Source: Paracoccaceae bacterium
GTDB lineage: Bacteria; Pseudomonadota; Alphaproteobacteria; Rhodobacterales; Rhodobacteraceae
NCBI GenBank assembly: GCA_028284705.1
Contig: JANQRE010000046.1
Location: forward strand, 1-64,000
Length of the DNA stretch: 64,000 nt
Direction: 5' to 3'
Under the pieces are notes generated by a model. It was not told the origin of the DNA. It did not search any database and worked only from the letters and a program-made list of their open reading frames with translations. Positions 1 through 64,000 of this stretch are shown in pieces. How positions within the stretch are numbered: the first letter of the stretch is position 1; each line of letters starts with the position of its first letter. The position numbers and the translations under genes were made by a program.

Positions 1-224
1 GCGAGTTGGACGCCGCCGTTGAAACGGAAATCGCGCCTTACATGGTCTGCGCACCGGGAGCCGTGGCGGAGGCCAAGGCGCTGGCATTGGCGCTGGGTCA
101 AGCGCCGTCCGAGGCCGATGTACAACGCTCCATCGACGCGCTGATCACCCGCTGGGAGAGCGACGAAGCGCCAGAAGGCATCGCCGCGTTTTTTGAGAAG
201 CGCAAAGCCGCTTGGATGAGTTGA
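1..224 (+). CDS. Enoyl-CoA hydratase/isomerase (crotonase) family, C-terminal fragment
   Basis: The reading frame is open from the left edge to a TGA at 222-224, so only about the last 73 residues are present. The helical, acidic tail with the stretch APGAVAEAKALALALGQAP resembles the C-terminal trimerisation helices of crotonase-fold enoyl-CoA hydratases. In this group such genes often belong to leucine/isovalerate degradation clusters, but nothing here proves a substrate. The active-site half lies outside the window. A TTG at position 6 could pass for a start, but the frame runs on upstream, so this is a truncated gene and not a small one. The family call is moderately certain; the pathway is inference. 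Confidence 0.6.
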   Translation, partial: ELDAAVETEIAPYMVCAPGAVAEAKALALALGQAPSEADVQRSIDALITRWESDEAPEGIAAFFEKRKAAWMS

Positions 225-285
225 CCTGAGCCCGCCGCCTCGGGCAAACTGACGCCAACAAATAAGATAAACAGGCAGCAGTATC

Positions 286-1410
286 ATGATCGGCAGACGA
301 CCTTTTCTGGCTATGGCAGGCGCGAGCCTTGTGACCGCGTGTTCGGCACCCGCAATTTCTCCCACGACAACCCGACCGGCGGCCCCCGATCCGGCCTTTC
401 GTCCCGTGCCGAATTCCGGCTTTGAGGCCTGGATCGATGGCTTCCGTGGGCGCGCGATTGCGGCGGGGATTTCGCCGTCGGTCGCGACCCCGGCGCTGAG
501 TTCGGCAGGGTTTCTGCCCGGCGTGGTGGAGCGAGACCGCAATCAGGCGGAGTTCAAGCGATCCTTCGAGGATTATCTGGCGCTTGTGGCGTCTGACACC
601 AAGGTGGAGCAGGGGCGGGCAGCCTACCGCTCACGACGCAGCGCCCTGAATGCCATTGAAGCGCGTTATGGCGTGCCCGCAGAACTTGTCGCGGCGATCT
701 GGGGCGTGGAATCGAGCTATGGCACACGGCGCGGCGATATTCCGACCGTCTCGGCGGTGGCGACATTGGCCTATGACGGCAGGCGCGGCGTGTTCTTCGA
801 GAAACAACTGATCGCCGCACTGCGCATCCTGCAATCGGGGGATGTGCCGCTCAACCGCATGACCGGCTCCTGGGCGGGGGCCATGGGACATACGCAATTC
901 ATCCCGACCTCCTATCTCGCCTTTGCCGTCGATTTCACCGGCGACGGGCGGCGCGATGTCTGGGCGGAGGACCCGTCGGACGCGCTTGCCTCCACCGCCG
1001 CCTATCTGGCGCGCAATGGATGGCAGCGGGGCGGGGCTTGGGCCAAGGAAAGCGCGTCGGGCGATCTGCAACCCGATCCTGGCGGGCCGAGATTTGCCAC
1101 CAGCCGCAATTTCCGCGTCATCAAACGCTATAACAACTCCGACAACTACGCTTTGGCCGTGGGGTATCTGGCGGATCGCATCGCGGGAGCTGGGCCGCTC
1201 AATACCGGGTTCGGGCCGGATCGCTATGGCCTGACGCAACCTGAACGCAAACGCTTGCAGGAGGGATTGAACGCAGCCGGTTTCGATGCGGGCACACCGG
1301 ACGGAGTGCTCGGCAAAAAGACCGAAGCGGCGATCAAGGCCTATCAAAGCGCCAATGGGCTGGAGGTCACCGGCACACCGTCCAAGGCACTTCTGCAGCG
1401 CTTGACCTGA
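286..1410 (+). CDS. Lytic murein transglycosylase, MltB/SLT_2 family lipoprotein with peptidoglycan-binding domain
   Basis: This 374-residue protein should cleave the MurNAc-GlcNAc glycan bond of peptidoglycan in the periplasm, leaving 1,6-anhydro ends. It begins with a double-Arg N-terminus and a lipobox-like VTAC with Cys19, which suggests a lipoprotein, possibly exported by Tat. A Pro/Thr-rich linker follows. The SLT_2 domain spans about residues 45-300 and carries IWGVESSYG, in which Glu142 is the expected catalytic acid. A PG_binding_1 domain (NAAGFDAGTPDGVLGKKTEA) ends the protein. Domain order and length match the MltB-like family of alphaproteobacteria. The gene stands alone between the crotonase fragment and the nuo operon, with a possible terminator just behind it. 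Confidence 0.9.
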   Translation: MIGRRPFLAMAGASLVTACSAPAISPTTTRPAAPDPAFRPVPNSGFEAWIDGFRGRAIAAGISPSVATPALSSAGFLPGVVERDRNQAEFKRSFEDYLALVASDTKVEQGRAAYRSRRSALNAIEARYGVPAELVAAIWGVESSYGTRRGDIPTVSAVATLAYDGRRGVFFEKQLIAALRILQSGDVPLNRMTGSWAGAMGHTQFIPTSYLAFAVDFTGDGRRDVWAEDPSDALASTAAYLARNGWQRGGAWAKESASGDLQPDPGGPRFATSRNFRVIKRYNNSDNYALAVGYLADRIAGAGPLNTGFGPDRYGLTQPERKRLQEGLNAAGFDAGTPDGVLGKKTEAAIKAYQSANGLEVTGTPSKALLQRLT

Positions 1411-1445
1411 GGACAGCGGTTAAGCACCGGAACTGACAAAAAATT

Positions 1446-1480
1446 CCCGCGACCCGTGCGACGAGATTGCGCGGGTTTTC
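1446..1480 (+). terminator. Possible rho-independent terminator after the transglycosylase
   Basis: CCCGCG at 1446-1451 can pair with CGCGGG at 1470-1475, and TTTTC follows directly. The loop is long (18 nt), so the structure is only moderately convincing. Its place between the transglycosylase stop and the nuo promoter makes sense. Confidence 0.45.
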
Positions 1481-1493
1481 ACGTGCGGTTTGG

Positions 1494-1522
1494 TTGACCC
1501 TCGCCGCGCCCAAGCGTAAAGA
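1494..1522 (+). promoter_or_regulatory. Candidate sigma-70-type promoter of the nuo operon
   Basis: TTGACC at 1494-1499 and TAAAGA at 1517-1522 are separated by 17 bases. They lie about 55 bases upstream of the nuoA start. The -35 is good and the -10 imperfect. No other convincing promoter is visible before nuoA. Confidence 0.45.
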
Positions 1523-1576
1523 TCACATCAGCCAACAGACCCCCGCAGAAAGATGGGGGCCGCGAAGGAGAGACGC

Positions 1577-1942
1577 GTGGACGAGCTGCTACGGGAATAT
1601 CTGCCCATCCTGATTTTTCTGGGGCTGGCCATTGCTCTTGGTCTGGTCCTGATCCTGGCGGCGGTTGTCGTCGCAGTCCGAAATCCCGACCCTGAGAAAG
1701 TGTCCGCCTATGAGTGCGGATTTAACGCCTTCGACGATGCGCGGATGAAGTTCGATGTGCGCTTCTATCTGGTCTCGATCCTGTTCATCATTTTCGACCT
1801 CGAAGTGGCGTTTCTGTTCCCCTGGGCCGTGGCCTTCCAAGACGTCGGTCTGCTCGGGTTCTGGTCGATGATGGTGTTCCTCGCGGTGCTGACCATCGGC
1901 TTTGCCTACGAATGGAAAAAGGGAGCGCTCGAATGGGAGTAG
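1577..1942 (+). CDS. nuoA: NADH-quinone oxidoreductase subunit A
   Basis: Membrane subunit of complex I, next to the quinone-site junction of the peripheral arm. I chose GTG at 1577 because AAGGAG at 1565-1570 has ideal spacing and the resulting 121 residues match NuoA length; an ATG at 1553 would add eight residues with no ribosome-binding site. Three hydrophobic segments are visible (about 10-33, 65-85 and 92-113). The conserved loop motif YECGF near residues 45-49 is followed by [18 protein letters not shown]. The stop overlaps the start of nuoB. First gene of the operon. Confidence 0.97.
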
Positions 1943-2478
1943 CGAGCGGCATTCAGACAGGCGCAAACACCGCCGATTGGGATAAGGAAGTCGCGACGCA
2001 GGCTCTGAACAAAGAGCTGCAGGACAAGGGTTTCCTGCTGACTTCGACTGAGGACATCATCAACTGGGCCCGCACAGGCTCGCTGCATTGGATGACCTTT
2101 GGTCTGGCCTGCTGCGCGGTGGAGATGATGCACACCGCCATGCCCCGGTACGATATGGAGCGGTTCGGCACGGCGCCGCGGGCCTCGCCGCGCCAGTCTG
2201 ACCTGATGATCGTGGCGGGCACGTTGACCAACAAGATGGCGCCTGCTCTGCGCAAGGTTTACGACCAGATGCCCGAGCCGCGTTATGTGCTGTCCATGGG
2301 TTCATGCGCCAATGGCGGTGGGTATTATCACTACAGCTATTCTGTGGTGCGCGGCTGTGACCGCATCGTGCCGGTGGACCTCTACGTGCCGGGCTGTCCG
2401 CCAACCGCCGAGGCGCTGCTCTACGGGCTTTTGCAATTACAACGCCGCATTCGCCGGACGGGGACCCTGGTCAGATGA
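1933..2478 (+). CDS. nuoB: NADH-quinone oxidoreductase subunit B
   Basis: Peripheral-arm subunit that carries the terminal 4Fe-4S cluster N2, which passes electrons to ubiquinone. With the ATG at 1933, overlapping the nuoA stop, the protein has 181 residues. The cluster ligands are visible: the tandem cysteines Cys60-Cys61 in [11 protein letters not shown], Cys125 in MGSCANGG and Cys155 in VPGCPPTAE. An in-frame ATG at 1912 would extend the N-terminus by seven residues deep into nuoA and has a poorer ribosome-binding site. The C-terminus overlaps nuoC by an ATGA. Confidence 0.97.
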
Positions 2479-3089
2479 GCGAACAACTCGAAGAACTCGC
2501 CGCGCATCTGGAGGCCAAACGCCCCGATTGTGTGCTGTCGACCGAGATCGCCCATGGCGAGTTGAACGTCTCCATCGCGCCATCCTCGCTGGTGGCCTTC
2601 ATGGAATTTCTGAAGACCGACCGGAACTGCAAGTTCTCGACCTTGGTGGACATCACGGCGGTGGATTATCCGACCCGGCCCGAGCGGTTCGATGTCGTCT
2701 ATCATCTGCTGTCGATGTATCAAAACCAGCGCATCCGCGTGAAAGTCGCGATCAGGGAAGAGGAGGTCGTGGCCTCGATCATCGATGTCTACCCGTCGGC
2801 CAACTGGTTCGAGCGCGAAGTGTTCGACATGTTCGGCATCCTGTTCTCGGGCCACCCCGATCTGCGCCGCATCCTCACCGATTACGGCTTCCGGGGCTAT
2901 CCGCTGCGCAAGGACTTCCCGACGACGGGCTATGTGGAAGTGCGCTATGACGAAGCGCAGAAACGCGTGGTCTATGAGCCAGTGAACCTGGTGCAGGAAT
3001 ATCGCCAGTTCGACTTCATGTCGCCTTGGGAAGGCGCTGAATACATCCTTCCGGGGGACGAGAAAACGGAAGAGGAGGCAAAAGGCTGA
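2475..3089 (+). CDS. nuoC: NADH-quinone oxidoreductase subunit C (30 kDa subunit)
   Basis: Peripheral-arm subunit without cofactors that packs against NuoD and NuoB. It is 204 residues long and separate from nuoD, not fused as in enterobacteria. The family signature [13 protein letters not shown] is followed by [20 protein letters not shown] and the RKDFP motif. The ATG sits in an ATGA overlap with the nuoB stop, suggesting coupled translation. Its own TGA overlaps the start of the small downstream membrane-protein ORF. Confidence 0.97.
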
Positions 3090-3271
3090 TGCCGACCTGG
3101 CTCTATCCGATCATGGCACTGCTCACGATCATCCCGTTCTGGATGTTCCTGCCGAAATTCAATCTGCCCTCGTGGTTTGCGATCTTCACGATCACGCCGT
3201 TCACGGTCATCCCGCTTCTATGGGTCATGGCCTTTCGCGACAAAATCACCATTCCGGGGATCGACAAATGA
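3089..3271 (+). CDS. Small two-helix membrane protein between nuoC and nuoD
   Basis: Sixty residues, strongly hydrophobic. Two likely transmembrane segments (about 5-20 and 27-48) are linked by a short loop with Pro and Lys, and the tail [12 protein letters not shown] is charged. The ATG overlaps the nuoC TGA (TGATG) and its own TGA overlaps the next ORF by ATGA, so it is almost certainly translated with its neighbours. I do not recognise a family. Its position suggests a complex I accessory or assembly protein, but that rests on location only. Confidence 0.75.
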   Translation: MPTWLYPIMALLTIIPFWMFLPKFNLPSWFAIFTITPFTVIPLLWVMAFRDKITIPGIDK

Positions 3272-3432
3272 CTGAGTTGTGGTTTGAGATTGCGAATACG
3301 TTCATCGCGGCAGCGGGCCTTTGTGTGGCGGCCGTACCCCTTTTAAAAACTTCTGAATTAGATACGAAGCGTTCCTTGGTCGTAACCTGTTCGAAAAAAG
3401 GAGAAAATTCTTTGGATCGAGGTTCAGTATGA
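3268..3432 (+). CDS. Small 54-residue protein of unknown function, AT-richer 3' half
   Basis: The ATG at 3268 overlaps the previous TGA and the TGA at 3430-3432 overlaps the nuoD ATG, so the ORF is locked into the translational chain. The first 25 residues ([20 protein letters not shown] and on) form one hydrophobic helix. The rest is polar, with a [10 protein letters not shown] segment and a CSKKGEN segment. Bases about 3340-3425 are clearly more AT-rich than the neighbouring nuo genes and include runs of A. No recognised family. It may be a single-pass membrane peptide, or mainly a spacer that keeps ribosomes moving into nuoD. Confidence 0.6.
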
Positions 3433-4673
3433 TGGACGGCGATATCCGCACGAACACCTATGATGACGGCTCGACGGATTTCGAGACCGGCGAACAGAAG
3501 ATCCGCAACTTCAACATCAACTTCGGACCTCAGCACCCCGCAGCCCACGGCGTGCTGCGTCTGGTGCTGGAGCTGGACGGTGAGATCGTCGAGCGCTGCG
3601 ACCCGCATATCGGGCTTCTCCATCGGGGAACCGAGAAACTGATGGAAAGCAGGACCTATCTGCAAAACCTGCCTTATTTTGATCGCCTCGATTACGTGGC
3701 GCCCATGAACCAGGAACATGCCTGGTGTCTGGCCATCGAGAAGCTGACCGGCACCGAAGTGCCGCGCCGTGCGTCGCTGATCCGGGTGCTTTACAGCGAG
3801 ATTGGCCGTGTTCTGAACCATCTGCTGAACGTGACCACGCAGGCCATGGATGTCGGCGCACTGACCCCGCCGCTCTGGGGCTTTGAAGAGCGAGAACACC
3901 TCATGGAGTTCTATGAGCGCGCCTGTGGGGCCAGGCTTCACGCGGCTTATTTCCGCCCCGGTGGTGTGCATCAGGACCTGCCGGATGGCCTCTTGGACGA
4001 CATCGAAGCCTGGTGCGATCCGTTCCTGAAGACACTGGATGACATCGACGGGCTTCTCACCGAAAACCGCATCTTCAAGCAGCGCAACGCCGATATCGGT
4101 GTGGTAAACGAGCAGGAAATCCTCGACTGGGGCTTTTCCGGCGTCATGGTGCGGGGCTCCGGCCTCGCCTGGGACTTGCGCCGCGCGCAGCCTTATGAAT
4201 GCTATGACGAGTTCGACTTCCAGATCCCCATCGGCAAGAACGGCGATTGCTACGACCGGTATCTCGTGCGGATGCAGGAGATGCGCGAGAGCGTGAAGAT
4301 CATGCGCCAAGCGGTCGAGAAACTCCGCGCGCCGGAGGGGCAGGGCGATGTGATGGCCCGCGGCAAGATGACCCCGCCGACCCGTGGCGAGATGAAGACC
4401 TCGATGGAGGCGCTGATCCACCACTTCAAGCTCTACACCGAAGGCTTCCACGTGCCGGAGGGCGAGGTTTACGCCGCTGTCGAGGCACCCAAAGGCGAGT
4501 TCGGCGTCTATCTTGTGGCCGACGGCACGAACAAACCCTACCGCGCCAAGATACGTGCGCCGGGATATCTGCACCTTCAAGCGATGGATTACGTGGCCAA
4601 AGGTCACCAACTCGCCGACGTTGCCGCGATCATCGGCACGATGGATGTCGTCTTTGGCGAGATCGACCGCTGA
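3429..4673 (+). CDS. nuoD: NADH-quinone oxidoreductase subunit D (49 kDa subunit)
   Basis: Large peripheral-arm subunit that forms the ubiquinone pocket with NuoB. At 414 residues it has the usual length. Visible signatures are [13 protein letters not shown] near the N-terminus, [16 protein letters not shown], the [12 protein letters not shown] segment, [10 protein letters not shown], and a C-terminal end FGEIDR. ATG-ATG at 3429/3432 gives two possible starts; the first overlaps the preceding TGA. It stands apart from nuoC, with two small ORFs inserted between them. Confidence 0.97.
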
Positions 4674-4705
4674 TGAATTTCGAGTTTTGATAGGGGGATA
4701 GAGAC

Positions 4706-4990
4706 ATGAAATTGAAAGCAACTGCCGCTGCCGCGTTTCTTGGCCTGAGCGCCTGCCTGCCGACACCGGAAGTCACTGCCGATAGCGGCGATCTGGCGAA
4801 ATATGCCGATGCCATGGCGCAGATCGGCTGCATCGACTTTGATGGCACCACCCGCGCCAAAATCCGCGACATCACCGGCTGGAAAGACAGCAAGCTCGAC
4901 AAGGTCGAGGAAGAAGCCAAGGCGCAATTCCAGGCCATCGACTCGCTGGGCGGTGGCACGCAATCCATCGTGGGCGCCTGCGCGACCTGA
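4706..4990 (+). CDS. Small putative lipoprotein between nuoD and nuoE
   Basis: 94 residues. A short positively charged start and an Ala-rich hydrophobic stretch end in LSAC with Cys17 as the lipidation site. The mature part has one more Cys in IGCIDFDG, a helical Lys/Glu-rich middle ([13 protein letters not shown]) and a terminal CAT. A GGGGGATAGAG stretch lies at a suitable distance before the ATG. I do not recognise the family. Three other small lipoproteins lie in the same operon, so a shared periplasmic role is possible but unproven. Confidence 0.65.
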
Positions 4991-5016
4991 TCTCTCAAGA
5001 AAGACCAAACCCACCC

Positions 5017-6150
5017 ATGCTCCGCAGACTACATCACGACCAGCCCGAGAGCTTCGCGTTCACGCCTGACAACCAGAAATGGGCCGAGGCGCAGATCACG
5101 AAATACCCTCCGGGCCGGCAGGCCTCAGCTATTATCCCGCTCCTGTGGCGGGCTCAGGAGCAGGAAGGCTGGTTGAGCCGTCCCGCGATCGAGGCAGTCG
5201 CGAGCATGCTGGATATGGCCTATATCCGGGCGCTGGAAGTGGCGACCTTCTACTTCATGTTCCAGTTGCAACCTGTTGGGTCCGTTGCGCATATTCAGAT
5301 TTGTGGCACCACGTCCTGCATGATCTGCGGGGCGGAAGACCTGGTGGCGGTTTGCAAGGACAAGATCGCGGCACGTCCGCACCAACTCTCCGCAGACGGC
5401 AAGTTTTCCTGGGAAGAGGTCGAGTGCTTGGGCGCCTGTGCCAACGCGCCGATGGCCCAGATCGGCAAGGATTATTATGAAGACCTGACCGCCGATAAAA
5501 TGGGTCAGATCATCGACATGCTTGCCAAAGGTGATGTGCCGACACCGGGGCCACAAAACGGGCGCTACGCGGCGGAGCCCAAGAAGGGACTGACCAGCCT
5601 CACTGAGTTCGATAGCGGGCATACCCAATACAATGCGTCCGTGCAGCTTGCTGCTGACCATGGCGATACCGTGAAGCGGATTGACGGGTCCGAAGCGCCG
5701 ATCCTGGCACCATGGGGCGCTGCCGCGCCGACCTTCACCGAAGCGCCGAAACGCGAAACATCTGCGGCGCAGAAGGCCGAAGCGGCGACTGAAAAGAAAC
5801 AGGCCAAACCAGCGACCAAGTCCGTCGACAAACCCAAAGCCAAGCCTGCCGCGGAGATCGCAGAAAGCGAACCGGCGCTTTTGAGTGAAGCGCGCGAGGG
5901 CGGGGCGGATGATCTGAAGCTGCTCAAGGGCGTGGGGCCGGGTCTGGAGAAGACGCTGAACGAGCTTGGGTTCTTCCATTTTGACCAGATTGCCGACTGG
6001 ACGCCGGAACAGGTCGCCTGGGTCGATGCACGGCTGAAATTCAAGGGCCGGATCGAACGCGATGACTGGATCGGTCAGGCGAAGATTCTCGCCAGCGGCG
6101 GCACAACGGAATTCGCGAACCGCAGCAAAAGCGGTAATAAGAAGACGTAG
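5017..6150 (+). CDS. nuoE: NADH-quinone oxidoreductase subunit E with C-terminal helix-hairpin-helix (H3TH-like) extension
   Basis: The first 160 or so residues are NuoE, the thioredoxin-fold subunit carrying the 2Fe-2S cluster N1a. Ligands are visible in [10 protein letters not shown] (two Cys four residues apart) and in [10 protein letters not shown]. The protein has 377 residues, about twice the classical length. After a Lys/Ala/Pro linker (about residues 230-290) comes a domain with [20 protein letters not shown] and [12 protein letters not shown], a helix-hairpin-helix pattern of the kind annotated as H3TH nuclease-like. The same domain recurs in the next gene with high identity. The extension is known in related alphaproteobacterial NuoE proteins; its role is unknown to me. 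Confidence 0.95.
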
Positions 6151-6168
6151 ACGGACAGGGAGTTCACC

Positions 6169-6981
6169 ATGAATCAGAACAGTACTGCGAAGCTGACATG
6201 TATGGCGACCTGCTGGATCGTTGCGCTGCTCCTTGGCGTGCTTGTTGCCGTGATCCTGACCTTGCTGGCCAATTTCGCCCTTGTGGCGGGCATCTTCCTT
6301 GGTCTCTTGGTGGCCGGGATTGCTGGTGCGATCCTGAGCTGGGCGTTTTGTCGTGATCTGCCGATGCCCATCGGTGGTGTGGGGCAAACCCAGCCCGGCA
6401 AGATGGTGTCCTCTCCAACCGGTGTCGGAACCGGCACACCGAAGGCCGCGAGTGCGGCGACGGCTGCCCCTGCCGCGGCGACAACGGCAACCGGCCTTAT
6501 GTCAGATCACGCGGCGGCTGAAGATCACAGCGCGCCTGCCGAGACTGCACCCGCAGAACCTGCGCCTGCAGCGAAGCCTGCACCCGCAGCCGCGGCGGCG
6601 CCGGCCAAGAAAGCGGCTCCAGCTGCCAAAAAGCCGGCTACAAAGCCGAAGGCGACCAAGGCAGCGGAGGCACCAGCCAGCGAAGGTGCGGCAGCAGGCG
6701 GGCAACCAGAGCTTTTAAATGAACCTCAAGGCGGTAAGGCGGATGATCTGAAGCAGATCAAAGGGGTTGGTCCGGGACTGGAGAAAACACTCAACGAGAT
6801 GGGTATCTGGCATTTCAGCCAGGTCGCCTCCTGGGGCGCTGCGGAAGTTGAATGGGTCGACAGCCGCCTGAAATTCAAAGGTCGCATCGAGCGGGACGAT
6901 TGGATTTCACAGGCCAAAACGCTGGCAGGCGGCGGAGCGACCGATTTCTCGAAACGCGTCGATAAAGGCGACGTGTACTGA
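6169..6981 (+). CDS. Membrane-anchored protein with H3TH-like C-terminal domain, paralogous to the NuoE extension
   Basis: 270 residues in three parts. Two transmembrane helices lie at about 13-35 and 38-60. A low-complexity Ala/Pro/Lys linker runs over about 75-180. The C-terminal domain contains [20 protein letters not shown] and [17 protein letters not shown], which matches the end of NuoE in roughly three of four positions. The tandem arrangement points to duplication of the domain within the operon. The hydrophobic N-terminus would hold the domain on the cytoplasmic membrane, possibly beside complex I. A nuclease role, as the H3TH name implies, has no support from visible catalytic residues. 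Confidence 0.8.
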   Translation: MNQNSTAKLTCMATCWIVALLLGVLVAVILTLLANFALVAGIFLGLLVAGIAGAILSWAFCRDLPMPIGGVGQTQPGKMVSSPTGVGTGTPKAASAATAAPAAATTATGLMSDHAAAEDHSAPAETAPAEPAPAAKPAPAAAAAPAKKAAPAAKKPATKPKATKAAEAPASEGAAAGGQPELLNEPQGGKADDLKQIKGVGPGLEKTLNEMGIWHFSQVASWGAAEVEWVDSRLKFKGRIERDDWISQAKTLAGGGATDFSKRVDKGDVY

Positions 6982-7031
6982 AAACCCGTGGCGGCGCATG
7001 GGGCGGCGTCACAACAGAAAGGATGTTCGGC

Positions 7032-7259
7032 ATGGCTGCCGACAAGCAAGACTCCGGGCGACAGGGGCGCTTCATTGCCAAACTGATCGCCGGAACCGGG
7101 GTCCTCTACATTGTCCTGCAGCTGATCGCGGACCAGTATGGCTGGTCGCACCGGATAAGGGGGCTTTTCGATATCGCGGCGCTGGTCGCGTTCGGATACG
7201 CCCTGTGGATGACGATAAAGCTCTGGCGCGCAACGCGCGAGACGGATGGAGAAAGTTGA
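7032..7259 (+). CDS. DUF5337-like small membrane protein
   Basis: 75 residues from the ATG at 7032, which has AAAGG about ten bases upstream; an ATG at 7023 is too close to that site. Two transmembrane segments are visible (around 20-35 and 48-65), separated by a short loop with [11 protein letters not shown]. Length, topology and position before nuoF fit the DUF5337 family as I remember it from Rhodobacteraceae. Its end overlaps the region just before the nuoF start. Function unknown. Confidence 0.75.
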
Positions 7260-7263
7260 GGCG

Positions 7264-8559
7264 ATGCTGGCGGACAAGGACCGGATATTCACCAATCTCT
7301 ACGGCATGCATGACCGCTCGCTCGCAGGAGCCAAGGCGCGTGGGCATTGGGATGGCACGGCGGACCTGATCAAGAAGGGCCGCGACTGGATCATCGATGA
7401 GATGAAAGCCTCGGGTCTGCGAGGTCGGGGTGGGGCGGGCTTTCCGACCGGTCTGAAATGGTCCTTCATGCCGAAGGAAAGCGATGGGCGTCCGGCTTAC
7501 CTTGTGGTGAATGCGGACGAGTCCGAGCCCGGCACCTGTAAAGACCGCGAGATCATGCGTCACGATCCGCACACGTTGATCGAAGGCTGCCTGATCGCTT
7601 CATTCGCGATGAATGCGAATGCCTGTTACATCTACATTCGCGGCGAATATATCCGCGAGCGCGAGGCGCTGCAGGCCGCGATTGACGAGGCCTATGACGC
7701 AGGCCTTCTGGGTCCGAATGCCGCGAAATCCGGTTGGGATTTCGACCTTTACCTGCATCACGGTGCAGGCGCTTATATCTGTGGTGAAGAGACCGCGCTG
7801 CTCGAAAGCCTTGAGGGCAAGAAGGGCATGCCACGCATGAAGCCGCCTTTCCCGGCCGGGGCGGGCCTCTACGGCTGCCCGACCACGGTGAACAATGTGG
7901 AGAGCATCGCGGTTGTGCCGACGATCCTGCGGCGTGGTGGCTCCTGGTTCTCGGGTTTTGGCCGTCCGAACAACACCGGGACAAAGCTCTTCGCTGTTTC
8001 GGGACATGTGAACAACCCTTGCGTGGTCGAGGAGGCCATGTCGATCACGTTTGAGGAACTGATCGAGAAACACTGCGGCGGTATTCGCGGTGGTTGGGAC
8101 AATCTCAAAGCGGTAATCCCCGGTGGTTCCTCGGTGCCCTGCGTGCGCGGCGAGAATATGAAAGAGGCGATCATGGATTTCGATTACCTCCGCAATGAGC
8201 TGGGCTCTGGTCTAGGCACCGCGGCGGTGATCGTGATGGACAAGGAAACCGACATCATCAAAGCGATCTGGCGGCTCGCCTGTTTCTACAAGCATGAAAG
8301 CTGCGGGCAATGCACGCCATGTCGTGAAGGCACCGGTTGGATGATGCGGGTGATGGATCGCCTCGTGAAGGGCGACGCGGAGCCTGAAGAGATCGACATG
8401 CTCTGGGATGTCACAAAACAGGTTGAGGGCCATACGATCTGCGCGCTCGGCGACGCAGCCGCCTGGCCGATCCAAGGCCTGATCCGCAACTTCCGCGACG
8501 AGATCGAAGAGCGGATCGCGCATAAAAGAGGAGGGGCTGCGCAGGTCGCGGCAGAGTAG
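7264..8559 (+). CDS. nuoF: NADH-quinone oxidoreductase subunit F (NADH/FMN-binding)
   Basis: Entry point of electrons into complex I: binds NADH and FMN and carries 4Fe-4S cluster N3. Visible motifs are the glycine-rich [13 protein letters not shown] near the N-terminus, [13 protein letters not shown] for nucleotide/FMN binding, and the cluster ligands [10 protein letters not shown] with the distant Cys in GHTICALGD. The ATG at 7264 gives 431 residues, the length usual for this group, with GGAG at 7248-7251; an ATG at 7246 lies inside the preceding ORF. It follows nuoE after two accessory ORFs. Confidence 0.97.
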
Positions 8560-8561
8560 TC

Positions 8562-8906
8562 ATGAAGTATCTGGTATTGTCCTTGGCCGCGGTCACGCTG
8601 GTCGCGTGCGAACCCACAGGCACCGCGCCGTCGGAACCGAAAGGCCCGCCGATTGAGATCGTTGAAGCGGGCCGCAAGCTCGACACGGTGCGCGTGGCGA
8701 TGCGCTACAAGGATGGCTCGGCGATCCCCTCGGCAGATAGCAGCCGCGCAATGGCGCGCGCCATGGAGGTCGCCTGTCTCGAAGAGGAGACACCCATTGC
8801 CGACACGACGAACAGTGAGAATGGCATCCTGACGGCGAATGTCTTCTGCACACAGGTCCTGACAACAGATACGGTGGTCGATGGCTCGGCCTTCGTGCGG
8901 AGTTAA
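8562..8906 (+). CDS. Small putative lipoprotein after nuoF
   Basis: 114 residues starting two bases behind the nuoF stop. The signal peptide ends in the lipobox LVAC with Cys16. The mature protein begins with a Pro-rich spacer and continues with a domain holding two further Cys residues (VACLEEE and NVFCTQV). I cannot assign a family. The GAGGGG at 8530-8535 inside the nuoF end is a distant ribosome-binding candidate, so translation probably depends on nuoF. Confidence 0.7.
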   Translation: MKYLVLSLAAVTLVACEPTGTAPSEPKGPPIEIVEAGRKLDTVRVAMRYKDGSAIPSADSSRAMARAMEVACLEEETPIADTTNSENGILTANVFCTQVLTTDTVVDGSAFVRS

Positions 8907-8910
8907 GCCG

Positions 8911-9246
8911 ATGCTGCGGGTCGCCCTTCTCCTTCTGATTTCGATCAGTCTCGTGGCGGGCTGTAACCGCAAAGGTACGCGCAATGCCGATACCGAGCGG
9001 GAATTGCCGTTCAACGCGAAGTTCTCCAAGGGTGACGATCCCAGAGAAATCGAAGTGCGCGTCCAAAACAAAGGTGCGGGTGTTGAAGCGGTCCGCGAGA
9101 GTGTGCGCTTTGAAGCGACAAAATACTGCCTGATCAATTTCGGCGGCTCTGATGCGGACTGGCGTATCGATCCCGTCAGCAATGATTGGGCCTTCACGCA
9201 GGACGGCGACAGCCTGACCTTCTTTGCGAGGTGCACAGCCCGGTGA
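8911..9246 (+). CDS. Small putative lipoprotein, second of a pair
   Basis: 111 residues from the ATG at 8911, four bases after the previous stop. MLRVALLLLISISLVAGC gives a typical lipoprotein signal with Cys18. The mature part contains EATKYCLINFGG and ends FFARCTAR, so it has two Cys that could form a disulphide. The layout (signal, spacer, about 80-residue domain with two Cys) is shared with the lipoproteins at 8562 and 12271, although sequence identity is low by eye. No known function. The stop overlaps the next start. Confidence 0.7.
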   Translation: MLRVALLLLISISLVAGCNRKGTRNADTERELPFNAKFSKGDDPREIEVRVQNKGAGVEAVRESVRFEATKYCLINFGGSDADWRIDPVSNDWAFTQDGDSLTFFARCTAR

Positions 9247-9743
9247 TGCAGCCAGAGGGACATAACCTGGCAGAGCTGAATGTCGGCAGGCTCGTGGCGC
9301 CCTTGCACGATCCGCGTGTGCGGGAGTTCATGGAAGCTCTCGACTTCGTGAATGGTCTGGGAAAGCGGATGCCGGGATTTGTCTGGATGATGGAGGGCTC
9401 CGGTCGGCCCGGAACAGGCAATACTGAGACAAATATCGGTGGCGATCCGCAGTTCATTCCCAATCTGACCGTCTGGGAAGACGTTGAAAGCCTTGAGAAA
9501 TTCGTCTGGGGCACCGTGCATAAGCAGTTCTATGAGCGCCGTGCGGAATGGTTTGAAATTCTCGGGCAGCAGCACTTCGTGATGTGGTGGGTGCCAAAAG
9601 GTCATGTGCCGACGCTGGAAGAGGCCTTGCAACGTCTCGAAATGAGACGTGAGCGCGGCGATAGTGAAGATGCGTTCGGGTGGGATTATCTTGAGCAGGC
9701 AAAACTGCACAAGACCCATGGATGTCGCGAGGACGCCGCATGA
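9246..9743 (+). CDS. DUF3291 domain protein
   Basis: 165 residues. The sequence HNLAELNVGRLVAPLHDPRV, a central NLTVWEDVESLEKFVWGTVH and the late HFVMWWVPKGHVPTLEEAL are characteristic of the DUF3291 family, a dimeric alpha-beta barrel fold like antibiotic-biosynthesis monooxygenases. Whether this family is enzymatic is unclear. It carries no signal peptide and is probably cytoplasmic, in contrast to the lipoproteins on its left. The ATG at 9246 shares its A with the preceding TGA, and its own TGA overlaps the next ATG. Confidence 0.85.
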   Translation: MQPEGHNLAELNVGRLVAPLHDPRVREFMEALDFVNGLGKRMPGFVWMMEGSGRPGTGNTETNIGGDPQFIPNLTVWEDVESLEKFVWGTVHKQFYERRAEWFEILGQQHFVMWWVPKGHVPTLEEALQRLEMRRERGDSEDAFGWDYLEQAKLHKTHGCREDAA

Positions 9744-10147
9744 CCCGAACTGTACTGATGATCACTGCCTTCCTGTTGGTTGCTCCCGTCGGAGCAGACG
9801 CCAAGGTGGCCTTGAAAGATGACCCGACGATTGAGAACGGCCTGACCTTGTTCGCCGTTGGAGATCGGCTTGACGAAACCTGCCCGGAAATCAAAGTCCG
9901 AGAGCTGAAGACGAAAGCCTACGCGTTGAGCCTCTTCAACCATGCGAGGGGCCTCGGCTACTCGACTGCTGAAATCGACGCCTATCTCGACAGCGAGCCG
10001 GACAAGACCCGCATCAAAGCGCACGCGGCGAATTATCTGAAATCCAAAGGCGCAAATTTGAACAATACGGCTTCGATCTGCGAAGTCGGACGAAAGGAAG
10101 TGGCAGACCAGACCTCGGTCGGCCGGTACCTGAGAGTGAGCAACTAA
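9740..10147 (+). CDS. DUF5333 family secreted protein
   Basis: 135 residues from the ATG at 9740, in an ATGA overlap with the DUF3291 gene. A signal peptide ends near VGADA. The mature protein has the pattern I associate with DUF5333: ENGLTLFAVGDRLDETCPEIKV at the start (split here as ENGL, then DETCPEI), LGYSTAEIDAYLDS in the middle and ASICEVGRKEV near the end. Its two Cys may form a disulphide. Rhodobacteraceae nuo operons commonly carry such a gene; the function is unknown. Confidence 0.8.
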   Translation: MTRTVLMITAFLLVAPVGADAKVALKDDPTIENGLTLFAVGDRLDETCPEIKVRELKTKAYALSLFNHARGLGYSTAEIDAYLDSEPDKTRIKAHAANYLKSKGANLNNTASICEVGRKEVADQTSVGRYLRVSN

Positions 10148-10243
10148 CCCCGCGGAATGCCGCGAGCGCGCTCTTTCTCAGGATGACATGACAGGTCGGT
10201 TGGGCGGAGGCCCTTCAGGCCAGAAACTGAGAAAGGGACGCGC
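10148..10243 (+). promoter_or_regulatory. nuoG leader with hairpins that can cover its ribosome-binding site
   Basis: This 96-base gap stands out in an operon of overlapping genes. CGCGG 10151-10155 pairs with CCGCG 10160-10164 (loop AATG). CTTTCTCAG 10173-10181 is the exact reverse complement of CTGAGAAAG 10227-10235, and the right arm covers part of the nuoG ribosome-binding site GAAAGGGA (10231-10238). Translation control of nuoG is therefore possible. A protein-binding site or mRNA-processing site would also fit. Confidence 0.5.
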
Positions 10244-12259
10244 ATGTCTGACCTGCGCAAGATCGTCATTGATGGGGCCGAGATCGAGGTCGATCCGGCC
10301 CTGACCCTCATCCAGGCCTGTGAACAAGCTGGCATTGAGGTACCGCGCTTTTGCTATCATGAACGGCTGACCATCGCCGGCAATTGCCGGATGTGTCTGG
10401 TCGAGGTCGTGGGCGGACCTCCGAAACCCGCGGCCTCCTGCGCGATGCAGGTGAAGGACCTTCGCCCCGGACCGGAGGGCCAGCCTCCCGTCATCAAAAC
10501 CAATTCGCCGATGGTGAAGAAGGCGCGCGAAGGGGTGATGGAGTTTCTCCTGATCAATCACCCGCTGGATTGCCCGATCTGCGACCAAGGTGGCGAATGT
10601 GATTTGCAAGACCAGGCAATGGCTTACGGGGTGGACTTCAGCCGGTTCCGGGAACCGAAACGCGCCGTCGAAGACCTCGATCTGGGGCCACTGGTCGAGA
10701 CCCATATGACCCGCTGCATCTCCTGCACCCGCTGCGTGCGGTTCACGACCGAGGTCGCCGGCATCACGCAGATGGGTCAGACGGGCCGCGGCGAAGATGC
10801 GGAGATCACCTCCTATCTCGGCCAGACGCTCGACAGCAATATGCAGGGCAACATCATTGATCTTTGCCCGGTAGGGGCTTTGGTGTCGAAGCCCTATGCC
10901 TTCACTGCGCGGCCTTGGGAACTGACCAAGATCGAGAGCATTGACGTGATGGACGCGCTTGGCTCGAACATTCGTGTGGACACGAAGGGCCGCGAAGTGA
11001 TGCGCTTCCTGCCGCGCAACCATGACGGCGTGAATGAGGAATGGATTTCCGACAAGACACGCTTCGTCTGGGACGGTCTGCGGCGTCAGCGTTTGGACCG
11101 GCCTTACATCCGCGAAAACGGCAAACTACGCGCCGCCGAGTGGGGCGAGGCGTTGTCTGCGGCCGCGGAAGGTCTGCGTGGCAAGAATGCGGTTGGGCTT
11201 GTGGGCGATCTGGCCCCGGTCGAGGCGGCCTATTCGCTGAAAACCATGATCGAAGGTCTCGGTGGCGTCGTGGAATGCCGCACGGATGGGGCAAAACTAC
11301 CCTCCGGCAATCGCGCGGCCTATGTCGGGAATGCCAAGATCGAGGACATCGACACGGCCAAGATGATCCTTTTGATCGGGACCAATCCGGAGGTTGAAGC
11401 TCCGGTGCTAAACGCCCGTATTCGCAAGGCTTATCTGGCTGGCGCGACCGTTGGTGTGATCGGGCCTAAGCTTGATTTGAGCTACGACTACACGCATCTC
11501 GGCACGGATCGCGAGGCGCTTTCTAAGGTCGCTGATATGGATCACTCCGACAAGCACGGGGTTCCTGGCGTGATGATCGTCGGCCAGGGCGCGCTGCAAG
11601 GCGAGGATGGCGAAGCCGTGCTGGCGACAGCACAAGCGATGGCCGTGGCCGGACAGTCGAAATTCATGGTCCTGCACACTGCCGCCGGTCGCGTCGGCGC
11701 GATGGATGCAGGGGCCACGAACCCCGACGGAATGAACGCTGTGAGTGGGGCGGAGGTGATCTACAATCTCGGCGCGGACGAGATCGACATCTCCGACGGA
11801 CCGTTTGTGATCTACCAGGGCTCGCATGGTGATCGCGGGGCGCACCGGGCGGATGTGATCTTGCCCGCAGCGGCCTATACCGAGGAGCAGGGGCTCTTCG
11901 TCAACACCGAAGGCCGTCCGCAACTGGCGCTGCGCGCCGGGTTCCCGCCGGGTGAGGCGAAAGAGAATTGGGCGATCTTACGGGCACTTTCCGCTCAGCT
12001 CGGCGAGGCGCTGCCCTGGGACAGTCTCGCGGGACTGCGGGCCAAGCTCGTGGACGAGGTTCAGCACTTGAGCCAGATCGATGAAGTGCCTGAAAACGAA
12101 GGGGAAACGTTGAAGCCGGGTAAGCTTGGTAACGGCGATTTCACGCTGCCGATTGAGGATCACTACCTGACCAACCCCATCGCCCGCGCCTCGGAACTGA
12201 TGGCCGAACTCAGCGCCAATGCGAAAGCGCGCAAATCTGCGCCGATGGCCGCGGAGTAG
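10244..12259 (+). CDS. nuoG: NADH-quinone oxidoreductase subunit G (75 kDa subunit)
   Basis: Largest peripheral subunit, holding several Fe-S clusters between NuoF and NuoI. The 671-residue protein starts with a plant-ferredoxin-type domain ([15 protein letters not shown] and a later SCAM Cys, N1b). The His/Cys cluster N5 motif [18 protein letters not shown] follows, then CISCTRCVR and a distant CPVGAL Cys for N4. The molybdopterin-oxidoreductase-like C-terminal half is short, and I see no extra Cys motif for cluster N7, so it resembles the mitochondrial form. ATG at 10244 with GAAAGGGA upstream, inside a possible hairpin. Confidence 0.97.
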
Positions 12260-12270
12260 GACTGCGAGAC

Positions 12271-12672
12271 GTGGCCGGGACACCACATATCGCAGTGGCG
12301 GGCGTCGCGCTGGCGGGTCTTGTTGCCTGCACGACAGAGGTCGACCCGACACGGGATTATTTCCAGCCGGAATATCTTGGTGTGGAGACGCGCAAGCTCG
12401 ACAGCGATCTGGTGTCTTTCCTCGTCCGCATGCGGGGCGCGCGCACCAATGCAGACGTGGCCGATTATGGTAAATGCGCTGCGGCGCAATACGCGCTGAT
12501 CCGGGGCTTCGGGTTCGCGCGACATGTCCGCACAAGCGTGCAGGAAGAGGCTGGTATATGGGCGGCGGATGCGGTTTACACCGTCTCGGCGGCTCTACCG
12601 CAAGGGTTACAAACGATAGATGCCGAGGTGGTCGTGGCGGACTGCCAGGAAAATGGAATACCAACCGTCTGA
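12271..12672 (+). CDS. Small putative lipoprotein between nuoG and nuoH
   Basis: 133 residues beginning with GTG at 12271, eleven bases after nuoG. The signal peptide ends in LVAC with Cys20. The mature domain contains YGKCAAAQYALIRGFGFARH and a final VVVADCQENG. The two Cys and the mixed helical/beta appearance recall the lipoprotein at 8911. No stronger start codon is present in frame, and GACTGCGAGA is a poor ribosome-binding site. Function unknown. Confidence 0.65.
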   Translation: MAGTPHIAVAGVALAGLVACTTEVDPTRDYFQPEYLGVETRKLDSDLVSFLVRMRGARTNADVADYGKCAAAQYALIRGFGFARHVRTSVQEEAGIWAADAVYTVSAALPQGLQTIDAEVVVADCQENGIPTV

Positions 12673-12705
12673 CGGCGGGAGGGAAGTCCGGGAGAGACGA
12701 GAGAC

Positions 12706-13746
12706 ATGGCTGAATTTCTGACAACGGGACCGGGGATCGCGCTGATCATCGTGGCGCAATGCCTCGCGGTGATCGCGTTCGTGATGATCTCGCTGTTGTT
12801 CCTCGTCTATGGCGACCGGAAAATCTGGGCCGCCGTGCAGATGCGCCGGGGCCCGAATGTGGTCGGCGTTTGGGGCCTTTTGCAAACCGTTGCGGACGCG
12901 CTGAAATATGTGGTGAAAGAGATCGTCATCCCGGCGGGGGCCGACAAGACGGTGTTCATGCTCGCGCCCCTTATTTCCTTCGTCCTCGCGATGATCGCAT
13001 GGGCCGTGATCCCGTTCTGGGACACCTGGGTTTTGGCCGATCTGAACGTCGCGATCCTCTATGTCTTCGCCATCGGTTCTTTGGAGGTCTATGGCGTGAT
13101 CATGGGGGGATGGGCGTCGAACTCGAAATATCCATTTCTTGGCTCGCTTCGCTCCGCCGCGCAGATGATCTCCTACGAGGTTTCTATCGGCTTCATCATC
13201 ATCGGGGTGGTGCTCTCCACCGGCTCGCTGAATTTCGGTGACATCGTTGATGCGCAGGACGGGAACTACGGCTTTTTCTCGTGGTACTGGCTGCCGCATC
13301 TGCCGATGGTCGTACTGTTCTTCGTGTCCGCCTTGGCTGAAACCAACCGCCCACCATTCGACCTGCCGGAGGCGGAATCGGAGCTCGTGGCGGGCTATCA
13401 GGTGGAATACTCCTCAACGCCATTCCTGCTCTTCATGGCCGGCGAATATATCGCCATCTTCCTGATGTGCGCACTCATCACGCTCTTGTTCTTCGGCGGC
13501 TGGCTGTCGCCGATCCCGTGGCTGATCCCCGACAGCCCGCTCTGGATGGTTGCGAAGATGGCGTTCTTCTTCTTCCTCTTCGCCATGGTGAAGGCCATCG
13601 TGCCGCGTTACCGCTATGACCAGCTGATGCGTCTGGGCTGGAAAGTCTTCCTGCCGATGTCGCTCGCCTGGGTCGTAATCGTCGCCTTCTTCGCACAATA
13701 CGAACTCTTTGGCGGCGCCTATGCGCGCTGGGCAATAGGGGGCTGA
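12706..13746 (+). CDS. nuoH: NADH-quinone oxidoreductase subunit H
   Basis: Membrane subunit at the foot of the peripheral arm; it forms the ubiquinone entry channel with NuoB and NuoD. 346 residues with about eight transmembrane segments. Family signatures are [19 protein letters not shown] near residues 36-55 and the acidic loop [20 protein letters not shown], which lines the quinone channel. GGGAGAGACGAGAGAC precedes the ATG at a normal distance. A methyltransferase-like gene is inserted between it and nuoI. Confidence 0.97.
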
Positions 13747-13748
13747 TC

Positions 13749-14477
13749 TTGGGCGTCGACTGCACCCTTTTCACACAGCTCGCAGAGCTCAGGACCCGGT
13801 GGAGGCCGGAGGGGCGCAGTCTGATGCTCGGGCGTCAGACCCTCAAGATCGAACCCCGTTTTGCGAAACGCTACGAGGCTGCATTGAAACGTGGCGGTCT
13901 GGAGGGGCGCAGGTTTGATTACCTGCAAGACGACGGCTATTCCGAAAACATGTTCGAGAAATTCGGCTTCGGCCAGATCGAGACCATGGATTACGCGTCC
14001 TATGAAGGCCCGTCGATTGAGCAGGATCTGAATAAGCCGGTGCCGACGAAACTGCACAAGAAGTTCGGCTTCATCTTCGATGGCGGCACCATCGAGCATG
14101 TCTTCAACGTGCCGCAAGCGCTTGAAAACGTGTTTAATATGCTGAAACCCGGCGGACGGTTTGTCTCCGCCAATGGGATGAATGGCTGGGTCGGGCACGG
14201 GATGTATCAGTTCAACCCAGAATTGGTTTGGACCTTCTGGAAACGCAAATGCCAGTGCATCGTGCATCGCTGCCTGGGCATCCATAAAATCCCGGGCCAT
14301 GCAAAAATCCTGTCCTTCCCCGATGCGGCCAAAACCGGTCAGCGTCTGCGGCTGAAAGGCAAAATCCCAGAAGGCCGTGTGTATCTGTATTATGAAGTTG
14401 AGAGAACCGCTGCGCCGATGCTTGAGACCTCGGCGCTGCAAAGTGACTACCAAACCCGTTGGGCCGCAAGCGCCTGA
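13749..14477 (+). CDS. Methyltransferase-like protein inserted between nuoH and nuoI
   Basis: 242 residues, starting with TTG two bases after the nuoH stop. The central stretch FIFDGGTIEHVFN, NVFNMLKPGGRFV and NGWVGHGMYQFNPELVW resembles the C-terminal half of class I SAM-dependent methyltransferases (post-motif and motif VI region). The usual glycine-rich motif I (E/DxGxGxG) is not obvious: the N-terminal third is RRFDYLQDDGYSENMFEKFG. It may be a divergent or non-catalytic member. A Cys-rich patch KRKCQCIVHRCLG follows. The target is unknown; complex I methylation is speculation. Confidence 0.65.
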   Translation: MGVDCTLFTQLAELRTRWRPEGRSLMLGRQTLKIEPRFAKRYEAALKRGGLEGRRFDYLQDDGYSENMFEKFGFGQIETMDYASYEGPSIEQDLNKPVPTKLHKKFGFIFDGGTIEHVFNVPQALENVFNMLKPGGRFVSANGMNGWVGHGMYQFNPELVWTFWKRKCQCIVHRCLGIHKIPGHAKILSFPDAAKTGQRLRLKGKIPEGRVYLYYEVERTAAPMLETSALQSDYQTRWAASA

Positions 14478-14498
14478 CAACAGGAGAGACGAGACGAC

Positions 14499-14990
14499 AT
14501 GAGCTTTGATATCGCACGTGCCACCAAGTATTTCCTGCTGGTGGATTTCCTCAAAGGTTTTGGTCTGGGCATGAAGTATTTCTTCGCCCCCAAGGCCACC
14601 GTGAACTATCCGCATGAGAAAGGGCCGCTGAGCCCGCGCTTCCGTGGCGAACACGCCCTGCGTCGCTATCCCAATGGCGAGGAGCGCTGCATTGCCTGCA
14701 AGCTGTGTGAGGCCATCTGCCCCGCCCAGGCCATCACCATCGATGCCGAACCGCGCGAGGACGGCTCCCGCCGCACCACGCGCTATGACATCGACATGAC
14801 GAAATGCATCTATTGCGGCTTCTGTCAGGAGGCCTGCCCGGTGGATGCCATCGTCGAGGGCCCGAATTTCGAATTCGCGACCGAGACCCGTGAAGAGCTT
14901 TACTACGACAAGGCCAAGCTTCTGGAAAACGGCGAACGCTGGGAAGCCGAGATCGCCCGCAACCTTGAAATGGACGCGCCTTACAGATGA
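14499..14990 (+). CDS. nuoI: NADH-quinone oxidoreductase subunit I (8Fe ferredoxin-like)
   Basis: Carries the two 4Fe-4S clusters N6a and N6b that link NuoG to NuoB. 163 residues. The two ligand motifs are plain: [12 protein letters not shown] and [12 protein letters not shown]. The amphipathic N-terminus ([19 protein letters not shown]) attaches it to the membrane arm. AGGAGAG upstream is a good ribosome-binding site. The TGA overlaps the next ATG. Confidence 0.97.
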
Positions 14991-15391
14991 CCGACGCCAA
15001 AAACCCTTTCGAGCAGATGATGGAAATGGGCCAGGCCTGGGCGAAAGCCGTGTCGCCGGGGCTCGAAAACTTCACGCCCAAAGGGTTCGAGAAAATGTTC
15101 CCCACCATGCCGGCCGAGATGATGGAGCAGTTCATGGGCAAGACGTTCAATCCGGGCGGATTGGACGCCAAGACACGTCTGTTGTTGACGCTGACGGGCC
15201 TCACGATACAAGGCGCGCAGGCCGAGGCGCAAATCCGGTTGACCGTCCGCCATCTGGTGGAAGCAGGCGCCACACAACAAGAAATTGCCGAAACCATCGC
15301 GCAAGCCGCGATTTTCGGTGGGGTTCCGGCGATGACGAAAGCCATGGAACTTGCGACGTCCGTTTTGGACGAAGAGGAAGGGGACAGCTGA
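14987..15391 (+). CDS. Carboxymuconolactone decarboxylase (CMD)-like protein without cysteines
   Basis: 134 residues in an ATGA overlap with nuoI and a TGATG overlap with nuoJ. The helical core [24 protein letters not shown]-like [18 protein letters not shown] and [10 protein letters not shown] follow the CMD fold as seen in AhpD-like and gamma-CMD proteins. There is no Cys anywhere, so the CxxC peroxidase centre of AhpD is absent and a thiol reductase role is excluded. An N-terminal acidic/Met-rich segment of about 50 residues precedes the core. Role within the nuo operon unknown. Confidence 0.8.
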
Positions 15392-16005
15392 TGGGCGTTG
15401 CCGATTTCGCTTTCTATCTATTCGCCATCGTTACGGTGGCCTCGGGCTTCATGGTGGTGGTCTCGAAAAACCCCGTGCATTCGGTGCTCTGGCTGATCGC
15501 AGCCTTCCTGAGTTCCGCGGGCCTTTTCGTGCTTCTGGGCGCGGAGTTTGTCGCGATGCTTCTGGTCATCGTCTATGTGGGCGCGGTCGCGGTGCTGTTC
15601 CTCTTCGTCGTGATGATGCTCGATGTGGATTTTGCCGAATTGCGCGGAGAACTGGCGAAATTCGTCCCGCTGGCGGGGCTGATCGGCGTTATTTTACTGG
15701 TGGAACTGGCGCTGGTCTTCGGCGTCTGGACGGCCTCGGAAAGCGCCATGGACCTGCGGGATGCTGTGGCGCCTGCCGTTTCGGAAGCGCATAACACCCG
15801 TGCTTTGGGTCAACTCATCTACACCAAATATATCTACCTCTTTCAGGCTGCCGGTCTGATCCTGTTGGTCGCAATGATCGGGGCCATCGTGCTGACGCTG
15901 CGCCACCGCGTGGACATCAAGCGTCAGGACGTGGTCGCCCAGATGATGCGGGACCCGGCGAAGGCGATGGAGTTGAAGGACGTCAAACCGGGTCAGGGGC
16001 TTTGA
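15391..16005 (+). CDS. nuoJ: NADH-quinone oxidoreductase subunit J
   Basis: Membrane-arm subunit with five transmembrane helices. ATG at 15391 overlaps the preceding TGA and gives 204 residues, normal for NuoJ. The conserved helix 3 region [20 protein letters not shown], which contains the pi-bulge segment, is clear. The frame is open far upstream into nuoI, but that extension is hydrophilic, out of family, and lies in the shadow of another gene. The C-terminal tail is polar. Confidence 0.96.
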
Positions 16006-16009
16006 GCGG

Positions 16010-16456
16010 GTGAAAGCGACGACGGCATATTTGGCCAGTCTGATGGCAGCAACATCCGCCTCGCAAGCGGAGGAGTTCGTGCCTCCCTGCGGCAACGGGT
16101 TTGTTGATGAGCGTTTCATTTATTTCATCGAAAAGCTGCCAAACGGGTTCGTTTCGGAGCACAGCACGGATGATATTCCCGTCTGGAACAGGATCGACCT
16201 TGTGCACTGCGAAAGCGGAAAGACCATGCGCGCGGATTTCCGTGCCGTCGGCGAGCATGATCCAAGACCGGTCGATGATCACTTCGAAAGCCGCATGAAG
16301 AGTCCGGTGGGAATTACCCAAGAGCGCCTGGCACGGGAGCTGAAAGAAAAAGGTGCAAGAACGCAAATTTTCGTAAACCGTGCCGAGAGCTGTGCCTGTC
16401 GGTTGCACTATCCCCAATCCCGCGGCGCCAAGTCTGCGTTCGAGGCCGAATTCTGA
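16010..16456 (+). CDS. Secreted Cys-x-Cys protein, first of three tandem paralogues
   Basis: 148 residues from a GTG at 16010, five bases behind nuoJ. A signal peptide ends around SASQA. The mature part opens with VPPCGNG, has a central HCESGKTM, and ends with the family signature AESCACRLHYPQSRGAKSAF. The signature recurs in the next two genes, and PPC recurs in the second. Four Cys, two of them in CAC, suggest disulphides or metal binding in the periplasm. No known family comes to mind. Cotranscribed between nuoJ and nuoK. Confidence 0.7.
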   Translation: MKATTAYLASLMAATSASQAEEFVPPCGNGFVDERFIYFIEKLPNGFVSEHSTDDIPVWNRIDLVHCESGKTMRADFRAVGEHDPRPVDDHFESRMKSPVGITQERLARELKEKGARTQIFVNRAESCACRLHYPQSRGAKSAFEAEF

Positions 16457-16920
16457 TGATGCAGGTCCGTCATATCGCATTGGGGATCGCTCTGGCGGGT
16501 CCGGCGAGCGCGCTGACCCCGCTGCCACCGCCCTGCGCCTACGGCGAAGACCAGGTGGACGGGCGGCAGATCACCTATACCACCCGCGAAGCCAATCAAT
16601 TCGTGACTTACGAGGCCTATACAAAGCGCCAACAGGTGCTGCTCTATCTTGAACATTGTCCCTCGGGCAAAATCCTGCGCAGCAAATCGGCCCCCGATAG
16701 CGTTCAGCCCGACAGCCCGCGCAGCCCAAGTTCCGTGCTCGACACCGTCGAGGCGGTTTTGACTTCGGACCAACCCTACACAATGGGCGATATTCAGCGC
16801 GTTTTGAAAGAGCAGGGCGTGGCCACGCGCCGCTTCACCTCGAAGGCCGAAAGCTGCGCCTGCCAGCACTACTTCCCCGATGCGCGGGGCAGCAAAGCCC
16901 CTTACGAGATGGGCCAATGA
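16456..16920 (+). CDS. Secreted Cys-x-Cys protein, second of three tandem paralogues
   Basis: 154 residues. The ATG at 16456 shares its A with the previous TGA (TGATG); a second ATG follows at once. The signal peptide ends near PASA. The mature protein has LPPPCAYG, EHCPSGKIL, and the C-terminal KAESCACQHYFPDARGSKAP, all matching the first paralogue. A helical VLKEQG segment precedes the Cys motif in the same place as LKEKG there. Function unknown; export and disulphide or metal binding are inferred. Confidence 0.72.
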   Translation: MMQVRHIALGIALAGPASALTPLPPPCAYGEDQVDGRQITYTTREANQFVTYEAYTKRQQVLLYLEHCPSGKILRSKSAPDSVQPDSPRSPSSVLDTVEAVLTSDQPYTMGDIQRVLKEQGVATRRFTSKAESCACQHYFPDARGSKAPYEMGQ

Positions 16921-17390
16921 TGCGTTTGCCTCATATCGCATTAGGGCTTGTGGGCATCTGCGCAGCCAGTATGGCGACAGGCCATACCCTCGCCGAATGC
17001 GAGCGCATCACGCATATCTCGCATGGCGGGGTGATGGGGCACCGCGATCTGGGCGAGAACAAAGTCGGGTGGCTGGAATGGTGGAGCCAGGAGGGGGTCT
17101 ACAAAACTCTCTGGATCGCGGAATGCGATACCGGTCGGACGCTCTCGATCCGCACGCATGAGGAGCGGATCAAGGATCGCCACATCCACGACCGGACTGA
17201 GAAAGCGGTTGGGATTGTCGAGCGCCAGGCCGCCTCTGGCCCGTTCTTCACGCTGGAGCGCACCGCCGAGGCCTTGAAGAAAGCGGGCCGTGACATCGAG
17301 ATTGCCGCGAGCGGTGCCGAATTCTGCGCCTGCCACGCCGTCTATCCGGACCTGCGCGGCGACAAGACCCAATATGGAGGCCAGTCATGA
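16917..17390 (+). CDS. Secreted Cys-x-Cys protein, third of three tandem paralogues
   Basis: 157 residues, ATG overlapping the preceding TGA. The N-terminus [10 protein letters not shown] is nearly the same as MMQVRHIALG of the second paralogue, which supports a recent duplication. Mature features are an early Cys in [17 protein letters not shown], and the signature [19 protein letters not shown]. It diverges most in the middle, where it is His- and Arg-rich (KDRHIHDR). Its TGA overlaps the ATG of a 57-residue ORF. Function unknown. Confidence 0.72.
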
Positions 17391-17560
17391 CCTCCACACG
17401 CACCAAACGCATCGTCATCGCCACCATGCTCGCCTGTCTGATCCTGCCGGTGATCATCTTCGGCACCTCCCCGGTGGACGCGGTGCATGGGCTAAGCGGG
17501 CCGCTGAACTATTCGCCGAACGGCGCAATTACAAAACCGAACGAGGGCATTTTCCAATGA
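17387..17560 (+). CDS. 57-residue membrane or secreted peptide just before nuoK
   Basis: ATG at 17387 overlaps the third Cys-x-Cys gene, and the TGA at 17558-17560 overlaps the nuoK ATG, so both ends are tied into the operon. A basic N-terminus (MTSTRTKR) is followed by one hydrophobic segment (about 9-25) and a polar, Pro/Gly/Asn-rich tail. It could be a signal-anchored peptide facing the periplasm. AATATGGAGG upstream gives a good ribosome-binding site. No family recognised. Confidence 0.6.
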
Positions 17561-17862
17561 TCGGTCTGGAACACTATCTCACTGTCGCGGCGGCCTTGTT
17601 CGTCATTGGCATCTTCGGCATCTTCGTGAACCGGAAGAATGTCATCATCATCCTGATGTCGATCGAACTGATGCTGCTGGCTGTGAATATCAACCTGGTG
17701 GCCTTCTCCTCCTTCCTCGGCGATCTCGTGGGCCAGGTGTTCACGCTGTTCGTTCTGACCGTCGCCGCCGCCGAGGCCGCCATCGGGCTGGCCATCCTCG
17801 TCTGTTTCTTCCGCAACCGCGGCACCATCGCCGTGGAAGACGTCAATGTCATGAAGGGCTAA
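17557..17862 (+). CDS. nuoK: NADH-quinone oxidoreductase subunit K
   Basis: Small membrane-arm subunit of 101 residues, exactly the common length, with three transmembrane helices. The conserved Glu of helix 2 is in [17 protein letters not shown]. Another conserved acidic residue lies in helix 3 ([13 protein letters not shown]). Both belong to the proton-transfer path between NuoH and NuoN. ATG at 17557 overlaps the preceding TGA. The frame is open upstream but unrelated in sequence. Confidence 0.96.
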
Positions 17863-17869
17863 GAATTTC

Positions 17870-19966
17870 ATGGAAACACTACTCCTCTTTGCCCCTCTGA
17901 TCGGTGCGCTGATCTGCGGATTTGGCTGGCGGTTGATCGGCGAACAAGCGGCCTGCGTGGTCGCGACCGGGCTTTTGTTCCTCTCAGCCATCCTCAGCTG
18001 GATCGTCTTCCTTGGTCATGATGGCACGAAAGAGCAGATCGAAATCCTGCGCTGGATTTCCTCCGGCACGCTCGACACAAGCTGGGCGATCCGCCTCGAC
18101 CGGTTGACGGCGACGATGCTGATCGTGATCACCACAGTATCTTCCCTCGTACACCTCTATTCCTTCGGCTACATGGCCCATGACGAGAATTTCGAGGAAG
18201 GTCACGTCTACAAGCCGCGCTTCTTTGCCTATCTGAGTTTCTTCACCTTCGCGATGCTGATGCTGGTGACCGCCGACAACCTCGTGCAGATGTTCTTCGG
18301 CTGGGAGGGTGTAGGTGTCGCCTCCTACCTCTTGATCGGGTTTTACTACAAGAAGCCCTCGGCCAATGCCGCCGCGATCAAGGCGTTTGTGGTCAACCGG
18401 GTTGGCGATTTCGGCTTCGCGCTTGGCATCTTCGCGCTGTTTTTCCTGGTCGACAGCATCGACATGGATGTGATCTTCGCCGCCGCGCCGGAGCTGGCGG
18501 AGACAAATCTCACCTTCCTCTGGGCCGAATGGAACGCCGCCAACCTGGTGATGGTTCTGCTCTTCATCGGCGCCATGGGTAAATCGGCACAGTTGATCCT
18601 GCACACCTGGCTGCCGGACGCGATGGAAGGCCCGACACCGGTCTCCGCGCTGATCCACGCGGCGACCATGGTGACGGCGGGTGTGTTCCTCGTCTGCCGC
18701 ATGTCGCCGCTGCTGGAATTTGCACCGGATGCGAAGAACCTGGTCGTGATCATCGGTTCGCTGACCGCTTTCTTCGCCGCCACGGTGGGCCTGGTGCAGA
18801 ATGACATCAAACGAGTGATCGCCTATTCGACCTGCTCGCAGCTGGGTTACATGTTCGTGGCCGCGGGCGTCGGCGTCTATTCCGTCGCCATGTTCCACCT
18901 GCTGACCCACGCCTTCTTCAAGGCAATGCTTTTCCTCGGCGCAGGTTCGGTGATCCACGCGATGCATCACGAGCAGGACATGCGCAATTATGGCGGCTTG
19001 AGGGACAAGATCCCGATGACATTCTGGGCGATGATGATCGGCACTTTGGCGATCACCGGCGTCGGCATTCCACTGCTTTATATCGGTTTCCCGGTGGGTT
19101 TCGCGGGCTTTGTGTCGAAAGACGCGATCATCGAGAGCGCCTATGCGGCGGCTCCGATGGGCGGCGCGTTCTGGCTTCTGGTCATCGCCGCGCTCTTCAC
19201 CAGCTTCTATTCCTGGCGACTGATGTTCATGACCTTCTACGGCAAACCGCGCGGCGACAAACACGCCCATGAGCACGCCCATGAAAGCCCGAACACGATG
19301 CTCGTGCCGCTTGGCGTTCTGGCAATCGGCGCGGTCTTCTCCGGCATGGTCTTCTACAAGCCTTATTTCGGCTCGGACGAAAGTGTCGAGAAGTTCTTCG
19401 GCATCTCCGGTGAGAAACACGCCATCGTGCAGCCTCTCGGCGCGGCCTATGCGGCGGGCGAAAGCGATGCAAAAGAGGGTGACGAGCACCACGGGCGCCA
19501 TGTCGGCGAGCCGGGTGAGGGCGCGATCTTCATGGCGGCCGAAAACACCGTGCTGCATGATGCGCATTACGTACCGAAATGGGTGAAAGTCTCGCCCTTC
19601 ATTGCGATGCTGCTTGGCCTCTTCACGGCCTGGATGTTCTACATACGCGACACGTCCTTGCCGGGGCGGCTCGCGCGCAGCCAGCCGATCCTCTACCAGT
19701 TCCTGCTGAACAAATGGTATTTCGACGAGGTCTATGACCTGATCTTCACAGAGCCCGCGAAACGGGTCGGATCGTTCTTCTGGAAACGCGGCGATGGCAA
19801 TGTCATCGACGGCACGATCAACGGGGTCGCCATGGGGATCGTGCCCTTCTTCACGCGGCTGGCCGGTCGGGTTCAGTCGGGCTTCATGTTCCACTACGCG
19901 TTCGCCATGGTGATCGGGATTGTGATCCTGATCACCTGGTTCGCCATTGGCGGGAGTGCAAACTGA
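17870..19966 (+). CDS. nuoL: NADH-quinone oxidoreductase subunit L
   Basis: Distal antiporter-like proton-pumping subunit, with the long lateral helix at its C-terminus. 698 residues and about 16 transmembrane segments. The conserved proton-channel and family motifs include [37 protein letters not shown] and the following MVTAGVF. A His-rich loop ([11 protein letters not shown]) lies near residue 465 and an acidic, His-containing loop near 540 ([11 protein letters not shown]). TGATG overlap with nuoM. Confidence 0.97.
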
Positions 19967-21510
19967 TGCTAGATTCCCTGCTCACGCTGATCACCTTTAC
20001 GCCGCTCATCGCTGCGCTGATCCTGGCGCTGTTCCTGCGCGGCGAGGATGAGGCTGCGCAGCGTAGTGCCAAATGGGTGGCGCTCGGCGCGACGACGCTG
20101 ACCTTCGTGCTGTCGATCTTCCTCTATACCGGCTTCGATCCGGCCAATACCGGCTTCCAGTTCGTGGAAGAGCGCGAATGGCTGCTTGGATTGCAATACA
20201 AGATGGGTGTCGACGGGATTTCGGTTCTGTTTGTCCTGCTTACGACATTCCTAATGCCGCTGACCATCGCGGCCTGTTGGGACGTCACGCACCGGGTGAA
20301 GGATTACATGATCGCGTTCCTCGTGCTGGAAACGCTGATGATCGGGGTGTTCTGCGCGCTCGATCTGATCCTTTTCTACCTGTTCTTCGAGGCCGGTCTG
20401 ATCCCGATGTTCCTCATCATCGGCATCTGGGGCGGCAAGGAGCGCATCTACGCCTCCTTCAAGTTCTTCCTCTACACGCTTCTGGGCTCGGTCCTGATGC
20501 TGGTCGCCATGATCGCGATGTATCTCGATGCGGGCACCACGGACATCCCGACCCTGCTGACCCATCAGTTCGGGTCGGAGAGCTTCTCAGTTCTCGGCAT
20601 CCAGATCCTCGGCGGCGCGCAGACGCTGATGTTCCTGGCCTTCTTTGCCTCGTTTGCGGTGAAGATGCCGATGTGGCCGGTGCATACCTGGTTGCCGGAT
20701 GCGCACGTGCAAGCGCCAACTGCAGGCTCCGTCGTTCTGGCCGCGATCCTTCTAAAGATGGGCGGCTACGGCTTCCTGCGCTTCTCCCTGCCGATGTTCC
20801 CGGTGGGATCGGAAGTCATGGGGCCGCTGGTGCTCTGGCTTTCGGTCATCGCGATTGTCTACACCTCGCTGGTGGCGCTCGCGCAGGAGGATATGAAGAA
20901 GCTGATCGCCTATTCCTCGGTCGCGCATATGGGGTACGTGACCATGGGCATCTTCGCGGTGAACCAACAGGGCATCGACGGGGCGATTTTCCAGATGCTC
21001 AGCCACGGCTTCATCTCTGGCGCGCTCTTCCTCTGCGTCGGCGTGATTTATGACCGGATGCATACCCGCGAGATCGACGCCTATGGGGGTCTGGTGAACC
21101 GCATGCCGGCCTACGCACTGATCTTCATGCTGTTCACCATGGCCAATGTCGGCCTGCCGGGCACCTCCGGCTTCATCGGCGAATTCCTGACACTGATGGG
21201 CATCTTCCAGAAAAACACCTGGATCGCGATGTTTGCCACCACCGGCGTCATCCTGTCGGCGGCCTATGCGCTTTGGCTCTACCGCCGTGTCGTCATGGGT
21301 GACCTGATCAAGGAGAGCCTGAAATCGATCACCGATATGACGCCACGGGAGCGTGCAGTCTTCGCGCCGCTCGTCTTCATGACGATCTTCCTCGGCGTCT
21401 ATCCCGCGCCGGTGCTCGACATGATCGGGCCGAGCGTCGCGGCCCTCGTTGACAATTACTCAACCGCGCTGCTCGACAGCGGCTTTGCCACTCAAGTGGC
21501 CGGAAATTAA
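19966..21510 (+). CDS. nuoM: NADH-quinone oxidoreductase subunit M
   Basis: Second antiporter-like subunit of the membrane arm. 514 residues, about 14 transmembrane helices. Signature segments are LLFVLLTTF-like helices, [37 protein letters not shown] and [11 protein letters not shown]. Starts with an ATG that overlaps the nuoL TGA, and is followed 16 bases later by nuoN. Confidence 0.97.
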
Positions 21511-21526
21511 GGGCGGGAACTAAGCC

Positions 21527-22966
21527 ATGATCCAAGCTGACCTCAACGTTGTCCTGCCCGAGATCGTTCTCGCCGTCTTCGCCATGGCGGCGCTGATGGG
21601 CGCGGTCTATACCGGCAAGGACCGAACCGCGCCGATGGTCCTCTGGGCGACCTCCGCCGTTTTCGTCGTGCTGGCCGCCTGGATCGGATTTGGCGGCGGT
21701 GGCACGCAGACTGCGTTCGGCGGCGCCTTCATCGATGACGCCTTCTCGCGCTTTGCCAAGGTGACGATCCTGCTTTCCGCCGCGGCGATCCTGCTTTTGA
21801 GCCAGGATTACATGACCCGCCACGGGCTCTTCCGCTTCGAATATCCGATCCTTGTTGCCTTAGCGGTCGTCGGCATGATGATGATGGTTTCGGCTGGAGA
21901 CCTCATGGCGCTCTATATGGGGCTCGAGCTGCAATCCCTCTCGCTCTATGTGGTCGCCGCACTGCGCCGCGACTCTGTGCGTTCCACCGAAGCCGGGCTG
22001 AAATACTTCGTGCTCGGCGCTTTGTCCTCGGGCATGCTGCTCTACGGCGCCTCGTTGGTCTATGGCCACGCCGGCACGACGCTCTTCTCCGGCATCGTGA
22101 CCACCGCGACCGAAGGCCCGATCTCGCTCGGCCTTCTTTTCGGCCTCGTCTTCGTCTTCGCAGGGCTTGCCTTCAAGGTCTCCGCCGCGCCGTTCCACAT
22201 GTGGACACCGGACGTCTATGAGGGTTCACCGACACCGATCACCGCCTTCTTCGCGACCGCGCCCAAGGTCGCCGCCATGGCGCTTTTCGCCCGCGTCGCC
22301 CATGACGCTTTCGGCGGTGCGGTGGCCGACTGGTCGCAGATCGTTGCCTTCCTCTCGGTCGCGTCCATGTTCCTCGGTGCCATCGCGGCCATCGGCCAAC
22401 GCGATATCAAACGCCTGATGGCCTATTCCTCCATCGCTCATATGGGCTTTGCGTTGATGGGCCTGGCCGCGGGAACCGAGGCTGGGGTGCAGGCCATGCT
22501 CGTCTATATGGCGATCTACGTGACGATGAATATCGGTACCTTTGCCTTCATCCTGTCGATGAACAAGGACGGCCAGCCGGTCACCGATATCGACAGTCTG
22601 CAGATGTATTCCAAGGTGCAGCCGGGCCGGGCGCTGGCCATGCTGGTGCTGCTCTTCTCGCTGGCCGGCATTCCGCCGCTGGTGGGCTTTTTCGGCAAAT
22701 TCTATGTGCTGAAAGCCGCGGTGGACGCGGATATGGTCTGGCTTGCGGTCGCCGGCGTCATCGCCTCAGTCATTGGTGCCTTCTATTATCTGCGCATCAT
22801 CTATTTCATGTATTTCGGCGAGGAGCGCGACGCGCTCGACAACACTATCACGCCCGTCGCCTGGGTGATGCTGATGGGCTCGGCCGCGATCATGCTGGTG
22901 GGTGTGATCAACCTCTTCGGCATCGAGGGGCTGGCGCTCGCTGCGGCAGGATCGCTTGTCAATTGA
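21527..22966 (+). CDS. nuoN: NADH-quinone oxidoreductase subunit N
   Basis: Third antiporter-like subunit, next to NuoK. 479 residues with about 14 transmembrane helices. Motifs: [20 protein letters not shown] with the functional Glu, [20 protein letters not shown] and [15 protein letters not shown]. Last nuo gene; the 3' end overlaps birA by 11 bases, so the transcript probably continues. Confidence 0.97.
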
Positions 22967-23708
22967 TCCGGCCTCTGTCTGGCCCGAGGGCTATGACAGA
23001 ATTATTCTGGATGAAGTTGACAGCACCATGGCCGAGGCGGCCCGGATCGCTCATGAGCTGAAGCGTCCGACCTGGATCATGGCGCATCATCAGACTGGCG
23101 CGCGCGGGCGTCGCGGTCGTGTCTGGGAGCACCCTGAGGGCAATCTGGCGGCCACACTTGTCATGCGCCCCGGCGGGTCGGTGCAGGAGGCGGCTCTGCG
23201 GTCATTCTTTGCCGCAAATGCGCTCTACGAGACGCTGGCGCTGCACACCGATCGCACGAAACTAGCGCTGAAATGGCCCAATGACGTGCTGTTATCCCAA
23301 GGCAAGGTCGCCGGCATCCTGCTGGAAAGCAGCGGGTCCCGGTTCGGGGCCGAATGGCTGTCCATCGGCATTGGCGTCAATCTGGTGGAGGTGCCTTTGG
23401 GTGTGCGCGATGCGGCGTTTCCTCCGGTCTGTCTGAAGGATCACGGCGAGGCTGTTACGCCGGAAAGTTTCCTCAACGCGCTGGCGGCGAATTTCGCCAC
23501 CGAGGAGGCGCTGTTTGAGCGCCTGGGCTTTTCGGTGATCCGTGACAACTGGCTGAGACGGGCTGCGCGTCTGGGCGAGGTCATCACCGCGCGCACCGGC
23601 GGCAAGGAAGTCACCGGCATCTTTGAGACGGTCGATGATGGCGGCAATCTGATCCTGAAGACCCCAAAGGGCCTCAAAGCCGTCCCCGCGGGTGACGTCT
23701 ATTTCTGA
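22956..23708 (+). CDS. birA: Biotin--[acetyl-CoA-carboxylase] ligase
   Basis: Attaches biotin to the carrier lysine of biotin-dependent carboxylases via biotinyl-AMP. 250 residues, so a class I ligase without the N-terminal DNA-binding domain; it should not repress biotin genes. Visible elements: STMAEAARI at the biotin pocket, the nucleotide loop [17 protein letters not shown], and [19 protein letters not shown]. The C-terminal BPL_C domain follows ([15 protein letters not shown]). The start is TTG at 22956, inside the nuoN end. Linkage to nuo is common in this group. Confidence 0.92.
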
Positions 23709-23870
23709 GCCGCCGCTTTGACCTTCTGAGGATCACGCGCTAAGGCTTTGGACAACAGGCGTTTTGGGCGGCCGGGAACAGCCCTTCACTGAATAGAAAG
23801 GTCTCCTGAGATATGAAAATGTCAGGGGGGCGTGTCCCTAAAACTTTAGCCAAATTGTCGGGAGGTGCCC

Positions 23871-24641
23871 ATGCTTCTCGCGATTGATTGCGGCAATACC
23901 AATACCGTCTTTTCGATCTGGAACGGCACGGAATTTATTGCCAATTGGCGGGCCTCGACCGAATGGCAGCGCACGGCGGATCAGTATTACGTCTGGCTGA
24001 CCACGCTGATGCGGTTCCAGAATATTGAAGCGGATATCACCGAGATCATCATCTCCTCCACCGTGCCGCGTGTGGTGTTCAACCTGCGCGTCTTTGCGGA
24101 TCGTTACTTCAACACAAGGCCGCTTGTCGTTGGAAAAGATGCGCTTTTGCCGGTGGATGTGCGTGTCGATGAAGGCACTGCCGTAGGGCCGGACCGTTTG
24201 GTCAATACCGTTGCGGGGCATGATCTCTACGGCGGCGATCTGATCATTGTCGATTTCGGCACAGCGACCACTTTCGATGTGGTGGCCAAGGATGGCGCCT
24301 ATATCGGCGGCGTGATCGCGCCGGGGGTGAACCTCTCGCTGGAGGCGCTGCATCAGGCGGCAGCGGCGCTGCCCCATGTGGATATTTCGCGACCCCAAGG
24401 GGTGATTGGCACCAACACGGTGGCTTGTATGCAATCCGGTGTGTTCTGGGGCTATATCGGGCTGGTGCGTGAGATTTGCGATCGGATCAAAGCGGAGCGG
24501 GAGCGGGAGATGAAGATCATCTCGACCGGCGGCCTTGCGCCCCTGTTCCAGCAATCTGCTGATCTCTTTGACGAATTCAATGACGACCTGACCGTGCACG
24601 GGCTCGTCGTCATCAACGATTACAACAGAAAGCAGGCTTAA
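23871..24641 (+). CDS. coaX: Type III pantothenate kinase
   Basis: Phosphorylates pantothenate in the first step of coenzyme A synthesis. 256 residues. ASKHA-fold motifs are visible: DCGNTNTVF at residues 5-13 (catalytic Asp), GPDRLVNTVA, DFGTATTFDVV and GGVIAPGVNLSLEAL. The ATG at 23871 has GGAGG at 23861-23865, ideal spacing; a GTG two codons upstream lies inside that site. It is followed directly by the RNase J gene and is likely cotranscribed with it. Confidence 0.93.
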   Translation: MLLAIDCGNTNTVFSIWNGTEFIANWRASTEWQRTADQYYVWLTTLMRFQNIEADITEIIISSTVPRVVFNLRVFADRYFNTRPLVVGKDALLPVDVRVDEGTAVGPDRLVNTVAGHDLYGGDLIIVDFGTATTFDVVAKDGAYIGGVIAPGVNLSLEALHQAAAALPHVDISRPQGVIGTNTVACMQSGVFWGYIGLVREICDRIKAEREREMKIISTGGLAPLFQQSADLFDEFNDDLTVHGLVVINDYNRKQA

Positions 24642-26306
24642 ATGGCAGGCAAACGGCTGGTCTACCTCGCGCTCGGAGGCGCGGGCGAGGTGGGCATGAA
24701 CATGTATCTTTATGGCTATGGCGCGCCGGGGAAAGAGCGTTTCATCATGGTTGATGCCGGCGTGACTTTTCCGGATATGGATGGCTCGCCGGGTGTCGAT
24801 CTCATTTTTCCGGATATTGAGTGGATCGCCGAGCGGCGCGACCAGTTGGAGGCGATCTTCATCACCCATGCCCATGAGGACCATGTGGGCGCCATTGGTC
24901 ACCTCTACAGCCAGTTGCAAGCGCCTGTTTATGCAAGGAAATTCACCGCTCACATCGCGCGCATGAAGATAGAGGAGCACGGGTATTCGGGTGAAGAAAT
25001 TCGCACGGTCGGTGCGATGCCAGAGCAGGCGGAGGCGGGACCGTTCAAGGTCGGATTTATGCCAATCTCGCACTCGATACCAGAATCGAGCGCCCTGATC
25101 ATCGACACGCCAGAGGGCCGGGTGGTGCACTCGGGCGATTTCAAGATCGATGAGACCCCTGGTCTGGGGGAGCCTTTTGACCGCGAGGCATGGGGCGATC
25201 TGGGTCCGGTTCGGGCGCTGATTTGCGACTCAACAAATGTGTTTTCGTTTCATCCCGGACGGTCAGAGGCGGAAGTGGGCCCGAATATCCGCAAGATCGT
25301 CGAAGAGGCGACCGGCATGGTCGTGGCGACCACCTTTGCCTCCAACATCGCGCGGGTGAAAACCCTCGCTGAGGCCGGGATCGCCGCGGGGCGCTCCGTC
25401 GTGCTTCTGGGCCGGGCGATGCGGCGGATGATCACCGCTGGCGTTGAGACCGGGGTAATCAATGATTTTCCGAAAGTGGTGACGGCAGAAGATGCGCAGG
25501 ACATTCCGCGCGGCAATCTGATGCTTCTGGCGACTGGTTCTCAAGGGGAGCGGCGGGCCGCGACAGCGCAGCTCAGCCGCGGGAAATATCAGGGGCTCAG
25601 CCTGAAAGAGGGCGATCTGTTCCTGTTTTCCTCCAAAACCATCCCGGGCAATGAGGTCAGCGTAGGGCGTATCGAGAATGCGTTAAGCGAAATGGGTGTC
25701 GATGTGATTGATGACAAGCTCGCCGATATCCATGTGTCTGGCCATGCCAACCGGCCCGATCTGCAGGAGATGCATGCGCTGGTCAAACCGCAGATCCTCG
25801 TGCCGAACCATGGCGAACATCGCATGCTGCGTGAACATGCGAAGCTGGGCGAGCAGGCGGGGATCGCCTCTGTGGTCGCGCAGAACGGAACCATGGTGTC
25901 CCTGTCGGGCAATCGACCGGAGGTGGTCGAGTTCATCGAGACTGGACGGACCTATCTCGATGGCACAACGCAGATCGGCGCGCTTGATGGGATTGTGCGG
26001 GACCGCATCCGCATGGCGCTGAACGGAATGGCGGTGATCGGCGTGCTGATAGATGAAGAGGATGAGCCGCTGCTGGACGCCTGGTGCGATCTGCGCGGGC
26101 TACCAGAATTGGGCCGGTCTCACACCGATCTGGCGGAACTCATTGAGCATGAGGTGGGGCAGTTCCTCGGACGTGCCGACGGCAAGACGATCATGGATGA
26201 CGACAAGCTCGAAGACGCGATCCGGCGGATCGTGCGCAACACCGCGATGGACGAGATAGGAAAGAAGCCGGAGGTGTCGGTTCTGATCTCCAGATTGGCA
26301 GCGTAA
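24642..26306 (+). CDS. rnj: Ribonuclease J family beta-lactamase/beta-CASP nuclease
   Basis: Metallo-nuclease of 554 residues with 5'-exo and endonuclease activity in RNA maturation and decay. The zinc motif THAHEDHVGA lies near residue 75; further ligands are in HSIPES, HSGDFKID and, late, NHGEHRML. The beta-CASP domain covers about 210-380, and a C-terminal domain from about 460 completes the RNase J form. ATG follows the coaX stop with no gap. RNase J beside coaX/birA is a frequent alphaproteobacterial arrangement. Confidence 0.92.
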   Translation: MAGKRLVYLALGGAGEVGMNMYLYGYGAPGKERFIMVDAGVTFPDMDGSPGVDLIFPDIEWIAERRDQLEAIFITHAHEDHVGAIGHLYSQLQAPVYARKFTAHIARMKIEEHGYSGEEIRTVGAMPEQAEAGPFKVGFMPISHSIPESSALIIDTPEGRVVHSGDFKIDETPGLGEPFDREAWGDLGPVRALICDSTNVFSFHPGRSEAEVGPNIRKIVEEATGMVVATTFASNIARVKTLAEAGIAAGRSVVLLGRAMRRMITAGVETGVINDFPKVVTAEDAQDIPRGNLMLLATGSQGERRAATAQLSRGKYQGLSLKEGDLFLFSSKTIPGNEVSVGRIENALSEMGVDVIDDKLADIHVSGHANRPDLQEMHALVKPQILVPNHGEHRMLREHAKLGEQAGIASVVAQNGTMVSLSGNRPEVVEFIETGRTYLDGTTQIGALDGIVRDRIRMALNGMAVIGVLIDEEDEPLLDAWCDLRGLPELGRSHTDLAELIEHEVGQFLGRADGKTIMDDDKLEDAIRRIVRNTAMDEIGKKPEVSVLISRLAA

Positions 26307-26395
26307 ACCAGCGGAGCGCTACCGCGCGTTGTTATCTCAGAAATCTTTGATGTGACGCGAAAATTCCAGGTCCACGGGATGTAATTCGAAGCGGA

Positions 26396-26429
26396 ATGTA
26401 TACATATTGAAGGGCCATGAAGATGGCCC
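26396..26429 (+). promoter_or_regulatory. Palindrome and hairpin in the leader of the NDH-2 gene
   Basis: ATGTATACAT at 26396-26405 is a perfect 10-bp palindrome. GGGCCAT (26412-26418) and ATGGCCC (26423-26429) form a perfect 7-bp stem with loop GAAG, about 27 bases before the NDH-2 start. There is no T-run, so it is not a typical terminator for the RNase J gene. It may be an operator or an mRNA-stability hairpin. Confidence 0.35.
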
Positions 26430-26456
26430 GATGTTCCGCGACAGGAGGGCCGTTCG

Positions 26457-27758
26457 ATGGCCGAACCGCTTCGCAAAATCGTCATCGTTGGTGCCGGGTT
26501 TGGCGGGCTCTCCGCCGCCCAGAAACTGGCCAATGCTCCGGTCCAGATCACGCTGATCGACCGGCAAAACCACCATCTCTTCCAACCCTTGCTCTATCAG
26601 GTCGCGACCGCGGCACTGACGCCTGCAGATATTGCGGTACCAATCCGTCAGGTTCTGCGGCGGCAGAAGAATGTTGAAGTGGTGATGGACGATGTCACGG
26701 GGATCGACACAGCGAACCAGCAGGTCCAGACCGAGACAGGGCAAGCCTTCCCTTATGACGCGCTGATCCTCGCAACCGGCGCGCGGCACAGCTATTTCGG
26801 CAAGGATGATTGGGCGCACCACGCGCCGGGGCTCAAGACGCTCGAGGACGCCTATGGTCTGCGTGAGAAGATCCTCACCGCTTTTGAGACAGCCGAGATC
26901 ATCGCGCGGGATGATCCAAAGAAAGCGCAATCTTATCAGACATTTGTGGTTGTCGGGGCGGGACCCACCGGTGTCGAGATGGCCGGGGCTATTGCCGAGC
27001 TTGCGCAATCTCTCGCACGCGATTTCCGCCATATCGAACCGCGCCAGACCCGTGTCATTCTGCTGGAGGGCGGCGCACATGTTCTGCCGAGTTTCGCTGA
27101 ACGGCTCTCGGCCCGGGCGAAACGGGACCTCGAAAGTCTCGGCGTCGAGGTGCGCACTGGCACGATGGTCACCGATATCTCGCCGGGGCGGGTGGTCACG
27201 TCGCGTGACCCGATTGCCTGCGAGACTGTGTTATGGGCCGCCGGTGTGCAGGCCAGCCGTGCGGCGCAATGGCTGGGGCTCGATGGGGGCCATGTGCCGG
27301 TCGACGCAACCTTGCGTCCGGAAGGGCACAAAGACATCTATGTGATCGGCGATACCGCGCGCCACGTGCCGGATGGGGCAACGCATCCTTTGCCGGGGAT
27401 CGCGCCGGTAGCCAAACAGATGGGGCAATATGTCGGGCATCGCCTCAGCGCCGAGGCCAAAGGAGTACCTTTTTCAAAGACTTTCCGCTATCGGGATGCG
27501 GGGATGATGGCCACCATTGGCCGCAATCGTGCGGTCGCGGACCTGATGGGGCTGAAAGTCACCGGATTTGTCGGTTGGCTGCTCTGGGGCGCGGCCCATG
27601 TCTACTTCCTGATCGGCTTCAAAAACCGGCTCTTCGTAATCCTGAGCTGGCTCTGGGCCTATATCACCTGGCAGCGCGGTGTCCGGCTTATCCTGCGCGA
27701 CCAAACCGGGGGCGGAACTAGCTCGCGTCGCGACGCTCTTCGAAGCTTTGGGCAATGA
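26457..27758 (+). CDS. ndh: Type II NADH:quinone oxidoreductase (non-pumping NDH-2)
   Basis: Single-subunit FAD enzyme that oxidises NADH at the inner membrane without pumping protons. 433 residues. The FAD-binding Rossmann motif VGAGFGGLSAAQKLA is at the N-terminus, the NADH-binding VVGAGPTGVEMAGAIAEL near residue 165, and the second FAD motif YVIGDTARHVPDG near residue 297. The C-terminus contains hydrophobic helices (FVGWLLWGAAHVYFLIGF) that attach it to the membrane. AGGAGGG precedes the ATG. The last 41 bases overlap the convergent helicase gene. Confidence 0.93.
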   Translation: MAEPLRKIVIVGAGFGGLSAAQKLANAPVQITLIDRQNHHLFQPLLYQVATAALTPADIAVPIRQVLRRQKNVEVVMDDVTGIDTANQQVQTETGQAFPYDALILATGARHSYFGKDDWAHHAPGLKTLEDAYGLREKILTAFETAEIIARDDPKKAQSYQTFVVVGAGPTGVEMAGAIAELAQSLARDFRHIEPRQTRVILLEGGAHVLPSFAERLSARAKRDLESLGVEVRTGTMVTDISPGRVVTSRDPIACETVLWAAGVQASRAAQWLGLDGGHVPVDATLRPEGHKDIYVIGDTARHVPDGATHPLPGIAPVAKQMGQYVGHRLSAEAKGVPFSKTFRYRDAGMMATIGRNRAVADLMGLKVTGFVGWLLWGAAHVYFLIGFKNRLFVILSWLWAYITWQRGVRLILRDQTGGGTSSRRDALRSFGQ

Positions 27759-29118
27759 AATCAGGGAGATGATCGCCGAGACCGACAACTTTCGGTCCGC
27801 GATCCTGCCCACGCCCACGTCCGCCCCTGGATCGGGAGGATTTCGGTTTCTCCTCCGCCTTGTCCTCGGAAACCGGTGCCTCTTTCGATGCTTCCTTAGG
27901 CTCTTCTTTTTTCTTGCTCCGGGTGCGCTTCGGCTTGTCCTCGGTGTCATCGCGCTTCGCACGCTCCGGCTTCGGCATATTGGTTTCGCCGCGCGGAATG
28001 GCGGTGTCGATCAGGCGTTCGATGCCCGCGAGCAGTTTGTCGTCCTTCGGCGTTGAGATCATCATTGCGGTGCCTTCGCGTCCGGCACGGCCCGTTCGCC
28101 CGATCCGGTGCACGTAATCCTCCGAATGGCTCGGCACGTCGAAGTTGAACACATGGCTCACATTCGGGATGTCGAGCCCACGTGCGGCCACGTCTGAGGC
28201 CACCAGCAGCCGGATATCGCCACTGCGAAACCCATCCAGCGTGCGGGTCCGATGCGACTGATCCAGATCGCCATGGATCGGTTCGGCCACATAGCCGTGC
28301 TTTTTCAAAGACTTGGCAACGATATCCACATCGACCTTGCGGTTGCAGAAGATGATCCCGTTGGTGACTTTCTCGCCTTCCTGATCGATGAGATGTCGCA
28401 GGAAATCGCGTTTCTTCTTTGCGGTGTCCCGTCCCGCGCCCGGGATTTCATAGACCGTCTGCGTAATGGTCTCGGAGGTCGTGGCCTGACGGGCGACCTC
28501 GACCCGGGCCGGGTTGGAGAGGAAGGTGTTGGTGATCCGCTCGATCTCGGGCGCCATGGTGGCGGAGAAAAACAGCGTCTGGCGTGTGAAGGGGGTGAGG
28601 CCAAAGATGCGCTCGATATCCGGGATGAAGCCCATATCGAGCATGCGGTCGGCTTCATCGACCACCATGATCTTCACATCCGACAGGATCAGTTTGCCGC
28701 GTTCGAAATGGTCGAGCAGCCGGCCTGGTGTGGCGATCAGCACGTCGACACCGCGATCGATCAACGCGTCCTGATCTTTGAAGGACACGCCTCCAATCAG
28801 CAGCGCTTTGGTGAGTTTTGTGTATTTCGCGTAGGTGTCGAAGTTTTCAGCCACCTGTGCGGCCAGCTCGCGCGTCGGGCACAGCACGAGAGAGCGCGGC
28901 ATGCGCGCCCGTGCCCGTCCACGGTTCAGCGCGGTGATCATCGGCAGGGTGAAGCTTGCGGTCTTGCCGGTGCCCGTTTGGGCGATGCCAAGTACATCCT
29001 GACCTTCGCAGGCAGGTGGGATAGCACCTTCCTGAATGGGTGTCGGCGTCGTGTATCCAGCCTCCTCAATCGCTTTGAGGACTTTGGTGTGGAGCGGTAG
29101 CTCAGAGAATGTTGTCAT
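27718..29118 (-). CDS. DEAD-box RNA helicase, RhlE-like
   Basis: ATP-dependent RNA unwinding, probably in ribosome assembly or mRNA decay. 466 residues with the helicase motifs in order: Q motif (TTPTPIQEGAIP), AQTGTGKT, PTRELA, TPGRLLDH, DEADRMLDMGF, SAT, and HRIGRTGRAGREG. From about residue 370 the tail is basic and low-complexity (KRTRSKKKEEPKEASKEAP, then RGGRGRGQDRG), likely for RNA binding. It is convergent with, and overlaps, the NDH-2 gene. RhlE is the closest subgroup by eye, but other DEAD-box names are possible. Confidence 0.9.
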   Translation of the reverse strand: MTTFSELPLHTKVLKAIEEAGYTTPTPIQEGAIPPACEGQDVLGIAQTGTGKTASFTLPMITALNRGRARARMPRSLVLCPTRELAAQVAENFDTYAKYTKLTKALLIGGVSFKDQDALIDRGVDVLIATPGRLLDHFERGKLILSDVKIMVVDEADRMLDMGFIPDIERIFGLTPFTRQTLFFSATMAPEIERITNTFLSNPARVEVARQATTSETITQTVYEIPGAGRDTAKKKRDFLRHLIDQEGEKVTNGIIFCNRKVDVDIVAKSLKKHGYVAEPIHGDLDQSHRTRTLDGFRSGDIRLLVASDVAARGLDIPNVSHVFNFDVPSHSEDYVHRIGRTGRAGREGTAMMISTPKDDKLLAGIERLIDTAIPRGETNMPKPERAKRDDTEDKPKRTRSKKKEEPKEASKEAPVSEDKAEEKPKSSRSRGGRGRGQDRGPKVVGLGDHLPDFIAQSFEERRDAS

Positions 29119-29271
29119 TTATGTCCAAATATTTGCGGCCTGTTCTTCGTATGGCTCGGCAATGTTTTGGGACGCAGATATCCAACGCGTCCCTGCGTCG
29201 GCCCGGGGACGGATTCCGCGGGTGGTGCTCATGTAACGCGGGCGGGCGGGTTCGTCAATGAATGCAAGGGC

Positions 29272-29283
29272 CTTGACGTCAAG
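29272..29283. promoter_or_regulatory. 12-bp palindrome between the helicase and the acyltransferase gene
   Basis: CTTGACGTCAAG is a perfect palindrome in the 216-base gap 29119-29334, followed seven bases later by another TCAA. It could be a regulator site for the helicase promoter, about 155 bases upstream of its start, or simply chance. Nothing else structured is seen in this gap. Confidence 0.25.
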
Positions 29284-29334
29284 ATGAGGTCAATTTGCCC
29301 GCTGGTATGGCAATTCTTCGCCGGTGAGCACGCT

Positions 29335-30669
29335 TTAGGCTTTGCCCAGACGTCGCGTCGCCACAAGAACGCCAAGAACCACCAGACCGATGGCCATCCA
29401 GTTCACACCCAGAGCATTCTCCGCACCGAGGCCGCTGAGGGCCATCACCACGAGACCTGCGCAGGTCATCAGTGCGCCAAGCATTGCCTGCCAGGGGCCG
29501 GGGCGCATTTCGGCCTTCGTGCGACTGCCCGCCTCGAAGACCACGAAAAGCAGGACGAAGGGCACCAGAACCAATGTGAACAGCACCAGCCAGATCGGGC
29601 GCATCGCCCACCATGTGCCGCTGCCGGGCGCTTCGCTCAGCCCGATGCCGCCAAAAACCGTTGCCGCCAGCCCGACGACAATCAAAAGCGCCGTCATATG
29701 CCACAGATAGATCGACATGATCATCTGATTCAGCACGATGACCCAGGTCCAGGGCCGCGGATTTCGCAACCAGGCCTGTGCCAGATCGGTGAGCAACAGG
29801 ATCACGCCAATCTGCACTGCGCCCACCGCCAGCATGGCCGTTGTGGGCGGGCGGGTGTTCGACATCTCGGCCCCCGGCACGCTGACCATTGCGACCGGAA
29901 ATCCGAACTGCACGATCAGAACGTAAAGCCAGACGACGCCGATGGCGATGAAGGCCAGCGCCCAGGATTTGGAGCGTTTGGTGCTGCCCCACCAATAGCC
30001 AAGCTGGTGCACGGTCAGCCAGACAAAGGCGTAATTCGTCCAGCGCAGCCAGGGCTGATCGGCGCCAAATGCGATGGCGTCTACCGCAATGGCGGCCCCT
30101 GCCAGCAAGAGCACAGAGGCCATACCCAACCTGTCCCAGATCGCGACGGTCACCGGGACCGCCATTGTCATGATGATATAGACCGCGAGGAACCAGACCG
30201 GCACCAAGGCCGCTTTGGAGGCGGTAGAGATCAATTCGACGGAGAGGCCCATCGCGTGGGCGATGATCCCCGCCGCGCCCCAGGCCAGAACAACCGGAAC
30301 GGTTGGTTTCAGGAGCCGCGAAAGGCGGGAGGCCGCCCAAGCGCGCTTTTTGACCGGGTCTTTGCGGGCCGAACTCCAGGACAGCCCGTTCGAGAAGCCT
30401 CCGACGAAGAAAAACACCGGCATCACCTGGAACAGCCAAGTGGCGTAATGTGTCCAGCGTTGCTCTGCGAGAAGGATCACAAACTCCAACTCGCCATTGC
30501 GCATGACGCCGGCCAGTAACAGCCAGTGGCCCAGGATCACGAACATGATCGCAATGGCGCGGTAGAGATCCACGGCGCGGTTGCGGCTTTCGGGGGTGCG
30601 CTCCGCGGCCCATTTCGCAGCCGCGAAGAGCCCTTTGGGCATCTTCTCTTCGATCTGTGCTGTCGTCAC
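29335..30669 (-). CDS. Acyltransferase-3 family membrane protein
   Basis: 444 residues, ten or so transmembrane segments. The N-terminal helix RAVDLYRAIAIMFVILGHWL contains the His of this family, and the charged NRAVDLYR before it is typical. VFFFVGGFSNGLSW and IYLWHMTALLIV fit too. Such proteins transfer acetyl or succinyl groups to sugars of cell-surface polymers, with transfer across the membrane. No polysaccharide genes are nearby, so the substrate cannot be guessed. Unlinked to its neighbours. Confidence 0.85.
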   Translation of the reverse strand: MTTAQIEEKMPKGLFAAAKWAAERTPESRNRAVDLYRAIAIMFVILGHWLLLAGVMRNGELEFVILLAEQRWTHYATWLFQVMPVFFFVGGFSNGLSWSSARKDPVKKRAWAASRLSRLLKPTVPVVLAWGAAGIIAHAMGLSVELISTASKAALVPVWFLAVYIIMTMAVPVTVAIWDRLGMASVLLLAGAAIAVDAIAFGADQPWLRWTNYAFVWLTVHQLGYWWGSTKRSKSWALAFIAIGVVWLYVLIVQFGFPVAMVSVPGAEMSNTRPPTTAMLAVGAVQIGVILLLTDLAQAWLRNPRPWTWVIVLNQMIMSIYLWHMTALLIVVGLAATVFGGIGLSEAPGSGTWWAMRPIWLVLFTLVLVPFVLLFVVFEAGSRTKAEMRPGPWQAMLGALMTCAGLVVMALSGLGAENALGVNWMAIGLVVLGVLVATRRLGKA

Positions 30670-30789
30670 TGTCTCTGCTCTATATCTTTGTTTTTATTGT
30701 TATTTGGTCGTTCTCGCGGCCTTGATAGAGCGAGCGTAGCAGAAGCGTGGCCACAAATCGACCGTCATGTTCGAGGGCCGCGCGGATGT

Positions 30790-32397
30790 TCAGACCATCA
30801 TCTCTTTCGTGGCCGACAAAGTGATCTCTGGATAGTCACGTTCCACCCGGTCGATATCCCACTGCAGACGGGTCAGATAAACCAGATCGCCGTCATTGTC
30901 CTCGGCCATGTGCTGCTTATTGGCGGTAGCAAACTTCTCGACCGCATCTTTCTCACCTTTGACCCAGCGGGCGGAGGTGAATTGCGAGGCCTCGAACCGC
31001 ACTGGCAAGTCGTATTCCAGCTCGATCCGGCTGCCTAGAACTTCGAACTGCAGTGCGCCGACAACGCCGACGATGAAGCCCGATCCGATGATCGGTTTGA
31101 AAACTTTCGCAGCACCTTCCTCAGCGAACTGCATCAGCGCTTTTTCGAGGTGTTTCGCTTTCATCGGGTCGCCCGCGCGGCAGGATTGCAGAAGCTCCGG
31201 CGCGAATGAGGGGATGCCCGTGGCGCGCAGCGCTTCGCCTTCGGTCAGCGTGTCGCCAATGCGCAGCTGCCCATGGTTCGGGATGCCGATGATGTCGCCG
31301 GCCCAGGCCTCTTCGGCAAGTTCCCGGTCGGCGGCAAGAAACAGCACCGGGTTTGACACAGCCATCGGTTTCTTGGTGCGCACATGGGTTAATTTCATGC
31401 CGCGTTTGAAATGGCCGGAGGCCATGCGCAGGAACGCGACGCGGTCCCGATGCTTGGGGTCCATATTCGCCTGGACTTTGAAGACAAAGCCGGAAACTTT
31501 TGATTCTTCGGGAGAAATCTGCCGTGGTTCCGCCGCTTGCGGCTGCGGCTCTGGCCCGTATTCAGCAATCCCGCGCATCAGTTCCTGCACGCCGAAAGAG
31601 TTAATGGCCGAGCCAAACCAGATCGGGGTCATCGTGCCCTCCAGCAGCGCCTTCGGATCGAGGGTGGGGAGCAACTCCTTCGCCATCTCAATCTCTTCGA
31701 GGAAGGTCTCCAGAAGACTAGCAGGCACATGTTCCGCCAGTTTCGGATCGTCGAGCCCGTTGATCTCGATCGAGGCCGCCACTTTGTTGCGGTCCGCGCG
31801 GTCCATCAGTTCCAGACGGTCGCGCAAGAGATCGTAACAACCCAGAAAATCCCGCCCCATGCCGATCGGCCAGGAGGCAGGGGTCACGTCAATCGCCAGA
31901 TTTTCCTGGATTTCGTCAATGATCTCAAAGGTATCGCGACTCTCGCGGTCCATCTTGTTGCAAAAGGTCAGGATCGGCAGATCGCGCAAGCGGCAGACCT
32001 CGAAGAGTTTCTGCGTCTGGCTCTCAACGCCCTTCGCGCCGTCAATCACCATCACGGCGGCATCCACCGCGGTCAGGGTCCGATAGGTATCTTCCGAGAA
32101 GTCGGAGTGGCCGGGCGTGTCCACCAGATTGAACCGGTAACGATCGAAATCGAAGGACATCGCAGAGGCGGAGACCGAAATGCCGCGATCCTGCTCCATC
32201 TTCATGAAATCGGACCGGGTGCGCCGCGCTTCGCCCTTGGCGCGCACTTGCCCGGCCATCTGGATCGCGCCGCCATAGAGCAGGAACTTCTCAGTCAGGG
32301 TCGTCTTGCCCGCATCCGGATGCGAAATGATCGCAAAGGTCCGGCGCCGCGCGATCTCCGGCGGCAGGGTGGGGCGGTTTGAGCTGCTGTCCAACAT
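30790..32397 (-). CDS. prfC: Peptide chain release factor 3 (GTPase)
   Basis: Removes RF1/RF2 from the ribosome after termination. 535 residues from the ATG at 32397 (MLDSSSNRPTLPPEIARRRT); a longer reading from 32433 adds twelve residues with no family match. GTPase motifs: SHPDAGKTTLTEK, DTPGHSDFSEDTYR and CNKMDRES. EF-G-like domain II follows, then the RF3 C-terminal domain with GVVGALQFEVL. Monocistronic by spacing. Confidence 0.95.
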   Translation of the reverse strand: MLDSSSNRPTLPPEIARRRTFAIISHPDAGKTTLTEKFLLYGGAIQMAGQVRAKGEARRTRSDFMKMEQDRGISVSASAMSFDFDRYRFNLVDTPGHSDFSEDTYRTLTAVDAAVMVIDGAKGVESQTQKLFEVCRLRDLPILTFCNKMDRESRDTFEIIDEIQENLAIDVTPASWPIGMGRDFLGCYDLLRDRLELMDRADRNKVAASIEINGLDDPKLAEHVPASLLETFLEEIEMAKELLPTLDPKALLEGTMTPIWFGSAINSFGVQELMRGIAEYGPEPQPQAAEPRQISPEESKVSGFVFKVQANMDPKHRDRVAFLRMASGHFKRGMKLTHVRTKKPMAVSNPVLFLAADRELAEEAWAGDIIGIPNHGQLRIGDTLTEGEALRATGIPSFAPELLQSCRAGDPMKAKHLEKALMQFAEEGAAKVFKPIIGSGFIVGVVGALQFEVLGSRIELEYDLPVRFEASQFTSARWVKGEKDAVEKFATANKQHMAEDNDGDLVYLTRLQWDIDRVERDYPEITLSATKEMMV

Positions 32398-32516
32398 GAG
32401 AGGCGATATAGGCGGATCAGCGCGCCTCCGCAATCTGTCAGAACGGCTGTCTTGTTTGCGTTACACGACTCAGACTAAATAGTGAACATACCAAGAACGC
32501 ATAAACGGAGGATGTT

Positions 32517-32891
32517 ATGGCTTTGATGGATGTTGCAAATGAGCTGGTGGCGGGGTGCCGGGATGGCACGGCGGCGCAGAATATCGACAAGCTTTATGCG
32601 CCCGACGCGGTGTCGGTGGAGTCCGCGGATTTCTCAGGCATGGGACGTGAGGCGCATGGGACAGAGGCCATCAAGGGCAAGCATGCTTGGTGGGAAAGCG
32701 CGTTCGAATATCTCGGCGGGGATATTTCCGATCCGTTCCCACATGGTGATGATCGGTTTGCTGTGATCTTCGAGATCAAGACGAAGAACAAGGAAACTGG
32801 CGATGTTGAAGAGATGAAAGAGGTCGCGGTCTACCACGTGGCAGGCGACAAGATCGTGCGGGAAGAGTTTTTCTACCCCACCGGGCCCTGA
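32517..32891 (+). CDS. NTF2-like (SnoaL-type) protein
   Basis: 124 residues. The helix-rich N-terminus with NIDKLYAPDAVSVE, then KGKHAWWESAFEYLGG and the strand-rich end EVAVYHVAGDKIVREEFFY show the NTF2/SnoaL cone fold. Proteins of this type bind small hydrophobic ligands and some are isomerases; no catalytic residues can be named here. AACGGAGGATGTT supplies a strong ribosome-binding site. It is divergent from prfC and abuts the convergent Hint gene with no gap. Confidence 0.8.
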   Translation: MALMDVANELVAGCRDGTAAQNIDKLYAPDAVSVESADFSGMGREAHGTEAIKGKHAWWESAFEYLGGDISDPFPHGDDRFAVIFEIKTKNKETGDVEEMKEVAVYHVAGDKIVREEFFYPTGP

Positions 32892-33908
32892 TCAGAACCG
32901 CCCGACCTGTTTCAGAAGATCAGCCGCTTCCTTGTGATCCAAGGGCAGGCGGCTGAATTTCGGCTCTTCGGAGGGCAGGTCAGGGAACAGGTTCAGAATC
33001 TCAGACGCCACCTCCTGCGGTAGTCCGGCAAGGATATCGCGGGTCATGTGCAGGCTTTCGGTCGGCACGCCCTCGGCATAGAGGATCTGGTGTTGATCGA
33101 AGACCAGTTGCGTGTATTCCACGAACCCGCCCGAGCGCACATAGATCGTATCGTCATTCACCAGATCAATGGCAGAGATCAGCACATCGCGAGAGCCGGT
33201 CATCACCTCCGCGCGCCAGTTAGAGATCAGCATGCGGTGCTGCTGGCTGACCGTCAGCGTCTCCACATTGCCAAGCGCACCGGGGGAGATCACCACGGGC
33301 GCAAAATCCCCGACGGCCTGAACGGTGCGTTTGCCGATCCAGCGGATTTCCTGCATGCCGTGATCGCGGGTCAACACGCGCTCTCCCGGGATCAGGGTTT
33401 CCACGGGCCGTTGCGCGCCATCCGACATGGTGATCCGCGTTCCGCGTCCAAAGCTCATGCCGGTGAGGTCCGCCAGCGGAATTTCACGAGGCGACTCTTC
33501 CGCAGCAATCGCTGTGTATTCCGTGCCTGCCTCAATTGGGCCGAGCGGATAGAGATAATGGCGAGATGCGGGCGCATCGCAGGCAATCACCAGCGCATCA
33601 ACATTCGCGCCGATCTGCGTCATGAAGGTCAAACGCGCGACGATGGAGGCCTTGGTGCCGGGCGCCTCTACCTGACTGCCTTCGACCACATCAAAGAGTG
33701 GACGCGGCGTTTCGCTTGTCGCCTGTTTCATGTCGAGCGACACGACCTCCGCACTGCGCTTCAGCATATAGCCATCGCCCAGGCAAACATCGTCCACAGC
33801 GCCCACGGGATCGCCATGATTCACGCCGCTGGACACACGAAAACAGGCCGCTGGAAAGACGGCAAACTGGTGCTGAGCCAGAAAATCGCTCGGGCTATGC
33901 TGTGTCAT
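32892..33908 (-). CDS. Hint (hedgehog/intein)-domain protein with Ser at the nucleophile position
   Basis: 338 residues from the ATG at 33908; a longer reading to 33992 is unlikely to be used. Residues 1-145 are an N-terminal part with FAVFPAACFRVSSGVNHG and VCLGDGYML. The Hint domain begins at about 150 with MSFGRGTRITMSDGAQRPVE and continues through VISPGALGNVETLTVSQQHRM to LVFDQHQILYAEGVPTESLH. Most relatives begin the domain with Cys; here Ser stands there, while the Hint protein at 62358 has Cys. Such proteins are common in Rhodobacteraceae; self-processing is assumed from the fold. Confidence 0.85.
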   Translation of the reverse strand: MTQHSPSDFLAQHQFAVFPAACFRVSSGVNHGDPVGAVDDVCLGDGYMLKRSAEVVSLDMKQATSETPRPLFDVVEGSQVEAPGTKASIVARLTFMTQIGANVDALVIACDAPASRHYLYPLGPIEAGTEYTAIAAEESPREIPLADLTGMSFGRGTRITMSDGAQRPVETLIPGERVLTRDHGMQEIRWIGKRTVQAVGDFAPVVISPGALGNVETLTVSQQHRMLISNWRAEVMTGSRDVLISAIDLVNDDTIYVRSGGFVEYTQLVFDQHQILYAEGVPTESLHMTRDILAGLPQEVASEILNLFPDLPSEEPKFSRLPLDHKEAADLLKQVGRF

Positions 33909-34246
33909 CAGGCAGCTCACTCGGTACTTCACAGAGGTTGGCTGCTTGGTCGGATTGCGATCTGCCCCCACATCTCGCACCCCAGCAAACACCCCACCGC
34001 CGAAGTCAAATCACTCTACGTTTTATCGCAAATTGCGCAAGAATTTACGGGGAATTTGGTTAAATAATACCGTCAAATTTCGCGGCCTGGGAAACAAACA
34101 GCCGTGATTGCCAGATATTGGTGAACACGTGTCAGCAATGTGGCCACAATTGGGCAACGATCCGAATTTGTACTCGAATCGCGGAAATCGGGTTCCGGTT
34201 CTGTTCAGGCGATGTTAGCCAGATTCGGCAATTTGGGAGGAATTTC
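33909..34246. other. 338-base intergenic region between divergent Hint and SDR genes
   Basis: Both flanking genes start here, so it must hold two promoters. It is AT-richer than its surroundings around 34000-34085 (TTTTATCGCAAATTGCGC, then TTGGTTAAATAATACC). An 8-bp palindrome ACACGTGT lies near 34125. A frame open from 34118 into the SDR gene has no family match and a weaker start than the one at 34247. I see no RNA gene or repeat. Confidence 0.5.
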
Positions 34247-35026
34247 ATGGACCTTGGGATCAAAGGAAAACGCGCGCTCGTATGCGCATCGAGCAAAGGC
34301 CTCGGATTGGGTTGTGCAGAGAAGCTGGCCGAGGCCGGGGTCGATCTGGTAATGAATGCCCGCTCCGAAGGGCCATTGCGGGAGGCCGCAGACCGGATCG
34401 CCAGCGAAACCGGCGTGTCGGTCACGCCCGTGGCCGCCGATATCACCAGCGAGGAGGGGCGGGCCGATGTCCTCGCTGCCGCGGGCGACCTGGATATCCT
34501 TGTGAACAATGCCGGCGGTCCGCCGCCCGGCATGTGGTCTGACTGGGACCGCAGCGATTTCATTGCCGCGCTTGACGCCAATATGCTGACGCCCATTGCT
34601 CTGATGAAGGCGCTTCTGCCAGGCATGATGGAGAAGGGCTGGGGCCGAGTCGTGAACATCACCTCGCAATCGGTAAAATCGCCGATCGCTGTTCTGGGCC
34701 TGTCAAATTCCGCCCGTGCCGGTCTCACCGGCTATGTTGCGGGCACGTCGCGACAGGTCGCGCCGCATGGGGTGACGATCAACAACCTGCTTCCGGGTAT
34801 CCACGCGACCGACCGCGCAGATGCTTTGGACAAGGGCGTGTCGCAGCAGCAGAATATCTCGCTCGAAGATGCGCGCACGCAACGCGAGACTACGATTCCG
34901 GCCCGACGCTATGGCACGCGCCAGGAGTTCGGCGCGGCGTGTGCGTTCCTCTGTTCGCAACACGCGGGTTTCATTGTCGGTCAGAACCTTCTGCTCGATG
35001 GTGGGGCGGTGAACGCCACGCTTTAA
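34247..35026 (+). CDS. SDR-fold protein with altered catalytic residues (BKR-like)
   Basis: 259 residues from the ATG at 34247, with GGGAGG at 34235-34240. Rossmann features are present: ALVCASSKGLGLGCAEKL in the cofactor loop (Ser/Lys-rich instead of the usual TGxxxGxG) and LDILVNNAGG. The active site is unusual: counting from the Ser of NITS, the positions of the YxxxK pair hold Ser and Arg (SNSAR). I recall a BKR-like SDR subgroup in which these residues differ. Activity may be altered or lost. A second SDR at 54529 has the normal YxxxK. Confidence 0.85.
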   Translation: MDLGIKGKRALVCASSKGLGLGCAEKLAEAGVDLVMNARSEGPLREAADRIASETGVSVTPVAADITSEEGRADVLAAAGDLDILVNNAGGPPPGMWSDWDRSDFIAALDANMLTPIALMKALLPGMMEKGWGRVVNITSQSVKSPIAVLGLSNSARAGLTGYVAGTSRQVAPHGVTINNLLPGIHATDRADALDKGVSQQQNISLEDARTQRETTIPARRYGTRQEFGAACAFLCSQHAGFIVGQNLLLDGGAVNATL

Positions 35027-35104
35027 CTTGCGGGGTTGCGGAGGGGCTGCTACCAGCAATCCGTTAATCCGATAGTTTTCATCGGAATTAAGGGAAGCGG
35101 ACAC

Positions 35105-36193
35105 GTGACAGCACGCCTCGAGCTGCAGGAGATCAGCAAGACCTATGACGGCCTGCCGGTCGTGCAAGAGGTGTCCCTGAGCGTCGCGCCCGGGCAGGTG
35201 ACCTGTCTTCTTGGACCCTCAGGCTGCGGCAAATCCACGACTTTGCGCATCATCGCCGGCGTGGAGCGGCAGAGCTCTGGCACGGTTCTGATCGACGGCA
35301 CGCCGATCAGCGATGCGCAGGCCAACATCCCACCCGAAGCGCGCGGCATCGGGCTGATGTTCCAGGATTTTGCGCTGTTTCCGCATCTGAGCGTGGCCAA
35401 AAACGTCGGGTTTGGCCTCATCGATCTTCCCAAGGCGGAGCGTGCGCAACGCGTTAAGGACCTGCTCGAAAAAGTTGGTATGGCGCATTTCGCGGAAAAG
35501 TATCCGCACGAGCTGTCCGGCGGCGAGCAACAACGCGTGGCCTTGGCGCGTGCCTTGGCCCCACGCCCCAAAATTCTGCTGATGGATGAGCCCTTCTCGG
35601 GTCTCGACAACCGCCTGCGCGATGGCATTCGCGACGAAACGCTGGCCGTTCTAAAGGAAGAAAATACCGCGGTTGTGCTCGTCACCCACGAGCCCGATGA
35701 AGCGATGCGCATGGCTGATGAGATCGCGCTGATGCGCAAGGGCCGGATCGTGCAACGCGGCGCGCCCTACAATATCTACAACGCGCCCGTCGATGCAGAG
35801 GCGGCGGCTTTTTTCAGCGATGTCAATGTGATACCGGGCGTTTCTCATGGGGCTTTGACGGAGACACCGTTTGGTCAGTTTCTCACACCTGGCCATGAAG
35901 ACGGGGCGCCGGTCGATATCGTCATCCGTCCTCAGCATCTCGGGATCGACTTCGACCGCAACGGGCGCGGGCCCAATCCGACGCCGGAAAATGGAGTGCC
36001 TGCGCGAGCCTCCGTTGAGCGGGCGCGGTTCATGGGGGGCGAGAGCCTGGTGGAGTTCCGCATGGAGGCCGATACCTCGCGCATCAAGGCGACGGTGCCA
36101 GGCGTATTTCTGCCGCAACCCGGCACGACCCTTTGGCTGACCGTGCGGCGGGACCGGTGTTTCGTATTTGGCCGTGGTGCAAGCGCGGACTAA
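35105..36193 (+). CDS. ABC transporter ATP-binding protein, FbpC/PotA-like
   Basis: 362 residues from GTG at 35105 with AAGGGAAGCGG upstream. ATPase motifs: GPSGCGKSTTLRI (Walker A), LSGGEQQRVALARAL (signature), ILLMDEPFSGLDN (Walker B) and LVTHEPDEA (switch His). From about residue 250 a TOBE-like C-terminal domain follows (VIRPQHLGI, RARFMGGESLVEFRM). This layout fits importers of ferric iron, spermidine or thiamine. No permease or binding-protein gene lies next to it, so the partner must be elsewhere and the substrate is open. Ends in a 4-base overlap with the convergent P450 gene. Confidence 0.88.
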   Translation: MTARLELQEISKTYDGLPVVQEVSLSVAPGQVTCLLGPSGCGKSTTLRIIAGVERQSSGTVLIDGTPISDAQANIPPEARGIGLMFQDFALFPHLSVAKNVGFGLIDLPKAERAQRVKDLLEKVGMAHFAEKYPHELSGGEQQRVALARALAPRPKILLMDEPFSGLDNRLRDGIRDETLAVLKEENTAVVLVTHEPDEAMRMADEIALMRKGRIVQRGAPYNIYNAPVDAEAAAFFSDVNVIPGVSHGALTETPFGQFLTPGHEDGAPVDIVIRPQHLGIDFDRNGRGPNPTPENGVPARASVERARFMGGESLVEFRMEADTSRIKATVPGVFLPQPGTTLWLTVRRDRCFVFGRGASAD

Positions 36194-37359
36194 GCGTCCT
36201 TGACCACCCGCAACTCTTCAAGGCCGCGAAAGTGGTAAATGTCGCGATAGCGCGGTGGTTCGGCGAGAGCGAGGTTCGGACAGCACTCAAAGAGCAGGCG
36301 CAAACCGATCTCAATCTCCAGCCGCGCCAGCGGTGCACCGACGCAGAAATGCAGACCGGCCCCGAAGCTGACATGTGGGGGCCCCTCGCGTTCGGGATCA
36401 AAAACATCCGGGTTTTCATAAGCTTGCGGGTCGCGATTGGCCGATCCTAGCAAGAGCCCGACCTGATCGCCGCGCCTGAAGGCGTGCCCCTCAACCTCGA
36501 CATCCTCCATCGCATAGCGCGTGAACATATGCAGCGGCGGATCGTGGCGCAGGACTTCTTCGCGAAAGGAGGGGGTGTCGCTGGGGCGAATGCCCGTCGC
36601 CAGCAGGGTTTTTGCCGCATTTCCCAGCGTGTGGACCGTGGCCTCATGACCGGCATTCAACAGCAGGATCAGGGTGGAGATCATCTCGTCTGTGGACAGC
36701 TTTTCGCCATCGGTCTCTGCCGCGATCAAATGCGAGATCAGATCGTCCGCAGGCGTCGCACGCCGCGCCTCGATATACTCCTGCAGGAAGGCGACGAAGT
36801 TTTCCGTTGCCGCCACGGCGCGATCCTCGTCCGCGCGGGTGCGTCCGGCCTGATACATGCCCACCATGGCGGCAGACCAGTCGCGCAGATCGTCGGCGCG
36901 GCCCTCCGGCACACCCATCAGCCGCGCGATGATCCGCACCGGCAGGGGTTCGGCGTAAGATGCGATCAGGTCCGCCTCTGCTGGCATCTCTTCGAGCAAC
37001 TCTTTGCAAAGGCGTGAAATTTCCGGACCTAGCGCAGAGATGCGCCGCGAGGTAAAGGCGCGCAACACCAGCCCCCGCAGCCGGGTGTGGCGCGGCGGCT
37101 CCAGTTCCAGCATGGAATGCGCTTCGACCGCATAAAACGGCGCAAGATGCTCTGGGATCTCGGGCGCAAATTCCGCAGGGCACTCGCGTCCAAAGCGTCG
37201 GTCGCGCAAGAGGGCTGAGACTGTGTCGTAGCGCCCCGCCACCGGCATCTCGTACTCGTCCCAGATCACCAATGGGCCTGCGTCACGCAACTGCGCGTAG
37301 AACGGGTAGGGGTTTTCAACGAAATCCGCGTCCGTCGGGCTCTGCGAAACTGTCTTCAT
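36190..37359 (-). CDS. Cytochrome P450
   Basis: Soluble bacterial P450 of 389 residues. The heme-binding loop FGAGLHFCVGAPLARLE carries the Cys ligand, the K-helix ExxR is in FREEVLRHDPP, and the I-helix oxygen-activation segment is LLNAGHEATVHTLG. Early DPLV-like and RHTRLRGLVLRAFT motifs (C-helix) match class I bacterial enzymes. No ferredoxin or reductase gene is adjacent. Substrate unknown. Confidence 0.93.
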   Translation of the reverse strand: MKTVSQSPTDADFVENPYPFYAQLRDAGPLVIWDEYEMPVAGRYDTVSALLRDRRFGRECPAEFAPEIPEHLAPFYAVEAHSMLELEPPRHTRLRGLVLRAFTSRRISALGPEISRLCKELLEEMPAEADLIASYAEPLPVRIIARLMGVPEGRADDLRDWSAAMVGMYQAGRTRADEDRAVAATENFVAFLQEYIEARRATPADDLISHLIAAETDGEKLSTDEMISTLILLLNAGHEATVHTLGNAAKTLLATGIRPSDTPSFREEVLRHDPPLHMFTRYAMEDVEVEGHAFRRGDQVGLLLGSANRDPQAYENPDVFDPEREGPPHVSFGAGLHFCVGAPLARLEIEIGLRLLFECCPNLALAEPPRYRDIYHFRGLEELRVVKDA

Positions 37360-37499
37360 CCTGTCGCTATCAGGCAGCTTTGCGCCATGTGCAAGAGCCG
37401 TAGCGCCAGTTTGCCCGCGCTTCGCAAGAAACTGAGCCTTTCCGTGCGCCCAATTCGCGCATAACCTGCGGGGACGACGAGCGGCGGAGGCGACCCGAG

Positions 37500-39383
37500 T
37501 TGGAAGCTATTGTTCTGACAACGGAAATGATGGTGGTGCTGGGACTTCTGGCCTTCACCGTCGGGCTGTTTGTCTCAGAGATCATCCGCATCGACCTGGC
37601 CGCTGTGCTGGTGATGGTCTGTCTCGGCGCGCTATCCTACCTGCCGGGCCTCGGCAATCTCGCTGACATTAACCACCTCTTTGACGGCTTTGCCTCCAAC
37701 GCCGTGATCTCGATCATCGCGGTGATGATTATCGGCGCGGGCCTGGATAAGACCGGGTTGATGAGCAAGGTCGCCAGCCTCATTCTGAAGAAGGGGGGTA
37801 CGACCGAGGGACGGATCATTCCGATCGTCTCTGGCACTGTCGGCGTGATTTCGAGCTTCATGCAGAATGTCGGTGCGGCGGCGCTGTTTTTGCCGGTCGT
37901 CAGCCGTATCTCCGCGCGCACGGGCCTGCCTCTGTCTCGGCTGCTCATGCCCATGGGGTTTTGCGCGATCCTGGGCGGGACCATGACGATGGTCGGCTCT
38001 TCACCGTTGATTTTGCTCAACGATCTGGTGCAGAGCGCCAATGAAGGCCTGCCCGCGGAACAGCAGATCGAACCGTTTGGCCTCTTCTCCGTGACACCTG
38101 TGGGCGTCTTTCTGGTTCTGACCGGTATTCTCTATTTCATGCTGCTCGGCCGTTGGGTGCTGCCCGCAAGTCCGGCGCGGGATGAGAGCACCTCCGGTCA
38201 ATCCATGCAGAGCTATGTGAAGCAGACCTATGGGCTCAAAGCCGATCTCTTCGAGGTGCTTGTGCCGGAAGGAAATATTCTGGTCGGGCAGACCCTGTCG
38301 GATATCATGGATGCCCATCACCTCTACATCATCGGCACGGATTATAAGGGCAAGAAGGTCGTGGCTCCCATGGTTGACACGGTGATCGAGACGCCTTGTC
38401 GGTTGGCGATCCTCGGCCTGCGCCGTGTCGTGGCGGAGTTTGCGGATATCTACGGGCTGACTGTTTTGCGCACGCCCGACCGGTTCTCCGAGGATTTTGC
38501 GACCACCCAGGCCGGGGTGGCGGAGATCGTCATACCGCCCGGATCGTCACTGATCGGCAAGGATTCCAAGGAGCTGCGCATTCGGCAGACCTATGGCTTT
38601 TCGCTGCTCGCGATCCATCGCGGTGAGGAGGTGTTGAGCAATGTGGAGACCGAGGATCACGAGGCCACGCGGCTCGGCACGGTGCAGTTCCGTCAGGGCG
38701 ACACGCTGATGGTTCACTCGCCCTGGGACTCGCTCGCGCGGCTCTTGTCGGACCGGGATTTCGTGGTGGTGACCACCGATTTCCCGCGTGAGGAACTCAG
38801 GCCTCACAAGGTGAACTGGGCTTTAACATTCTTCGCTATAGCGCTGATTTTGATCCTGTTTTCCGATATTCGCCTGTCGCTGTGCCTGCTGATCGGCGCG
38901 GTCGGCATGATCCTGTCGCGGGTTCTCTCCGTCGATGAGGCCTATGAGGCCGTGAGTTGGTCAACCGTGTTCCTCTTGGCCTCGTTGATCCCGCTCGGAC
39001 AGGCGGTGCAGGCCACCGGCACGGCTGCCTGGATCGCGCAGGAAATCCTGCGGCTTTTGGATGGCTGGCCGCTCTGGGGTCTGCAGGCGGGGCTGGCGGT
39101 GCTGGCCACGGGCTTCACGCTGGTGATGTCCAATGTCGGCGCCACCGTGCTGCTTGTGCCGCTCGCGGTCTCCATCGCGCTCGCGGCAGGCGGTGACCCG
39201 GGGATTTTCGCGCTGACGGTGGCGATCTCCACCTCGAACTCCTTCCTGATCCCGACCCATCAGGTGAATGCGCTGATCATGGGCCCGGCCGGCTATCGCG
39301 TGGTCGATTTCGTGCGCACGGGCGGGGTCATGACGGTGCTCTTTTTGGTGGTGTCGCTCACCGCCATGAACCTGTTTCTCTAA
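37500..39383 (+). CDS. SLC13/DASS-type permease with central TrkA-C (RCK_C) domains
   Basis: 627 residues, starting with TTG at 37500 (CGGAGG at 37485-37490 before it). The N-terminal half of the transporter (about 1-215) includes SSFMQNVGAAALFLPVVSR, the hairpin with the family's ion-binding motif. Residues about 230-420 form two soluble TrkA-C-like domains (VPEGNILVGQTLSDI and IPPGSSLIGKDSKELRIRQT). The second membrane half repeats the motif as VMSNVGATVLLVPLAVSIAL. Related proteins carry sulfate or other small anions with sodium. It is divergent from the P450 gene. Confidence 0.88.
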   Translation: MEAIVLTTEMMVVLGLLAFTVGLFVSEIIRIDLAAVLVMVCLGALSYLPGLGNLADINHLFDGFASNAVISIIAVMIIGAGLDKTGLMSKVASLILKKGGTTEGRIIPIVSGTVGVISSFMQNVGAAALFLPVVSRISARTGLPLSRLLMPMGFCAILGGTMTMVGSSPLILLNDLVQSANEGLPAEQQIEPFGLFSVTPVGVFLVLTGILYFMLLGRWVLPASPARDESTSGQSMQSYVKQTYGLKADLFEVLVPEGNILVGQTLSDIMDAHHLYIIGTDYKGKKVVAPMVDTVIETPCRLAILGLRRVVAEFADIYGLTVLRTPDRFSEDFATTQAGVAEIVIPPGSSLIGKDSKELRIRQTYGFSLLAIHRGEEVLSNVETEDHEATRLGTVQFRQGDTLMVHSPWDSLARLLSDRDFVVVTTDFPREELRPHKVNWALTFFAIALILILFSDIRLSLCLLIGAVGMILSRVLSVDEAYEAVSWSTVFLLASLIPLGQAVQATGTAAWIAQEILRLLDGWPLWGLQAGLAVLATGFTLVMSNVGATVLLVPLAVSIALAAGGDPGIFALTVAISTSNSFLIPTHQVNALIMGPAGYRVVDFVRTGGVMTVLFLVVSLTAMNLFL

Positions 39384-39421
39384 GGCGCGGGCTTTCGGCC
39401 TGCCTTGCAGGACCGACCCGG

Positions 39422-39443
39422 CTGGAGGGGCCAGCCCCTCCAG
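39422..39443. terminator. Strong hairpin between convergent SLC13 and tpiA genes
   Basis: CTGGAGGGG (39422-39430) and CCCCTCCAG (39435-39443) form a perfect 9-bp stem with loop CCAG. The following bases ACCTCCCAGAAGTATTTGTG look like an intergenic repeat I remember from other Rhodobacteraceae genomes, not verified here. No T-run follows, so factor-independent termination is uncertain. It is well placed to separate the two convergent transcripts. Confidence 0.55.
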
Positions 39444-39516
39444 ACCTCCCAGAAGTATTTGTGAAACATGGGAAGGGGCCAGGCGGGCCCGGAAGGGCGC
39501 GATGAGCGGGTGCGTG

Positions 39517-40266
39517 TCAGGAAGCTTCGAGGGCGGCGATGATCGGCGAGAAATCAGCAGCCTTGAGGCTGGCCCCACCGACAAGCGCGCCATCGACATT
39601 TGACACCGCAAAAATCTCCGCCGCATTGCCGGGTTTGACCGACCCGCCATAGAGAATGCGGGTCGAATTGCCGACCCCGTCGCCATAGCGCGCCACGAGT
39701 TTGGTGCGAATGAAATCATGCACTTCGCCGATCTGTTCCAGCGTCGGCACCTTGCCCGTGCCAATCGCCCAGACCGGTTCATAGGCAATCACCATATTCA
39801 CAGCCGTCACAATGTCGGGCAGGGAGCCTGCCAGCTGCCCGGCGATGATCTCCAGCGTATTCGCCGCCTCGCGCTCCTCCAGCGTTTCTCCGATGCAGAT
39901 CACAGCCGTCAGACCTGCTGCCATCGCCGCGCGGGCCTTGCCGCGCACATCATCATCCGTCTCTCCGTGATCCGTCCGGCGCTCCGAATGGCCGACAATC
40001 ACGTAAGACGCGCCCGCATCCTTCAGCATCGGCGCCGAGATGTCCCCGGTATGCGCCCCATCCTCGTGCGCATGGCAGTCCTGGCCACCGATGGCGAGCG
40101 TGTGGTCCGCGGCTGTGACGACCGCAGCGCTTAAAAGTGTCGCAGGCGGGCAGATCAGGATATCAATGTCCGGATCGGGATGGGCTTTCACCAGCGCCTC
40201 GATCTCGGTGAGGCTTGAGGACAGCCCGTTCATCTTCCAATTCCCGGCGGCAAGTTTGCGACGCAT
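39517..40266 (-). CDS. tpiA: Triosephosphate isomerase
   Basis: Interconverts dihydroxyacetone phosphate and glyceraldehyde 3-phosphate in central carbon metabolism. 249 residues. Active-site residues are visible: GNWKMNG with Lys near position 11, VGHSERR with the catalytic His, and [14 protein letters not shown] with the catalytic Glu and mobile loop. The phosphate loop is in [11 protein letters not shown]. Downstream of the TfoX-like gene on the same strand, six bases away. Confidence 0.96.
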
Positions 40267-40272
40267 GCGAGG

Positions 40273-40605
40273 TCACTCCAGGTGTTTCAGGGTTTCGCGC
40301 GCCAGATCGCAGGCCAGCTCCGGATCGTCAAGTGCGGTATCGGGCAGGGTCCAGTAGGGCATGGCCGTCGGTTTGTCGCGACCCTCGCGTGTGTAGGTCC
40401 AGCGTTCAGATCCCATATTCTCGAGTTTAGCAATGAAATCAGCATCCTGTGCTTTGATCTTCAACACGCCATCGGACATCAGAATGGCAAAGATCGTGCC
40501 GTCTGCATACAGGCAAAGACCGCCCATCATCTTGCGTGTGGTGATCTCTCCAACGCCGTCAAACAGTTCAACGGCGCGGGCGATATCGGCGTCAGAGACA
40601 GCCAT
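40273..40605 (-). CDS. TfoX N-terminal-domain protein
   Basis: 110 residues from the ATG at 40605. GEITTRKMMGGLCLYADGTIF and the following strand-rich region are the TfoX_N fold seen at the N-terminus of the competence regulator TfoX/Sxy. The C-terminal half of TfoX is missing, as in many stand-alone members, so it cannot be called a competence activator. It begins at the stop of the Fe-S carrier gene (shared A) and continues towards tpiA. Confidence 0.85.
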   Translation of the reverse strand: MAVSDADIARAVELFDGVGEITTRKMMGGLCLYADGTIFAILMSDGVLKIKAQDADFIAKLENMGSERWTYTREGRDKPTAMPYWTLPDTALDDPELACDLARETLKHLE

Positions 40606-40970
40606 CAATCCTTGGCGAAGAGCGCGTCGTCGAATTTGATCGATTCACCGCAGCCGCAGGCCTCGGACACATTGGGATTGTTGAATTTAAACCCGCTCTC
40701 TAAGAGGCTGGTTTTATAGTCAATTTCCGTCCCGAACAGGAACATCTGCGCCATGGGTGCGATCAGAACCCGGGCGCCGTCCTGTTCGACCACCTCGTCA
40801 TGCTCGGTGATCTCATCGACATAATCCATGGTGTATTCCATGCCCGCGCAGCCGCCTTTCTTCACGCCGATGCGCAACCCCTTATGGCCTTGATTTTCCA
40901 TAAGTTTTGCGATCTGCGTTGCCGCGCGAGGGGTGATGGTGACCGCTTGTTTGCCGGGAATGCCGAACAT
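40605..40970 (-). CDS. A-type iron-sulfur carrier (IscA/SufA/ErpA-like)
   Basis: 121 residues. The three conserved Cys are present: one in KKGGCAGMEY and two in EACGCGES near the C-terminus, the ligands that hold an Fe-S cluster for delivery to target proteins. The ATG at 40970 overlaps the stop of the SufT-like gene; a GTG at 40973 is an alternative. Together the two genes form a small Fe-S assembly unit, presumably serving enzymes such as complex I. Confidence 0.92.
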   Translation of the reverse strand: MFGIPGKQAVTITPRAATQIAKLMENQGHKGLRIGVKKGGCAGMEYTMDYVDEITEHDEVVEQDGARVLIAPMAQMFLFGTEIDYKTSLLESGFKFNNPNVSEACGCGESIKFDDALFAKD

Positions 40971-41329
40971 CACATGAACCCCAGTTCCAGACGGGCCTCA
41001 TCCGACATCATGTCCATGCCCCAGGGCGGCTCCCAGACAAGGTCCACATCGACCTGTTTCACACCCGGCAGAGGCTCGATGGCGTCGGCGATCCAGCCGG
41101 GCATCTCGCCCGCGACGGGGCAACCGGGCGCGGTGAGGGTCATGGTGACTTTCACCTCGTTTTCCGCATTGATATCAATGGTGTAGACAAGGCCGAGATC
41201 GTAGATATTCACCGGAATTTCCGGATCATAGACCGACCGGCAGGCCTCCACCACGGCCTCGTGCAGAGGGTGATCCGTCGAGGAGGGCGCGATCATCGGC
41301 GTGCCTTCCATGGGCGTCTGTTCGTTCAT
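40970..41329 (-). CDS. SufT-like DUF59/MIP18 Fe-S assembly protein
   Basis: 119 residues. The DUF59 core is recognisable in SVYDPEIPVNIYDLGLVY, VTMTLTAPGCPV (the conserved Cys) and a C-terminal VWEPPWGMDMMSDEAR. SufT proteins help Fe-S cluster maturation. The N-terminal 20 residues are variable. It is the first gene of the minus-strand group with the A-type carrier, and is divergent from icd. Confidence 0.9.
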   Translation of the reverse strand: MNEQTPMEGTPMIAPSSTDHPLHEAVVEACRSVYDPEIPVNIYDLGLVYTIDINAENEVKVTMTLTAPGCPVAGEMPGWIADAIEPLPGVKQVDVDLVWEPPWGMDMMSDEARLELGFM

Positions 41330-41504
41330 GTCAAAGCTGCCTTTCAGGGCATTGTTGAGTGAAAATATAGGGATTGGAATGCCGGGCGTCCAGAGGTCCA
41401 GATTGCCGCGCCATGCGGGGGATGGCTGGCATATAGCGATTTCGACGGGGACAGATGCGGCTGGTTGTGTGTCTTCAATCTGTTTTCAACGCAAGTTGCA
41501 CAGA

Positions 41505-41532
41505 TTTGTCGCACCGTATACAACGGTATACT
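41505..41532 (+). promoter_or_regulatory. Candidate promoter and inverted repeat upstream of icd
   Basis: TTTGTC (41505-41510) and TATACT (41527-41532) are 16 bases apart, 61 bases before the icd start. The -10 overlaps a repeat of two GTATAC palindromes (41516-41521 and 41526-41531) separated by AACG, which may be an operator. The evidence is pattern only. Confidence 0.35.
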
Positions 41533-41592
41533 GTCGACGTGCAGCCAACCATCGGCTAAGAGAACCCCAAATTCAGCCATTGGGAGCATCGC

Positions 41593-43782
41593 ATGTCCGA
41601 CATCATTTACACCAAAGTGGACGAAGCACCGGAACTGGCCTCTGCGTCCTTTCTGCCGATCATTCAGAAATTTGCTTCTGCCGCAGGCGTCAGTGTCGGC
41701 ACGAAGGATATCAGCCTTGCGGGCCGCATTCTGGCGGCGTTCCCGGATCATCTCAGCGATGAGCAACGCCAATCAGATGATCTGGCCGAACTCGGTCGCC
41801 TGGTGAAAACACCCGAGGCGAATGTGATCAAGCTGCCCAATATCTCAGCCTCCGTGCCGCAACTGGTGGCGGCGATCAAAGAACTACAGTCGCAAGGCTT
41901 TGCTTTACCGGACTATCCGGAAGCTCCCGGCACCGAGGAAGAAAAGGCAGTGCGGGCAAAATACGATGCAGTCAAAGGCTCCGCCGTAAACCCGGTCTTG
42001 CGCGAAGGCAATTCCGACCGTCGCGCGGCGAAAGCCGTGAAGAGCTTCGCGCAGAATAACCCGCACCGGATGGGGGAGTGGACAGCGGATAGCAAGACGC
42101 ACGTGTCGTCGATGTCCGGAAATGACTTCTTCTCCAACGAGATATCCGCGACGCTGGCCAAGGATGCGGTTGCGAAAATCGTGCTGCAGACGGATAGCGG
42201 CGAAATTCTTCTTAAAGACGGCATTGAGTACCCCGCGGGCACGGTCGTGGATGCGACTTTCATGAGCGCTGCGGCTTTGAAGGAGTTCCTCGCTACCGAG
42301 ATCGAGAAGACGAAAGAGCAGGGCATCCTGTTCTCCATCCACCTCAAGGCGACGATGATGAAGGTCTCGGACCCGATCCTGTTTGGTCATGCGGTGAAGG
42401 CGTTCCTGGCGCCGGTCTTCGACAAACATGGCGAAGCGATGGCGGCCCTCGGCGTGAACCCGAATTCCGGCCTTGGCGACCTGTTGGACCGGGTGAAGGA
42501 CAACGCGGAGATCATGGCCGATATCGACGCCTGCATGGCCGATCGCCCGCCGATGTATATGGTCGATAGCGACCGGGGCATCACAAACCTGCACGTGTCG
42601 TCTGACGTGATTATCGACGCCTCGATGCCTGCCCTGATCCGGGCTGGCGGCAAGGGCTGGGGGCCGGACGGCAAGGAGGCGGACGCCAATTGTGTGATCC
42701 CCGACAACTCCTATGCGCCGGTCTATGACGAGACCATCAAGTTCTTCAAAGAAAACGGGAAATTGAACCCGGCCACCGCCGGAACCGTGCAGAATATCGG
42801 CCTGATGGCACAGAAGGCGGAGGAATATGGCTCTCACCCCACAACCTTCGAGGTCCCGGAGGCAGGCACTGTCAGGATGATCCTCGATGACGGCACTGTC
42901 CTGCATGAACATGCGGTGCAGGCGGGCGATATCTGGCGTTCGGCCTCGGCCCGGAAAGCGCCGATTGAAGACTGGGTGAACCTCGCCATCTCGCGTCAGA
43001 AGGCGGAAGGGTGTCGCGCGATCTTCTGGCTCAACAAGGATCGCGCCCATGACGCTGAGCTGATCGCCTATGTGACGCCAATCCTTGAGGCGCAAGGCGT
43101 GGCCGACAAGTTCGAGATCATGGCGCCGCGTGAAGCGACACGGGCCTCGCTGGAGACGATCACCAAGGGTGAGAACACCATCGCAATCACCGGCAACGTG
43201 CTGCGCGACTACCTGACCGATCTCTTCCCCATTCTGGAACTGGCCACGTCTGCCAAGATGCTCTCCATCGTGAAACTGATGAATGGCGGTGGTCTGTTTG
43301 AGACCGGTGCTGGCGGTTCGGCGCCGAAACATGTTCAGCAGTTGAACGAGGAAAACCACCTGCGGTGGGACAGTCTGGGCGAGTTCTGTGCCTTGGGCGA
43401 AAGTTTGATGTTCCTGGCAGATGCCAAGAACAACGACAAGGCGCGGGTTTTGGGCGAGGCAGTTGAGGCGGCCACGCAAGGTATCCTCGACCATGGCCGC
43501 TCGCCGTCACGCAAGGTGGGTGAGCCCGACAACCGCGACAGCCACTATTGGTTTGCCCGCTACTGGGCCGAGGCCTTGGCAGCGCAAAGTGACGATGCAG
43601 ACCTCGCCGCGCATTTTGCACCGATTGCCGAGGCACTGGCATCGAACGAGACCAAGATCGTCGCCGAGCTTGCCGCCGTGCAGGGTCCCGCTGCCGATCT
43701 GGGCGGTTATTACCGCACCGATGCCTCCAAAACAGCGGCGGTGATGCGCCCCTCGGCGACGCTGAACAGCATTATCGGCTAA
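41593..43782 (+). CDS. icd: NADP-dependent isocitrate dehydrogenase, monomeric type
   Basis: TCA-cycle enzyme converting isocitrate to 2-oxoglutarate and producing NADPH. The 729-residue length and the sequence show the large monomeric class (IDH-II), unrelated in appearance to the 400-residue dimeric form. Diagnostic segments: [14 protein letters not shown] at the N-terminus, [15 protein letters not shown] (substrate binding), [12 protein letters not shown]-type [16 protein letters not shown] and [14 protein letters not shown]. It stands alone with its own promoter region. Confidence 0.96.
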
Positions 43783-43864
43783 CCTTCCCCGGTCCCGGGG
43801 CTGCTTCTGCGGCGGCCCTGGATTTGATCTATACCTTGCCCTGCGACGAGCTTAGCGTCGGCCC

Positions 43865-45076
43865 ATGACCGAACCGACCGCCCATGACAGCAGCTATTCC
43901 TGGCTGCGCCTGCTGATCACGCTCGCGATTGGCATCGTGGGCAATGTCGGCATGTGGGCGATCATTGTGATCATGCCCTATGTGCAGGCGGAGTTTGGCG
44001 GCGGGCGGGCCGAGGCCTCGCTGCCCTACACGCTGACGATGGTGGGTTTCGCACTGGGCAATTTCGCCATCGGGCGGGCGGTGGATCGTTTTGGGGTCAT
44101 GTGGTCGGTGATTGGCGCGACCGTCTTGCAGGCCGTGGGCTTTGGCATCGCGGCGATGGCCCCCTCAATTGCGGTTCTGTCGGCGGTGCAGTTCTTTGTG
44201 GGGTTCGGATCGGCGGTGTGTTTCGGCCCGCTGATCGCCGATATCTCGCATTGGTTCTTTCGGCGCCGGGGCATCGCGGTGGCACTGGTCGCGAGTGGTA
44301 ATTACCTCTCCGGCGCGATCTGGCCCTTGATTTTGGCGAGCATTCTGGCCGGGGGCGGCTGGCGGGACGCCTACCTCATCATCGCTGCGGTGATGCTGGT
44401 GACCATGGTCCCGCCGGCCTTGGCGCTGCGGCGGAGATTGCCGGAAGCGGATGGGGCGAAGGCGGAAGCGGCGGCAGAGTTGAACCGGCGCACGGTGCCG
44501 TTTTCCTCGACGACTTTGGTATGGCTTCTGTGGCTCGCCGGGATCGGCTGCTGCGTGGCGATGTCGATGCCGCAGGTGCATATCGTCGCCTATTGCGTCG
44601 ATCTGGGATACGGGCCAGCCGTAGGTGCGGAGATGCTGTCGCTGATGCTTCTGGGCGGGGTCGTGTCGCGGGTCATCTCGGGGCTCTTGGCGGATCGGTT
44701 GGGTGGCGTGATGACGCTGCTGATCGGAGCCTCGGCACAATGCGTGGCGTTGTTCCTCTATCTGCCGTTCGACGCGATGATCTCGCTTTATCTCGTCTCG
44801 ATGGTCTTCGGGCTTTCGCAAGGCGGCATTGTGCCGAGCTACGCCGTGATCGTGCGGGAATATCTGCCCGCGCGGGAGGCGGGCGAGAAGGTGGGCTTCG
44901 TGATCATGGCGACGATTTTCGGCATGGCGCTGGGCGGCTGGATGTCGGGCTGGATCTACGACGCCACCGGGTCGTATCAACTGGCCTTCCTCAACGGCAT
45001 CGGTTGGAACCTGATCACCATCGTGATCATGCTGGTGCTGCTCACGCGGTCGAGACGGGCGCGTGTGGCGCTCTGA
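43865..45076 (+). CDS. Major facilitator superfamily transporter
   Basis: 403 residues, twelve predicted transmembrane helices in two halves around a cytoplasmic loop near residue 200. IGRAVDRFGVMWSVIG is the typical loop 2-3 motif, and its counterpart in the second half is GLLADRLGGVMTLLIG. The pattern resembles monocarboxylate/oxalate-type MFS permeases (RhtB-free, OFA-like), but substrate cannot be read. It lies between icd and tgt; linkage to either is only positional. Confidence 0.85.
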   Translation: MTEPTAHDSSYSWLRLLITLAIGIVGNVGMWAIIVIMPYVQAEFGGGRAEASLPYTLTMVGFALGNFAIGRAVDRFGVMWSVIGATVLQAVGFGIAAMAPSIAVLSAVQFFVGFGSAVCFGPLIADISHWFFRRRGIAVALVASGNYLSGAIWPLILASILAGGGWRDAYLIIAAVMLVTMVPPALALRRRLPEADGAKAEAAAELNRRTVPFSSTTLVWLLWLAGIGCCVAMSMPQVHIVAYCVDLGYGPAVGAEMLSLMLLGGVVSRVISGLLADRLGGVMTLLIGASAQCVALFLYLPFDAMISLYLVSMVFGLSQGGIVPSYAVIVREYLPAREAGEKVGFVIMATIFGMALGGWMSGWIYDATGSYQLAFLNGIGWNLITIVIMLVLLTRSRRARVAL

Positions 45077-45115
45077 CTTGCGTTTCGAGAGGGTTTGCCC
45101 CTAAAGGCTGCGCCC

Positions 45116-46243
45116 ATGTCGACGTTTTCCTTCTCTCTCAACGCCACGGATGGACGCGCACGCACCGGCGTGATTTCAACGCCGCGCGGGGATATCCGCA
45201 CGCCTGCTTTCATGCCGGTGGGCACGGCGGCGACGGTGAAAGCGATGATGCCGGAGAGTGTGCGGGCCACAGGCGCGGATATTCTCTTGGGCAACACCTA
45301 TCATCTGATGCTGCGCCCCACCGCGGAGCGGATCAACGCCTTGGGCGGATTGCATAAGTTCATGAACTGGGAGCGACCGATCCTGACGGATTCGGGCGGC
45401 TTTCAGGTGATGTCGCTGGCGGAACTTCGGAAACTGACCGAAGAGGGCGTGACGTTCAAATCCCATATCGACGGCTCCAAGCATGAACTGACGCCGGAGC
45501 GGTCGATGGAGATCCAGAAGCTTCTGGGTTCGGACATCGTGATGTGTTTTGACGAATGTCCTGCGCTGCCGGCAGATCGCGAGCGGATCGCCGAGTCGAT
45601 GCGCCTCTCGATGCGCTGGGCGGCGCGCTCGAAAGACGCGTTTGGCGAGAGGCCCGGGCATGCGCTCTTTGGTATCCAGCAAGGTGGTTTGGAGGAGGAC
45701 TTGCGGGCCGAGAGCGCCGAAGCACTGCGGGGGATAGGGTTTGACGGCTATGCGGTCGGGGGCCTGGCCGTTGGTGAGGGGCAGGAGGCGATGTTTGCCT
45801 GTCTCGACTATGCGCCGGAGCAATTGCCGAGCGACAAGCCGCGTTACCTGATGGGGGTGGGCAAACCCGATGACATCGTCGGCGCGGTGAAGCGCGGGAT
45901 CGACATGATGGATTGTGTGTTGCCGTCGCGATCGGGACGGACCGGGCAGGCCTGGACCCACCGCGGACAGGTGAATATCAAGAATGCCCGCCACGCCGAC
46001 GATCCGCGGCCCTTGGATGAGGCCTGCACCTGTCCGGCCTGCTCAAACTACTCGCGGGCCTATCTGCACCATGTGTTCCGCTCGCAGGAAATCATCTCGT
46101 CGATGCTGCTGACCTGGCACAATTTGCATTATTATCAGGAGCTTATGGCGGAGATGCGCGCGGCGATTGCGGCAGGCAGATTTGCTGAATTCGAAGCACA
46201 GTTTCACGCGATGCGCGCTGAGGGCGACATCGACACGCTGTGA
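45116..46243 (+). CDS. tgt: tRNA-guanine transglycosylase (queuine tRNA-ribosyltransferase)
   Basis: Exchanges guanine 34 for preQ1 in tRNAs with GUN anticodons. 375 residues from the ATG at 45116; seven extra upstream residues from a TTG are unlikely. The active-site Asp is in [13 protein letters not shown] and the nucleophile Asp in [13 protein letters not shown]. The zinc site is [16 protein letters not shown] (three Cys and a His). The usual partner queA is not in the window. Confidence 0.96.
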
Positions 46244-46298
46244 GGATGTCGGGGAGACGCGCGTGCAGGGCACGACGCCCCTCCCGCCATCCCGCAGG

Positions 46299-46928
46299 TC
46301 AAGCGGCGAGATGGGCGCGCAGAGCATCGGCGCGCAGACCCGCCGCATCATCAAACCAGGAGCGCATCGCTTCCCGAAGGCGCAGGCGGTGGCGGGTATC
46401 GGTGAGCGTCACATGGGTTTCGTTCTGCGAGAGCGGTGTCAGTTCCACCTGATCGCTCCAGCCCAACTCCTCGACTGTGGTGCTGATCGTGCGTGCGTCT
46501 GAGGCCGTGCGCAGACGCGCTTGTCCGCGGTAGGAGAACTCGGTGGAGACCGCATCGGCCAACTCGCCGTAGAAGAACAGCATCGCGGCGAGAAACACCA
46601 CCACGATGAAGAGATCGCCGGTGACGAAACTGTCGAGATCGGCAAAAAGCTCCGGCAGGAAGCGGCGGGCGGAGACATCGATCAACCCCGCAAAAGCCCC
46701 GACTTCGACGATATGCCGCAATCGGGGCAGGGTCAGCGTGAGCACTGTGATCGCCAGAGCAAAGACCCCGGCCATGATCAGGAGCGTGCCGCCCCAAACC
46801 AGCGCCGGTCCATCAAAGAAGCTGGGCAATCTGCTTTCGACGCCAAGGACCAACATCAACACGGCGGCAAGTGTGCCGGTCAGGATGCGGCGGCGCTGTC
46901 GGTAGATCTTCAGCAGCATGGCACCCAC
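46299..46928 (-). CDS. Membrane protein of unknown function
   Basis: 209 residues. Three hydrophobic segments (about 16-34, 43-67 and 100-120) are followed by a soluble C-terminal part with RTISTTVEELGWSDQVELTP and RHRLRLREAMRSWFDD. The gene lies three bases behind the next minus-strand membrane-protein gene and is probably cotranscribed with it. Both combine a few N-terminal helices with a soluble domain that ends near a WFD motif, so they may be distant relatives. No family recognised. Confidence 0.65.
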   Translation of the reverse strand: MGAMLLKIYRQRRRILTGTLAAVLMLVLGVESRLPSFFDGPALVWGGTLLIMAGVFALAITVLTLTLPRLRHIVEVGAFAGLIDVSARRFLPELFADLDSFVTGDLFIVVVFLAAMLFFYGELADAVSTEFSYRGQARLRTASDARTISTTVEELGWSDQVELTPLSQNETHVTLTDTRHRLRLREAMRSWFDDAAGLRADALRAHLAA

Positions 46929-46931
46929 GCC

Positions 46932-47789
46932 TCAGCCCTGTGGAACCGGTGCGAGGTCGGCCGGGTCGCCGTAGATGTCCTCGAGCTTATCCAGCAGACG
47001 AATATGCTGATAATGCAGCGGATTGTCGAACCAACGCTCGATCAGCGCACCAAGCGACAGCCCATGGCGTTCCTCAGTCGAGGAGACAAAACAGCTGTCG
47101 CGGTCCATCACGGTGACGTTCAGCGCGAAGACCCCATCGACAAAGGAGCCATCCGCTTCATTGCCTTGGAAATAGAACCGGCAGGTGTTCGGTGCGGATT
47201 TCTCCAGGAAGGTGAGTTCGTAGGTCGCCATATAGCGTTTATGCTTGCCGAAGGTGACAGTCATGGTCGTCGGGTCTTCCAGCGAGGTCTCAAAGCTCTT
47301 CATCGTGCCGGTGCAATGCTGTGCGGCTTCACATTCGCCGGGCACGATATGACGCCAGACGCGCCGTGCCGGGTAGGGGGCCAGAAACGCATGGCTGTCG
47401 CGCCAGACCCTCTGCGCGCCAAGCTTCTGCGACAGTTTCGTGCCGAGAAAGAACCAACTGCCAGTCATGATCCCACAGAAAATCGCCAGGCCCACGAGGC
47501 TCGGAAACAGGCCGGAATAGGGCAGATAATAGAGGAAAACCGTGCTGATCAGGGCGGAAAACCCGGCAATTTCGAGAATCCCGCGCTGCCGCGGCTGGAC
47601 TGCAAAGAGGCCTGCGGCCATGAGAAAATAGGCGATGACCGAGAGAAAGAAGAAGCCGAGATGGACCATATCGGTCCAGGAGGTGCCATAGCTCATCAAA
47701 AGCGCGGTCGTAAAAATAGCCATGCCGACGGAAAATAATCCAAAGCGCCGACTCTGACTGAGGAAAATGCGTAACATCAGACTGCTCAT
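46932..47789 (-). CDS. Membrane protein of unknown function, upstream partner
   Basis: 285 residues from the ATG at 47789 (MSSLMLRIFLSQ); the frame is open to 48068 but that stretch lies across the lon promoter and has no membrane-protein character. Four hydrophobic segments occupy about 10-110. The rest is a strand-rich soluble domain with CRFYFQGNEADGSFVDGVFA and ERHGLSLGALIERWFDNPLH. The upstream bases lack a clear ribosome-binding site. It is divergent from lon and shares the 262-base gap with it. Confidence 0.65.
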   Translation of the reverse strand: MSSLMLRIFLSQSRRFGLFSVGMAIFTTALLMSYGTSWTDMVHLGFFFLSVIAYFLMAAGLFAVQPRQRGILEIAGFSALISTVFLYYLPYSGLFPSLVGLAIFCGIMTGSWFFLGTKLSQKLGAQRVWRDSHAFLAPYPARRVWRHIVPGECEAAQHCTGTMKSFETSLEDPTTMTVTFGKHKRYMATYELTFLEKSAPNTCRFYFQGNEADGSFVDGVFALNVTVMDRDSCFVSSTEERHGLSLGALIERWFDNPLHYQHIRLLDKLEDIYGDPADLAPVPQG

Positions 47790-47947
47790 ACTTTTTTTAC
47801 TGAAGAATTTGTTAAATCCGGTCTTGGGCAGGCATATGGCGCAAATTCGGGAAAGTCGGGGCAAATTTTGGTCAAATTGACCGCCGCCAGCCCTTGTGGT
47901 TGGAGCGTGCGCGCGGCACATTGTGATCAAAGCGTGCATAAGGCTTG

Positions 47948-47976
47948 GTTGAAACGGGCAAAGCAGTGCCCCATGT
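47948..47976 (+). promoter_or_regulatory. Heat-shock sigma-32 (RpoH) promoter of lon
   Basis: GTTGAAA at 47948-47954 and CCCCATGT at 47969-47976 are separated by 14 bases. The RpoH consensus is CTTGAAA, 13-15 bases, CCCCATnT, so only one base differs. It lies 75 bases upstream of the lon start, a gene that is a classical member of the heat-shock regulon. Confidence 0.85.
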
Positions 47977-48051
47977 GAAGACACTAAGCCGGAGATTGCC
48001 GGTAAGTTGCCGATTTCGGGACTTGGGCGATCTTGCCAAAAAGGAAAAGCT

Positions 48052-50460
48052 ATGACCGAGCAACTCAATCAAACCTATCCAGTGCTGCCCCTGCGCGACA
48101 TTGTTGTGTTTCCGCATATGATCGTGCCGCTTTTTGTCGGGCGCGAGAAGTCGGTGCGCGCGCTGGAAGAGGTGATGAAGGATGACAAACAGATCCTTCT
48201 GTCGAGCCAGATCGACCCGGCGGTCGATGATCCGACCTCCGACGGCATTTTCGAGGTCGGTGTGCTGGCCAATGTGCTGCAGCTTCTGAAACTGCCCGAT
48301 GGCACGGTGAAAGTGTTGGTCGAGGGCCGCTCGCGGGTGCAGATCGTCGAATATCTGCCGAATGAGGAGTTCTTCGAGGCCCGCGGCGTCGAACTGCACG
48401 AGATCGAGGGCGATCCGACCACACAAAGTGCGCTGGTGCGCTCGGTGGGCGAAGAGTTCGAACGTTACGCCAAGGTGAAAAAGAACATCCCCGAAGAGGC
48501 GCTGGCCTCGGTGGCGGAAACCGAAGCGCCCAATAAGCTCGCTGACCTGGTGGGTGGGCATCTGGGCGTCGAGGTCGATCAGAAACAGGACCTTCTGGAG
48601 ACGCTCTCTGTCGCCGAGCGGCTGGAGAAGGTCTATGGACTGATGCAGGGCGAAATGAGCGTCCTGCAGGTCGAGAAGAAGATCAAATCCCGCGTCAAGA
48701 CCCAGATGGAGCGCACGCAGCGCGAATATTACCTGAATGAGCAGATGAAAGCCATTCAGAAGGAGCTGGGCGATGGCGAAGAGGGCGGTAACGAAGTTGC
48801 TGAACTTGAACAGAAAATCGCCGATACCAAGCTGTCGAAAGAGGCGAAAGAGAAGGCTGAAGCTGAAGTCAAAAAGCTGAAGAGCATGTCGCCGATGTCA
48901 GCCGAGGCAACCGTGGTGCGCAACTATCTCGACTGGATGCTGGGCATTCCGTGGGGTGTGAAATCGCGCGTCAAGAAAGACCTCGGCAAAGCGCAGAAAA
49001 TTCTCGATGACGACCATTATGGCCTGGAGAAGGTCAAGGAACGCATCGTGGAATATCTCGCGGTGCAGCAGCGCTCGAAGAAGCTGAAAGGCCCGATCAT
49101 GTGCCTTGTCGGCCCTCCGGGTGTGGGTAAAACCTCGCTTGGGAAGTCCGTTGCAAAAGCCACAGGTCGTGAATTCATCCGGATTTCGCTGGGTGGCGTG
49201 CGTGACGAGTCTGAGATCCGCGGTCACCGCCGGACTTACATTGGCTCGATGCCCGGCAAGATCATCCAGGCGCTGAAAAAGGCGAAGACCACGAACCCGC
49301 TGATCCTTCTCGATGAGATCGACAAGATGGGTAATGATTTTCGCGGTGATCCGGCTTCAGCGATGCTGGAAGTGCTTGATCCGGAGCAAAATTCCACCTT
49401 TGTGGATCACTACCTGGAGGTCGAATATGATCTCTCGAACGTGATGTTCCTGACCACGGCGAACTCCTACAACATGCCCGGGCCGCTTCTGGACCGGATG
49501 GAGATCATCCCGCTCGCCGGCTACACCGAGGACGAAAAGCGCGAGATCGCCAAACAGCACCTGATCGACAAGCAGATCAAGAACCACGGCCTGAAAAAGG
49601 GCGAGTTCGAACTGACCGATGAGGCGCTGACGGAGATGATCCGCACCTACACCCGGGAGGCGGGTGTGCGGAACCTCGAACGCGAGATCGCGAAACTGGC
49701 CCGGAAAGCCGTGACCAAGATCGTGCGCAAGGCCGAGGATGTGGTGAAAGTCACCGTGGACAATCTCGACGATTTCCTCGGTGTGAAGAAATACCGCTAC
49801 GGGCTTGCCGAGAAGACCGATCAGGTCGGGGTTGTCACCGGACTTGCCTACACCTCCGTGGGCGGGGAGCTTCTGTCGATTGAAGCGCTGCGTCTGCCGG
49901 GCAAGGGTCGGATGAAAACGACCGGTAAGCTGGGCGATGTGATGAAGGAGTCGATTGATGCGGCCTCGTCCTATGTCCGTTCGATCTCGCCTCAGATCGG
50001 CGTGAAACCGCCGCGCTTCGACAAGATGGACATCCACGTGCACGTGCCAGAGGGCGCGACGCCGAAGGATGGCCCGTCTGCCGGTCTGGCGATGACGACT
50101 GCCATCGTGTCCGTCCTGACCGGCATCCCGGTCCGCAAGGATATCGCGATGACCGGCGAGGTGACTCTGCGCGGCAATGCGCTCGCCATCGGTGGATTGA
50201 AGGAGAAACTGCTCGCGGCTCTACGTGGCGGCATCAAGACGGTGCTGATCCCCGAGGAGAACGAGAAAGACCTGCCGGAGATCCCCGATAACGTGAAAGA
50301 CGGTCTCGAGATCATCCCCGTGGCGCATGTCTCCGACGTCTTGAAACATGCGCTTGTGGACGCCCCGGAACCCATCGAATGGGATGAGGCGGCGGAGGAA
50401 GCTGCCGCTGCCGCGCTCGCCAAAGAGGGCGGTGACGGCACCGGCGCTGTGGCGCATTAA
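48052..50460 (+). CDS. lon: ATP-dependent protease Lon
   Basis: Hexameric AAA+ serine protease that removes misfolded and regulatory proteins. 802 residues from the ATG at 48052 with AAAAAGGAAAAG upstream; an earlier in-frame ATG at 48007 has no family match. The N-terminal Lon domain starts PVLPLRDIVVFPHM. Walker A is GPPGVGKTSLGKS, Walker B is LILLDEIDKMG, and the protease active site is PKDGPSAGLAMT (Ser) with the catalytic Lys further on in LKEKLLAA. Preceded by an RpoH promoter and followed by a strong terminator. Confidence 0.97.
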   Translation: MTEQLNQTYPVLPLRDIVVFPHMIVPLFVGREKSVRALEEVMKDDKQILLSSQIDPAVDDPTSDGIFEVGVLANVLQLLKLPDGTVKVLVEGRSRVQIVEYLPNEEFFEARGVELHEIEGDPTTQSALVRSVGEEFERYAKVKKNIPEEALASVAETEAPNKLADLVGGHLGVEVDQKQDLLETLSVAERLEKVYGLMQGEMSVLQVEKKIKSRVKTQMERTQREYYLNEQMKAIQKELGDGEEGGNEVAELEQKIADTKLSKEAKEKAEAEVKKLKSMSPMSAEATVVRNYLDWMLGIPWGVKSRVKKDLGKAQKILDDDHYGLEKVKERIVEYLAVQQRSKKLKGPIMCLVGPPGVGKTSLGKSVAKATGREFIRISLGGVRDESEIRGHRRTYIGSMPGKIIQALKKAKTTNPLILLDEIDKMGNDFRGDPASAMLEVLDPEQNSTFVDHYLEVEYDLSNVMFLTTANSYNMPGPLLDRMEIIPLAGYTEDEKREIAKQHLIDKQIKNHGLKKGEFELTDEALTEMIRTYTREAGVRNLEREIAKLARKAVTKIVRKAEDVVKVTVDNLDDFLGVKKYRYGLAEKTDQVGVVTGLAYTSVGGELLSIEALRLPGKGRMKTTGKLGDVMKESIDAASSYVRSISPQIGVKPPRFDKMDIHVHVPEGATPKDGPSAGLAMTTAIVSVLTGIPVRKDIAMTGEVTLRGNALAIGGLKEKLLAALRGGIKTVLIPEENEKDLPEIPDNVKDGLEIIPVAHVSDVLKHALVDAPEPIEWDEAAEEAAAAALAKEGGDGTGAVAH

Positions 50461-50480
50461 CGCGTCAGCAAATTCACATG

Positions 50481-50509
50481 AGGGACGGCGTGTCGGCCGT
50501 CCCTTTTTC
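50481..50509 (+). terminator. Rho-independent terminator of lon
   Basis: AGGGACGGC (50481-50489) and GCCGTCCCT (50496-50504) form a perfect 9-bp GC-rich stem with a 6-base loop, followed by TTTTTCT. It sits 20 bases behind the lon stop and just before the next gene. Confidence 0.92.
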
Positions 50510-50537
50510 TTTGTGCCGGAACCATCCGGAGAAACAG

Positions 50538-51233
50538 ATGCCGGAACCCTCTAAGCAATCTAACCTTCCGCAAGACGTGTTTGACCACGAAGGCCGGGTC
50601 TGGTTTCGCGATACCATCCCTGAAGAGGAGCTTGTGCTGTTCGATCGGTTGCCGTCGGGTGATGCCCGGCCAGGGGCGCGGCTCACCTTCGACAAAGAGA
50701 TCGGGTGTCTGCTTGGTCGCAACGGGTCCTTGATGCGGGCTGTCGCGCAGCTAAACCTAGACGCCTTCGCCACTCGTGCGGTTGCTTTCAACAAGTCACA
50801 GGATGCGAATTGGCGAGTGCGTTGGCATCAGGATCGCGTGATTGCAGTGCAGGATCGCGTCGACGTTCCGGGCTTTTGGAATTGGTCAAAGAAATCTGGG
50901 GTTTGGCACTGTGAGCCGCCCAGTGACGTGCTGCAGGACATCCTGTTTGTGCGGGTACATCTGGACGATACCAATGCCGAAAATGGCGCCATGCAGATCG
51001 CGCTGGGAAGCCACAAGGCGGGTGTGATCCGCACGGCTGACGCGGCGGTCAAAGCCGAGGAGTATCCCATTGAGACATGTGAGGCGAGACGGGGCGATGT
51101 TCTGGTTCTGAAAATGTTGACCCTTCATTGCTCTGACCCTTCGGTTACGTCTGCGCCGCGTCGGGCCTTGCGTGTTGATTTCGCCACCCGCGCACTGCCA
51201 GCGCCGCTAGGGTGGGTGCCGTTTCGGCGGTAA
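50538..51233 (+). CDS. Phytanoyl-CoA dioxygenase (PhyH) family protein
   Basis: 231 residues from the ATG at 50538 with CGGAGAAA upstream; the longer frame runs into the lon terminator. The Fe(II) facial triad is suggested by RWHQD (His and Asp) and by the distal LTLHCSDPS His, with a following Arg in RRALRVDF for 2-oxoglutarate. The overall strand pattern and length match PhyH-type 2-oxoglutarate oxygenases. Substrate unknown. Convergent with the fliG-like gene. Confidence 0.85.
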   Translation: MPEPSKQSNLPQDVFDHEGRVWFRDTIPEEELVLFDRLPSGDARPGARLTFDKEIGCLLGRNGSLMRAVAQLNLDAFATRAVAFNKSQDANWRVRWHQDRVIAVQDRVDVPGFWNWSKKSGVWHCEPPSDVLQDILFVRVHLDDTNAENGAMQIALGSHKAGVIRTADAAVKAEEYPIETCEARRGDVLVLKMLTLHCSDPSVTSAPRRALRVDFATRALPAPLGWVPFRR

Positions 51234-51365
51234 TTGCCCATTCGTGGTGTCACCTCACGTGTCTAGGTTCCTTGCGAGGCTTGAAGAAATGCTCTGGGGA
51301 GGGCTAGTCCTCACCAGCCGGGTCGGTCGTGGCACCAGCCACGCCGAAAGCCCCCGATCCGGGCG

Positions 51366-52427
51366 TTATTCTTCCTCTTCCACCACCAGTTTCAGGGTGC
51401 CGTCATCGGCCAGGGCCCGGATGACAGAGGTCACCTGGCTCATCGCTGCTTCACCGGGTTTGGTGGCCACATTGCCGAGATCGACCATCTCTTCGCGCAA
51501 GGAGGCCGCCATGCGTTTGGACATGTTGTCGAGGATGTAATCCACGACGACTTGCAACTCTTCCTGCGCATAGGTCAGCGCCATGACCATCGCCTCGGCT
51601 GGCACTGCGCGCACGAATTTCGGCACATCCGTCTCCGACACCCGCCCTGGGATATCAGCGAAGGTGAAGATCGCTTTGCGCACCTGTTTGGCAAAGCTTT
51701 CGTCCTTTGCTTCGAAGGCGGCGAGATATTCGTCGCGCTGAACGCCGCTGGCCGCGTTCAGAATGGAGGCCGCCCGGATCACAGGCGTGTCGGCAAAGGC
51801 TTTCGGCGTCGTTACGGTACTCTTGGCAGCCACACGCGTGCCGATCCGGTGAACAGGGTCGGGCGGCACGGCCCCGGTATTGGCAATCGCCATGACAATT
51901 GCAGTGCCGAGGTCTTTCTCCATTAATTCAAGCACTTCGTTGGCCTGTTCGGGCCTTAGCTTGGAGAGGATAAGCGCGCCCACATAAGCGCTTTCGAGGC
52001 CCAGCATCTTGGCAATCTCTGCCGGTTCCATCTCAACAATTGCGCGCCAGGGATCGGTATCCGTGCCAAGACCAAAACGATCCCGCAGCTGATGGGTCAG
52101 GTCAGGGGCCAGAAGCCCCTCCATATTGCCCAGCACATCATCGAGGTTTTCGGGGAATTCAAGGCCAGCGGTCTCCAGCTGCATCTCAAATTCGGCAACG
52201 ACCGCGTCCAGTGTCGCGCGGTTGACCCGGACGATGGAGGCGTAATCGGTTGCAAAACGCATCTGTGCGGCCGGCTCCAGCGAGCCCAGATCCATCTTGC
52301 CGCCATCGGCGAGGATCATCTGCACCAGAATGGCCGCCTTTTGCGAGCCGCTTAGTCCGGTGACATCCGTGATGTGATGACGCGCAGAGGGGCGCATCGG
52401 CTGCGCCGCTGTCAATTCGTCTGCCAT
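51366..52427 (-). CDS. fliG: FliG-like flagellar motor switch protein
   Basis: 353 residues from the ATG at 52427. FliG architecture is recognisable: an N-terminal domain with GSQKAAILVQMIL, a middle domain with LESAYVGALILSKLRPEQANE (split at GALILSK; the place of the usual EHPQ motif), and a C-terminal domain with LDNMSKRMAASLREEMVDLG. The EHPQ residues themselves are replaced. No other flagellar gene is visible around it. It may be the only fliG placed outside the flagellar cluster, or a second copy. Confidence 0.75.
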   Translation of the reverse strand: MADELTAAQPMRPSARHHITDVTGLSGSQKAAILVQMILADGGKMDLGSLEPAAQMRFATDYASIVRVNRATLDAVVAEFEMQLETAGLEFPENLDDVLGNMEGLLAPDLTHQLRDRFGLGTDTDPWRAIVEMEPAEIAKMLGLESAYVGALILSKLRPEQANEVLELMEKDLGTAIVMAIANTGAVPPDPVHRIGTRVAAKSTVTTPKAFADTPVIRAASILNAASGVQRDEYLAAFEAKDESFAKQVRKAIFTFADIPGRVSETDVPKFVRAVPAEAMVMALTYAQEELQVVVDYILDNMSKRMAASLREEMVDLGNVATKPGEAAMSQVTSVIRALADDGTLKLVVEEEE

Positions 52428-52519
52428 TTTATCTCTTCCCAACCCGCAATTTACATTCGTCTCGCGCGATCAAATTGACGAATGGCGCTTAACACTTGGT
52501 TAGGATGGCGGCAGGAAAT

Positions 52520-52544
52520 GCCCGGGATTTGAACGATCCCGGGC
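52520..52544 (-). terminator. Hairpin terminator behind the TPR protein gene
   Basis: GCCCGGGAT (52520-52528) and ATCCCGGGC (52536-52544) form a perfect 9-bp stem with a 7-base loop, eleven bases past the stop of the TPR gene on the minus strand. The following T-stretch is short (ATTTCC), so efficiency is uncertain. Confidence 0.7.
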
Positions 52545-52554
52545 AATCGGGTGT

Positions 52555-53091
52555 TTAGTAGCTGAAGGTTTTGCCGCTTCTGAGCGCAATCGCCAGAGAG
52601 GCTTCGGCCCAGGTATTCCGGCCGCCACGGGCGCGAATTTCGCTCAGCTGCGTCTGTGCTGCGTCCCGGTCGCCGAGCGTGATGAAGGCCTGACCCATAT
52701 AGGAGCGGGCGAGGATATTGTCCGCATCCTTGGCCAGAGCCTTGGCATAATGCTCCATGGCCTTGTCCATATCGCCGGTCTTGCGGGCGATGAAGCCGCG
52801 ATAGGTTTCGACCCGGCTCTCGCTCTGATCGCTCATCGAGGCCAGAACCAGCAGCGCGCGGTCATATTGCCCCGCGTAGGCCAGTTCGCGCACTGCGTCA
52901 TAGCGTGTGTCGTCGTCAAACACCTCGGATTTGGAATCGAGGCAGGCTTTGCTCTTTTTGTCGAAGACCTGACCGGCTTTGCAGTCAGAGGCGGTTTGGG
53001 TCGGTTTCGGGGCTGAGCCGCTGTTTGATCCGGCTGCAAAAGCGACGGCTGGGGTCAGAAGGGCGAGTGTGGCGAGGGTTGTCAGGCGCAT
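52555..53091 (-). CDS. Secreted TPR-repeat protein with an N-terminal Cys motif
   Basis: 178 residues. A signal peptide ends near PAVAFA. A short segment with CKAGQVFDKKSKAC follows, and then TPR helices (about 60-165) with AYAGQYDRALLVL, MDKAMEHYAKALAKDADN and ARSYMGQAFITLGDRDAA. TPR repeats usually bind other proteins. The Cys segment has the same spacing (C-x2-G-x2-F/W-D-x5-C) as the 54-residue secreted protein encoded next door. Partner and function unknown. Confidence 0.75.
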   Translation of the reverse strand: MRLTTLATLALLTPAVAFAAGSNSGSAPKPTQTASDCKAGQVFDKKSKACLDSKSEVFDDDTRYDAVRELAYAGQYDRALLVLASMSDQSESRVETYRGFIARKTGDMDKAMEHYAKALAKDADNILARSYMGQAFITLGDRDAAQTQLSEIRARGGRNTWAEASLAIALRSGKTFSY

Positions 53092-53227
53092 GGTTCACTG
53101 TCTCCAATAAATGATTTGATGGGGCTCAAGATGGGCCATTCCGAGGCCCTTGGCGAACAAAACTAATGTGAAGAATTGTTGCCGAATAAAGCACCTTGCT
53201 CGCGGGTTATCTAAAGATCAAATGCAA

Positions 53228-53249
53228 ACGAGAGGCCGGAGCCCCTCGT
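53228..53249 (-). terminator. Possible terminator behind the 54-residue secreted protein gene
   Basis: ACGAGAGGC (53228-53236) pairs with GCCCCTCGT (53241-53249) with one mismatch and loop CGGA. On the minus strand TTTGCATTTG follows. It lies 27 bases downstream of the small gene. Confidence 0.45.
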
Positions 53250-53276
53250 ATTGTTCTCTCAATGATTTCAAACGCT

Positions 53277-53441
53277 TCAGGCGTTTTGGTCGGCCACGCA
53301 TTTGCCGAGATCAGCGTCCCATGAGGAGCCGGTCTGGCAGGAAGCAGCTTGCTGATGCTTGTCGTAGTTGCAGCCCATTGCCAGCGTCACAGTCGGAGCG
53401 AGGGTCAGGGCGATGGCGGCAAGTATCGTCTTCGTCTTCAT
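53277..53441 (-). CDS. 54-residue secreted Cys-rich protein
   Basis: The ATG at 53441 follows AGGAGACGAC, a strong ribosome-binding site. A signal peptide (MKTKTILAAIALTLAP, cleaved near VTLA) leaves about 34 residues with MGCNYDKHQQAASC and CQTGSSWDADLGKC. The last motif matches the TPR protein next to it in Cys spacing. Three Cys are present in the mature part. A longer frame from 53495 has no ribosome-binding site. I recall similar short proteins in roseobacters, without a known role. Confidence 0.65.
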   Translation of the reverse strand: MKTKTILAAIALTLAPTVTLAMGCNYDKHQQAASCQTGSSWDADLGKCVADQNA

Positions 53442-53496
53442 GTCGTCTCCTGTTGTTGATGTCCGGGAGAGTAGCACGGATTTGCCATCCGGCAAT

Positions 53497-54366
53497 TCAC
53501 GATTTTGTCGCGTTGTCCTTTTCGCGGATCAGATAAGCGTGACGGACCAGTTCCGCGGCATCGCGATCCCCGAGACCAGCGTCCACCATCTCAGCACTCA
53601 ATTGCTCAAATCGCGACATAACAGGCGTAGGCAGACCGTAGGAGGTGAGCATGCGCCGGAACACATCTGCATCCTTCTGGACCGCGTTCAAGGCAAAGCC
53701 CACGCTGTCATCCTCGCCGAGGATGCGCGGGATGCGCGCCGTGACCATCGGCAAACCCGCCGGGCCGCCGCAGAGAATGCGCAGCGTGGTCTCAAGCGGC
53801 AACCCGGCCTCGCGCGCCATCGGCATGAACTCCGCCATGCCGGCAAAATAGGTCTGCAACATGCCGTTATTGACGGCTTTCATCACCAGTCCCGCACCCA
53901 AGGGGCCGAGATGCAGCACGCGATCCGTAATCAGGCGCAACGTCTCGCTGGCACGCTCATAGGCGGCTGGATCGCCGCCGACGAAAATCCCGCACTCTCC
54001 GGACAACACCAGCTCCGGGCCACCCGAGATTGGCGCATCGACCACAATGGCGCCCGCGGCGGCCATCTGATCCGCGCGGGCTTGCAGGATGGCGGGAATG
54101 ACCGTGCTGGTCTCTATGATCGTCTTGCCGTTCAGATCGAGTTGCAAAAGCAGGTCCAAAACCTCAGCGACCGCGTCGTCATCAAAGAGGCTGAGAATGA
54201 GCGTCCCGCTCTCCGCCACCAGCGTCTCGATATCCGGAGCAGACGGGATACCGTCCACCGCGCGCCCGCTGCGGGTCCAGCCACGCACTGCGCGACCTTG
54301 GCCCGCGATCCGCGTTGCCATGGCGCTGCCCATGCGGCCCAGTCCGATAATCCCGATCTGCTCCAT
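53497..54366 (-). CDS. 3-hydroxyisobutyrate dehydrogenase family NAD(P)-dependent oxidoreductase
   Basis: 289 residues. The N-terminal dinucleotide fold starts IGIIGLGRMGSAMATRI. The substrate loop VVDAPISGGP and the catalytic Lys in GLVMKAVNNGML are those of beta-hydroxyacid dehydrogenases (3-hydroxyisobutyrate, tartronate semialdehyde and related). The mostly helical C-terminal domain is complete. The substrate is unresolved. It is divergent from an SDR gene at 54529, and the two may act in one pathway. Confidence 0.9.
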   Translation of the reverse strand: MEQIGIIGLGRMGSAMATRIAGQGRAVRGWTRSGRAVDGIPSAPDIETLVAESGTLILSLFDDDAVAEVLDLLLQLDLNGKTIIETSTVIPAILQARADQMAAAGAIVVDAPISGGPELVLSGECGIFVGGDPAAYERASETLRLITDRVLHLGPLGAGLVMKAVNNGMLQTYFAGMAEFMPMAREAGLPLETTLRILCGGPAGLPMVTARIPRILGEDDSVGFALNAVQKDADVFRRMLTSYGLPTPVMSRFEQLSAEMVDAGLGDRDAAELVRHAYLIREKDNATKS

Positions 54367-54528
54367 GATCCATCTCCGACATTGCGTTTGAACTTCGTAT
54401 CTACCTTCTTTGGAGCGACAGTCGAGGCGATTGTTCCGATGCGGCTTACGCTTACGGAGGCTTGCATTCGGCCATCGCCCCGTGCATCTGAAACGGTGAC
54501 AACGGATGCGCCGAGCGGGGGATAAGAT

Positions 54529-55266
54529 ATGAGCAAGATCGCATTGGTCACCGGAGGTGGCTCCGGCATCGGCAAAGCATGTGCTCTCAAACTGGTAGAG
54601 AATGGCTACACGGTGGTTGTCACCGGCCGCCGTCAGGACGCGCTTGACGACACCGTCGCCCAGATGGGGGGCGGGCTAGCGATCGCCTGCGATGTCACAG
54701 ACCCCGCGCAAGTCGATGGGCTCTATGCGCGGATCACCGATCAGCTTGGTCGCTTGGACGTGCTCTTCAACAACGCTGGCACCAACGTGCCCGCGGCCCC
54801 CATCGGAGATGTCCCGCCGGAGGATTTCCTGAAGGTGATGAATGTGAACCTCTATGGCGCCTTTCTCTGCGCGCGCGGGGCGTTTAATGTGATGCGGGCC
54901 CAGGACCCGCAAGGCGGCCGGATCATCAATAACGGCTCGATCTCTGCCGCCGTACCGCGCCCGGGTTCCGCGCCTTACACCAGCTCAAAACACGCGATCA
55001 CCGGGATGACGCGCTCAATCTCTCTCGATGGACGGCCCTTCAACATCGCCTGCGGTCAGATCGATATCGGCAACACAGCCTCGGATATGACTTCGCAAAT
55101 GTCAGGCGGGGTGCCTCAGGCCGACGGGACGATGAAGCCGGAGCCCGTCATGGGTGTTGAAAATGTCGCCAATGCGGTGCTGCACATGGCGGGATTGCCG
55201 CCAGAGGCAAATATTCAGTTCATGACGATCATGGCGACGACAATGCCCTTCATCGGGCGCGGATAA
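54529..55266 (+). CDS. Short-chain dehydrogenase/reductase
   Basis: 245 residues with a classical SDR layout: TGGGSGIGKACALKL (cofactor loop), LDVLFNNAGTN, the Ser in NNGSISAAVPRPGSAPY and the YTSSK catalytic pair. The basic residues after the second strand (TGRRQDAL) favour NADPH. GGGGGATAAGATATG gives an adequate ribosome-binding site. Substrate unknown. It contrasts with the SDR at 34247, which lacks the YxxxK pair. Confidence 0.9.
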   Translation: MSKIALVTGGGSGIGKACALKLVENGYTVVVTGRRQDALDDTVAQMGGGLAIACDVTDPAQVDGLYARITDQLGRLDVLFNNAGTNVPAAPIGDVPPEDFLKVMNVNLYGAFLCARGAFNVMRAQDPQGGRIINNGSISAAVPRPGSAPYTSSKHAITGMTRSISLDGRPFNIACGQIDIGNTASDMTSQMSGGVPQADGTMKPEPVMGVENVANAVLHMAGLPPEANIQFMTIMATTMPFIGRG

Positions 55267-55290
55267 GCGTCGAGTGACCGGCGCTTTGCG

Positions 55291-56595
55291 CTAGTCGCCA
55301 AACACCCGCTTGAAAATCGTATCCACATGTTTGATGTGGTAGCCCATGTCGAAATTCGCTTCGATCTGGTCTGCACCAAGGGCCGCCACAACCTCCTCGT
55401 CGGACAGGAGCTCTTCTTTGAAATCGGTGCGCTCTTCCCAGACCTTGAGCGCGTTGCGCTGCACCATGGCATAGGCATCCTCCCGGCTGACACCGGCTTG
55501 CGTGAGCGCCAGAAGCACACGCTGGCTCATGACGAGGCCAGGGAACTTGTTCATGTTGTCGAGCATGTTTTCAGGGAAAATCAGCATCTTATCGACCACA
55601 CTTGTCAGACGCGCGAGGGCGAAATCGAGCGTGATCGTGGCGTCGGGCCCGATGTTGCGCTCCACGGAGGAGTGCGAGATGTCGCGCTCGTGCCAAAGCG
55701 CCACATTCTCCATCGCCGGGATCACCGTCATGCGCACAAGGCGCGCGAGACCGGTGAGGTTTTCGGTCAGAACCGGGTTCTTCTTATGCGGCATGGCGGA
55801 GGAGCCCTTCTGGCCCATGGAGAAGAACTCCGCGCCCTCTAGAACTTCGGTGCGCTGCATATGGCGGATTTCGACGGCGATGTTCTCGATGGAGGAGGCG
55901 ACGACGCCAAGGGCTGCAAAAAACGCCGCATGCCGGTCGCGCGGGATGACTTGGGTGGAGATGGGCTCTGGCTCCAAGCCTAATTTGGCGCAGACATGGT
56001 CCTCGACCGCCGGGTCGATATTGGCAAACGTGCCCACCGCGCCGGAAATCGCGCCCGTGGCGATTTCTTTCCGGGCCTTTTTCAAACGGTTCAGGTTGCG
56101 ATCCATCTCCGCATAGAACCGCGCGAAGGTGAGGCCCATCGTGGTCGGTTCAGCATGGATGCCATGGGAGCGACCGACGCGGACGGTGTCCTTATGCTCC
56201 ATCGCGCGACGTTTAAGAGCGGCGAGCAAGTCTTTGACATCATTGACCAAGATATCGCTTGCGCGCACCAACTGTACGTTGAAACAGGTGTCGAGCACAT
56301 CCGAGGATGTCATACCCTGATGCACAAACCGGGCTTCCTCAGACCCCACATGCTCCGCAAGATGGGTCAGGAAGGCGATGACATCATGCTTTGTGACCGC
56401 CTCGATCTCATCGATGCGGTCCACGTCAAACTCCACGTCCTTGGCCTTCCACACCGCCTCGGCATTTTCGCGCGGGATCACCCCCAGATCGGCCATGGCG
56501 TCACAGGCATGGGCCTCGATCTCGTACCAGATGCGGAACTTGGTCTCGTGGCTCCAGATGGCGACCATGTCGGGGCGGGAATAGCGAGGGATCAT
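55291..56595 (-). CDS. purB: Adenylosuccinate lyase
   Basis: Catalyses two steps of purine synthesis: release of fumarate from SAICAR and from adenylosuccinate. 434 residues from the ATG at 56595; the frame is open upstream but the family N-terminus MIPRYSRPDMVAIWS fixes the start. Superfamily signature GSSAMPHKKNP is near residue 265; HGMTSSDVLDT-type HQGMTSSDVLDTCFN and RTHGIHAEPT-type GRSHGIHAEPTTMG contain the catalytic His residues. Monocistronic by spacing. Confidence 0.96.
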   Translation of the reverse strand: MIPRYSRPDMVAIWSHETKFRIWYEIEAHACDAMADLGVIPRENAEAVWKAKDVEFDVDRIDEIEAVTKHDVIAFLTHLAEHVGSEEARFVHQGMTSSDVLDTCFNVQLVRASDILVNDVKDLLAALKRRAMEHKDTVRVGRSHGIHAEPTTMGLTFARFYAEMDRNLNRLKKARKEIATGAISGAVGTFANIDPAVEDHVCAKLGLEPEPISTQVIPRDRHAAFFAALGVVASSIENIAVEIRHMQRTEVLEGAEFFSMGQKGSSAMPHKKNPVLTENLTGLARLVRMTVIPAMENVALWHERDISHSSVERNIGPDATITLDFALARLTSVVDKMLIFPENMLDNMNKFPGLVMSQRVLLALTQAGVSREDAYAMVQRNALKVWEERTDFKEELLSDEEVVAALGADQIEANFDMGYHIKHVDTIFKRVFGD

Positions 56596-56675
56596 CGGCG
56601 AACTTTCGTGATTTGTAGCGTGCTCGCGGGCGTCATAGACTTCGCCGCGCAAGGTCACAAGCGGGAGGCGCGAAA

Positions 56676-57020
56676 GTGAGACGATTTGCTTGGGGTATAG
56701 CAGCGCTTCTGGCGATCTCACCCGCAATGGCCGAAGAATGGACCGCGATGACCGGTCCGGAGATCGAAGCCGCGCTGGATGAGCGGACTTTGATCTATGA
56801 GGGCAATATCAAACAGATTTTTTACAAGTCCGGCAAAACCTTGTATGATAACGGGCGTCCAAGTTGGGGGAATTGGGCGGTTCGGGGCGATCAATATTGC
56901 AGTGAGTGGCCCCCTGCAGGCGGCTGGGCCTGCTACGACATGGACCGCCACTCCAGCGATGGAAAATTAAGGTTTGTGTCCGAGACAGGCCATGTAACGG
57001 AAGGCAATTATTCGGAGTGA
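56676..57020 (+). CDS. Small secreted protein of unknown function
   Basis: 114 residues from GTG at 56676, with GGGAGGCG upstream. The signal peptide ends at PAMA. The mature protein has TGPEIEAALDERTLIYEG, YDNGRPSWGNWAVRGDQY, and a Cys pair in YCSEWPPAGGWACYD. The style is that of small periplasmic domains with one disulphide found widely in Rhodobacteraceae. It is divergent from purB and is followed five bases later by the DUF6314 gene. Confidence 0.7.
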   Translation: MRRFAWGIAALLAISPAMAEEWTAMTGPEIEAALDERTLIYEGNIKQIFYKSGKTLYDNGRPSWGNWAVRGDQYCSEWPPAGGWACYDMDRHSSDGKLRFVSETGHVTEGNYSE

Positions 57021-57025
57021 CCCTC

Positions 57026-57466
57026 ATGGCGGCGGCTGCCCATGTCTCTCCCGACCTTGCGGCTTTTGCGGGCCGCTGGGTTTTGACGCGCGTGATCACC
57101 GACACCAAAGGCGGGGCAGAGGGCCGGTTGAGCGGCGTTGCGGTTTTCACGCCGGAACAGGACGGGCGGCTGCTCTACGAGGAAAGCGGCACGCTGAACT
57201 ATGCCAATCACTCCCCCATGGCCGCGACACGGCGCTATATCTGGCAGGCGGTGGAGGGTGGCATCGAAGTGCTGTTTGAAGACGGCAAACCGTTCCATGT
57301 GATCGAGAAGGGGCGTTCGATGCCCGATGCCAACCACCATTGCGACCCGGACCTTTACCATGTGAGCTATGATTTCAGCCGCTGGCCCGACTGGTCCTCA
57401 AGCTGGCGCGTGGTCGGGCCGCGCAAGGATTATCGCATGGTGTCGGAATTCTCTCGGGCCGCGTAG
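57026..57466 (+). CDS. DUF6314 family protein
   Basis: 146 residues from the ATG at 57026. DLAAFAGRWVLTRVITD, AATRRYIWQAVEGGIEVLFE, CDPDLYHVSYDF and the final RVVGPRKDYRMVSEFSR match the DUF6314 pattern I remember. The sequence suggests a beta-barrel ligand-binding fold. Cytoplasmic, no signal peptide. Function unknown. Follows the small secreted protein closely and converges on the Crp/Fnr gene. Confidence 0.8.
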   Translation: MAAAAHVSPDLAAFAGRWVLTRVITDTKGGAEGRLSGVAVFTPEQDGRLLYEESGTLNYANHSPMAATRRYIWQAVEGGIEVLFEDGKPFHVIEKGRSMPDANHHCDPDLYHVSYDFSRWPDWSSSWRVVGPRKDYRMVSEFSRAA

Positions 57467-57473
57467 CGCGATC

Positions 57474-58175
57474 TCAACTGCGCCATGCGTCGCTGCGATC
57501 CTGGGCACAAAACGCCGCCAGACGCTCCACACTGCCCACCGCCGCATGGTTCTTGGCAATTTCCACATCGAGGTCTCGCAGTTTCGAGAAGACCCGCGAC
57601 AGGCTCTCCGGTTTCATCCCCAGACGTCCGGCAATCAGCACCTTGTCGTAGGGCAGGGTGACATTGCACGATCCACTCTCAACCGGGCAGAGATCGAGCA
57701 GAAACTCAGCCACCCGTTGAGCCGCAGAGCGTGCCTTCAACCGTTCCACCTGACCCACCAGATCACGCAGATGCAGGAAGGTCGCGGAGACAAGCGCCAG
57801 CGCCAATTCCGGTTGTTGCTTGATCCGGTTGACCAGCGCTGTGGAGGAGATCTTTGCCAGCCGACACTCCGTCACAGTTTCGGCTGAGACCGGATATTCC
57901 GCCTGACGCAGGGCTACAGCCTCGCCAAAGCTCTGCTGTTTGGAGAAGACGCTCACAACCGCCTCACTGCCGCTTTGCGTGACACGGTAGAGCTTCACCC
58001 AGCCATCAAGCACCACGTAAACCGCATCGGCCTTGTCGCCATGCAGGAACACGGTTTCGCCGCTGCCGTAGCTGCGCATGGTGGCCTCCCGCAACATCTC
58101 GTCGCTGGCCTGCGCGGGCAGGGCTTTGAACAGCGTGGAGCCGAGAACGGTGGCCTTGTCAGAAGCGGTGAGCAT
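57474..58175 (-). CDS. Crp/Fnr family transcriptional regulator
   Basis: 233 residues. The cyclic-nucleotide-binding-like beta roll (GETVFLHGDKADAVYVVLDG, FGEAVALRQAEYP) is followed by a dimer helix and a winged helix-turn-helix with LIAGRLGMKPESLSRVFSKL. The four Cys needed for an Fe-S oxygen sensor such as FnrL are absent. It resembles the Dnr/NnrR or general Crp/Fnr groups that answer to NO or redox, but the ligand is not readable. No flanking target genes are obvious. Confidence 0.88.
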   Translation of the reverse strand: MLTASDKATVLGSTLFKALPAQASDEMLREATMRSYGSGETVFLHGDKADAVYVVLDGWVKLYRVTQSGSEAVVSVFSKQQSFGEAVALRQAEYPVSAETVTECRLAKISSTALVNRIKQQPELALALVSATFLHLRDLVGQVERLKARSAAQRVAEFLLDLCPVESGSCNVTLPYDKVLIAGRLGMKPESLSRVFSKLRDLDVEIAKNHAAVGSVERLAAFCAQDRSDAWRS

Positions 58176-58257
58176 GCGATTTCAGAACGTTAACAAGCGC
58201 AATTGGTGTATCGGGAACCGCAGGCGGAGCCAAGGCGGTAGTTTTGCGCCTGCGGCT

Positions 58258-58962
58258 CTAGGGCGCAGCCGATGTCGGCCACGGTTTGGCGTCGACTTGC
58301 TCAAGATAGTCAGCGAGCGACTTGCCTTGTTCCTCAACAAAGAGTTCCGCCAGGACTTTGAGCGACCGGATGCGGTCAACGCGAAAGGCGCGGAAATCAT
58401 CGCGCAGCTCGCACCAGCACGTCGCTGTCCAGACCCGGCCCCAATATTCCATCTGTAAGGGCCGAATGACCCGTTCGGTGACCGGCGCATTGGGTTTGGC
58501 ATAAGCGATCTGCAGCTTCTGGCGGGAGCGGATCGCGCTGCGGATTTGGGGCATGAAGCGGAAACCTTGGGCGGCATCTGCAAAGGGATAGACCGCAAAG
58601 CCCCAGCCGGTCTGCGGTGCTGAGCGGTCCTCTGGCAGGACCGCGTCGATCTTCGCCGACAGCGTGCGCGCGGCCTCCTGCAATTCGGGGTCCGCCGCTT
58701 CGCCCACCACGGCCATACCGAGATGCAAAGCCTCCAGTTCCGGCAGGGTGAGGTTTAGCGGCGGCAGGGTGATGGGCGCGGTCATCATGTAGCCCAAACC
58801 GCGCTCACCCGCGACCGGCACGCCGGAAAGCTGCAGCGTGTCCATGTCGCGGTAGATGGTGCGCACCGACACCTCGAGCCTCTCTGCAAGGTCTTCGGCC
58901 TTGTGCAGGCGTCCGTCCCTGAGCAACAGGATCAGGTCAAAGAGGCGGTCGGTTCTGCGCAT
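58258..58962 (-). CDS. YafY-type transcriptional regulator (HTH_11 plus WYL)
   Basis: 234 residues. The N-terminal winged helix RTDRLFDLILLLRDGRLHKA with AEDLAERLEVSVRTIYRDMD is the HTH_11 domain. The WYL-type ligand-binding domain lies at about 130-215 (RVIRPLQMEYWGRVWTATCW, FRAFRVDRIRSLKVL). Such regulators often control the gene beside them: here the Dabb-like gene, which ends one base before this start on the same strand. Confidence 0.9.
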   Translation of the reverse strand: MRRTDRLFDLILLLRDGRLHKAEDLAERLEVSVRTIYRDMDTLQLSGVPVAGERGLGYMMTAPITLPPLNLTLPELEALHLGMAVVGEAADPELQEAARTLSAKIDAVLPEDRSAPQTGWGFAVYPFADAAQGFRFMPQIRSAIRSRQKLQIAYAKPNAPVTERVIRPLQMEYWGRVWTATCWCELRDDFRAFRVDRIRSLKVLAELFVEEQGKSLADYLEQVDAKPWPTSAAP

Positions 58963-58963
58963 G

Positions 58964-59281
58964 TCACTCCATCAAAATTTCGATCTGTTCATGGCGCATC
59001 GCCACACTCGCGCCATCGATGGCCGACCCGAAAGGTGCGAAATCAGGGTGGTTGACGACCTCCTCCGCCGCCGACAACGCCGCCTCCATCGAGCCCCAGA
59101 GCACGATATCGGTCCATTGGCCATCGGAGCCTTGCGAGAGATGCCGGCGCACATAGCCCGGGGTCTTTCTGAGCAGCGCTTCGGTCGCGCGGGCATCGGC
59201 GGTGAAGGTGTCAGGATCGGTGCCGTCTTTCAGGCGGAAGGTCACGATCTCGGCGATTTTGGCGGTCGGGCCTTGGGTCAT
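58964..59281 (-). CDS. Dabb-like (dimeric alpha-beta barrel) stress or monooxygenase-type protein
   Basis: 105 residues from the ATG at 59281 with GGAGAC upstream. IAEIVTFRLKDGTDPDTFTA, LRKTPGYVRRHLSQGSDGQW and the C-terminal QIEILME show a ferredoxin-like dimeric barrel as in Dabb or ABM proteins. Active-site residues cannot be named. First gene of a two-gene unit with the WYL regulator. Confidence 0.75.
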   Translation of the reverse strand: MTQGPTAKIAEIVTFRLKDGTDPDTFTADARATEALLRKTPGYVRRHLSQGSDGQWTDIVLWGSMEAALSAAEEVVNHPDFAPFGSAIDGASVAMRHEQIEILME

Positions 59282-59499
59282 TGGGAAGTCTCCGGTGATT
59301 CTGTTTCGATGTGACCGTTGTATCGCTCCACAACTGACATAAACCTGTCGGGAGAGATTGGCAAATTCTGCCGCGGAGCAGAAACTTCGCTCAAATCCCC
59401 TCAAATTCCGGTTTCGTGCTTCCCTAACGCCGCTTCGACGCTTAGATAGTGCCCCATGTTCTGAAACCGGACCCAAGGGTCCGAGAGGGAGTAACCCCC

Positions 59500-59715
59500 A
59501 TGCTCAACAATATCGGCCTTCCCGGCCTTCTTCTGATCGCCATTGTCGTGTTGGTTCTGTTTGGCCGCGGCAAAATCTCGTCCCTGATGGGCGAGGTGGG
59601 CAAGGGCATCACGTCGTTCAAGAAAGGTGTCGCCGAAGGCACCAAAGAGCTCGACGAGGCGGCGAATGCCAAGGATGTCACGCCCGAAGAGGAAACGGAC
59701 AAAGACAAAGCCTGA
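59500..59715 (+). CDS. tatA: Sec-independent translocase subunit TatA
   Basis: 71 residues from the ATG at 59500, with GAGGGAGT upstream. A single N-terminal membrane helix ([18 protein letters not shown]) is followed by the [17 protein letters not shown] amphipathic helix and an acidic tail. TatA forms the pore for folded proteins at the inner membrane. First gene of tatABC. Confidence 0.95.
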
Positions 59716-59736
59716 CCGCGTTGAAAGGCACCGCCC

Positions 59737-60324
59737 ATGTTTGACATCGGCTGGACCGAACTTCTGGTCATTGGCCTTGTGGCGCTGATTGTCGTCGGCC
59801 CCAAGGACCTGCCCGGCATGTTCAAGGCGCTTGGCAATTTCACCGCCAAGGCCAAACGCATGGCGCGGGAGTTCAGCCGCGCGATGGAGGATGCGGCGGA
59901 GGATTCCGGCATTGTCGATGTGCAAAAGACCTTCAAAGCGGCGACAAACCCGGCGAAATCGGCTTTAGATGCGGTTTCCGACACGGTGAAGAAATCAGTC
60001 GATTTCGATGCGATGGACCCCGACAGCGAAACCGCGAAGCTCGCCAAGAAAAAAGCCGCGGACAAGGAGGCGGCGAAAGCGCGGGTTCAGGCGGTGAAGG
60101 ACGCCAATGCAGCTGCTGAGGCGCAGGCAAAGGAGTTTGCCGAGGCCGCGGACGCCAAGAAGGCACCCGCCAAAAAGCCTGCGGCAAAGAAACCATCGGC
60201 GAAGAAGCCTGCCGCGAAGAAACCGGCGACTAAGGCGGCAACGGCCAAGAAACCCGCAGCGAAAAAACCGGCGGCCAAGAAACCCGCCGCCCGCAAGGCA
60301 CCAGCGAAGAAGGCTGAAACCTGA
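59737..60324 (+). CDS. tatB: Sec-independent translocase subunit TatB with Lys/Ala/Pro-rich tail
   Basis: 195 residues. The N-terminal [20 protein letters not shown] and [15 protein letters not shown] are typical TatB, the twin-arginine receptor partner of TatC. From about residue 105 the protein changes into a long Lys/Ala tail with repeated [10 protein letters not shown] units up to the end, resembling histone H1-like tails. The extension is unusually long for TatB, and its role is unknown. ATG overlap with tatC at 60324. Confidence 0.94.
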
Positions 60325-61193
60325 TGGCCGACACGCAACCCGACGAGATGGAAGCCAGCGCCGCGCCGCTCATCGAGCATCTGGCGGAACTGCGCACGCG
60401 GCTGATCCGCTGCGTCGTCTATTTCATCATCGGCATGGTGATCTGTTTTACCGTCGCCACCCCGATCTTCAACTTCCTCACCGCGCCGCTCTGCCACGTC
60501 TTGGCGGATCGTGGACAGGATTGCGACCTGATCTTCATCTCGCCGCAGGAAGGGTTCTTCGTCGCCATCAAGGTCTCATTCCTCGGTGGCTTCATCCTTG
60601 CATTTCCCTTCATCGCCAATCAGTTATGGCGCTTTGTTGCACCAGGCCTCTACAAGTCCGAGAAGGGGGCATTTCTGCCGTTTCTGATCGCCTCACCCTT
60701 CATGTTCTTCCTCGGCGCGGCTTTCGCCTTCTACGTGGTTACGCCGCTCGCCTATGATTTCTTCCTCGGGTTCCAGCAGTTTGGCTCGGACGGCGAGGCT
60801 GTGGTGGACGAAGAGGTCAGCCAGGGCCTGTCGGTGGTCTTTCAGGGCTCCGCGCAGGAATATCTGAACCTGACCATCAAGTTCATCGTCGCTTTTGGTC
60901 TGTGTTTCCAGTTGCCGGTGCTGCTGACGCTGATGGGCAAGGCGGGGTTGTGTTCCTCCGAAGGGCTGAAGACCGTGCGAAAATACGCGGTGGTCGGCAT
61001 CCTCGTGGTGGCAGCGCTGGTGACGCCGCCCGATGTGATTACGCAAGTGATCCTCTTTGTTGTGGTTTACGGGCTCTATGAAATCTCGATTTTCCTCGTC
61101 GCCCGGGTTGAGAAGGAGCGCGAGATCAAGCTGCGCGAAGAAGGCCTCTGGGACGAAGACTACGAGGAAGAGCATGAGGAGCCGCGCCCTTGA
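60324..61193 (+). CDS. tatC: Sec-independent translocase subunit TatC
   Basis: 289 residues, six transmembrane helices. The twin-arginine recognition region is present: PLIEHLAELRTRLIRC at the N-terminus and PFIANQLWRFVAPGLY in the first cytoplasmic loop, followed by EKGAFLPF. Works with TatA and TatB to export folded proteins, including the possible Tat substrate encoded at 286. Overlaps the DUF815 gene by 4 bases. Confidence 0.96.
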   Translation: MADTQPDEMEASAAPLIEHLAELRTRLIRCVVYFIIGMVICFTVATPIFNFLTAPLCHVLADRGQDCDLIFISPQEGFFVAIKVSFLGGFILAFPFIANQLWRFVAPGLYKSEKGAFLPFLIASPFMFFLGAAFAFYVVTPLAYDFFLGFQQFGSDGEAVVDEEVSQGLSVVFQGSAQEYLNLTIKFIVAFGLCFQLPVLLTLMGKAGLCSSEGLKTVRKYAVVGILVVAALVTPPDVITQVILFVVVYGLYEISIFLVARVEKEREIKLREEGLWDEDYEEEHEEPRP

Positions 61194-62029
61194 GCGGGGA
61201 ATTGTGGCGCCGCATGGCCGAGGCGCTGGAGCGGATGGCGCCACCGCCGGGGCCTGCGCCCAATATCGGCTCCGCGGATGCGTTTCTCTGGCATGTCGCG
61301 CCGGACCGGTTGCAGCCGGTGCAGAAGGTGAACCGCGTTGATCTAAGCCTGCTGGTCGGGATTGACCGCGCGCGTGATATCCTGCGGGAAAACACGCTGC
61401 AATTTGCCCGTGGGTTTGCCGCCAACAATGCGCTGTTGTGGGGCGCGCGGGGGATGGGGAAATCCTCGCTGGTGAAGGCTGTGCATGCAGATATCGTGGG
61501 GCAGGGGCTGACACTGAAGCTGGTTGAAGTGCAGCGCGAGGATTTACCCTCCATCGGGCGGCTTCTTCACCATCTGCGCGAAGCAGATGCGCGGTTCGTG
61601 CTGTTCTGTGACGATCTCAGTTTTTCTCATGATGATGAGCACTACAAATCGCTGAAAGCGGTGCTGGATGGCGGCATCGAGGGGCGGCCTGAGAATGTGA
61701 TTTTCTACGCGACGTCGAACCGGCGCCACCTCATGCCCCGCGATATGATCGAGAATGAACGCGGATCGGCGATCAACCCGTCCGAGGCGACGGAGGAGAA
61801 GGTGTCGCTGTCGGACCGGTTCGGGCTGTGGCTTGGCTTCCATTCCTGCTCGCAGGACGAGTATCTGGCGATGATCCGGGGCTATTGCGATGCCTATGAG
61901 ATCGAGATTGACGATGCGACGCTGCGGTCCGAGGCCATCGAGTGGCAGCAAACGCGGGGCGCGCGCTCGGGCCGGGTGGCGTGGCAGTATTTCACCGATC
62001 TTGCCGGTCGTCGGGGCGTAACGCTTTAG
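61190..62029 (+). CDS. DUF815 family P-loop ATPase
   Basis: 279 residues. Walker A LLWGARGMGKSSLVKAVHAD is near residue 85, Walker B-like VLFCDDLSFSHDD near 140, and the sensor region has NVIFYATSNRRHLMPRDM. The AAA+-like fold is the mark of the DUF815 family. It overlaps tatC by an ATGA-type junction (GTG/TTG start near 61190 in the tatC end). Conserved behind tatC in many alphaproteobacteria; its role in export, if any, is not known. Confidence 0.88.
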   Translation: MSGELWRRMAEALERMAPPPGPAPNIGSADAFLWHVAPDRLQPVQKVNRVDLSLLVGIDRARDILRENTLQFARGFAANNALLWGARGMGKSSLVKAVHADIVGQGLTLKLVEVQREDLPSIGRLLHHLREADARFVLFCDDLSFSHDDEHYKSLKAVLDGGIEGRPENVIFYATSNRRHLMPRDMIENERGSAINPSEATEEKVSLSDRFGLWLGFHSCSQDEYLAMIRGYCDAYEIEIDDATLRSEAIEWQQTRGARSGRVAWQYFTDLAGRRGVTL

Positions 62030-62357
62030 GCTCGGCGCGGCGCCAAATGCCGTCAGTGCCGGTCTCGGATCTTGCCCATGCCTTAACAATTCCTCTTTAA
62101 AAATTTTGTCAGAGGGCGGGTTTAGGCCATCACGCCGTCCTCAAAGCTTTGAAAAATAGCAATTTTCAAGTCCCTCCAGCCGGCCAAAACCAGCCTCTGA
62201 TAAAATTTTTATGGGAGTAGGAGCTGGTGGGGAGGCGTTTTTCTTTTCTTCGCGGGCTTAGCGCTCTCGCGGGTGGCGTGGTTGCGACCGTCCGGCAGTC
62301 CTCAGCGTAGATAGCGGTCGAGCGGAACGACAAGCGATCCCACGACCTGGGACCTTG
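62030..62357. other. 328-base AT-rich intergenic region
   Basis: No gene is found between the DUF815 ATPase and the second Hint gene. The section 62098-62211 holds a 114-bp imperfect inverted repeat with an internal hairpin, described separately. A T-rich run (GTTTTTCTTTTCTT, 62237-62250) follows it. The rest shows nothing recognisable. Confidence 0.6.
62098..62211. repeat. Imperfect inverted repeat, possible structured RNA or small mobile remnant
   Basis: TAAAAATTTTGTCAGAGG (62098-62115) and CCTCTGATAAAATTTTTA (62194-62211) are reverse complements except for one base. Pairing continues inward with gaps (GGTTTAGGCC against GGCCAAAACC). Inside, CTTTGAAAA (62147-62155) and TTTTCAAG (62163-62170) form a smaller hairpin. 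It could be an RNA structure, a bidirectional terminator, or a miniature element with terminal repeats. Confidence 0.6.
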
Positions 62358-63407
62358 CTATACCGCGATCAGACAGTCGGCCTCAAAGCTGCGCAGGCTC
62401 ATGCGCGCCGCCTCAATCACCGGGGCCGCGCAGCGGTGAAGTTCCGGGAAGAGCCTCAGAAGTTCGCGTTTGGGACCTCGGTCGAGGGCCGACAACGCTT
62501 GCGGGCCGGGGTGAAAACTCTCCGCAGGCGCCCCATGGGCAAAGACCACCTGATGGCTCTCAAACAGAATGTGGTGATAGGTGATGTAGCCGCCCGGTTT
62601 GCGGTAGACGCGATCACCATCGACCAGATCCTTGGCCTTCACCAACACTTCATCTTCGCCGAAGAGTAGCTGCGCCTTCCAGCCAGAGACCAGCACCCGG
62701 TGCTGCGGTGATAGGATTAGATCGTCCTCATTGCCGATAATGCCCTTGGAGATCACCACCGGGGCAAACTCCCCGGTCGCGTGCACGCGCCGGGACCCGG
62801 TCCAGATCAACACTTGCGGCCCGTCATCCTTGGTCTCAACCACATCTCCGGCTTCAAGCTCTTCGACCGGGCGCTTGCCGTCAGGCGTGTCGATCAGCGT
62901 GCCAGAGGCGAAACACACGATGGCCGCACCAAGTGTGTTGTGGGCGATGAAGGTCGAATTGTCGGTGATCCCGTTGACCGTGTAATTCACGCCTGCGGGC
63001 GGAATGCCGTCCGGGAAGACGAGGTAATAGCCGTCCTCGCCCGCATCGCTGAGATCATTGTCGTTGTTGAGATCGACATCAATCACCGCGACCCGGTAGG
63101 TCGTCACACCATCAGGTGCTGTGATGGTGAAGGTGTAGTCGTAGATCGTCTGGTAATACGTCCCGCCGATATTGGTGACCTGCTCCCAGGTCTGGCCGAT
63201 CTGTTCCTGTGTGGAGACCTGCTCATTTGTTGGATCGCCATTGTAGTTCACGGCGCCGTTGTTCTCGCGCACGTGGAAGGAGGTTGAGACGCCGGTCCAA
63301 CTCCAGGTCGAGTTTGTGGCCGGGGCAAAATTGTAGTTATGCGCAGCGCCGTTCACCGTGCTCTGCGTGCCAAAAATCGCGTTACTGTAGCCGTAATAGA
63401 CGGGCAT
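62358..63407 (-). CDS. Hint (hedgehog/intein)-domain protein
   Basis: 349 residues without a clear signal peptide. The N-terminal half (1-160) is Asn/Thr/Gly-rich and strand-like (VNGAAHNYNFAPATNSTWSW, IDVDLNNDNDLSD), reminiscent of secreted or surface proteins. The Hint domain begins at about 163 with CFASGTLIDTPDGKRPVEEL, runs through VISKGIIGNEDDLILSPQHR and ends near FESHQVVFAHGAPAESFHP. Cys is at the expected nucleophile position. Secretion by a type I system is possible for this class, not shown here. Confidence 0.87.
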   Translation of the reverse strand: MPVYYGYSNAIFGTQSTVNGAAHNYNFAPATNSTWSWTGVSTSFHVRENNGAVNYNGDPTNEQVSTQEQIGQTWEQVTNIGGTYYQTIYDYTFTITAPDGVTTYRVAVIDVDLNNDNDLSDAGEDGYYLVFPDGIPPAGVNYTVNGITDNSTFIAHNTLGAAIVCFASGTLIDTPDGKRPVEELEAGDVVETKDDGPQVLIWTGSRRVHATGEFAPVVISKGIIGNEDDLILSPQHRVLVSGWKAQLLFGEDEVLVKAKDLVDGDRVYRKPGGYITYHHILFESHQVVFAHGAPAESFHPGPQALSALDRGPKRELLRLFPELHRCAAPVIEAARMSLRSFEADCLIAV

Positions 63408-63519
63408 CGCCCTGGGCCTTGTTACTGTTCACATTACGTGGACAATCCCAAAGCTCCGGGGCGGATTTGTGCCAGAAAAGGGCCTAGTTTAGGGAATTTT
63501 TTGGCAAATCTGCCGCAAT

Positions 63520-64000
63520 TCACTCCAGATATTTCGCCGGATTCACACTCTCAAAGCCTTCACGGACTTCGAAATGCAGGAAGGGCGGATCACCGGGGCC
63601 AACTTTCGCAACTGTCTGACCGCGCTTGATTTTATCGCCCTTTTTTACCGTGATATCGGAGATATTGGCGTAAACGGTCAGCACATTGCCAGTGTGACGC
63701 AGGACGAGGATGGGCACCTGATCGGTATCACGGGTGATCGCAGCCACTTCGCCATTGGCGGCAGCTTTCACCGGCGTGCCGGTGGCAGCCTGAATGTCGA
63801 TGCCCTCATTCTTGCGCTTCTGGTACGGACGCAGGGTGTTGCCGGACACGGGGCGCAGGAACTTCGAAGCGGCAGCCGCGCTTTCCTTCACGCTGGGTTG
63901 CGCAGGTGCGGCCACTTTCTCCACCGGTTCCGGCAAAGGTTTCTTGGCGGAGGGCGGCTCTGGCGTCGGGCTACCAGCACCCGGTTGCACGGCGGCGGGC
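63520..64000 (-). CDS. M23 family metallopeptidase (NlpD/EnvC-like), C-terminal part
   Basis: Truncated by the right edge; about 160 residues are seen and the N-terminus lies beyond 64000. A Pro/Ala/Lys-rich linker (EPPSAKKPLPEPVEKVAAPA) precedes the LytM domain: NEGIDIQAATGTPVKAAANG, VLRHTGNVLTVYANI and FLHFEVREG. The HxH ligand site reads HFE here, and the first-position His (usually in GIDI-H or GxDI) is not apparent, so this may be a non-hydrolytic LytM factor that activates amidases, as NlpD does. Related genomes often have surE-pcm upstream. Confidence 0.88.
   Translation of the reverse strand, partial: PAAVQPGAGSPTPEPPSAKKPLPEPVEKVAAPAQPSVKESAAAASKFLRPVSGNTLRPYQKRKNEGIDIQAATGTPVKAAANGEVAAITRDTDQVPILVLRHTGNVLTVYANISDITVKKGDKIKRGQTVAKVGPGDPPFLHFEVREGFESVNPAKYLE

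Follow-up and report, generated by a model that had tools for sequence, protein, structure and literature searches.

A homologue of the photosynthetic subunit protein-O within a two-tiered set of accessory genes in the complex I operon of Rhodobacteraceae

The nqo/nuo clusters of Paracoccus denitrificans and Rhodobacter capsulatus contain URFs between their nuo genes. The available account of the P. denitrificans complex I structure at 2.3 Å names NDUFS4, NDUFS6, NDUFA12 and CI-PIMT as extra subunits (PMC11522691). In Dinoroseobacter shibae, a gene located between nuoE and nuoF encodes protein-O, whose hairpin was placed in the RC-LH1 complex by mass spectrometry and density, and is resolved there as a subunit wedged between the reaction centre and the LH1 ring (PMC12079452). 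The same report describes protein-U/PufY of Rhodobacter sphaeroides as similar to the protein-O hairpin in fold and position but distinct in sequence, and raises the questions of what protein-O does and whether it is original, acquired or recruited, which a survey of the kind presented here makes testable.

Here we describe a nuo operon in which 14 nuo genes, nuoA to nuoN, are interleaved with sixteen extra ORFs on the same strand, all found where the initial annotation had placed them (Table 1). The operon lies in the window, the 64,000-nucleotide stretch of a Paracoccaceae bacterium contig (JANQRE010000046.1) that was analysed. Compared with the URFs of P. denitrificans and R. capsulatus, what is added is the number of such ORFs, a map of their slots (named by the flanking nuo genes) and their variability over 80 loci. 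Codon scores in frame were positive for 15 of the sixteen (0.05 to 0.50, the lowest positives being ORFs 16010 and 12271) and ranged from 0.15 to 0.62 for the core nuo genes; ORF 3268 scored -0.23 with a GC3 of 0.44, its own frame nonetheless scoring above its two other frames. The proposed coupling of neighbouring ORFs was borne out, with overlaps at 15 of 29 junctions (accessory-accessory 6/8, accessory-core 4/8, core-accessory 2/8, core-core 3/5); as the core-core figure indicates, the core genes are themselves closely coupled.

Table 1. Features of the nuo operon in the window; loci are Rhodobacteraceae nuo loci carrying the family.
Feature	Position	Strand	Slot	Loci	Remarks
nuoA-N operon with sixteen extra ORFs	1577..22966	+			ORF map
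Small hydrophobic protein	3089..3271	+	C/D	23/80	two TM helices by eye; relatives 20 C/D, 3 D/E
Doubtful 54-aa ORF	3268..3432	+		1/80	negative codon score; positional counterpart in L068
Lipoprotein-like	4706..4990	+	D/E	23/80	C42, C92 invariant
H3TH tail of NuoE	5881..6135	+			66% identical to 6169 tail
Protein-O orthologue	6169..6981	+	E/F	56/80	two-helix membrane hairpin, Ala/Pro/Lys linker, H3TH tail
Hairpin domain of 6169	6190..6354	+			two Cys equivalent to D. shibae protein-O disulfide pair
H3TH tail of 6169	6715..6978	+			domain alignment
DUF5337	7032..7259	+	E/F	77/80	
Lipoprotein-like ORF	8562..8906	+		1/80	relative not found in other loci
Lipoprotein-like family	8911..9246	+	F/G	38/80	C18, C73, C108 invariant
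DUF3291	9246..9743	+	F/G	25/80	
DUF5333	9740..10147	+	F/G	71/80	helical; signal-like N-terminus by eye
Lipoprotein-like	12271..12672	+	G/H	69/80	C69, C125 invariant
Methyltransferase-like	13749..14477	+	H/I	7/80	below cut-offs
CMD-family protein	14987..15391	+	I/J	71/80	
C-x-C protein 1	16010..16456	+	J/K	12/80 (family)	signal-like N-terminus by eye
C-x-C protein 2	16456..16920	+			tandem paralogue; 33% identical to protein 1
C-x-C protein 3	16917..17390	+			tandem paralogue; 28% identical to protein 2
57-aa peptide	17387..17560	+		1/80	relative not found in other loci

Comparison of 80 Rhodobacteraceae nuo loci, representing 71 genera, with 20 nuo loci from other alphaproteobacterial families revealed that the accessory set is two-tiered. 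Five backbone families, those of ORF 6169, DUF5337, DUF5333, the lipoprotein-like ORF 12271 and the CMD protein, are near-fixed and almost never found outside their own slots, and all five are present in two Paracoccus genomes (L207 and L218). The families of the other eleven ORFs occur in fewer than half of the 80 loci, so that the expected conservation between genera held in position for the five and failed wholly or in part for the eleven. The operon is compact in the 20 loci of other families: summed over slots, gaps of more than 150 bp between core neighbours number 437/960 in Rhodobacteraceae versus 12/242 elsewhere, and antisense ORFs gave no match to any of the 30 family models, which together argue that the pattern of extra ORFs is not due to chance. 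One bacterial family has opened a normally compact operon, and at specific joints, the A/B, B/C, K/L, L/M and M/N gaps being mostly closed (6/327 exceed 150 bp).

Four of the names first given to these ORFs were upheld by Pfam, namely DUF5337 for 7032 (PF17272, 80.1 bits, cut-off 27), DUF3291 for 9246 (PF11695, 157.8 bits, cut-off 23.5), DUF5333 for 9740 (PF17267, 105.1 bits, cut-off 27) and the CMD superfamily for 14987 (PF02627, 63.2 bits, cut-off 23). The label of methyltransferase for 13749 was not upheld, as four Pfam methyltransferase models all fell below their cut-offs (best by E-value, 22.1 against 27). For 14987, the score against the 4-carboxymuconolactone decarboxylase PcaC was also below cut-off (TIGR02425, 48.9 against 155.7). 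Among 190 genomes of the class, DUF5337 and DUF5333 each exceeded the cut-off in three, all three Rhodobacteraceae; two further weak, sub-cut-off matches to DUF5337 lie outside the family. DUF3291 also occupies the F/G slot in one of the 20 other-family loci (L087). In an alignment of 14 sequences from the 16010/16456/16917 family, the C-x-C motif does not vary (C134 and C136 in 16456), and the confident predicted model of 12271 had no PDB match at E 0.001. Relatives of 8562 and 17387 were sought in the other surveyed nuo loci and none was found, and ORF 3268 had no sequence relative in 80 other loci at E 1e-5. A 36-residue ORF stands at the position matching 3268 in L068.

The gap between sdhA and sdhB exceeded 150 bp in 18 of the 19 genomes measured, and the inserts read there included an FkbM methyltransferase in L111 and lipoprotein-like ORFs in L111 and L116. 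The pattern is therefore in part a habit of the family and not specific to complex I. Together with a sulfotransferase-like ORF in the nuo C/D slot of 21 loci (one representative scanned), and with the many unassigned inserted ORFs that are singletons or pairs, most numerous in F/G (50), this fits a landing pad, in which certain operons of the family gather small genes that benefit from being steadily expressed and most inserts are functionally unrelated to complex I. We give this explanation roughly even chances. Against it, the backbone families keep almost always to their own slots, the five nuo gaps listed above are mostly closed, and in atpHAGDC only 1 of 80 gaps exceeds 150 bp, from which it follows that the status of a major energy operon is insufficient to bring inserts. 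At a practical level, the slot map separates five priority genes from ORFs that resemble local cargo.

The initial annotation had proposed that the extra ORFs form an assembly, protection or regulation set for complex I. A coupled accessory set with five near-fixed members stands, but eleven of the ORFs are variable, and the homology of 6169 is to an RC-LH1 subunit, not to any complex I factor known so far. We consider a dedicated complex I module rather unlikely. In such a module the five backbone proteins, possibly joined by some of the others, would serve the assembly, protection or regulation of the enzyme, with DUF5333 and 12271 perhaps acting on the periplasmic side and DUF5337 and protein-O in the membrane. 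Four of the families are indeed slot-bound in 69-77 of the 80 loci, DUF5337 and DUF5333 are family-limited above cut-off, the overlaps are tight, and NuoE and 6169 carry a common tail. Set against this, the D. shibae RC-LH1 counts protein-O among its subunits (PMC12079452), most of the sixteen ORFs belong to the variable tier, and the backbone proteins are unnamed in the available account of the P. denitrificans structure (PMC11522691), although L207 and L218 carry all five; the structure is that of P. denitrificans, whereas the genes were counted in those two Paracoccus genomes. The P. denitrificans supernumerary subunits likewise supplement the core of complex I in an alphaproteobacterium, and differ by name from the sixteen ORF families.

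By alignment, ORF 6169 is homologous over both hairpin and tail to D. shibae protein-O (ABV93056.1; PDB 8yy9, 8yz2, 9jpb and 9km0), which it matched at 1.4e-36 as a single sequence and 8.5e-69 as a profile. The two have in common the E/F position, the linker and a Cys pair, equivalent in the aligned window sequence to Cys10-Cys59 (the bond itself being predicted), and their C-termini are near-identical (TDFSKRVDKGDVY in 6169 versus TEFSKRVDGGDVY in D. shibae); Gln38 of the D. shibae hairpin is missing from 6169. The source genome encodes pufM and pufC, both above cut-off, corresponding to a PufC-type reaction centre, and by analogy its RC-LH1 would contain 6169, the physical data for membership coming from D. 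shibae (PMC12079452).

We think it somewhat probable that protein-O is a membrane anchor of the nuo operon that was recruited into RC-LH1. In the family ancestor, the nuo operon would have acquired extra genes at fixed places; the five backbone genes would have turned near-permanent, and the C/D, D/E, F/G, H/I and J/K slots would have gone on to swap small lipoproteins, membrane peptides and enzymes. ORF 6169 would originally have been a respiratory-operon anchor, consisting of a hairpin with its Cys pair, a flexible linker and a NuoE-type H3TH tail, and PufC-type phototrophs would then have co-opted the hairpin as the RC-LH1 subunit wedged between reaction centre and LH1 ring. Because its gene belongs to the complex I operon, protein-O would link the supply of a photosynthetic component to the expression of respiratory genes. 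We infer both the respiratory role of 6169 and the respiratory-to-photosynthetic direction; recruitment may possibly have run in reverse if phototrophy was ancestral in the family.

Protein-O is present at E/F in 17/17 PufC, 13/17 PufX and 26/46 pufM-less genomes, and with 56 of 80 loci carrying it, a role outside photosynthesis is therefore to be expected, visible in puf-less strains. One of the 26 pufM-less carriers (L023) has the hairpin only, and three PufX phototrophs (G046, G062 and G094) gave no match joining hairpin and tail. Its greater frequency in pufM-positive genomes (30/34 versus 26/46, p 0.0028, kinship ignored), weak constraint in the pufM-less genus g7, where dN/dS is 0.47-0.65 (dS 0.88-1.52) against 0.09-0.15 for nuoF, and a puf-linked protein-O-like copy in genome G134 could indicate a photosynthesis gene by descent, later lodged in nuo, with the pufM-less carriers as recent losers that still keep the gene. 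This we regard as very improbable: once corrected for the tree, protein-O did not track puf over 11 supported contrasts (median p 1; 2.4 the same way, 1.0 opposite, 7.6 no difference), the Cys pair is intact in 21/26 pufM-less copies (14/17 PufC, 6/13 PufX), and dN/dS is below 1 in all five pufM-less pairs tested (0.15-0.65). Hairpin Gln38 is enriched in the PufC lineage (9/17, versus 0/26 pufM-less and 2/13 PufX, kinship ignored) and present in D. shibae; of the three strongest hairpin residue signals, for which kinship was likewise ignored, Leu62 and Ser55 are missing from the D. shibae protein and Gln38 from the window protein. For the recruitment reading favoured above, the retained Cys pair, the Gln38 enrichment and the G134 copy count in favour, and the lack of tree-corrected tracking of puf, the uncorrected residue signals, the three PufX phototrophs and the weak constraint in g7 count against.

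The puf-linked gene of G134, a genome without protein-O at nuo, encodes a hairpin, linker and H3TH tail and follows pufL-pufM-pufX-dxs on the same strand. It matched the hairpin model at E 1.4e-5 (next best 0.16, 285 ORFs), a model with which D. shibae protein-O was recovered at 5.7e-22. NuoE and protein-O tails were not separable in the tail tree, where the G134 tail fell nearest the NuoE tails, unsupported, and the gene may thus have arisen by a separate fusion event instead of by relocation. In comparisons between genomes, NuoE tails resemble protein-O tails (0.646) as closely as protein-O tails resemble one another (0.648). It is conceivable, if improbable, that protein-O is a physical part common to complex I, through its tail or a partner of the NuoE tail, and RC-LH1, through its hairpin, tethering or co-assembling the photosynthetic and respiratory entry points to the quinone pool in phototrophs with a stoichiometry set by one operon. 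Matches below cut-off to the C-terminal domain common to NuoE and 6169 came from the NCBIfam models for H3TH-tailed L21, S2 and phasin PhaH (PRK12278, PRK12311 and PhaH), which is what a domain carried by different host proteins should give. In the source genome, an H3TH tail is also found on ribosomal protein L21.

The nuo operon of the window runs in order from nuoA to nuoN and carries sixteen extra ORFs, all on the plus strand, which confirms the observation made in the initial annotation. Extra ORFs are referred to here by their start, and fifteen of them have a positive in-frame codon score (0.05-0.50; core genes, 0.15-0.62). The sole exception, 3268 (-0.23), has no relative among the 80 other loci sampled, and its positional counterpart in locus L068 is a 36-residue ORF. 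The stop-start coupling proposed for the inserts is real, with overlaps of 1 to 31 bases at 15 of 29 junctions, yet it is also the style of the core genes, as three of the five core-core junctions are among those that overlap. An Rfam scan of 1-24500 gave no match, and neither the promoter-like sites (2 observed, 5.4 expected) nor the terminator-like sites (22 observed, 17.4 expected) in 1-20000 offered a regulatory signal to build on. The genome of the window (G000; 4.04 Mb, 98.7% complete, one strong NuoD match) carries pufM and pufC in an order that reads pufL-pufM-pufC-dxs, pufL and dxs being recognised by eye, and by gene content it is an anoxygenic phototroph.

NuoD was found in 149/149 genomes of the order Rhodobacterales, representing 72 genera. 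We took 80 of the other 148 loci: two came from the window's genus, each remaining genus contributed one, and seven were added; the 5 kb locus L019 was dropped and incomplete loci, such as L031 (14 kb), were kept, giving counts over 80 loci, including the window, from 71 genera. Iterated profile models of 30 window genes were applied with antisense ORFs as control, and every one of the 30 models gave 0 antisense matches; the nuoL, nuoM and nuoN models cross-match each other. Lipoprotein, signal and transmembrane labels were assigned by eye, plus one hydropathy count.

The two-tier slot map that emerged is one main point of this analysis. The five backbone families are DUF5337 (7032; 77/80 loci), DUF5333 (9740; 71), the CMD protein (14987; 71), 12271 (69) and 6169 (56), followed by 8911 in 38 loci, DUF3291 (9246) in 25, 3089 and 4706 in 23 each, the C-x-C family (16010, 16456 and 16917) in 12, 13749 in 7, and 3268, 8562 and 17387 in 1 each. 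Where present, 6169 lies in the E/F slot between nuoE and nuoF in 56/56 loci and DUF5337 in the same slot in 76/77, while DUF5333 occupies F/G in 70/71 (F/cut-off in the other), 12271 occupies G/H in 69/69 and CMD occupies I/J in 69/71. Each ORF was called at its longest possible extent, and consequently the CMD gene and 17387 fall one slot late in the window's own row; the J/K call for CMD is an artefact, the true order being I-14987-J and 17387-K. DUF5337, DUF5333, 12271 and CMD occur together in 57 of 78 loci, with three of them in 16, two in 3 and none in 2. Loci carry a median of 9 accessory ORFs (range 2-20; 16 in the window), the small ones among them not all being proven genes. The C/D slot of 21 loci holds a cluster of ~300-residue proteins among genes outside the window families, the one representative scanned exceeding the Pfam cut-off for sulfotransferase, and single representatives of other inserts match MAPEG, GFA, lumazine-binding-like and methyltransferase families.

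As controls we used an outgroup of 20 loci from 20 families, selected among 49 genomes of other families in which NuoD was matched; most are the closest by NuoD and lie clear of contig ends, and one is truncated. Gaps between core genes exceed 150 bp in 12/242 cases in these other families versus 437/960 in Rhodobacteraceae, gaps being underestimated because of the longest-possible starts. Of 13 accessory models only DUF3291 matched in the outgroup, in the F/G slot of L087, a locus of another alphaproteobacterial family whose nuo operon is otherwise compact. Seven loci of Roseibium, Labrenzia, Stappia or Bosea, which come from the best 80 by tail match and thus from a set biased towards the H3TH tail, run from nuoA to nuoM without the window's accessory families. 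Among 190 genomes from across the class, DUF5337 and DUF5333 each exceed the cut-off in three, which all belong to the window's family, and DUF5337 has two further weak matches under the cut-off in that set. In 20 genomes of the window's family we also tried the sdh and atp gaps, using sequence and position to label sdhC and sdhD and to order the atp genes. Of 19 sdhA-sdhB gaps measured, a distant sdhB match having been left out, 18 exceed 150 bp, against 0/20 for each of the two gaps before sdhA and 1/80 for the atpHAGDC gaps (four per operon). Since sdhA-sdhB is filled, atpHAGDC closed and the outgroup nuo operon compact, insertion is a habit of this family at particular joints of particular operons. 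The sdh inserts in L111, L114 and L116 comprise lipoprotein-like ORFs (L111 and L116), an FkbM methyltransferase over the cut-off (L111) and a 276-residue ORF with no Pfam match; kinship between sdh-slot and nuo-slot inserts was rejected, with no match at 1e-3.

Strict slot conservation speaks for a tie of DUF5333, 12271 and CMD to complex I or to the expression of the nuo operon, and the reading of the sixteen ORFs as one complex I set, resolved here into two tiers, is partly supported. Speaking against a simple complex I module, all five families are present in two Paracoccus genomes (L207 and L218), yet none is among the extra subunits named in the text consulted on the 2.3 Å P. denitrificans structure, which are NDUFS4, NDUFS6, NDUFA12 and a PIMT judged inactive (PMC11522691). 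The mass spectrometry section of an earlier report mentions unassigned extra proteins and does not name the operon ORFs (PMC8115037). The backbone proteins may still be loosely bound or act at an assembly stage.

The second main point concerns 6169, which consists of a hairpin, a linker and an H3TH tail. Against solved structures it matches protein-O, chain O of the RC-LH1 complex of Dinoroseobacter shibae (1.4e-36 as a single sequence, 8.5e-69 as a profile), chain 9wqv_a, named '41 kd complex I subunit' (2e-29), and 'protein LRC' (9lts_A; 6e-4), whose aligned hairpin is identical to that of protein-O. According to the accessible text of the D. shibae study, protein-O was identified by mass spectrometry and by its density, which lies between RC-L and LH1 alpha 11/12, with residues 8-59 traced, the remainder not visible and a disulfide Cys10-Cys59, and its gene lies between nuoE and nuoF (PMC12079452). 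A search of open-access published papers found, beside PMC12079452, no paper naming any of six PDB codes and, among the papers examined, no treatment of protein-O; two further papers contain the string 'protein-o' once each. No paper in that search names DUF5333 or DUF5337. Judged by sequence relationship, the nuo operons of this family widely encode this RC-LH1 subunit, and many genomes lacking pufM keep it. One of its 56 loci, L023, encodes the hairpin without the tail; outside the 56, two pufM-less loci have hairpin-like proteins without a tail in E/F, recognised by a weak model match in L058 and by eye in L070.

pufM is present in 34 of the 80 genomes, 17 with PufX and 17 with PufC above the cut-off and never both, one PufC genome (G057) having a single PufX match under it. 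Protein-O occupies E/F in 17/17 PufC, 13/17 PufX and 26/46 pufM-less genomes (PufC versus the rest, p 0.0019; pufM-positive versus pufM-negative, p 0.0028; neither tree-corrected). On a core-gene tree with 11 supported independent puf contrasts, protein-O changed in the same way in 2.4, in the opposite way in 1.0 and not at all in 7.6, so that gains and losses of puf mostly leave it in place, and its tracking of puf is not significant after tree correction. DUF3291 (17/34 pufM-positive versus 8/46, p 0.003) and 4706 (14/34 versus 9/46, p 0.047) were associated with puf in uncorrected comparisons, and neither held among the tree-corrected pairs listed. Conserved in 21/26 pufM-less, 14/17 PufC and 6/13 PufX proteins, the Cys pair does not mark phototrophy. 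Hairpin residues enriched in PufC versus pufM-less proteins are Leu62 (13/17 versus 1/26), Ser55 (11/17 versus 1/26) and Gln38 (9/17 versus 0/26), in D. shibae numbering and from 303 tests with a best p of 8e-7, not tree-corrected; of the three, the D. shibae protein carries Gln38 alone, and the window's protein carries Leu62 and Ser55 but lacks Gln38.

Of the 24 genomes whose nuo locus lacks protein-O, the PufX-type genome G134 encodes a 205-residue protein made of hairpin, linker and H3TH tail. The hairpin model of protein-O recognises its hairpin at 1.4e-5, the runner-up among 285 ORFs scoring 0.16, and as a single sequence the protein matches D. shibae protein-O at 5.7e-22 and 9wqv_a at 2.7e-24. 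Its tail is placed near NuoE tails without support, and the gene may accordingly have moved or have arisen by a second fusion. In either case such an architecture beside photosynthesis genes speaks for a photosynthetic use. No such gene showed up in the remaining three PufX genomes that lack protein-O at nuo, leaving the puf-linked copy in one genome, and a search for a plasmid-borne relative returned 7 records, each covering less than 80% of the query and the best placing the tail only.

Every tested pair with an estimable dS gives protein-O an NG86 dN/dS below 1, some alignments including false N-terminal extensions that stem from the longest-possible starts. Values are 0.11-0.24 in phototrophs, and in pufM-less pairs 0.15 (g3), 0.26 (two genera) and 0.47-0.65 (three pairs of genus g7); nuoF ranges over 0.02-0.15 across all these pairs. 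In g7, where dS is not saturated, DUF5333 (0.33-0.77) and 12271 (0.37-0.68) are about as loose as protein-O, and the g7 values are weak evidence of protein-O function in that genus.

DUF5333 and 12271 each have two invariant Cys in 25 sequences, and their predicted structures are helical (mean pLDDT 92.9) and alpha-beta (89.5), respectively. Signal-like N-termini, recognised by eye, would place both outside the cytoplasm. At an E threshold of 0.001, Foldseek found no PDB relative for either model, and the top matches of 12271 include ACT-like domains (0.02-0.04). In profile searches of the PDB, DUF5337 had no match at E 1 and 12271 matched only CTCF zinc fingers (0.018 or worse). A relationship of DUF5333 to BURRH repeats (2e-7 over ~50 residues, no stretch passing alone) was taken as a helical-repeat coincidence. 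A single superfamily of the lipoprotein-like 12271, 8911 and 8562, an idea from Cys spacing, was not supported, with profile comparison probabilities of 15% and 1%. NDUFAF5 and NDUFAF7 are complex I factors, and a likeness of the methyltransferase-like 13749 to them was not supported, the protein being below all Pfam cut-offs and present in only 7/80 loci. The CMD protein is a member of its superfamily and not PcaC. The second DUF5333-like protein of the window's genome has no NCBIfam match.

Features located in the window and in other loci (L numbers)
Feature	Coordinates	Strand	Remark
Lytic transglycosylase with peptidoglycan-binding domain	window 286-1410		upstream of nuoA
ORF overlapping the nuoN end	window 22956-23708		presumably biotin ligase-like, labelled from its sequence
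Second, distant DUF5333-like protein	L232:1144-1566	-	elsewhere in the window's genome; profile E 1.1e-9
Ribosomal protein L21 with H3TH tail	L225:61-813	-	window's genome
G134 protein-O-like gene	L226:3065-3682	-	directly behind pufL-pufM-pufX-dxs, same strand
Another family, hydrophobic N-terminus plus H3TH tail	L227:1989-2654	-	away from nuo; also in L228 and L189
Sulfotransferase-like gene of the C/D cluster	L024:1555-2454
Two adjacent F/G inserts	L049:11656-13176		both ending VPLPAAGWML...RRR, a sorting-signal-like C-terminus
sdhA-sdhB gap	L116:8783-10364		lipoprotein-like ORFs

The H3TH tail is found on NuoE in 72/80 loci and in 1/20 outgroup loci; in G000 it is carried by 6169 and L21 as well, and NCBIfam's S2 and PhaH models match it too. 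Across the 46 genomes in which both tails were usable, identity between NuoE and protein-O tails (0.646) is on a par with that within protein-O (0.648) or within NuoE (0.668), which suggests one constraint shared by the two tails and perhaps one shared partner. A test for concerted evolution of the two tails found those from the same genome more alike (0.671 versus 0.646), with 0 of 2000 permutations as high, in a permutation that ignores the tree, and in only 5/46 genomes does the resident NuoE tail rank first for the protein-O tail.
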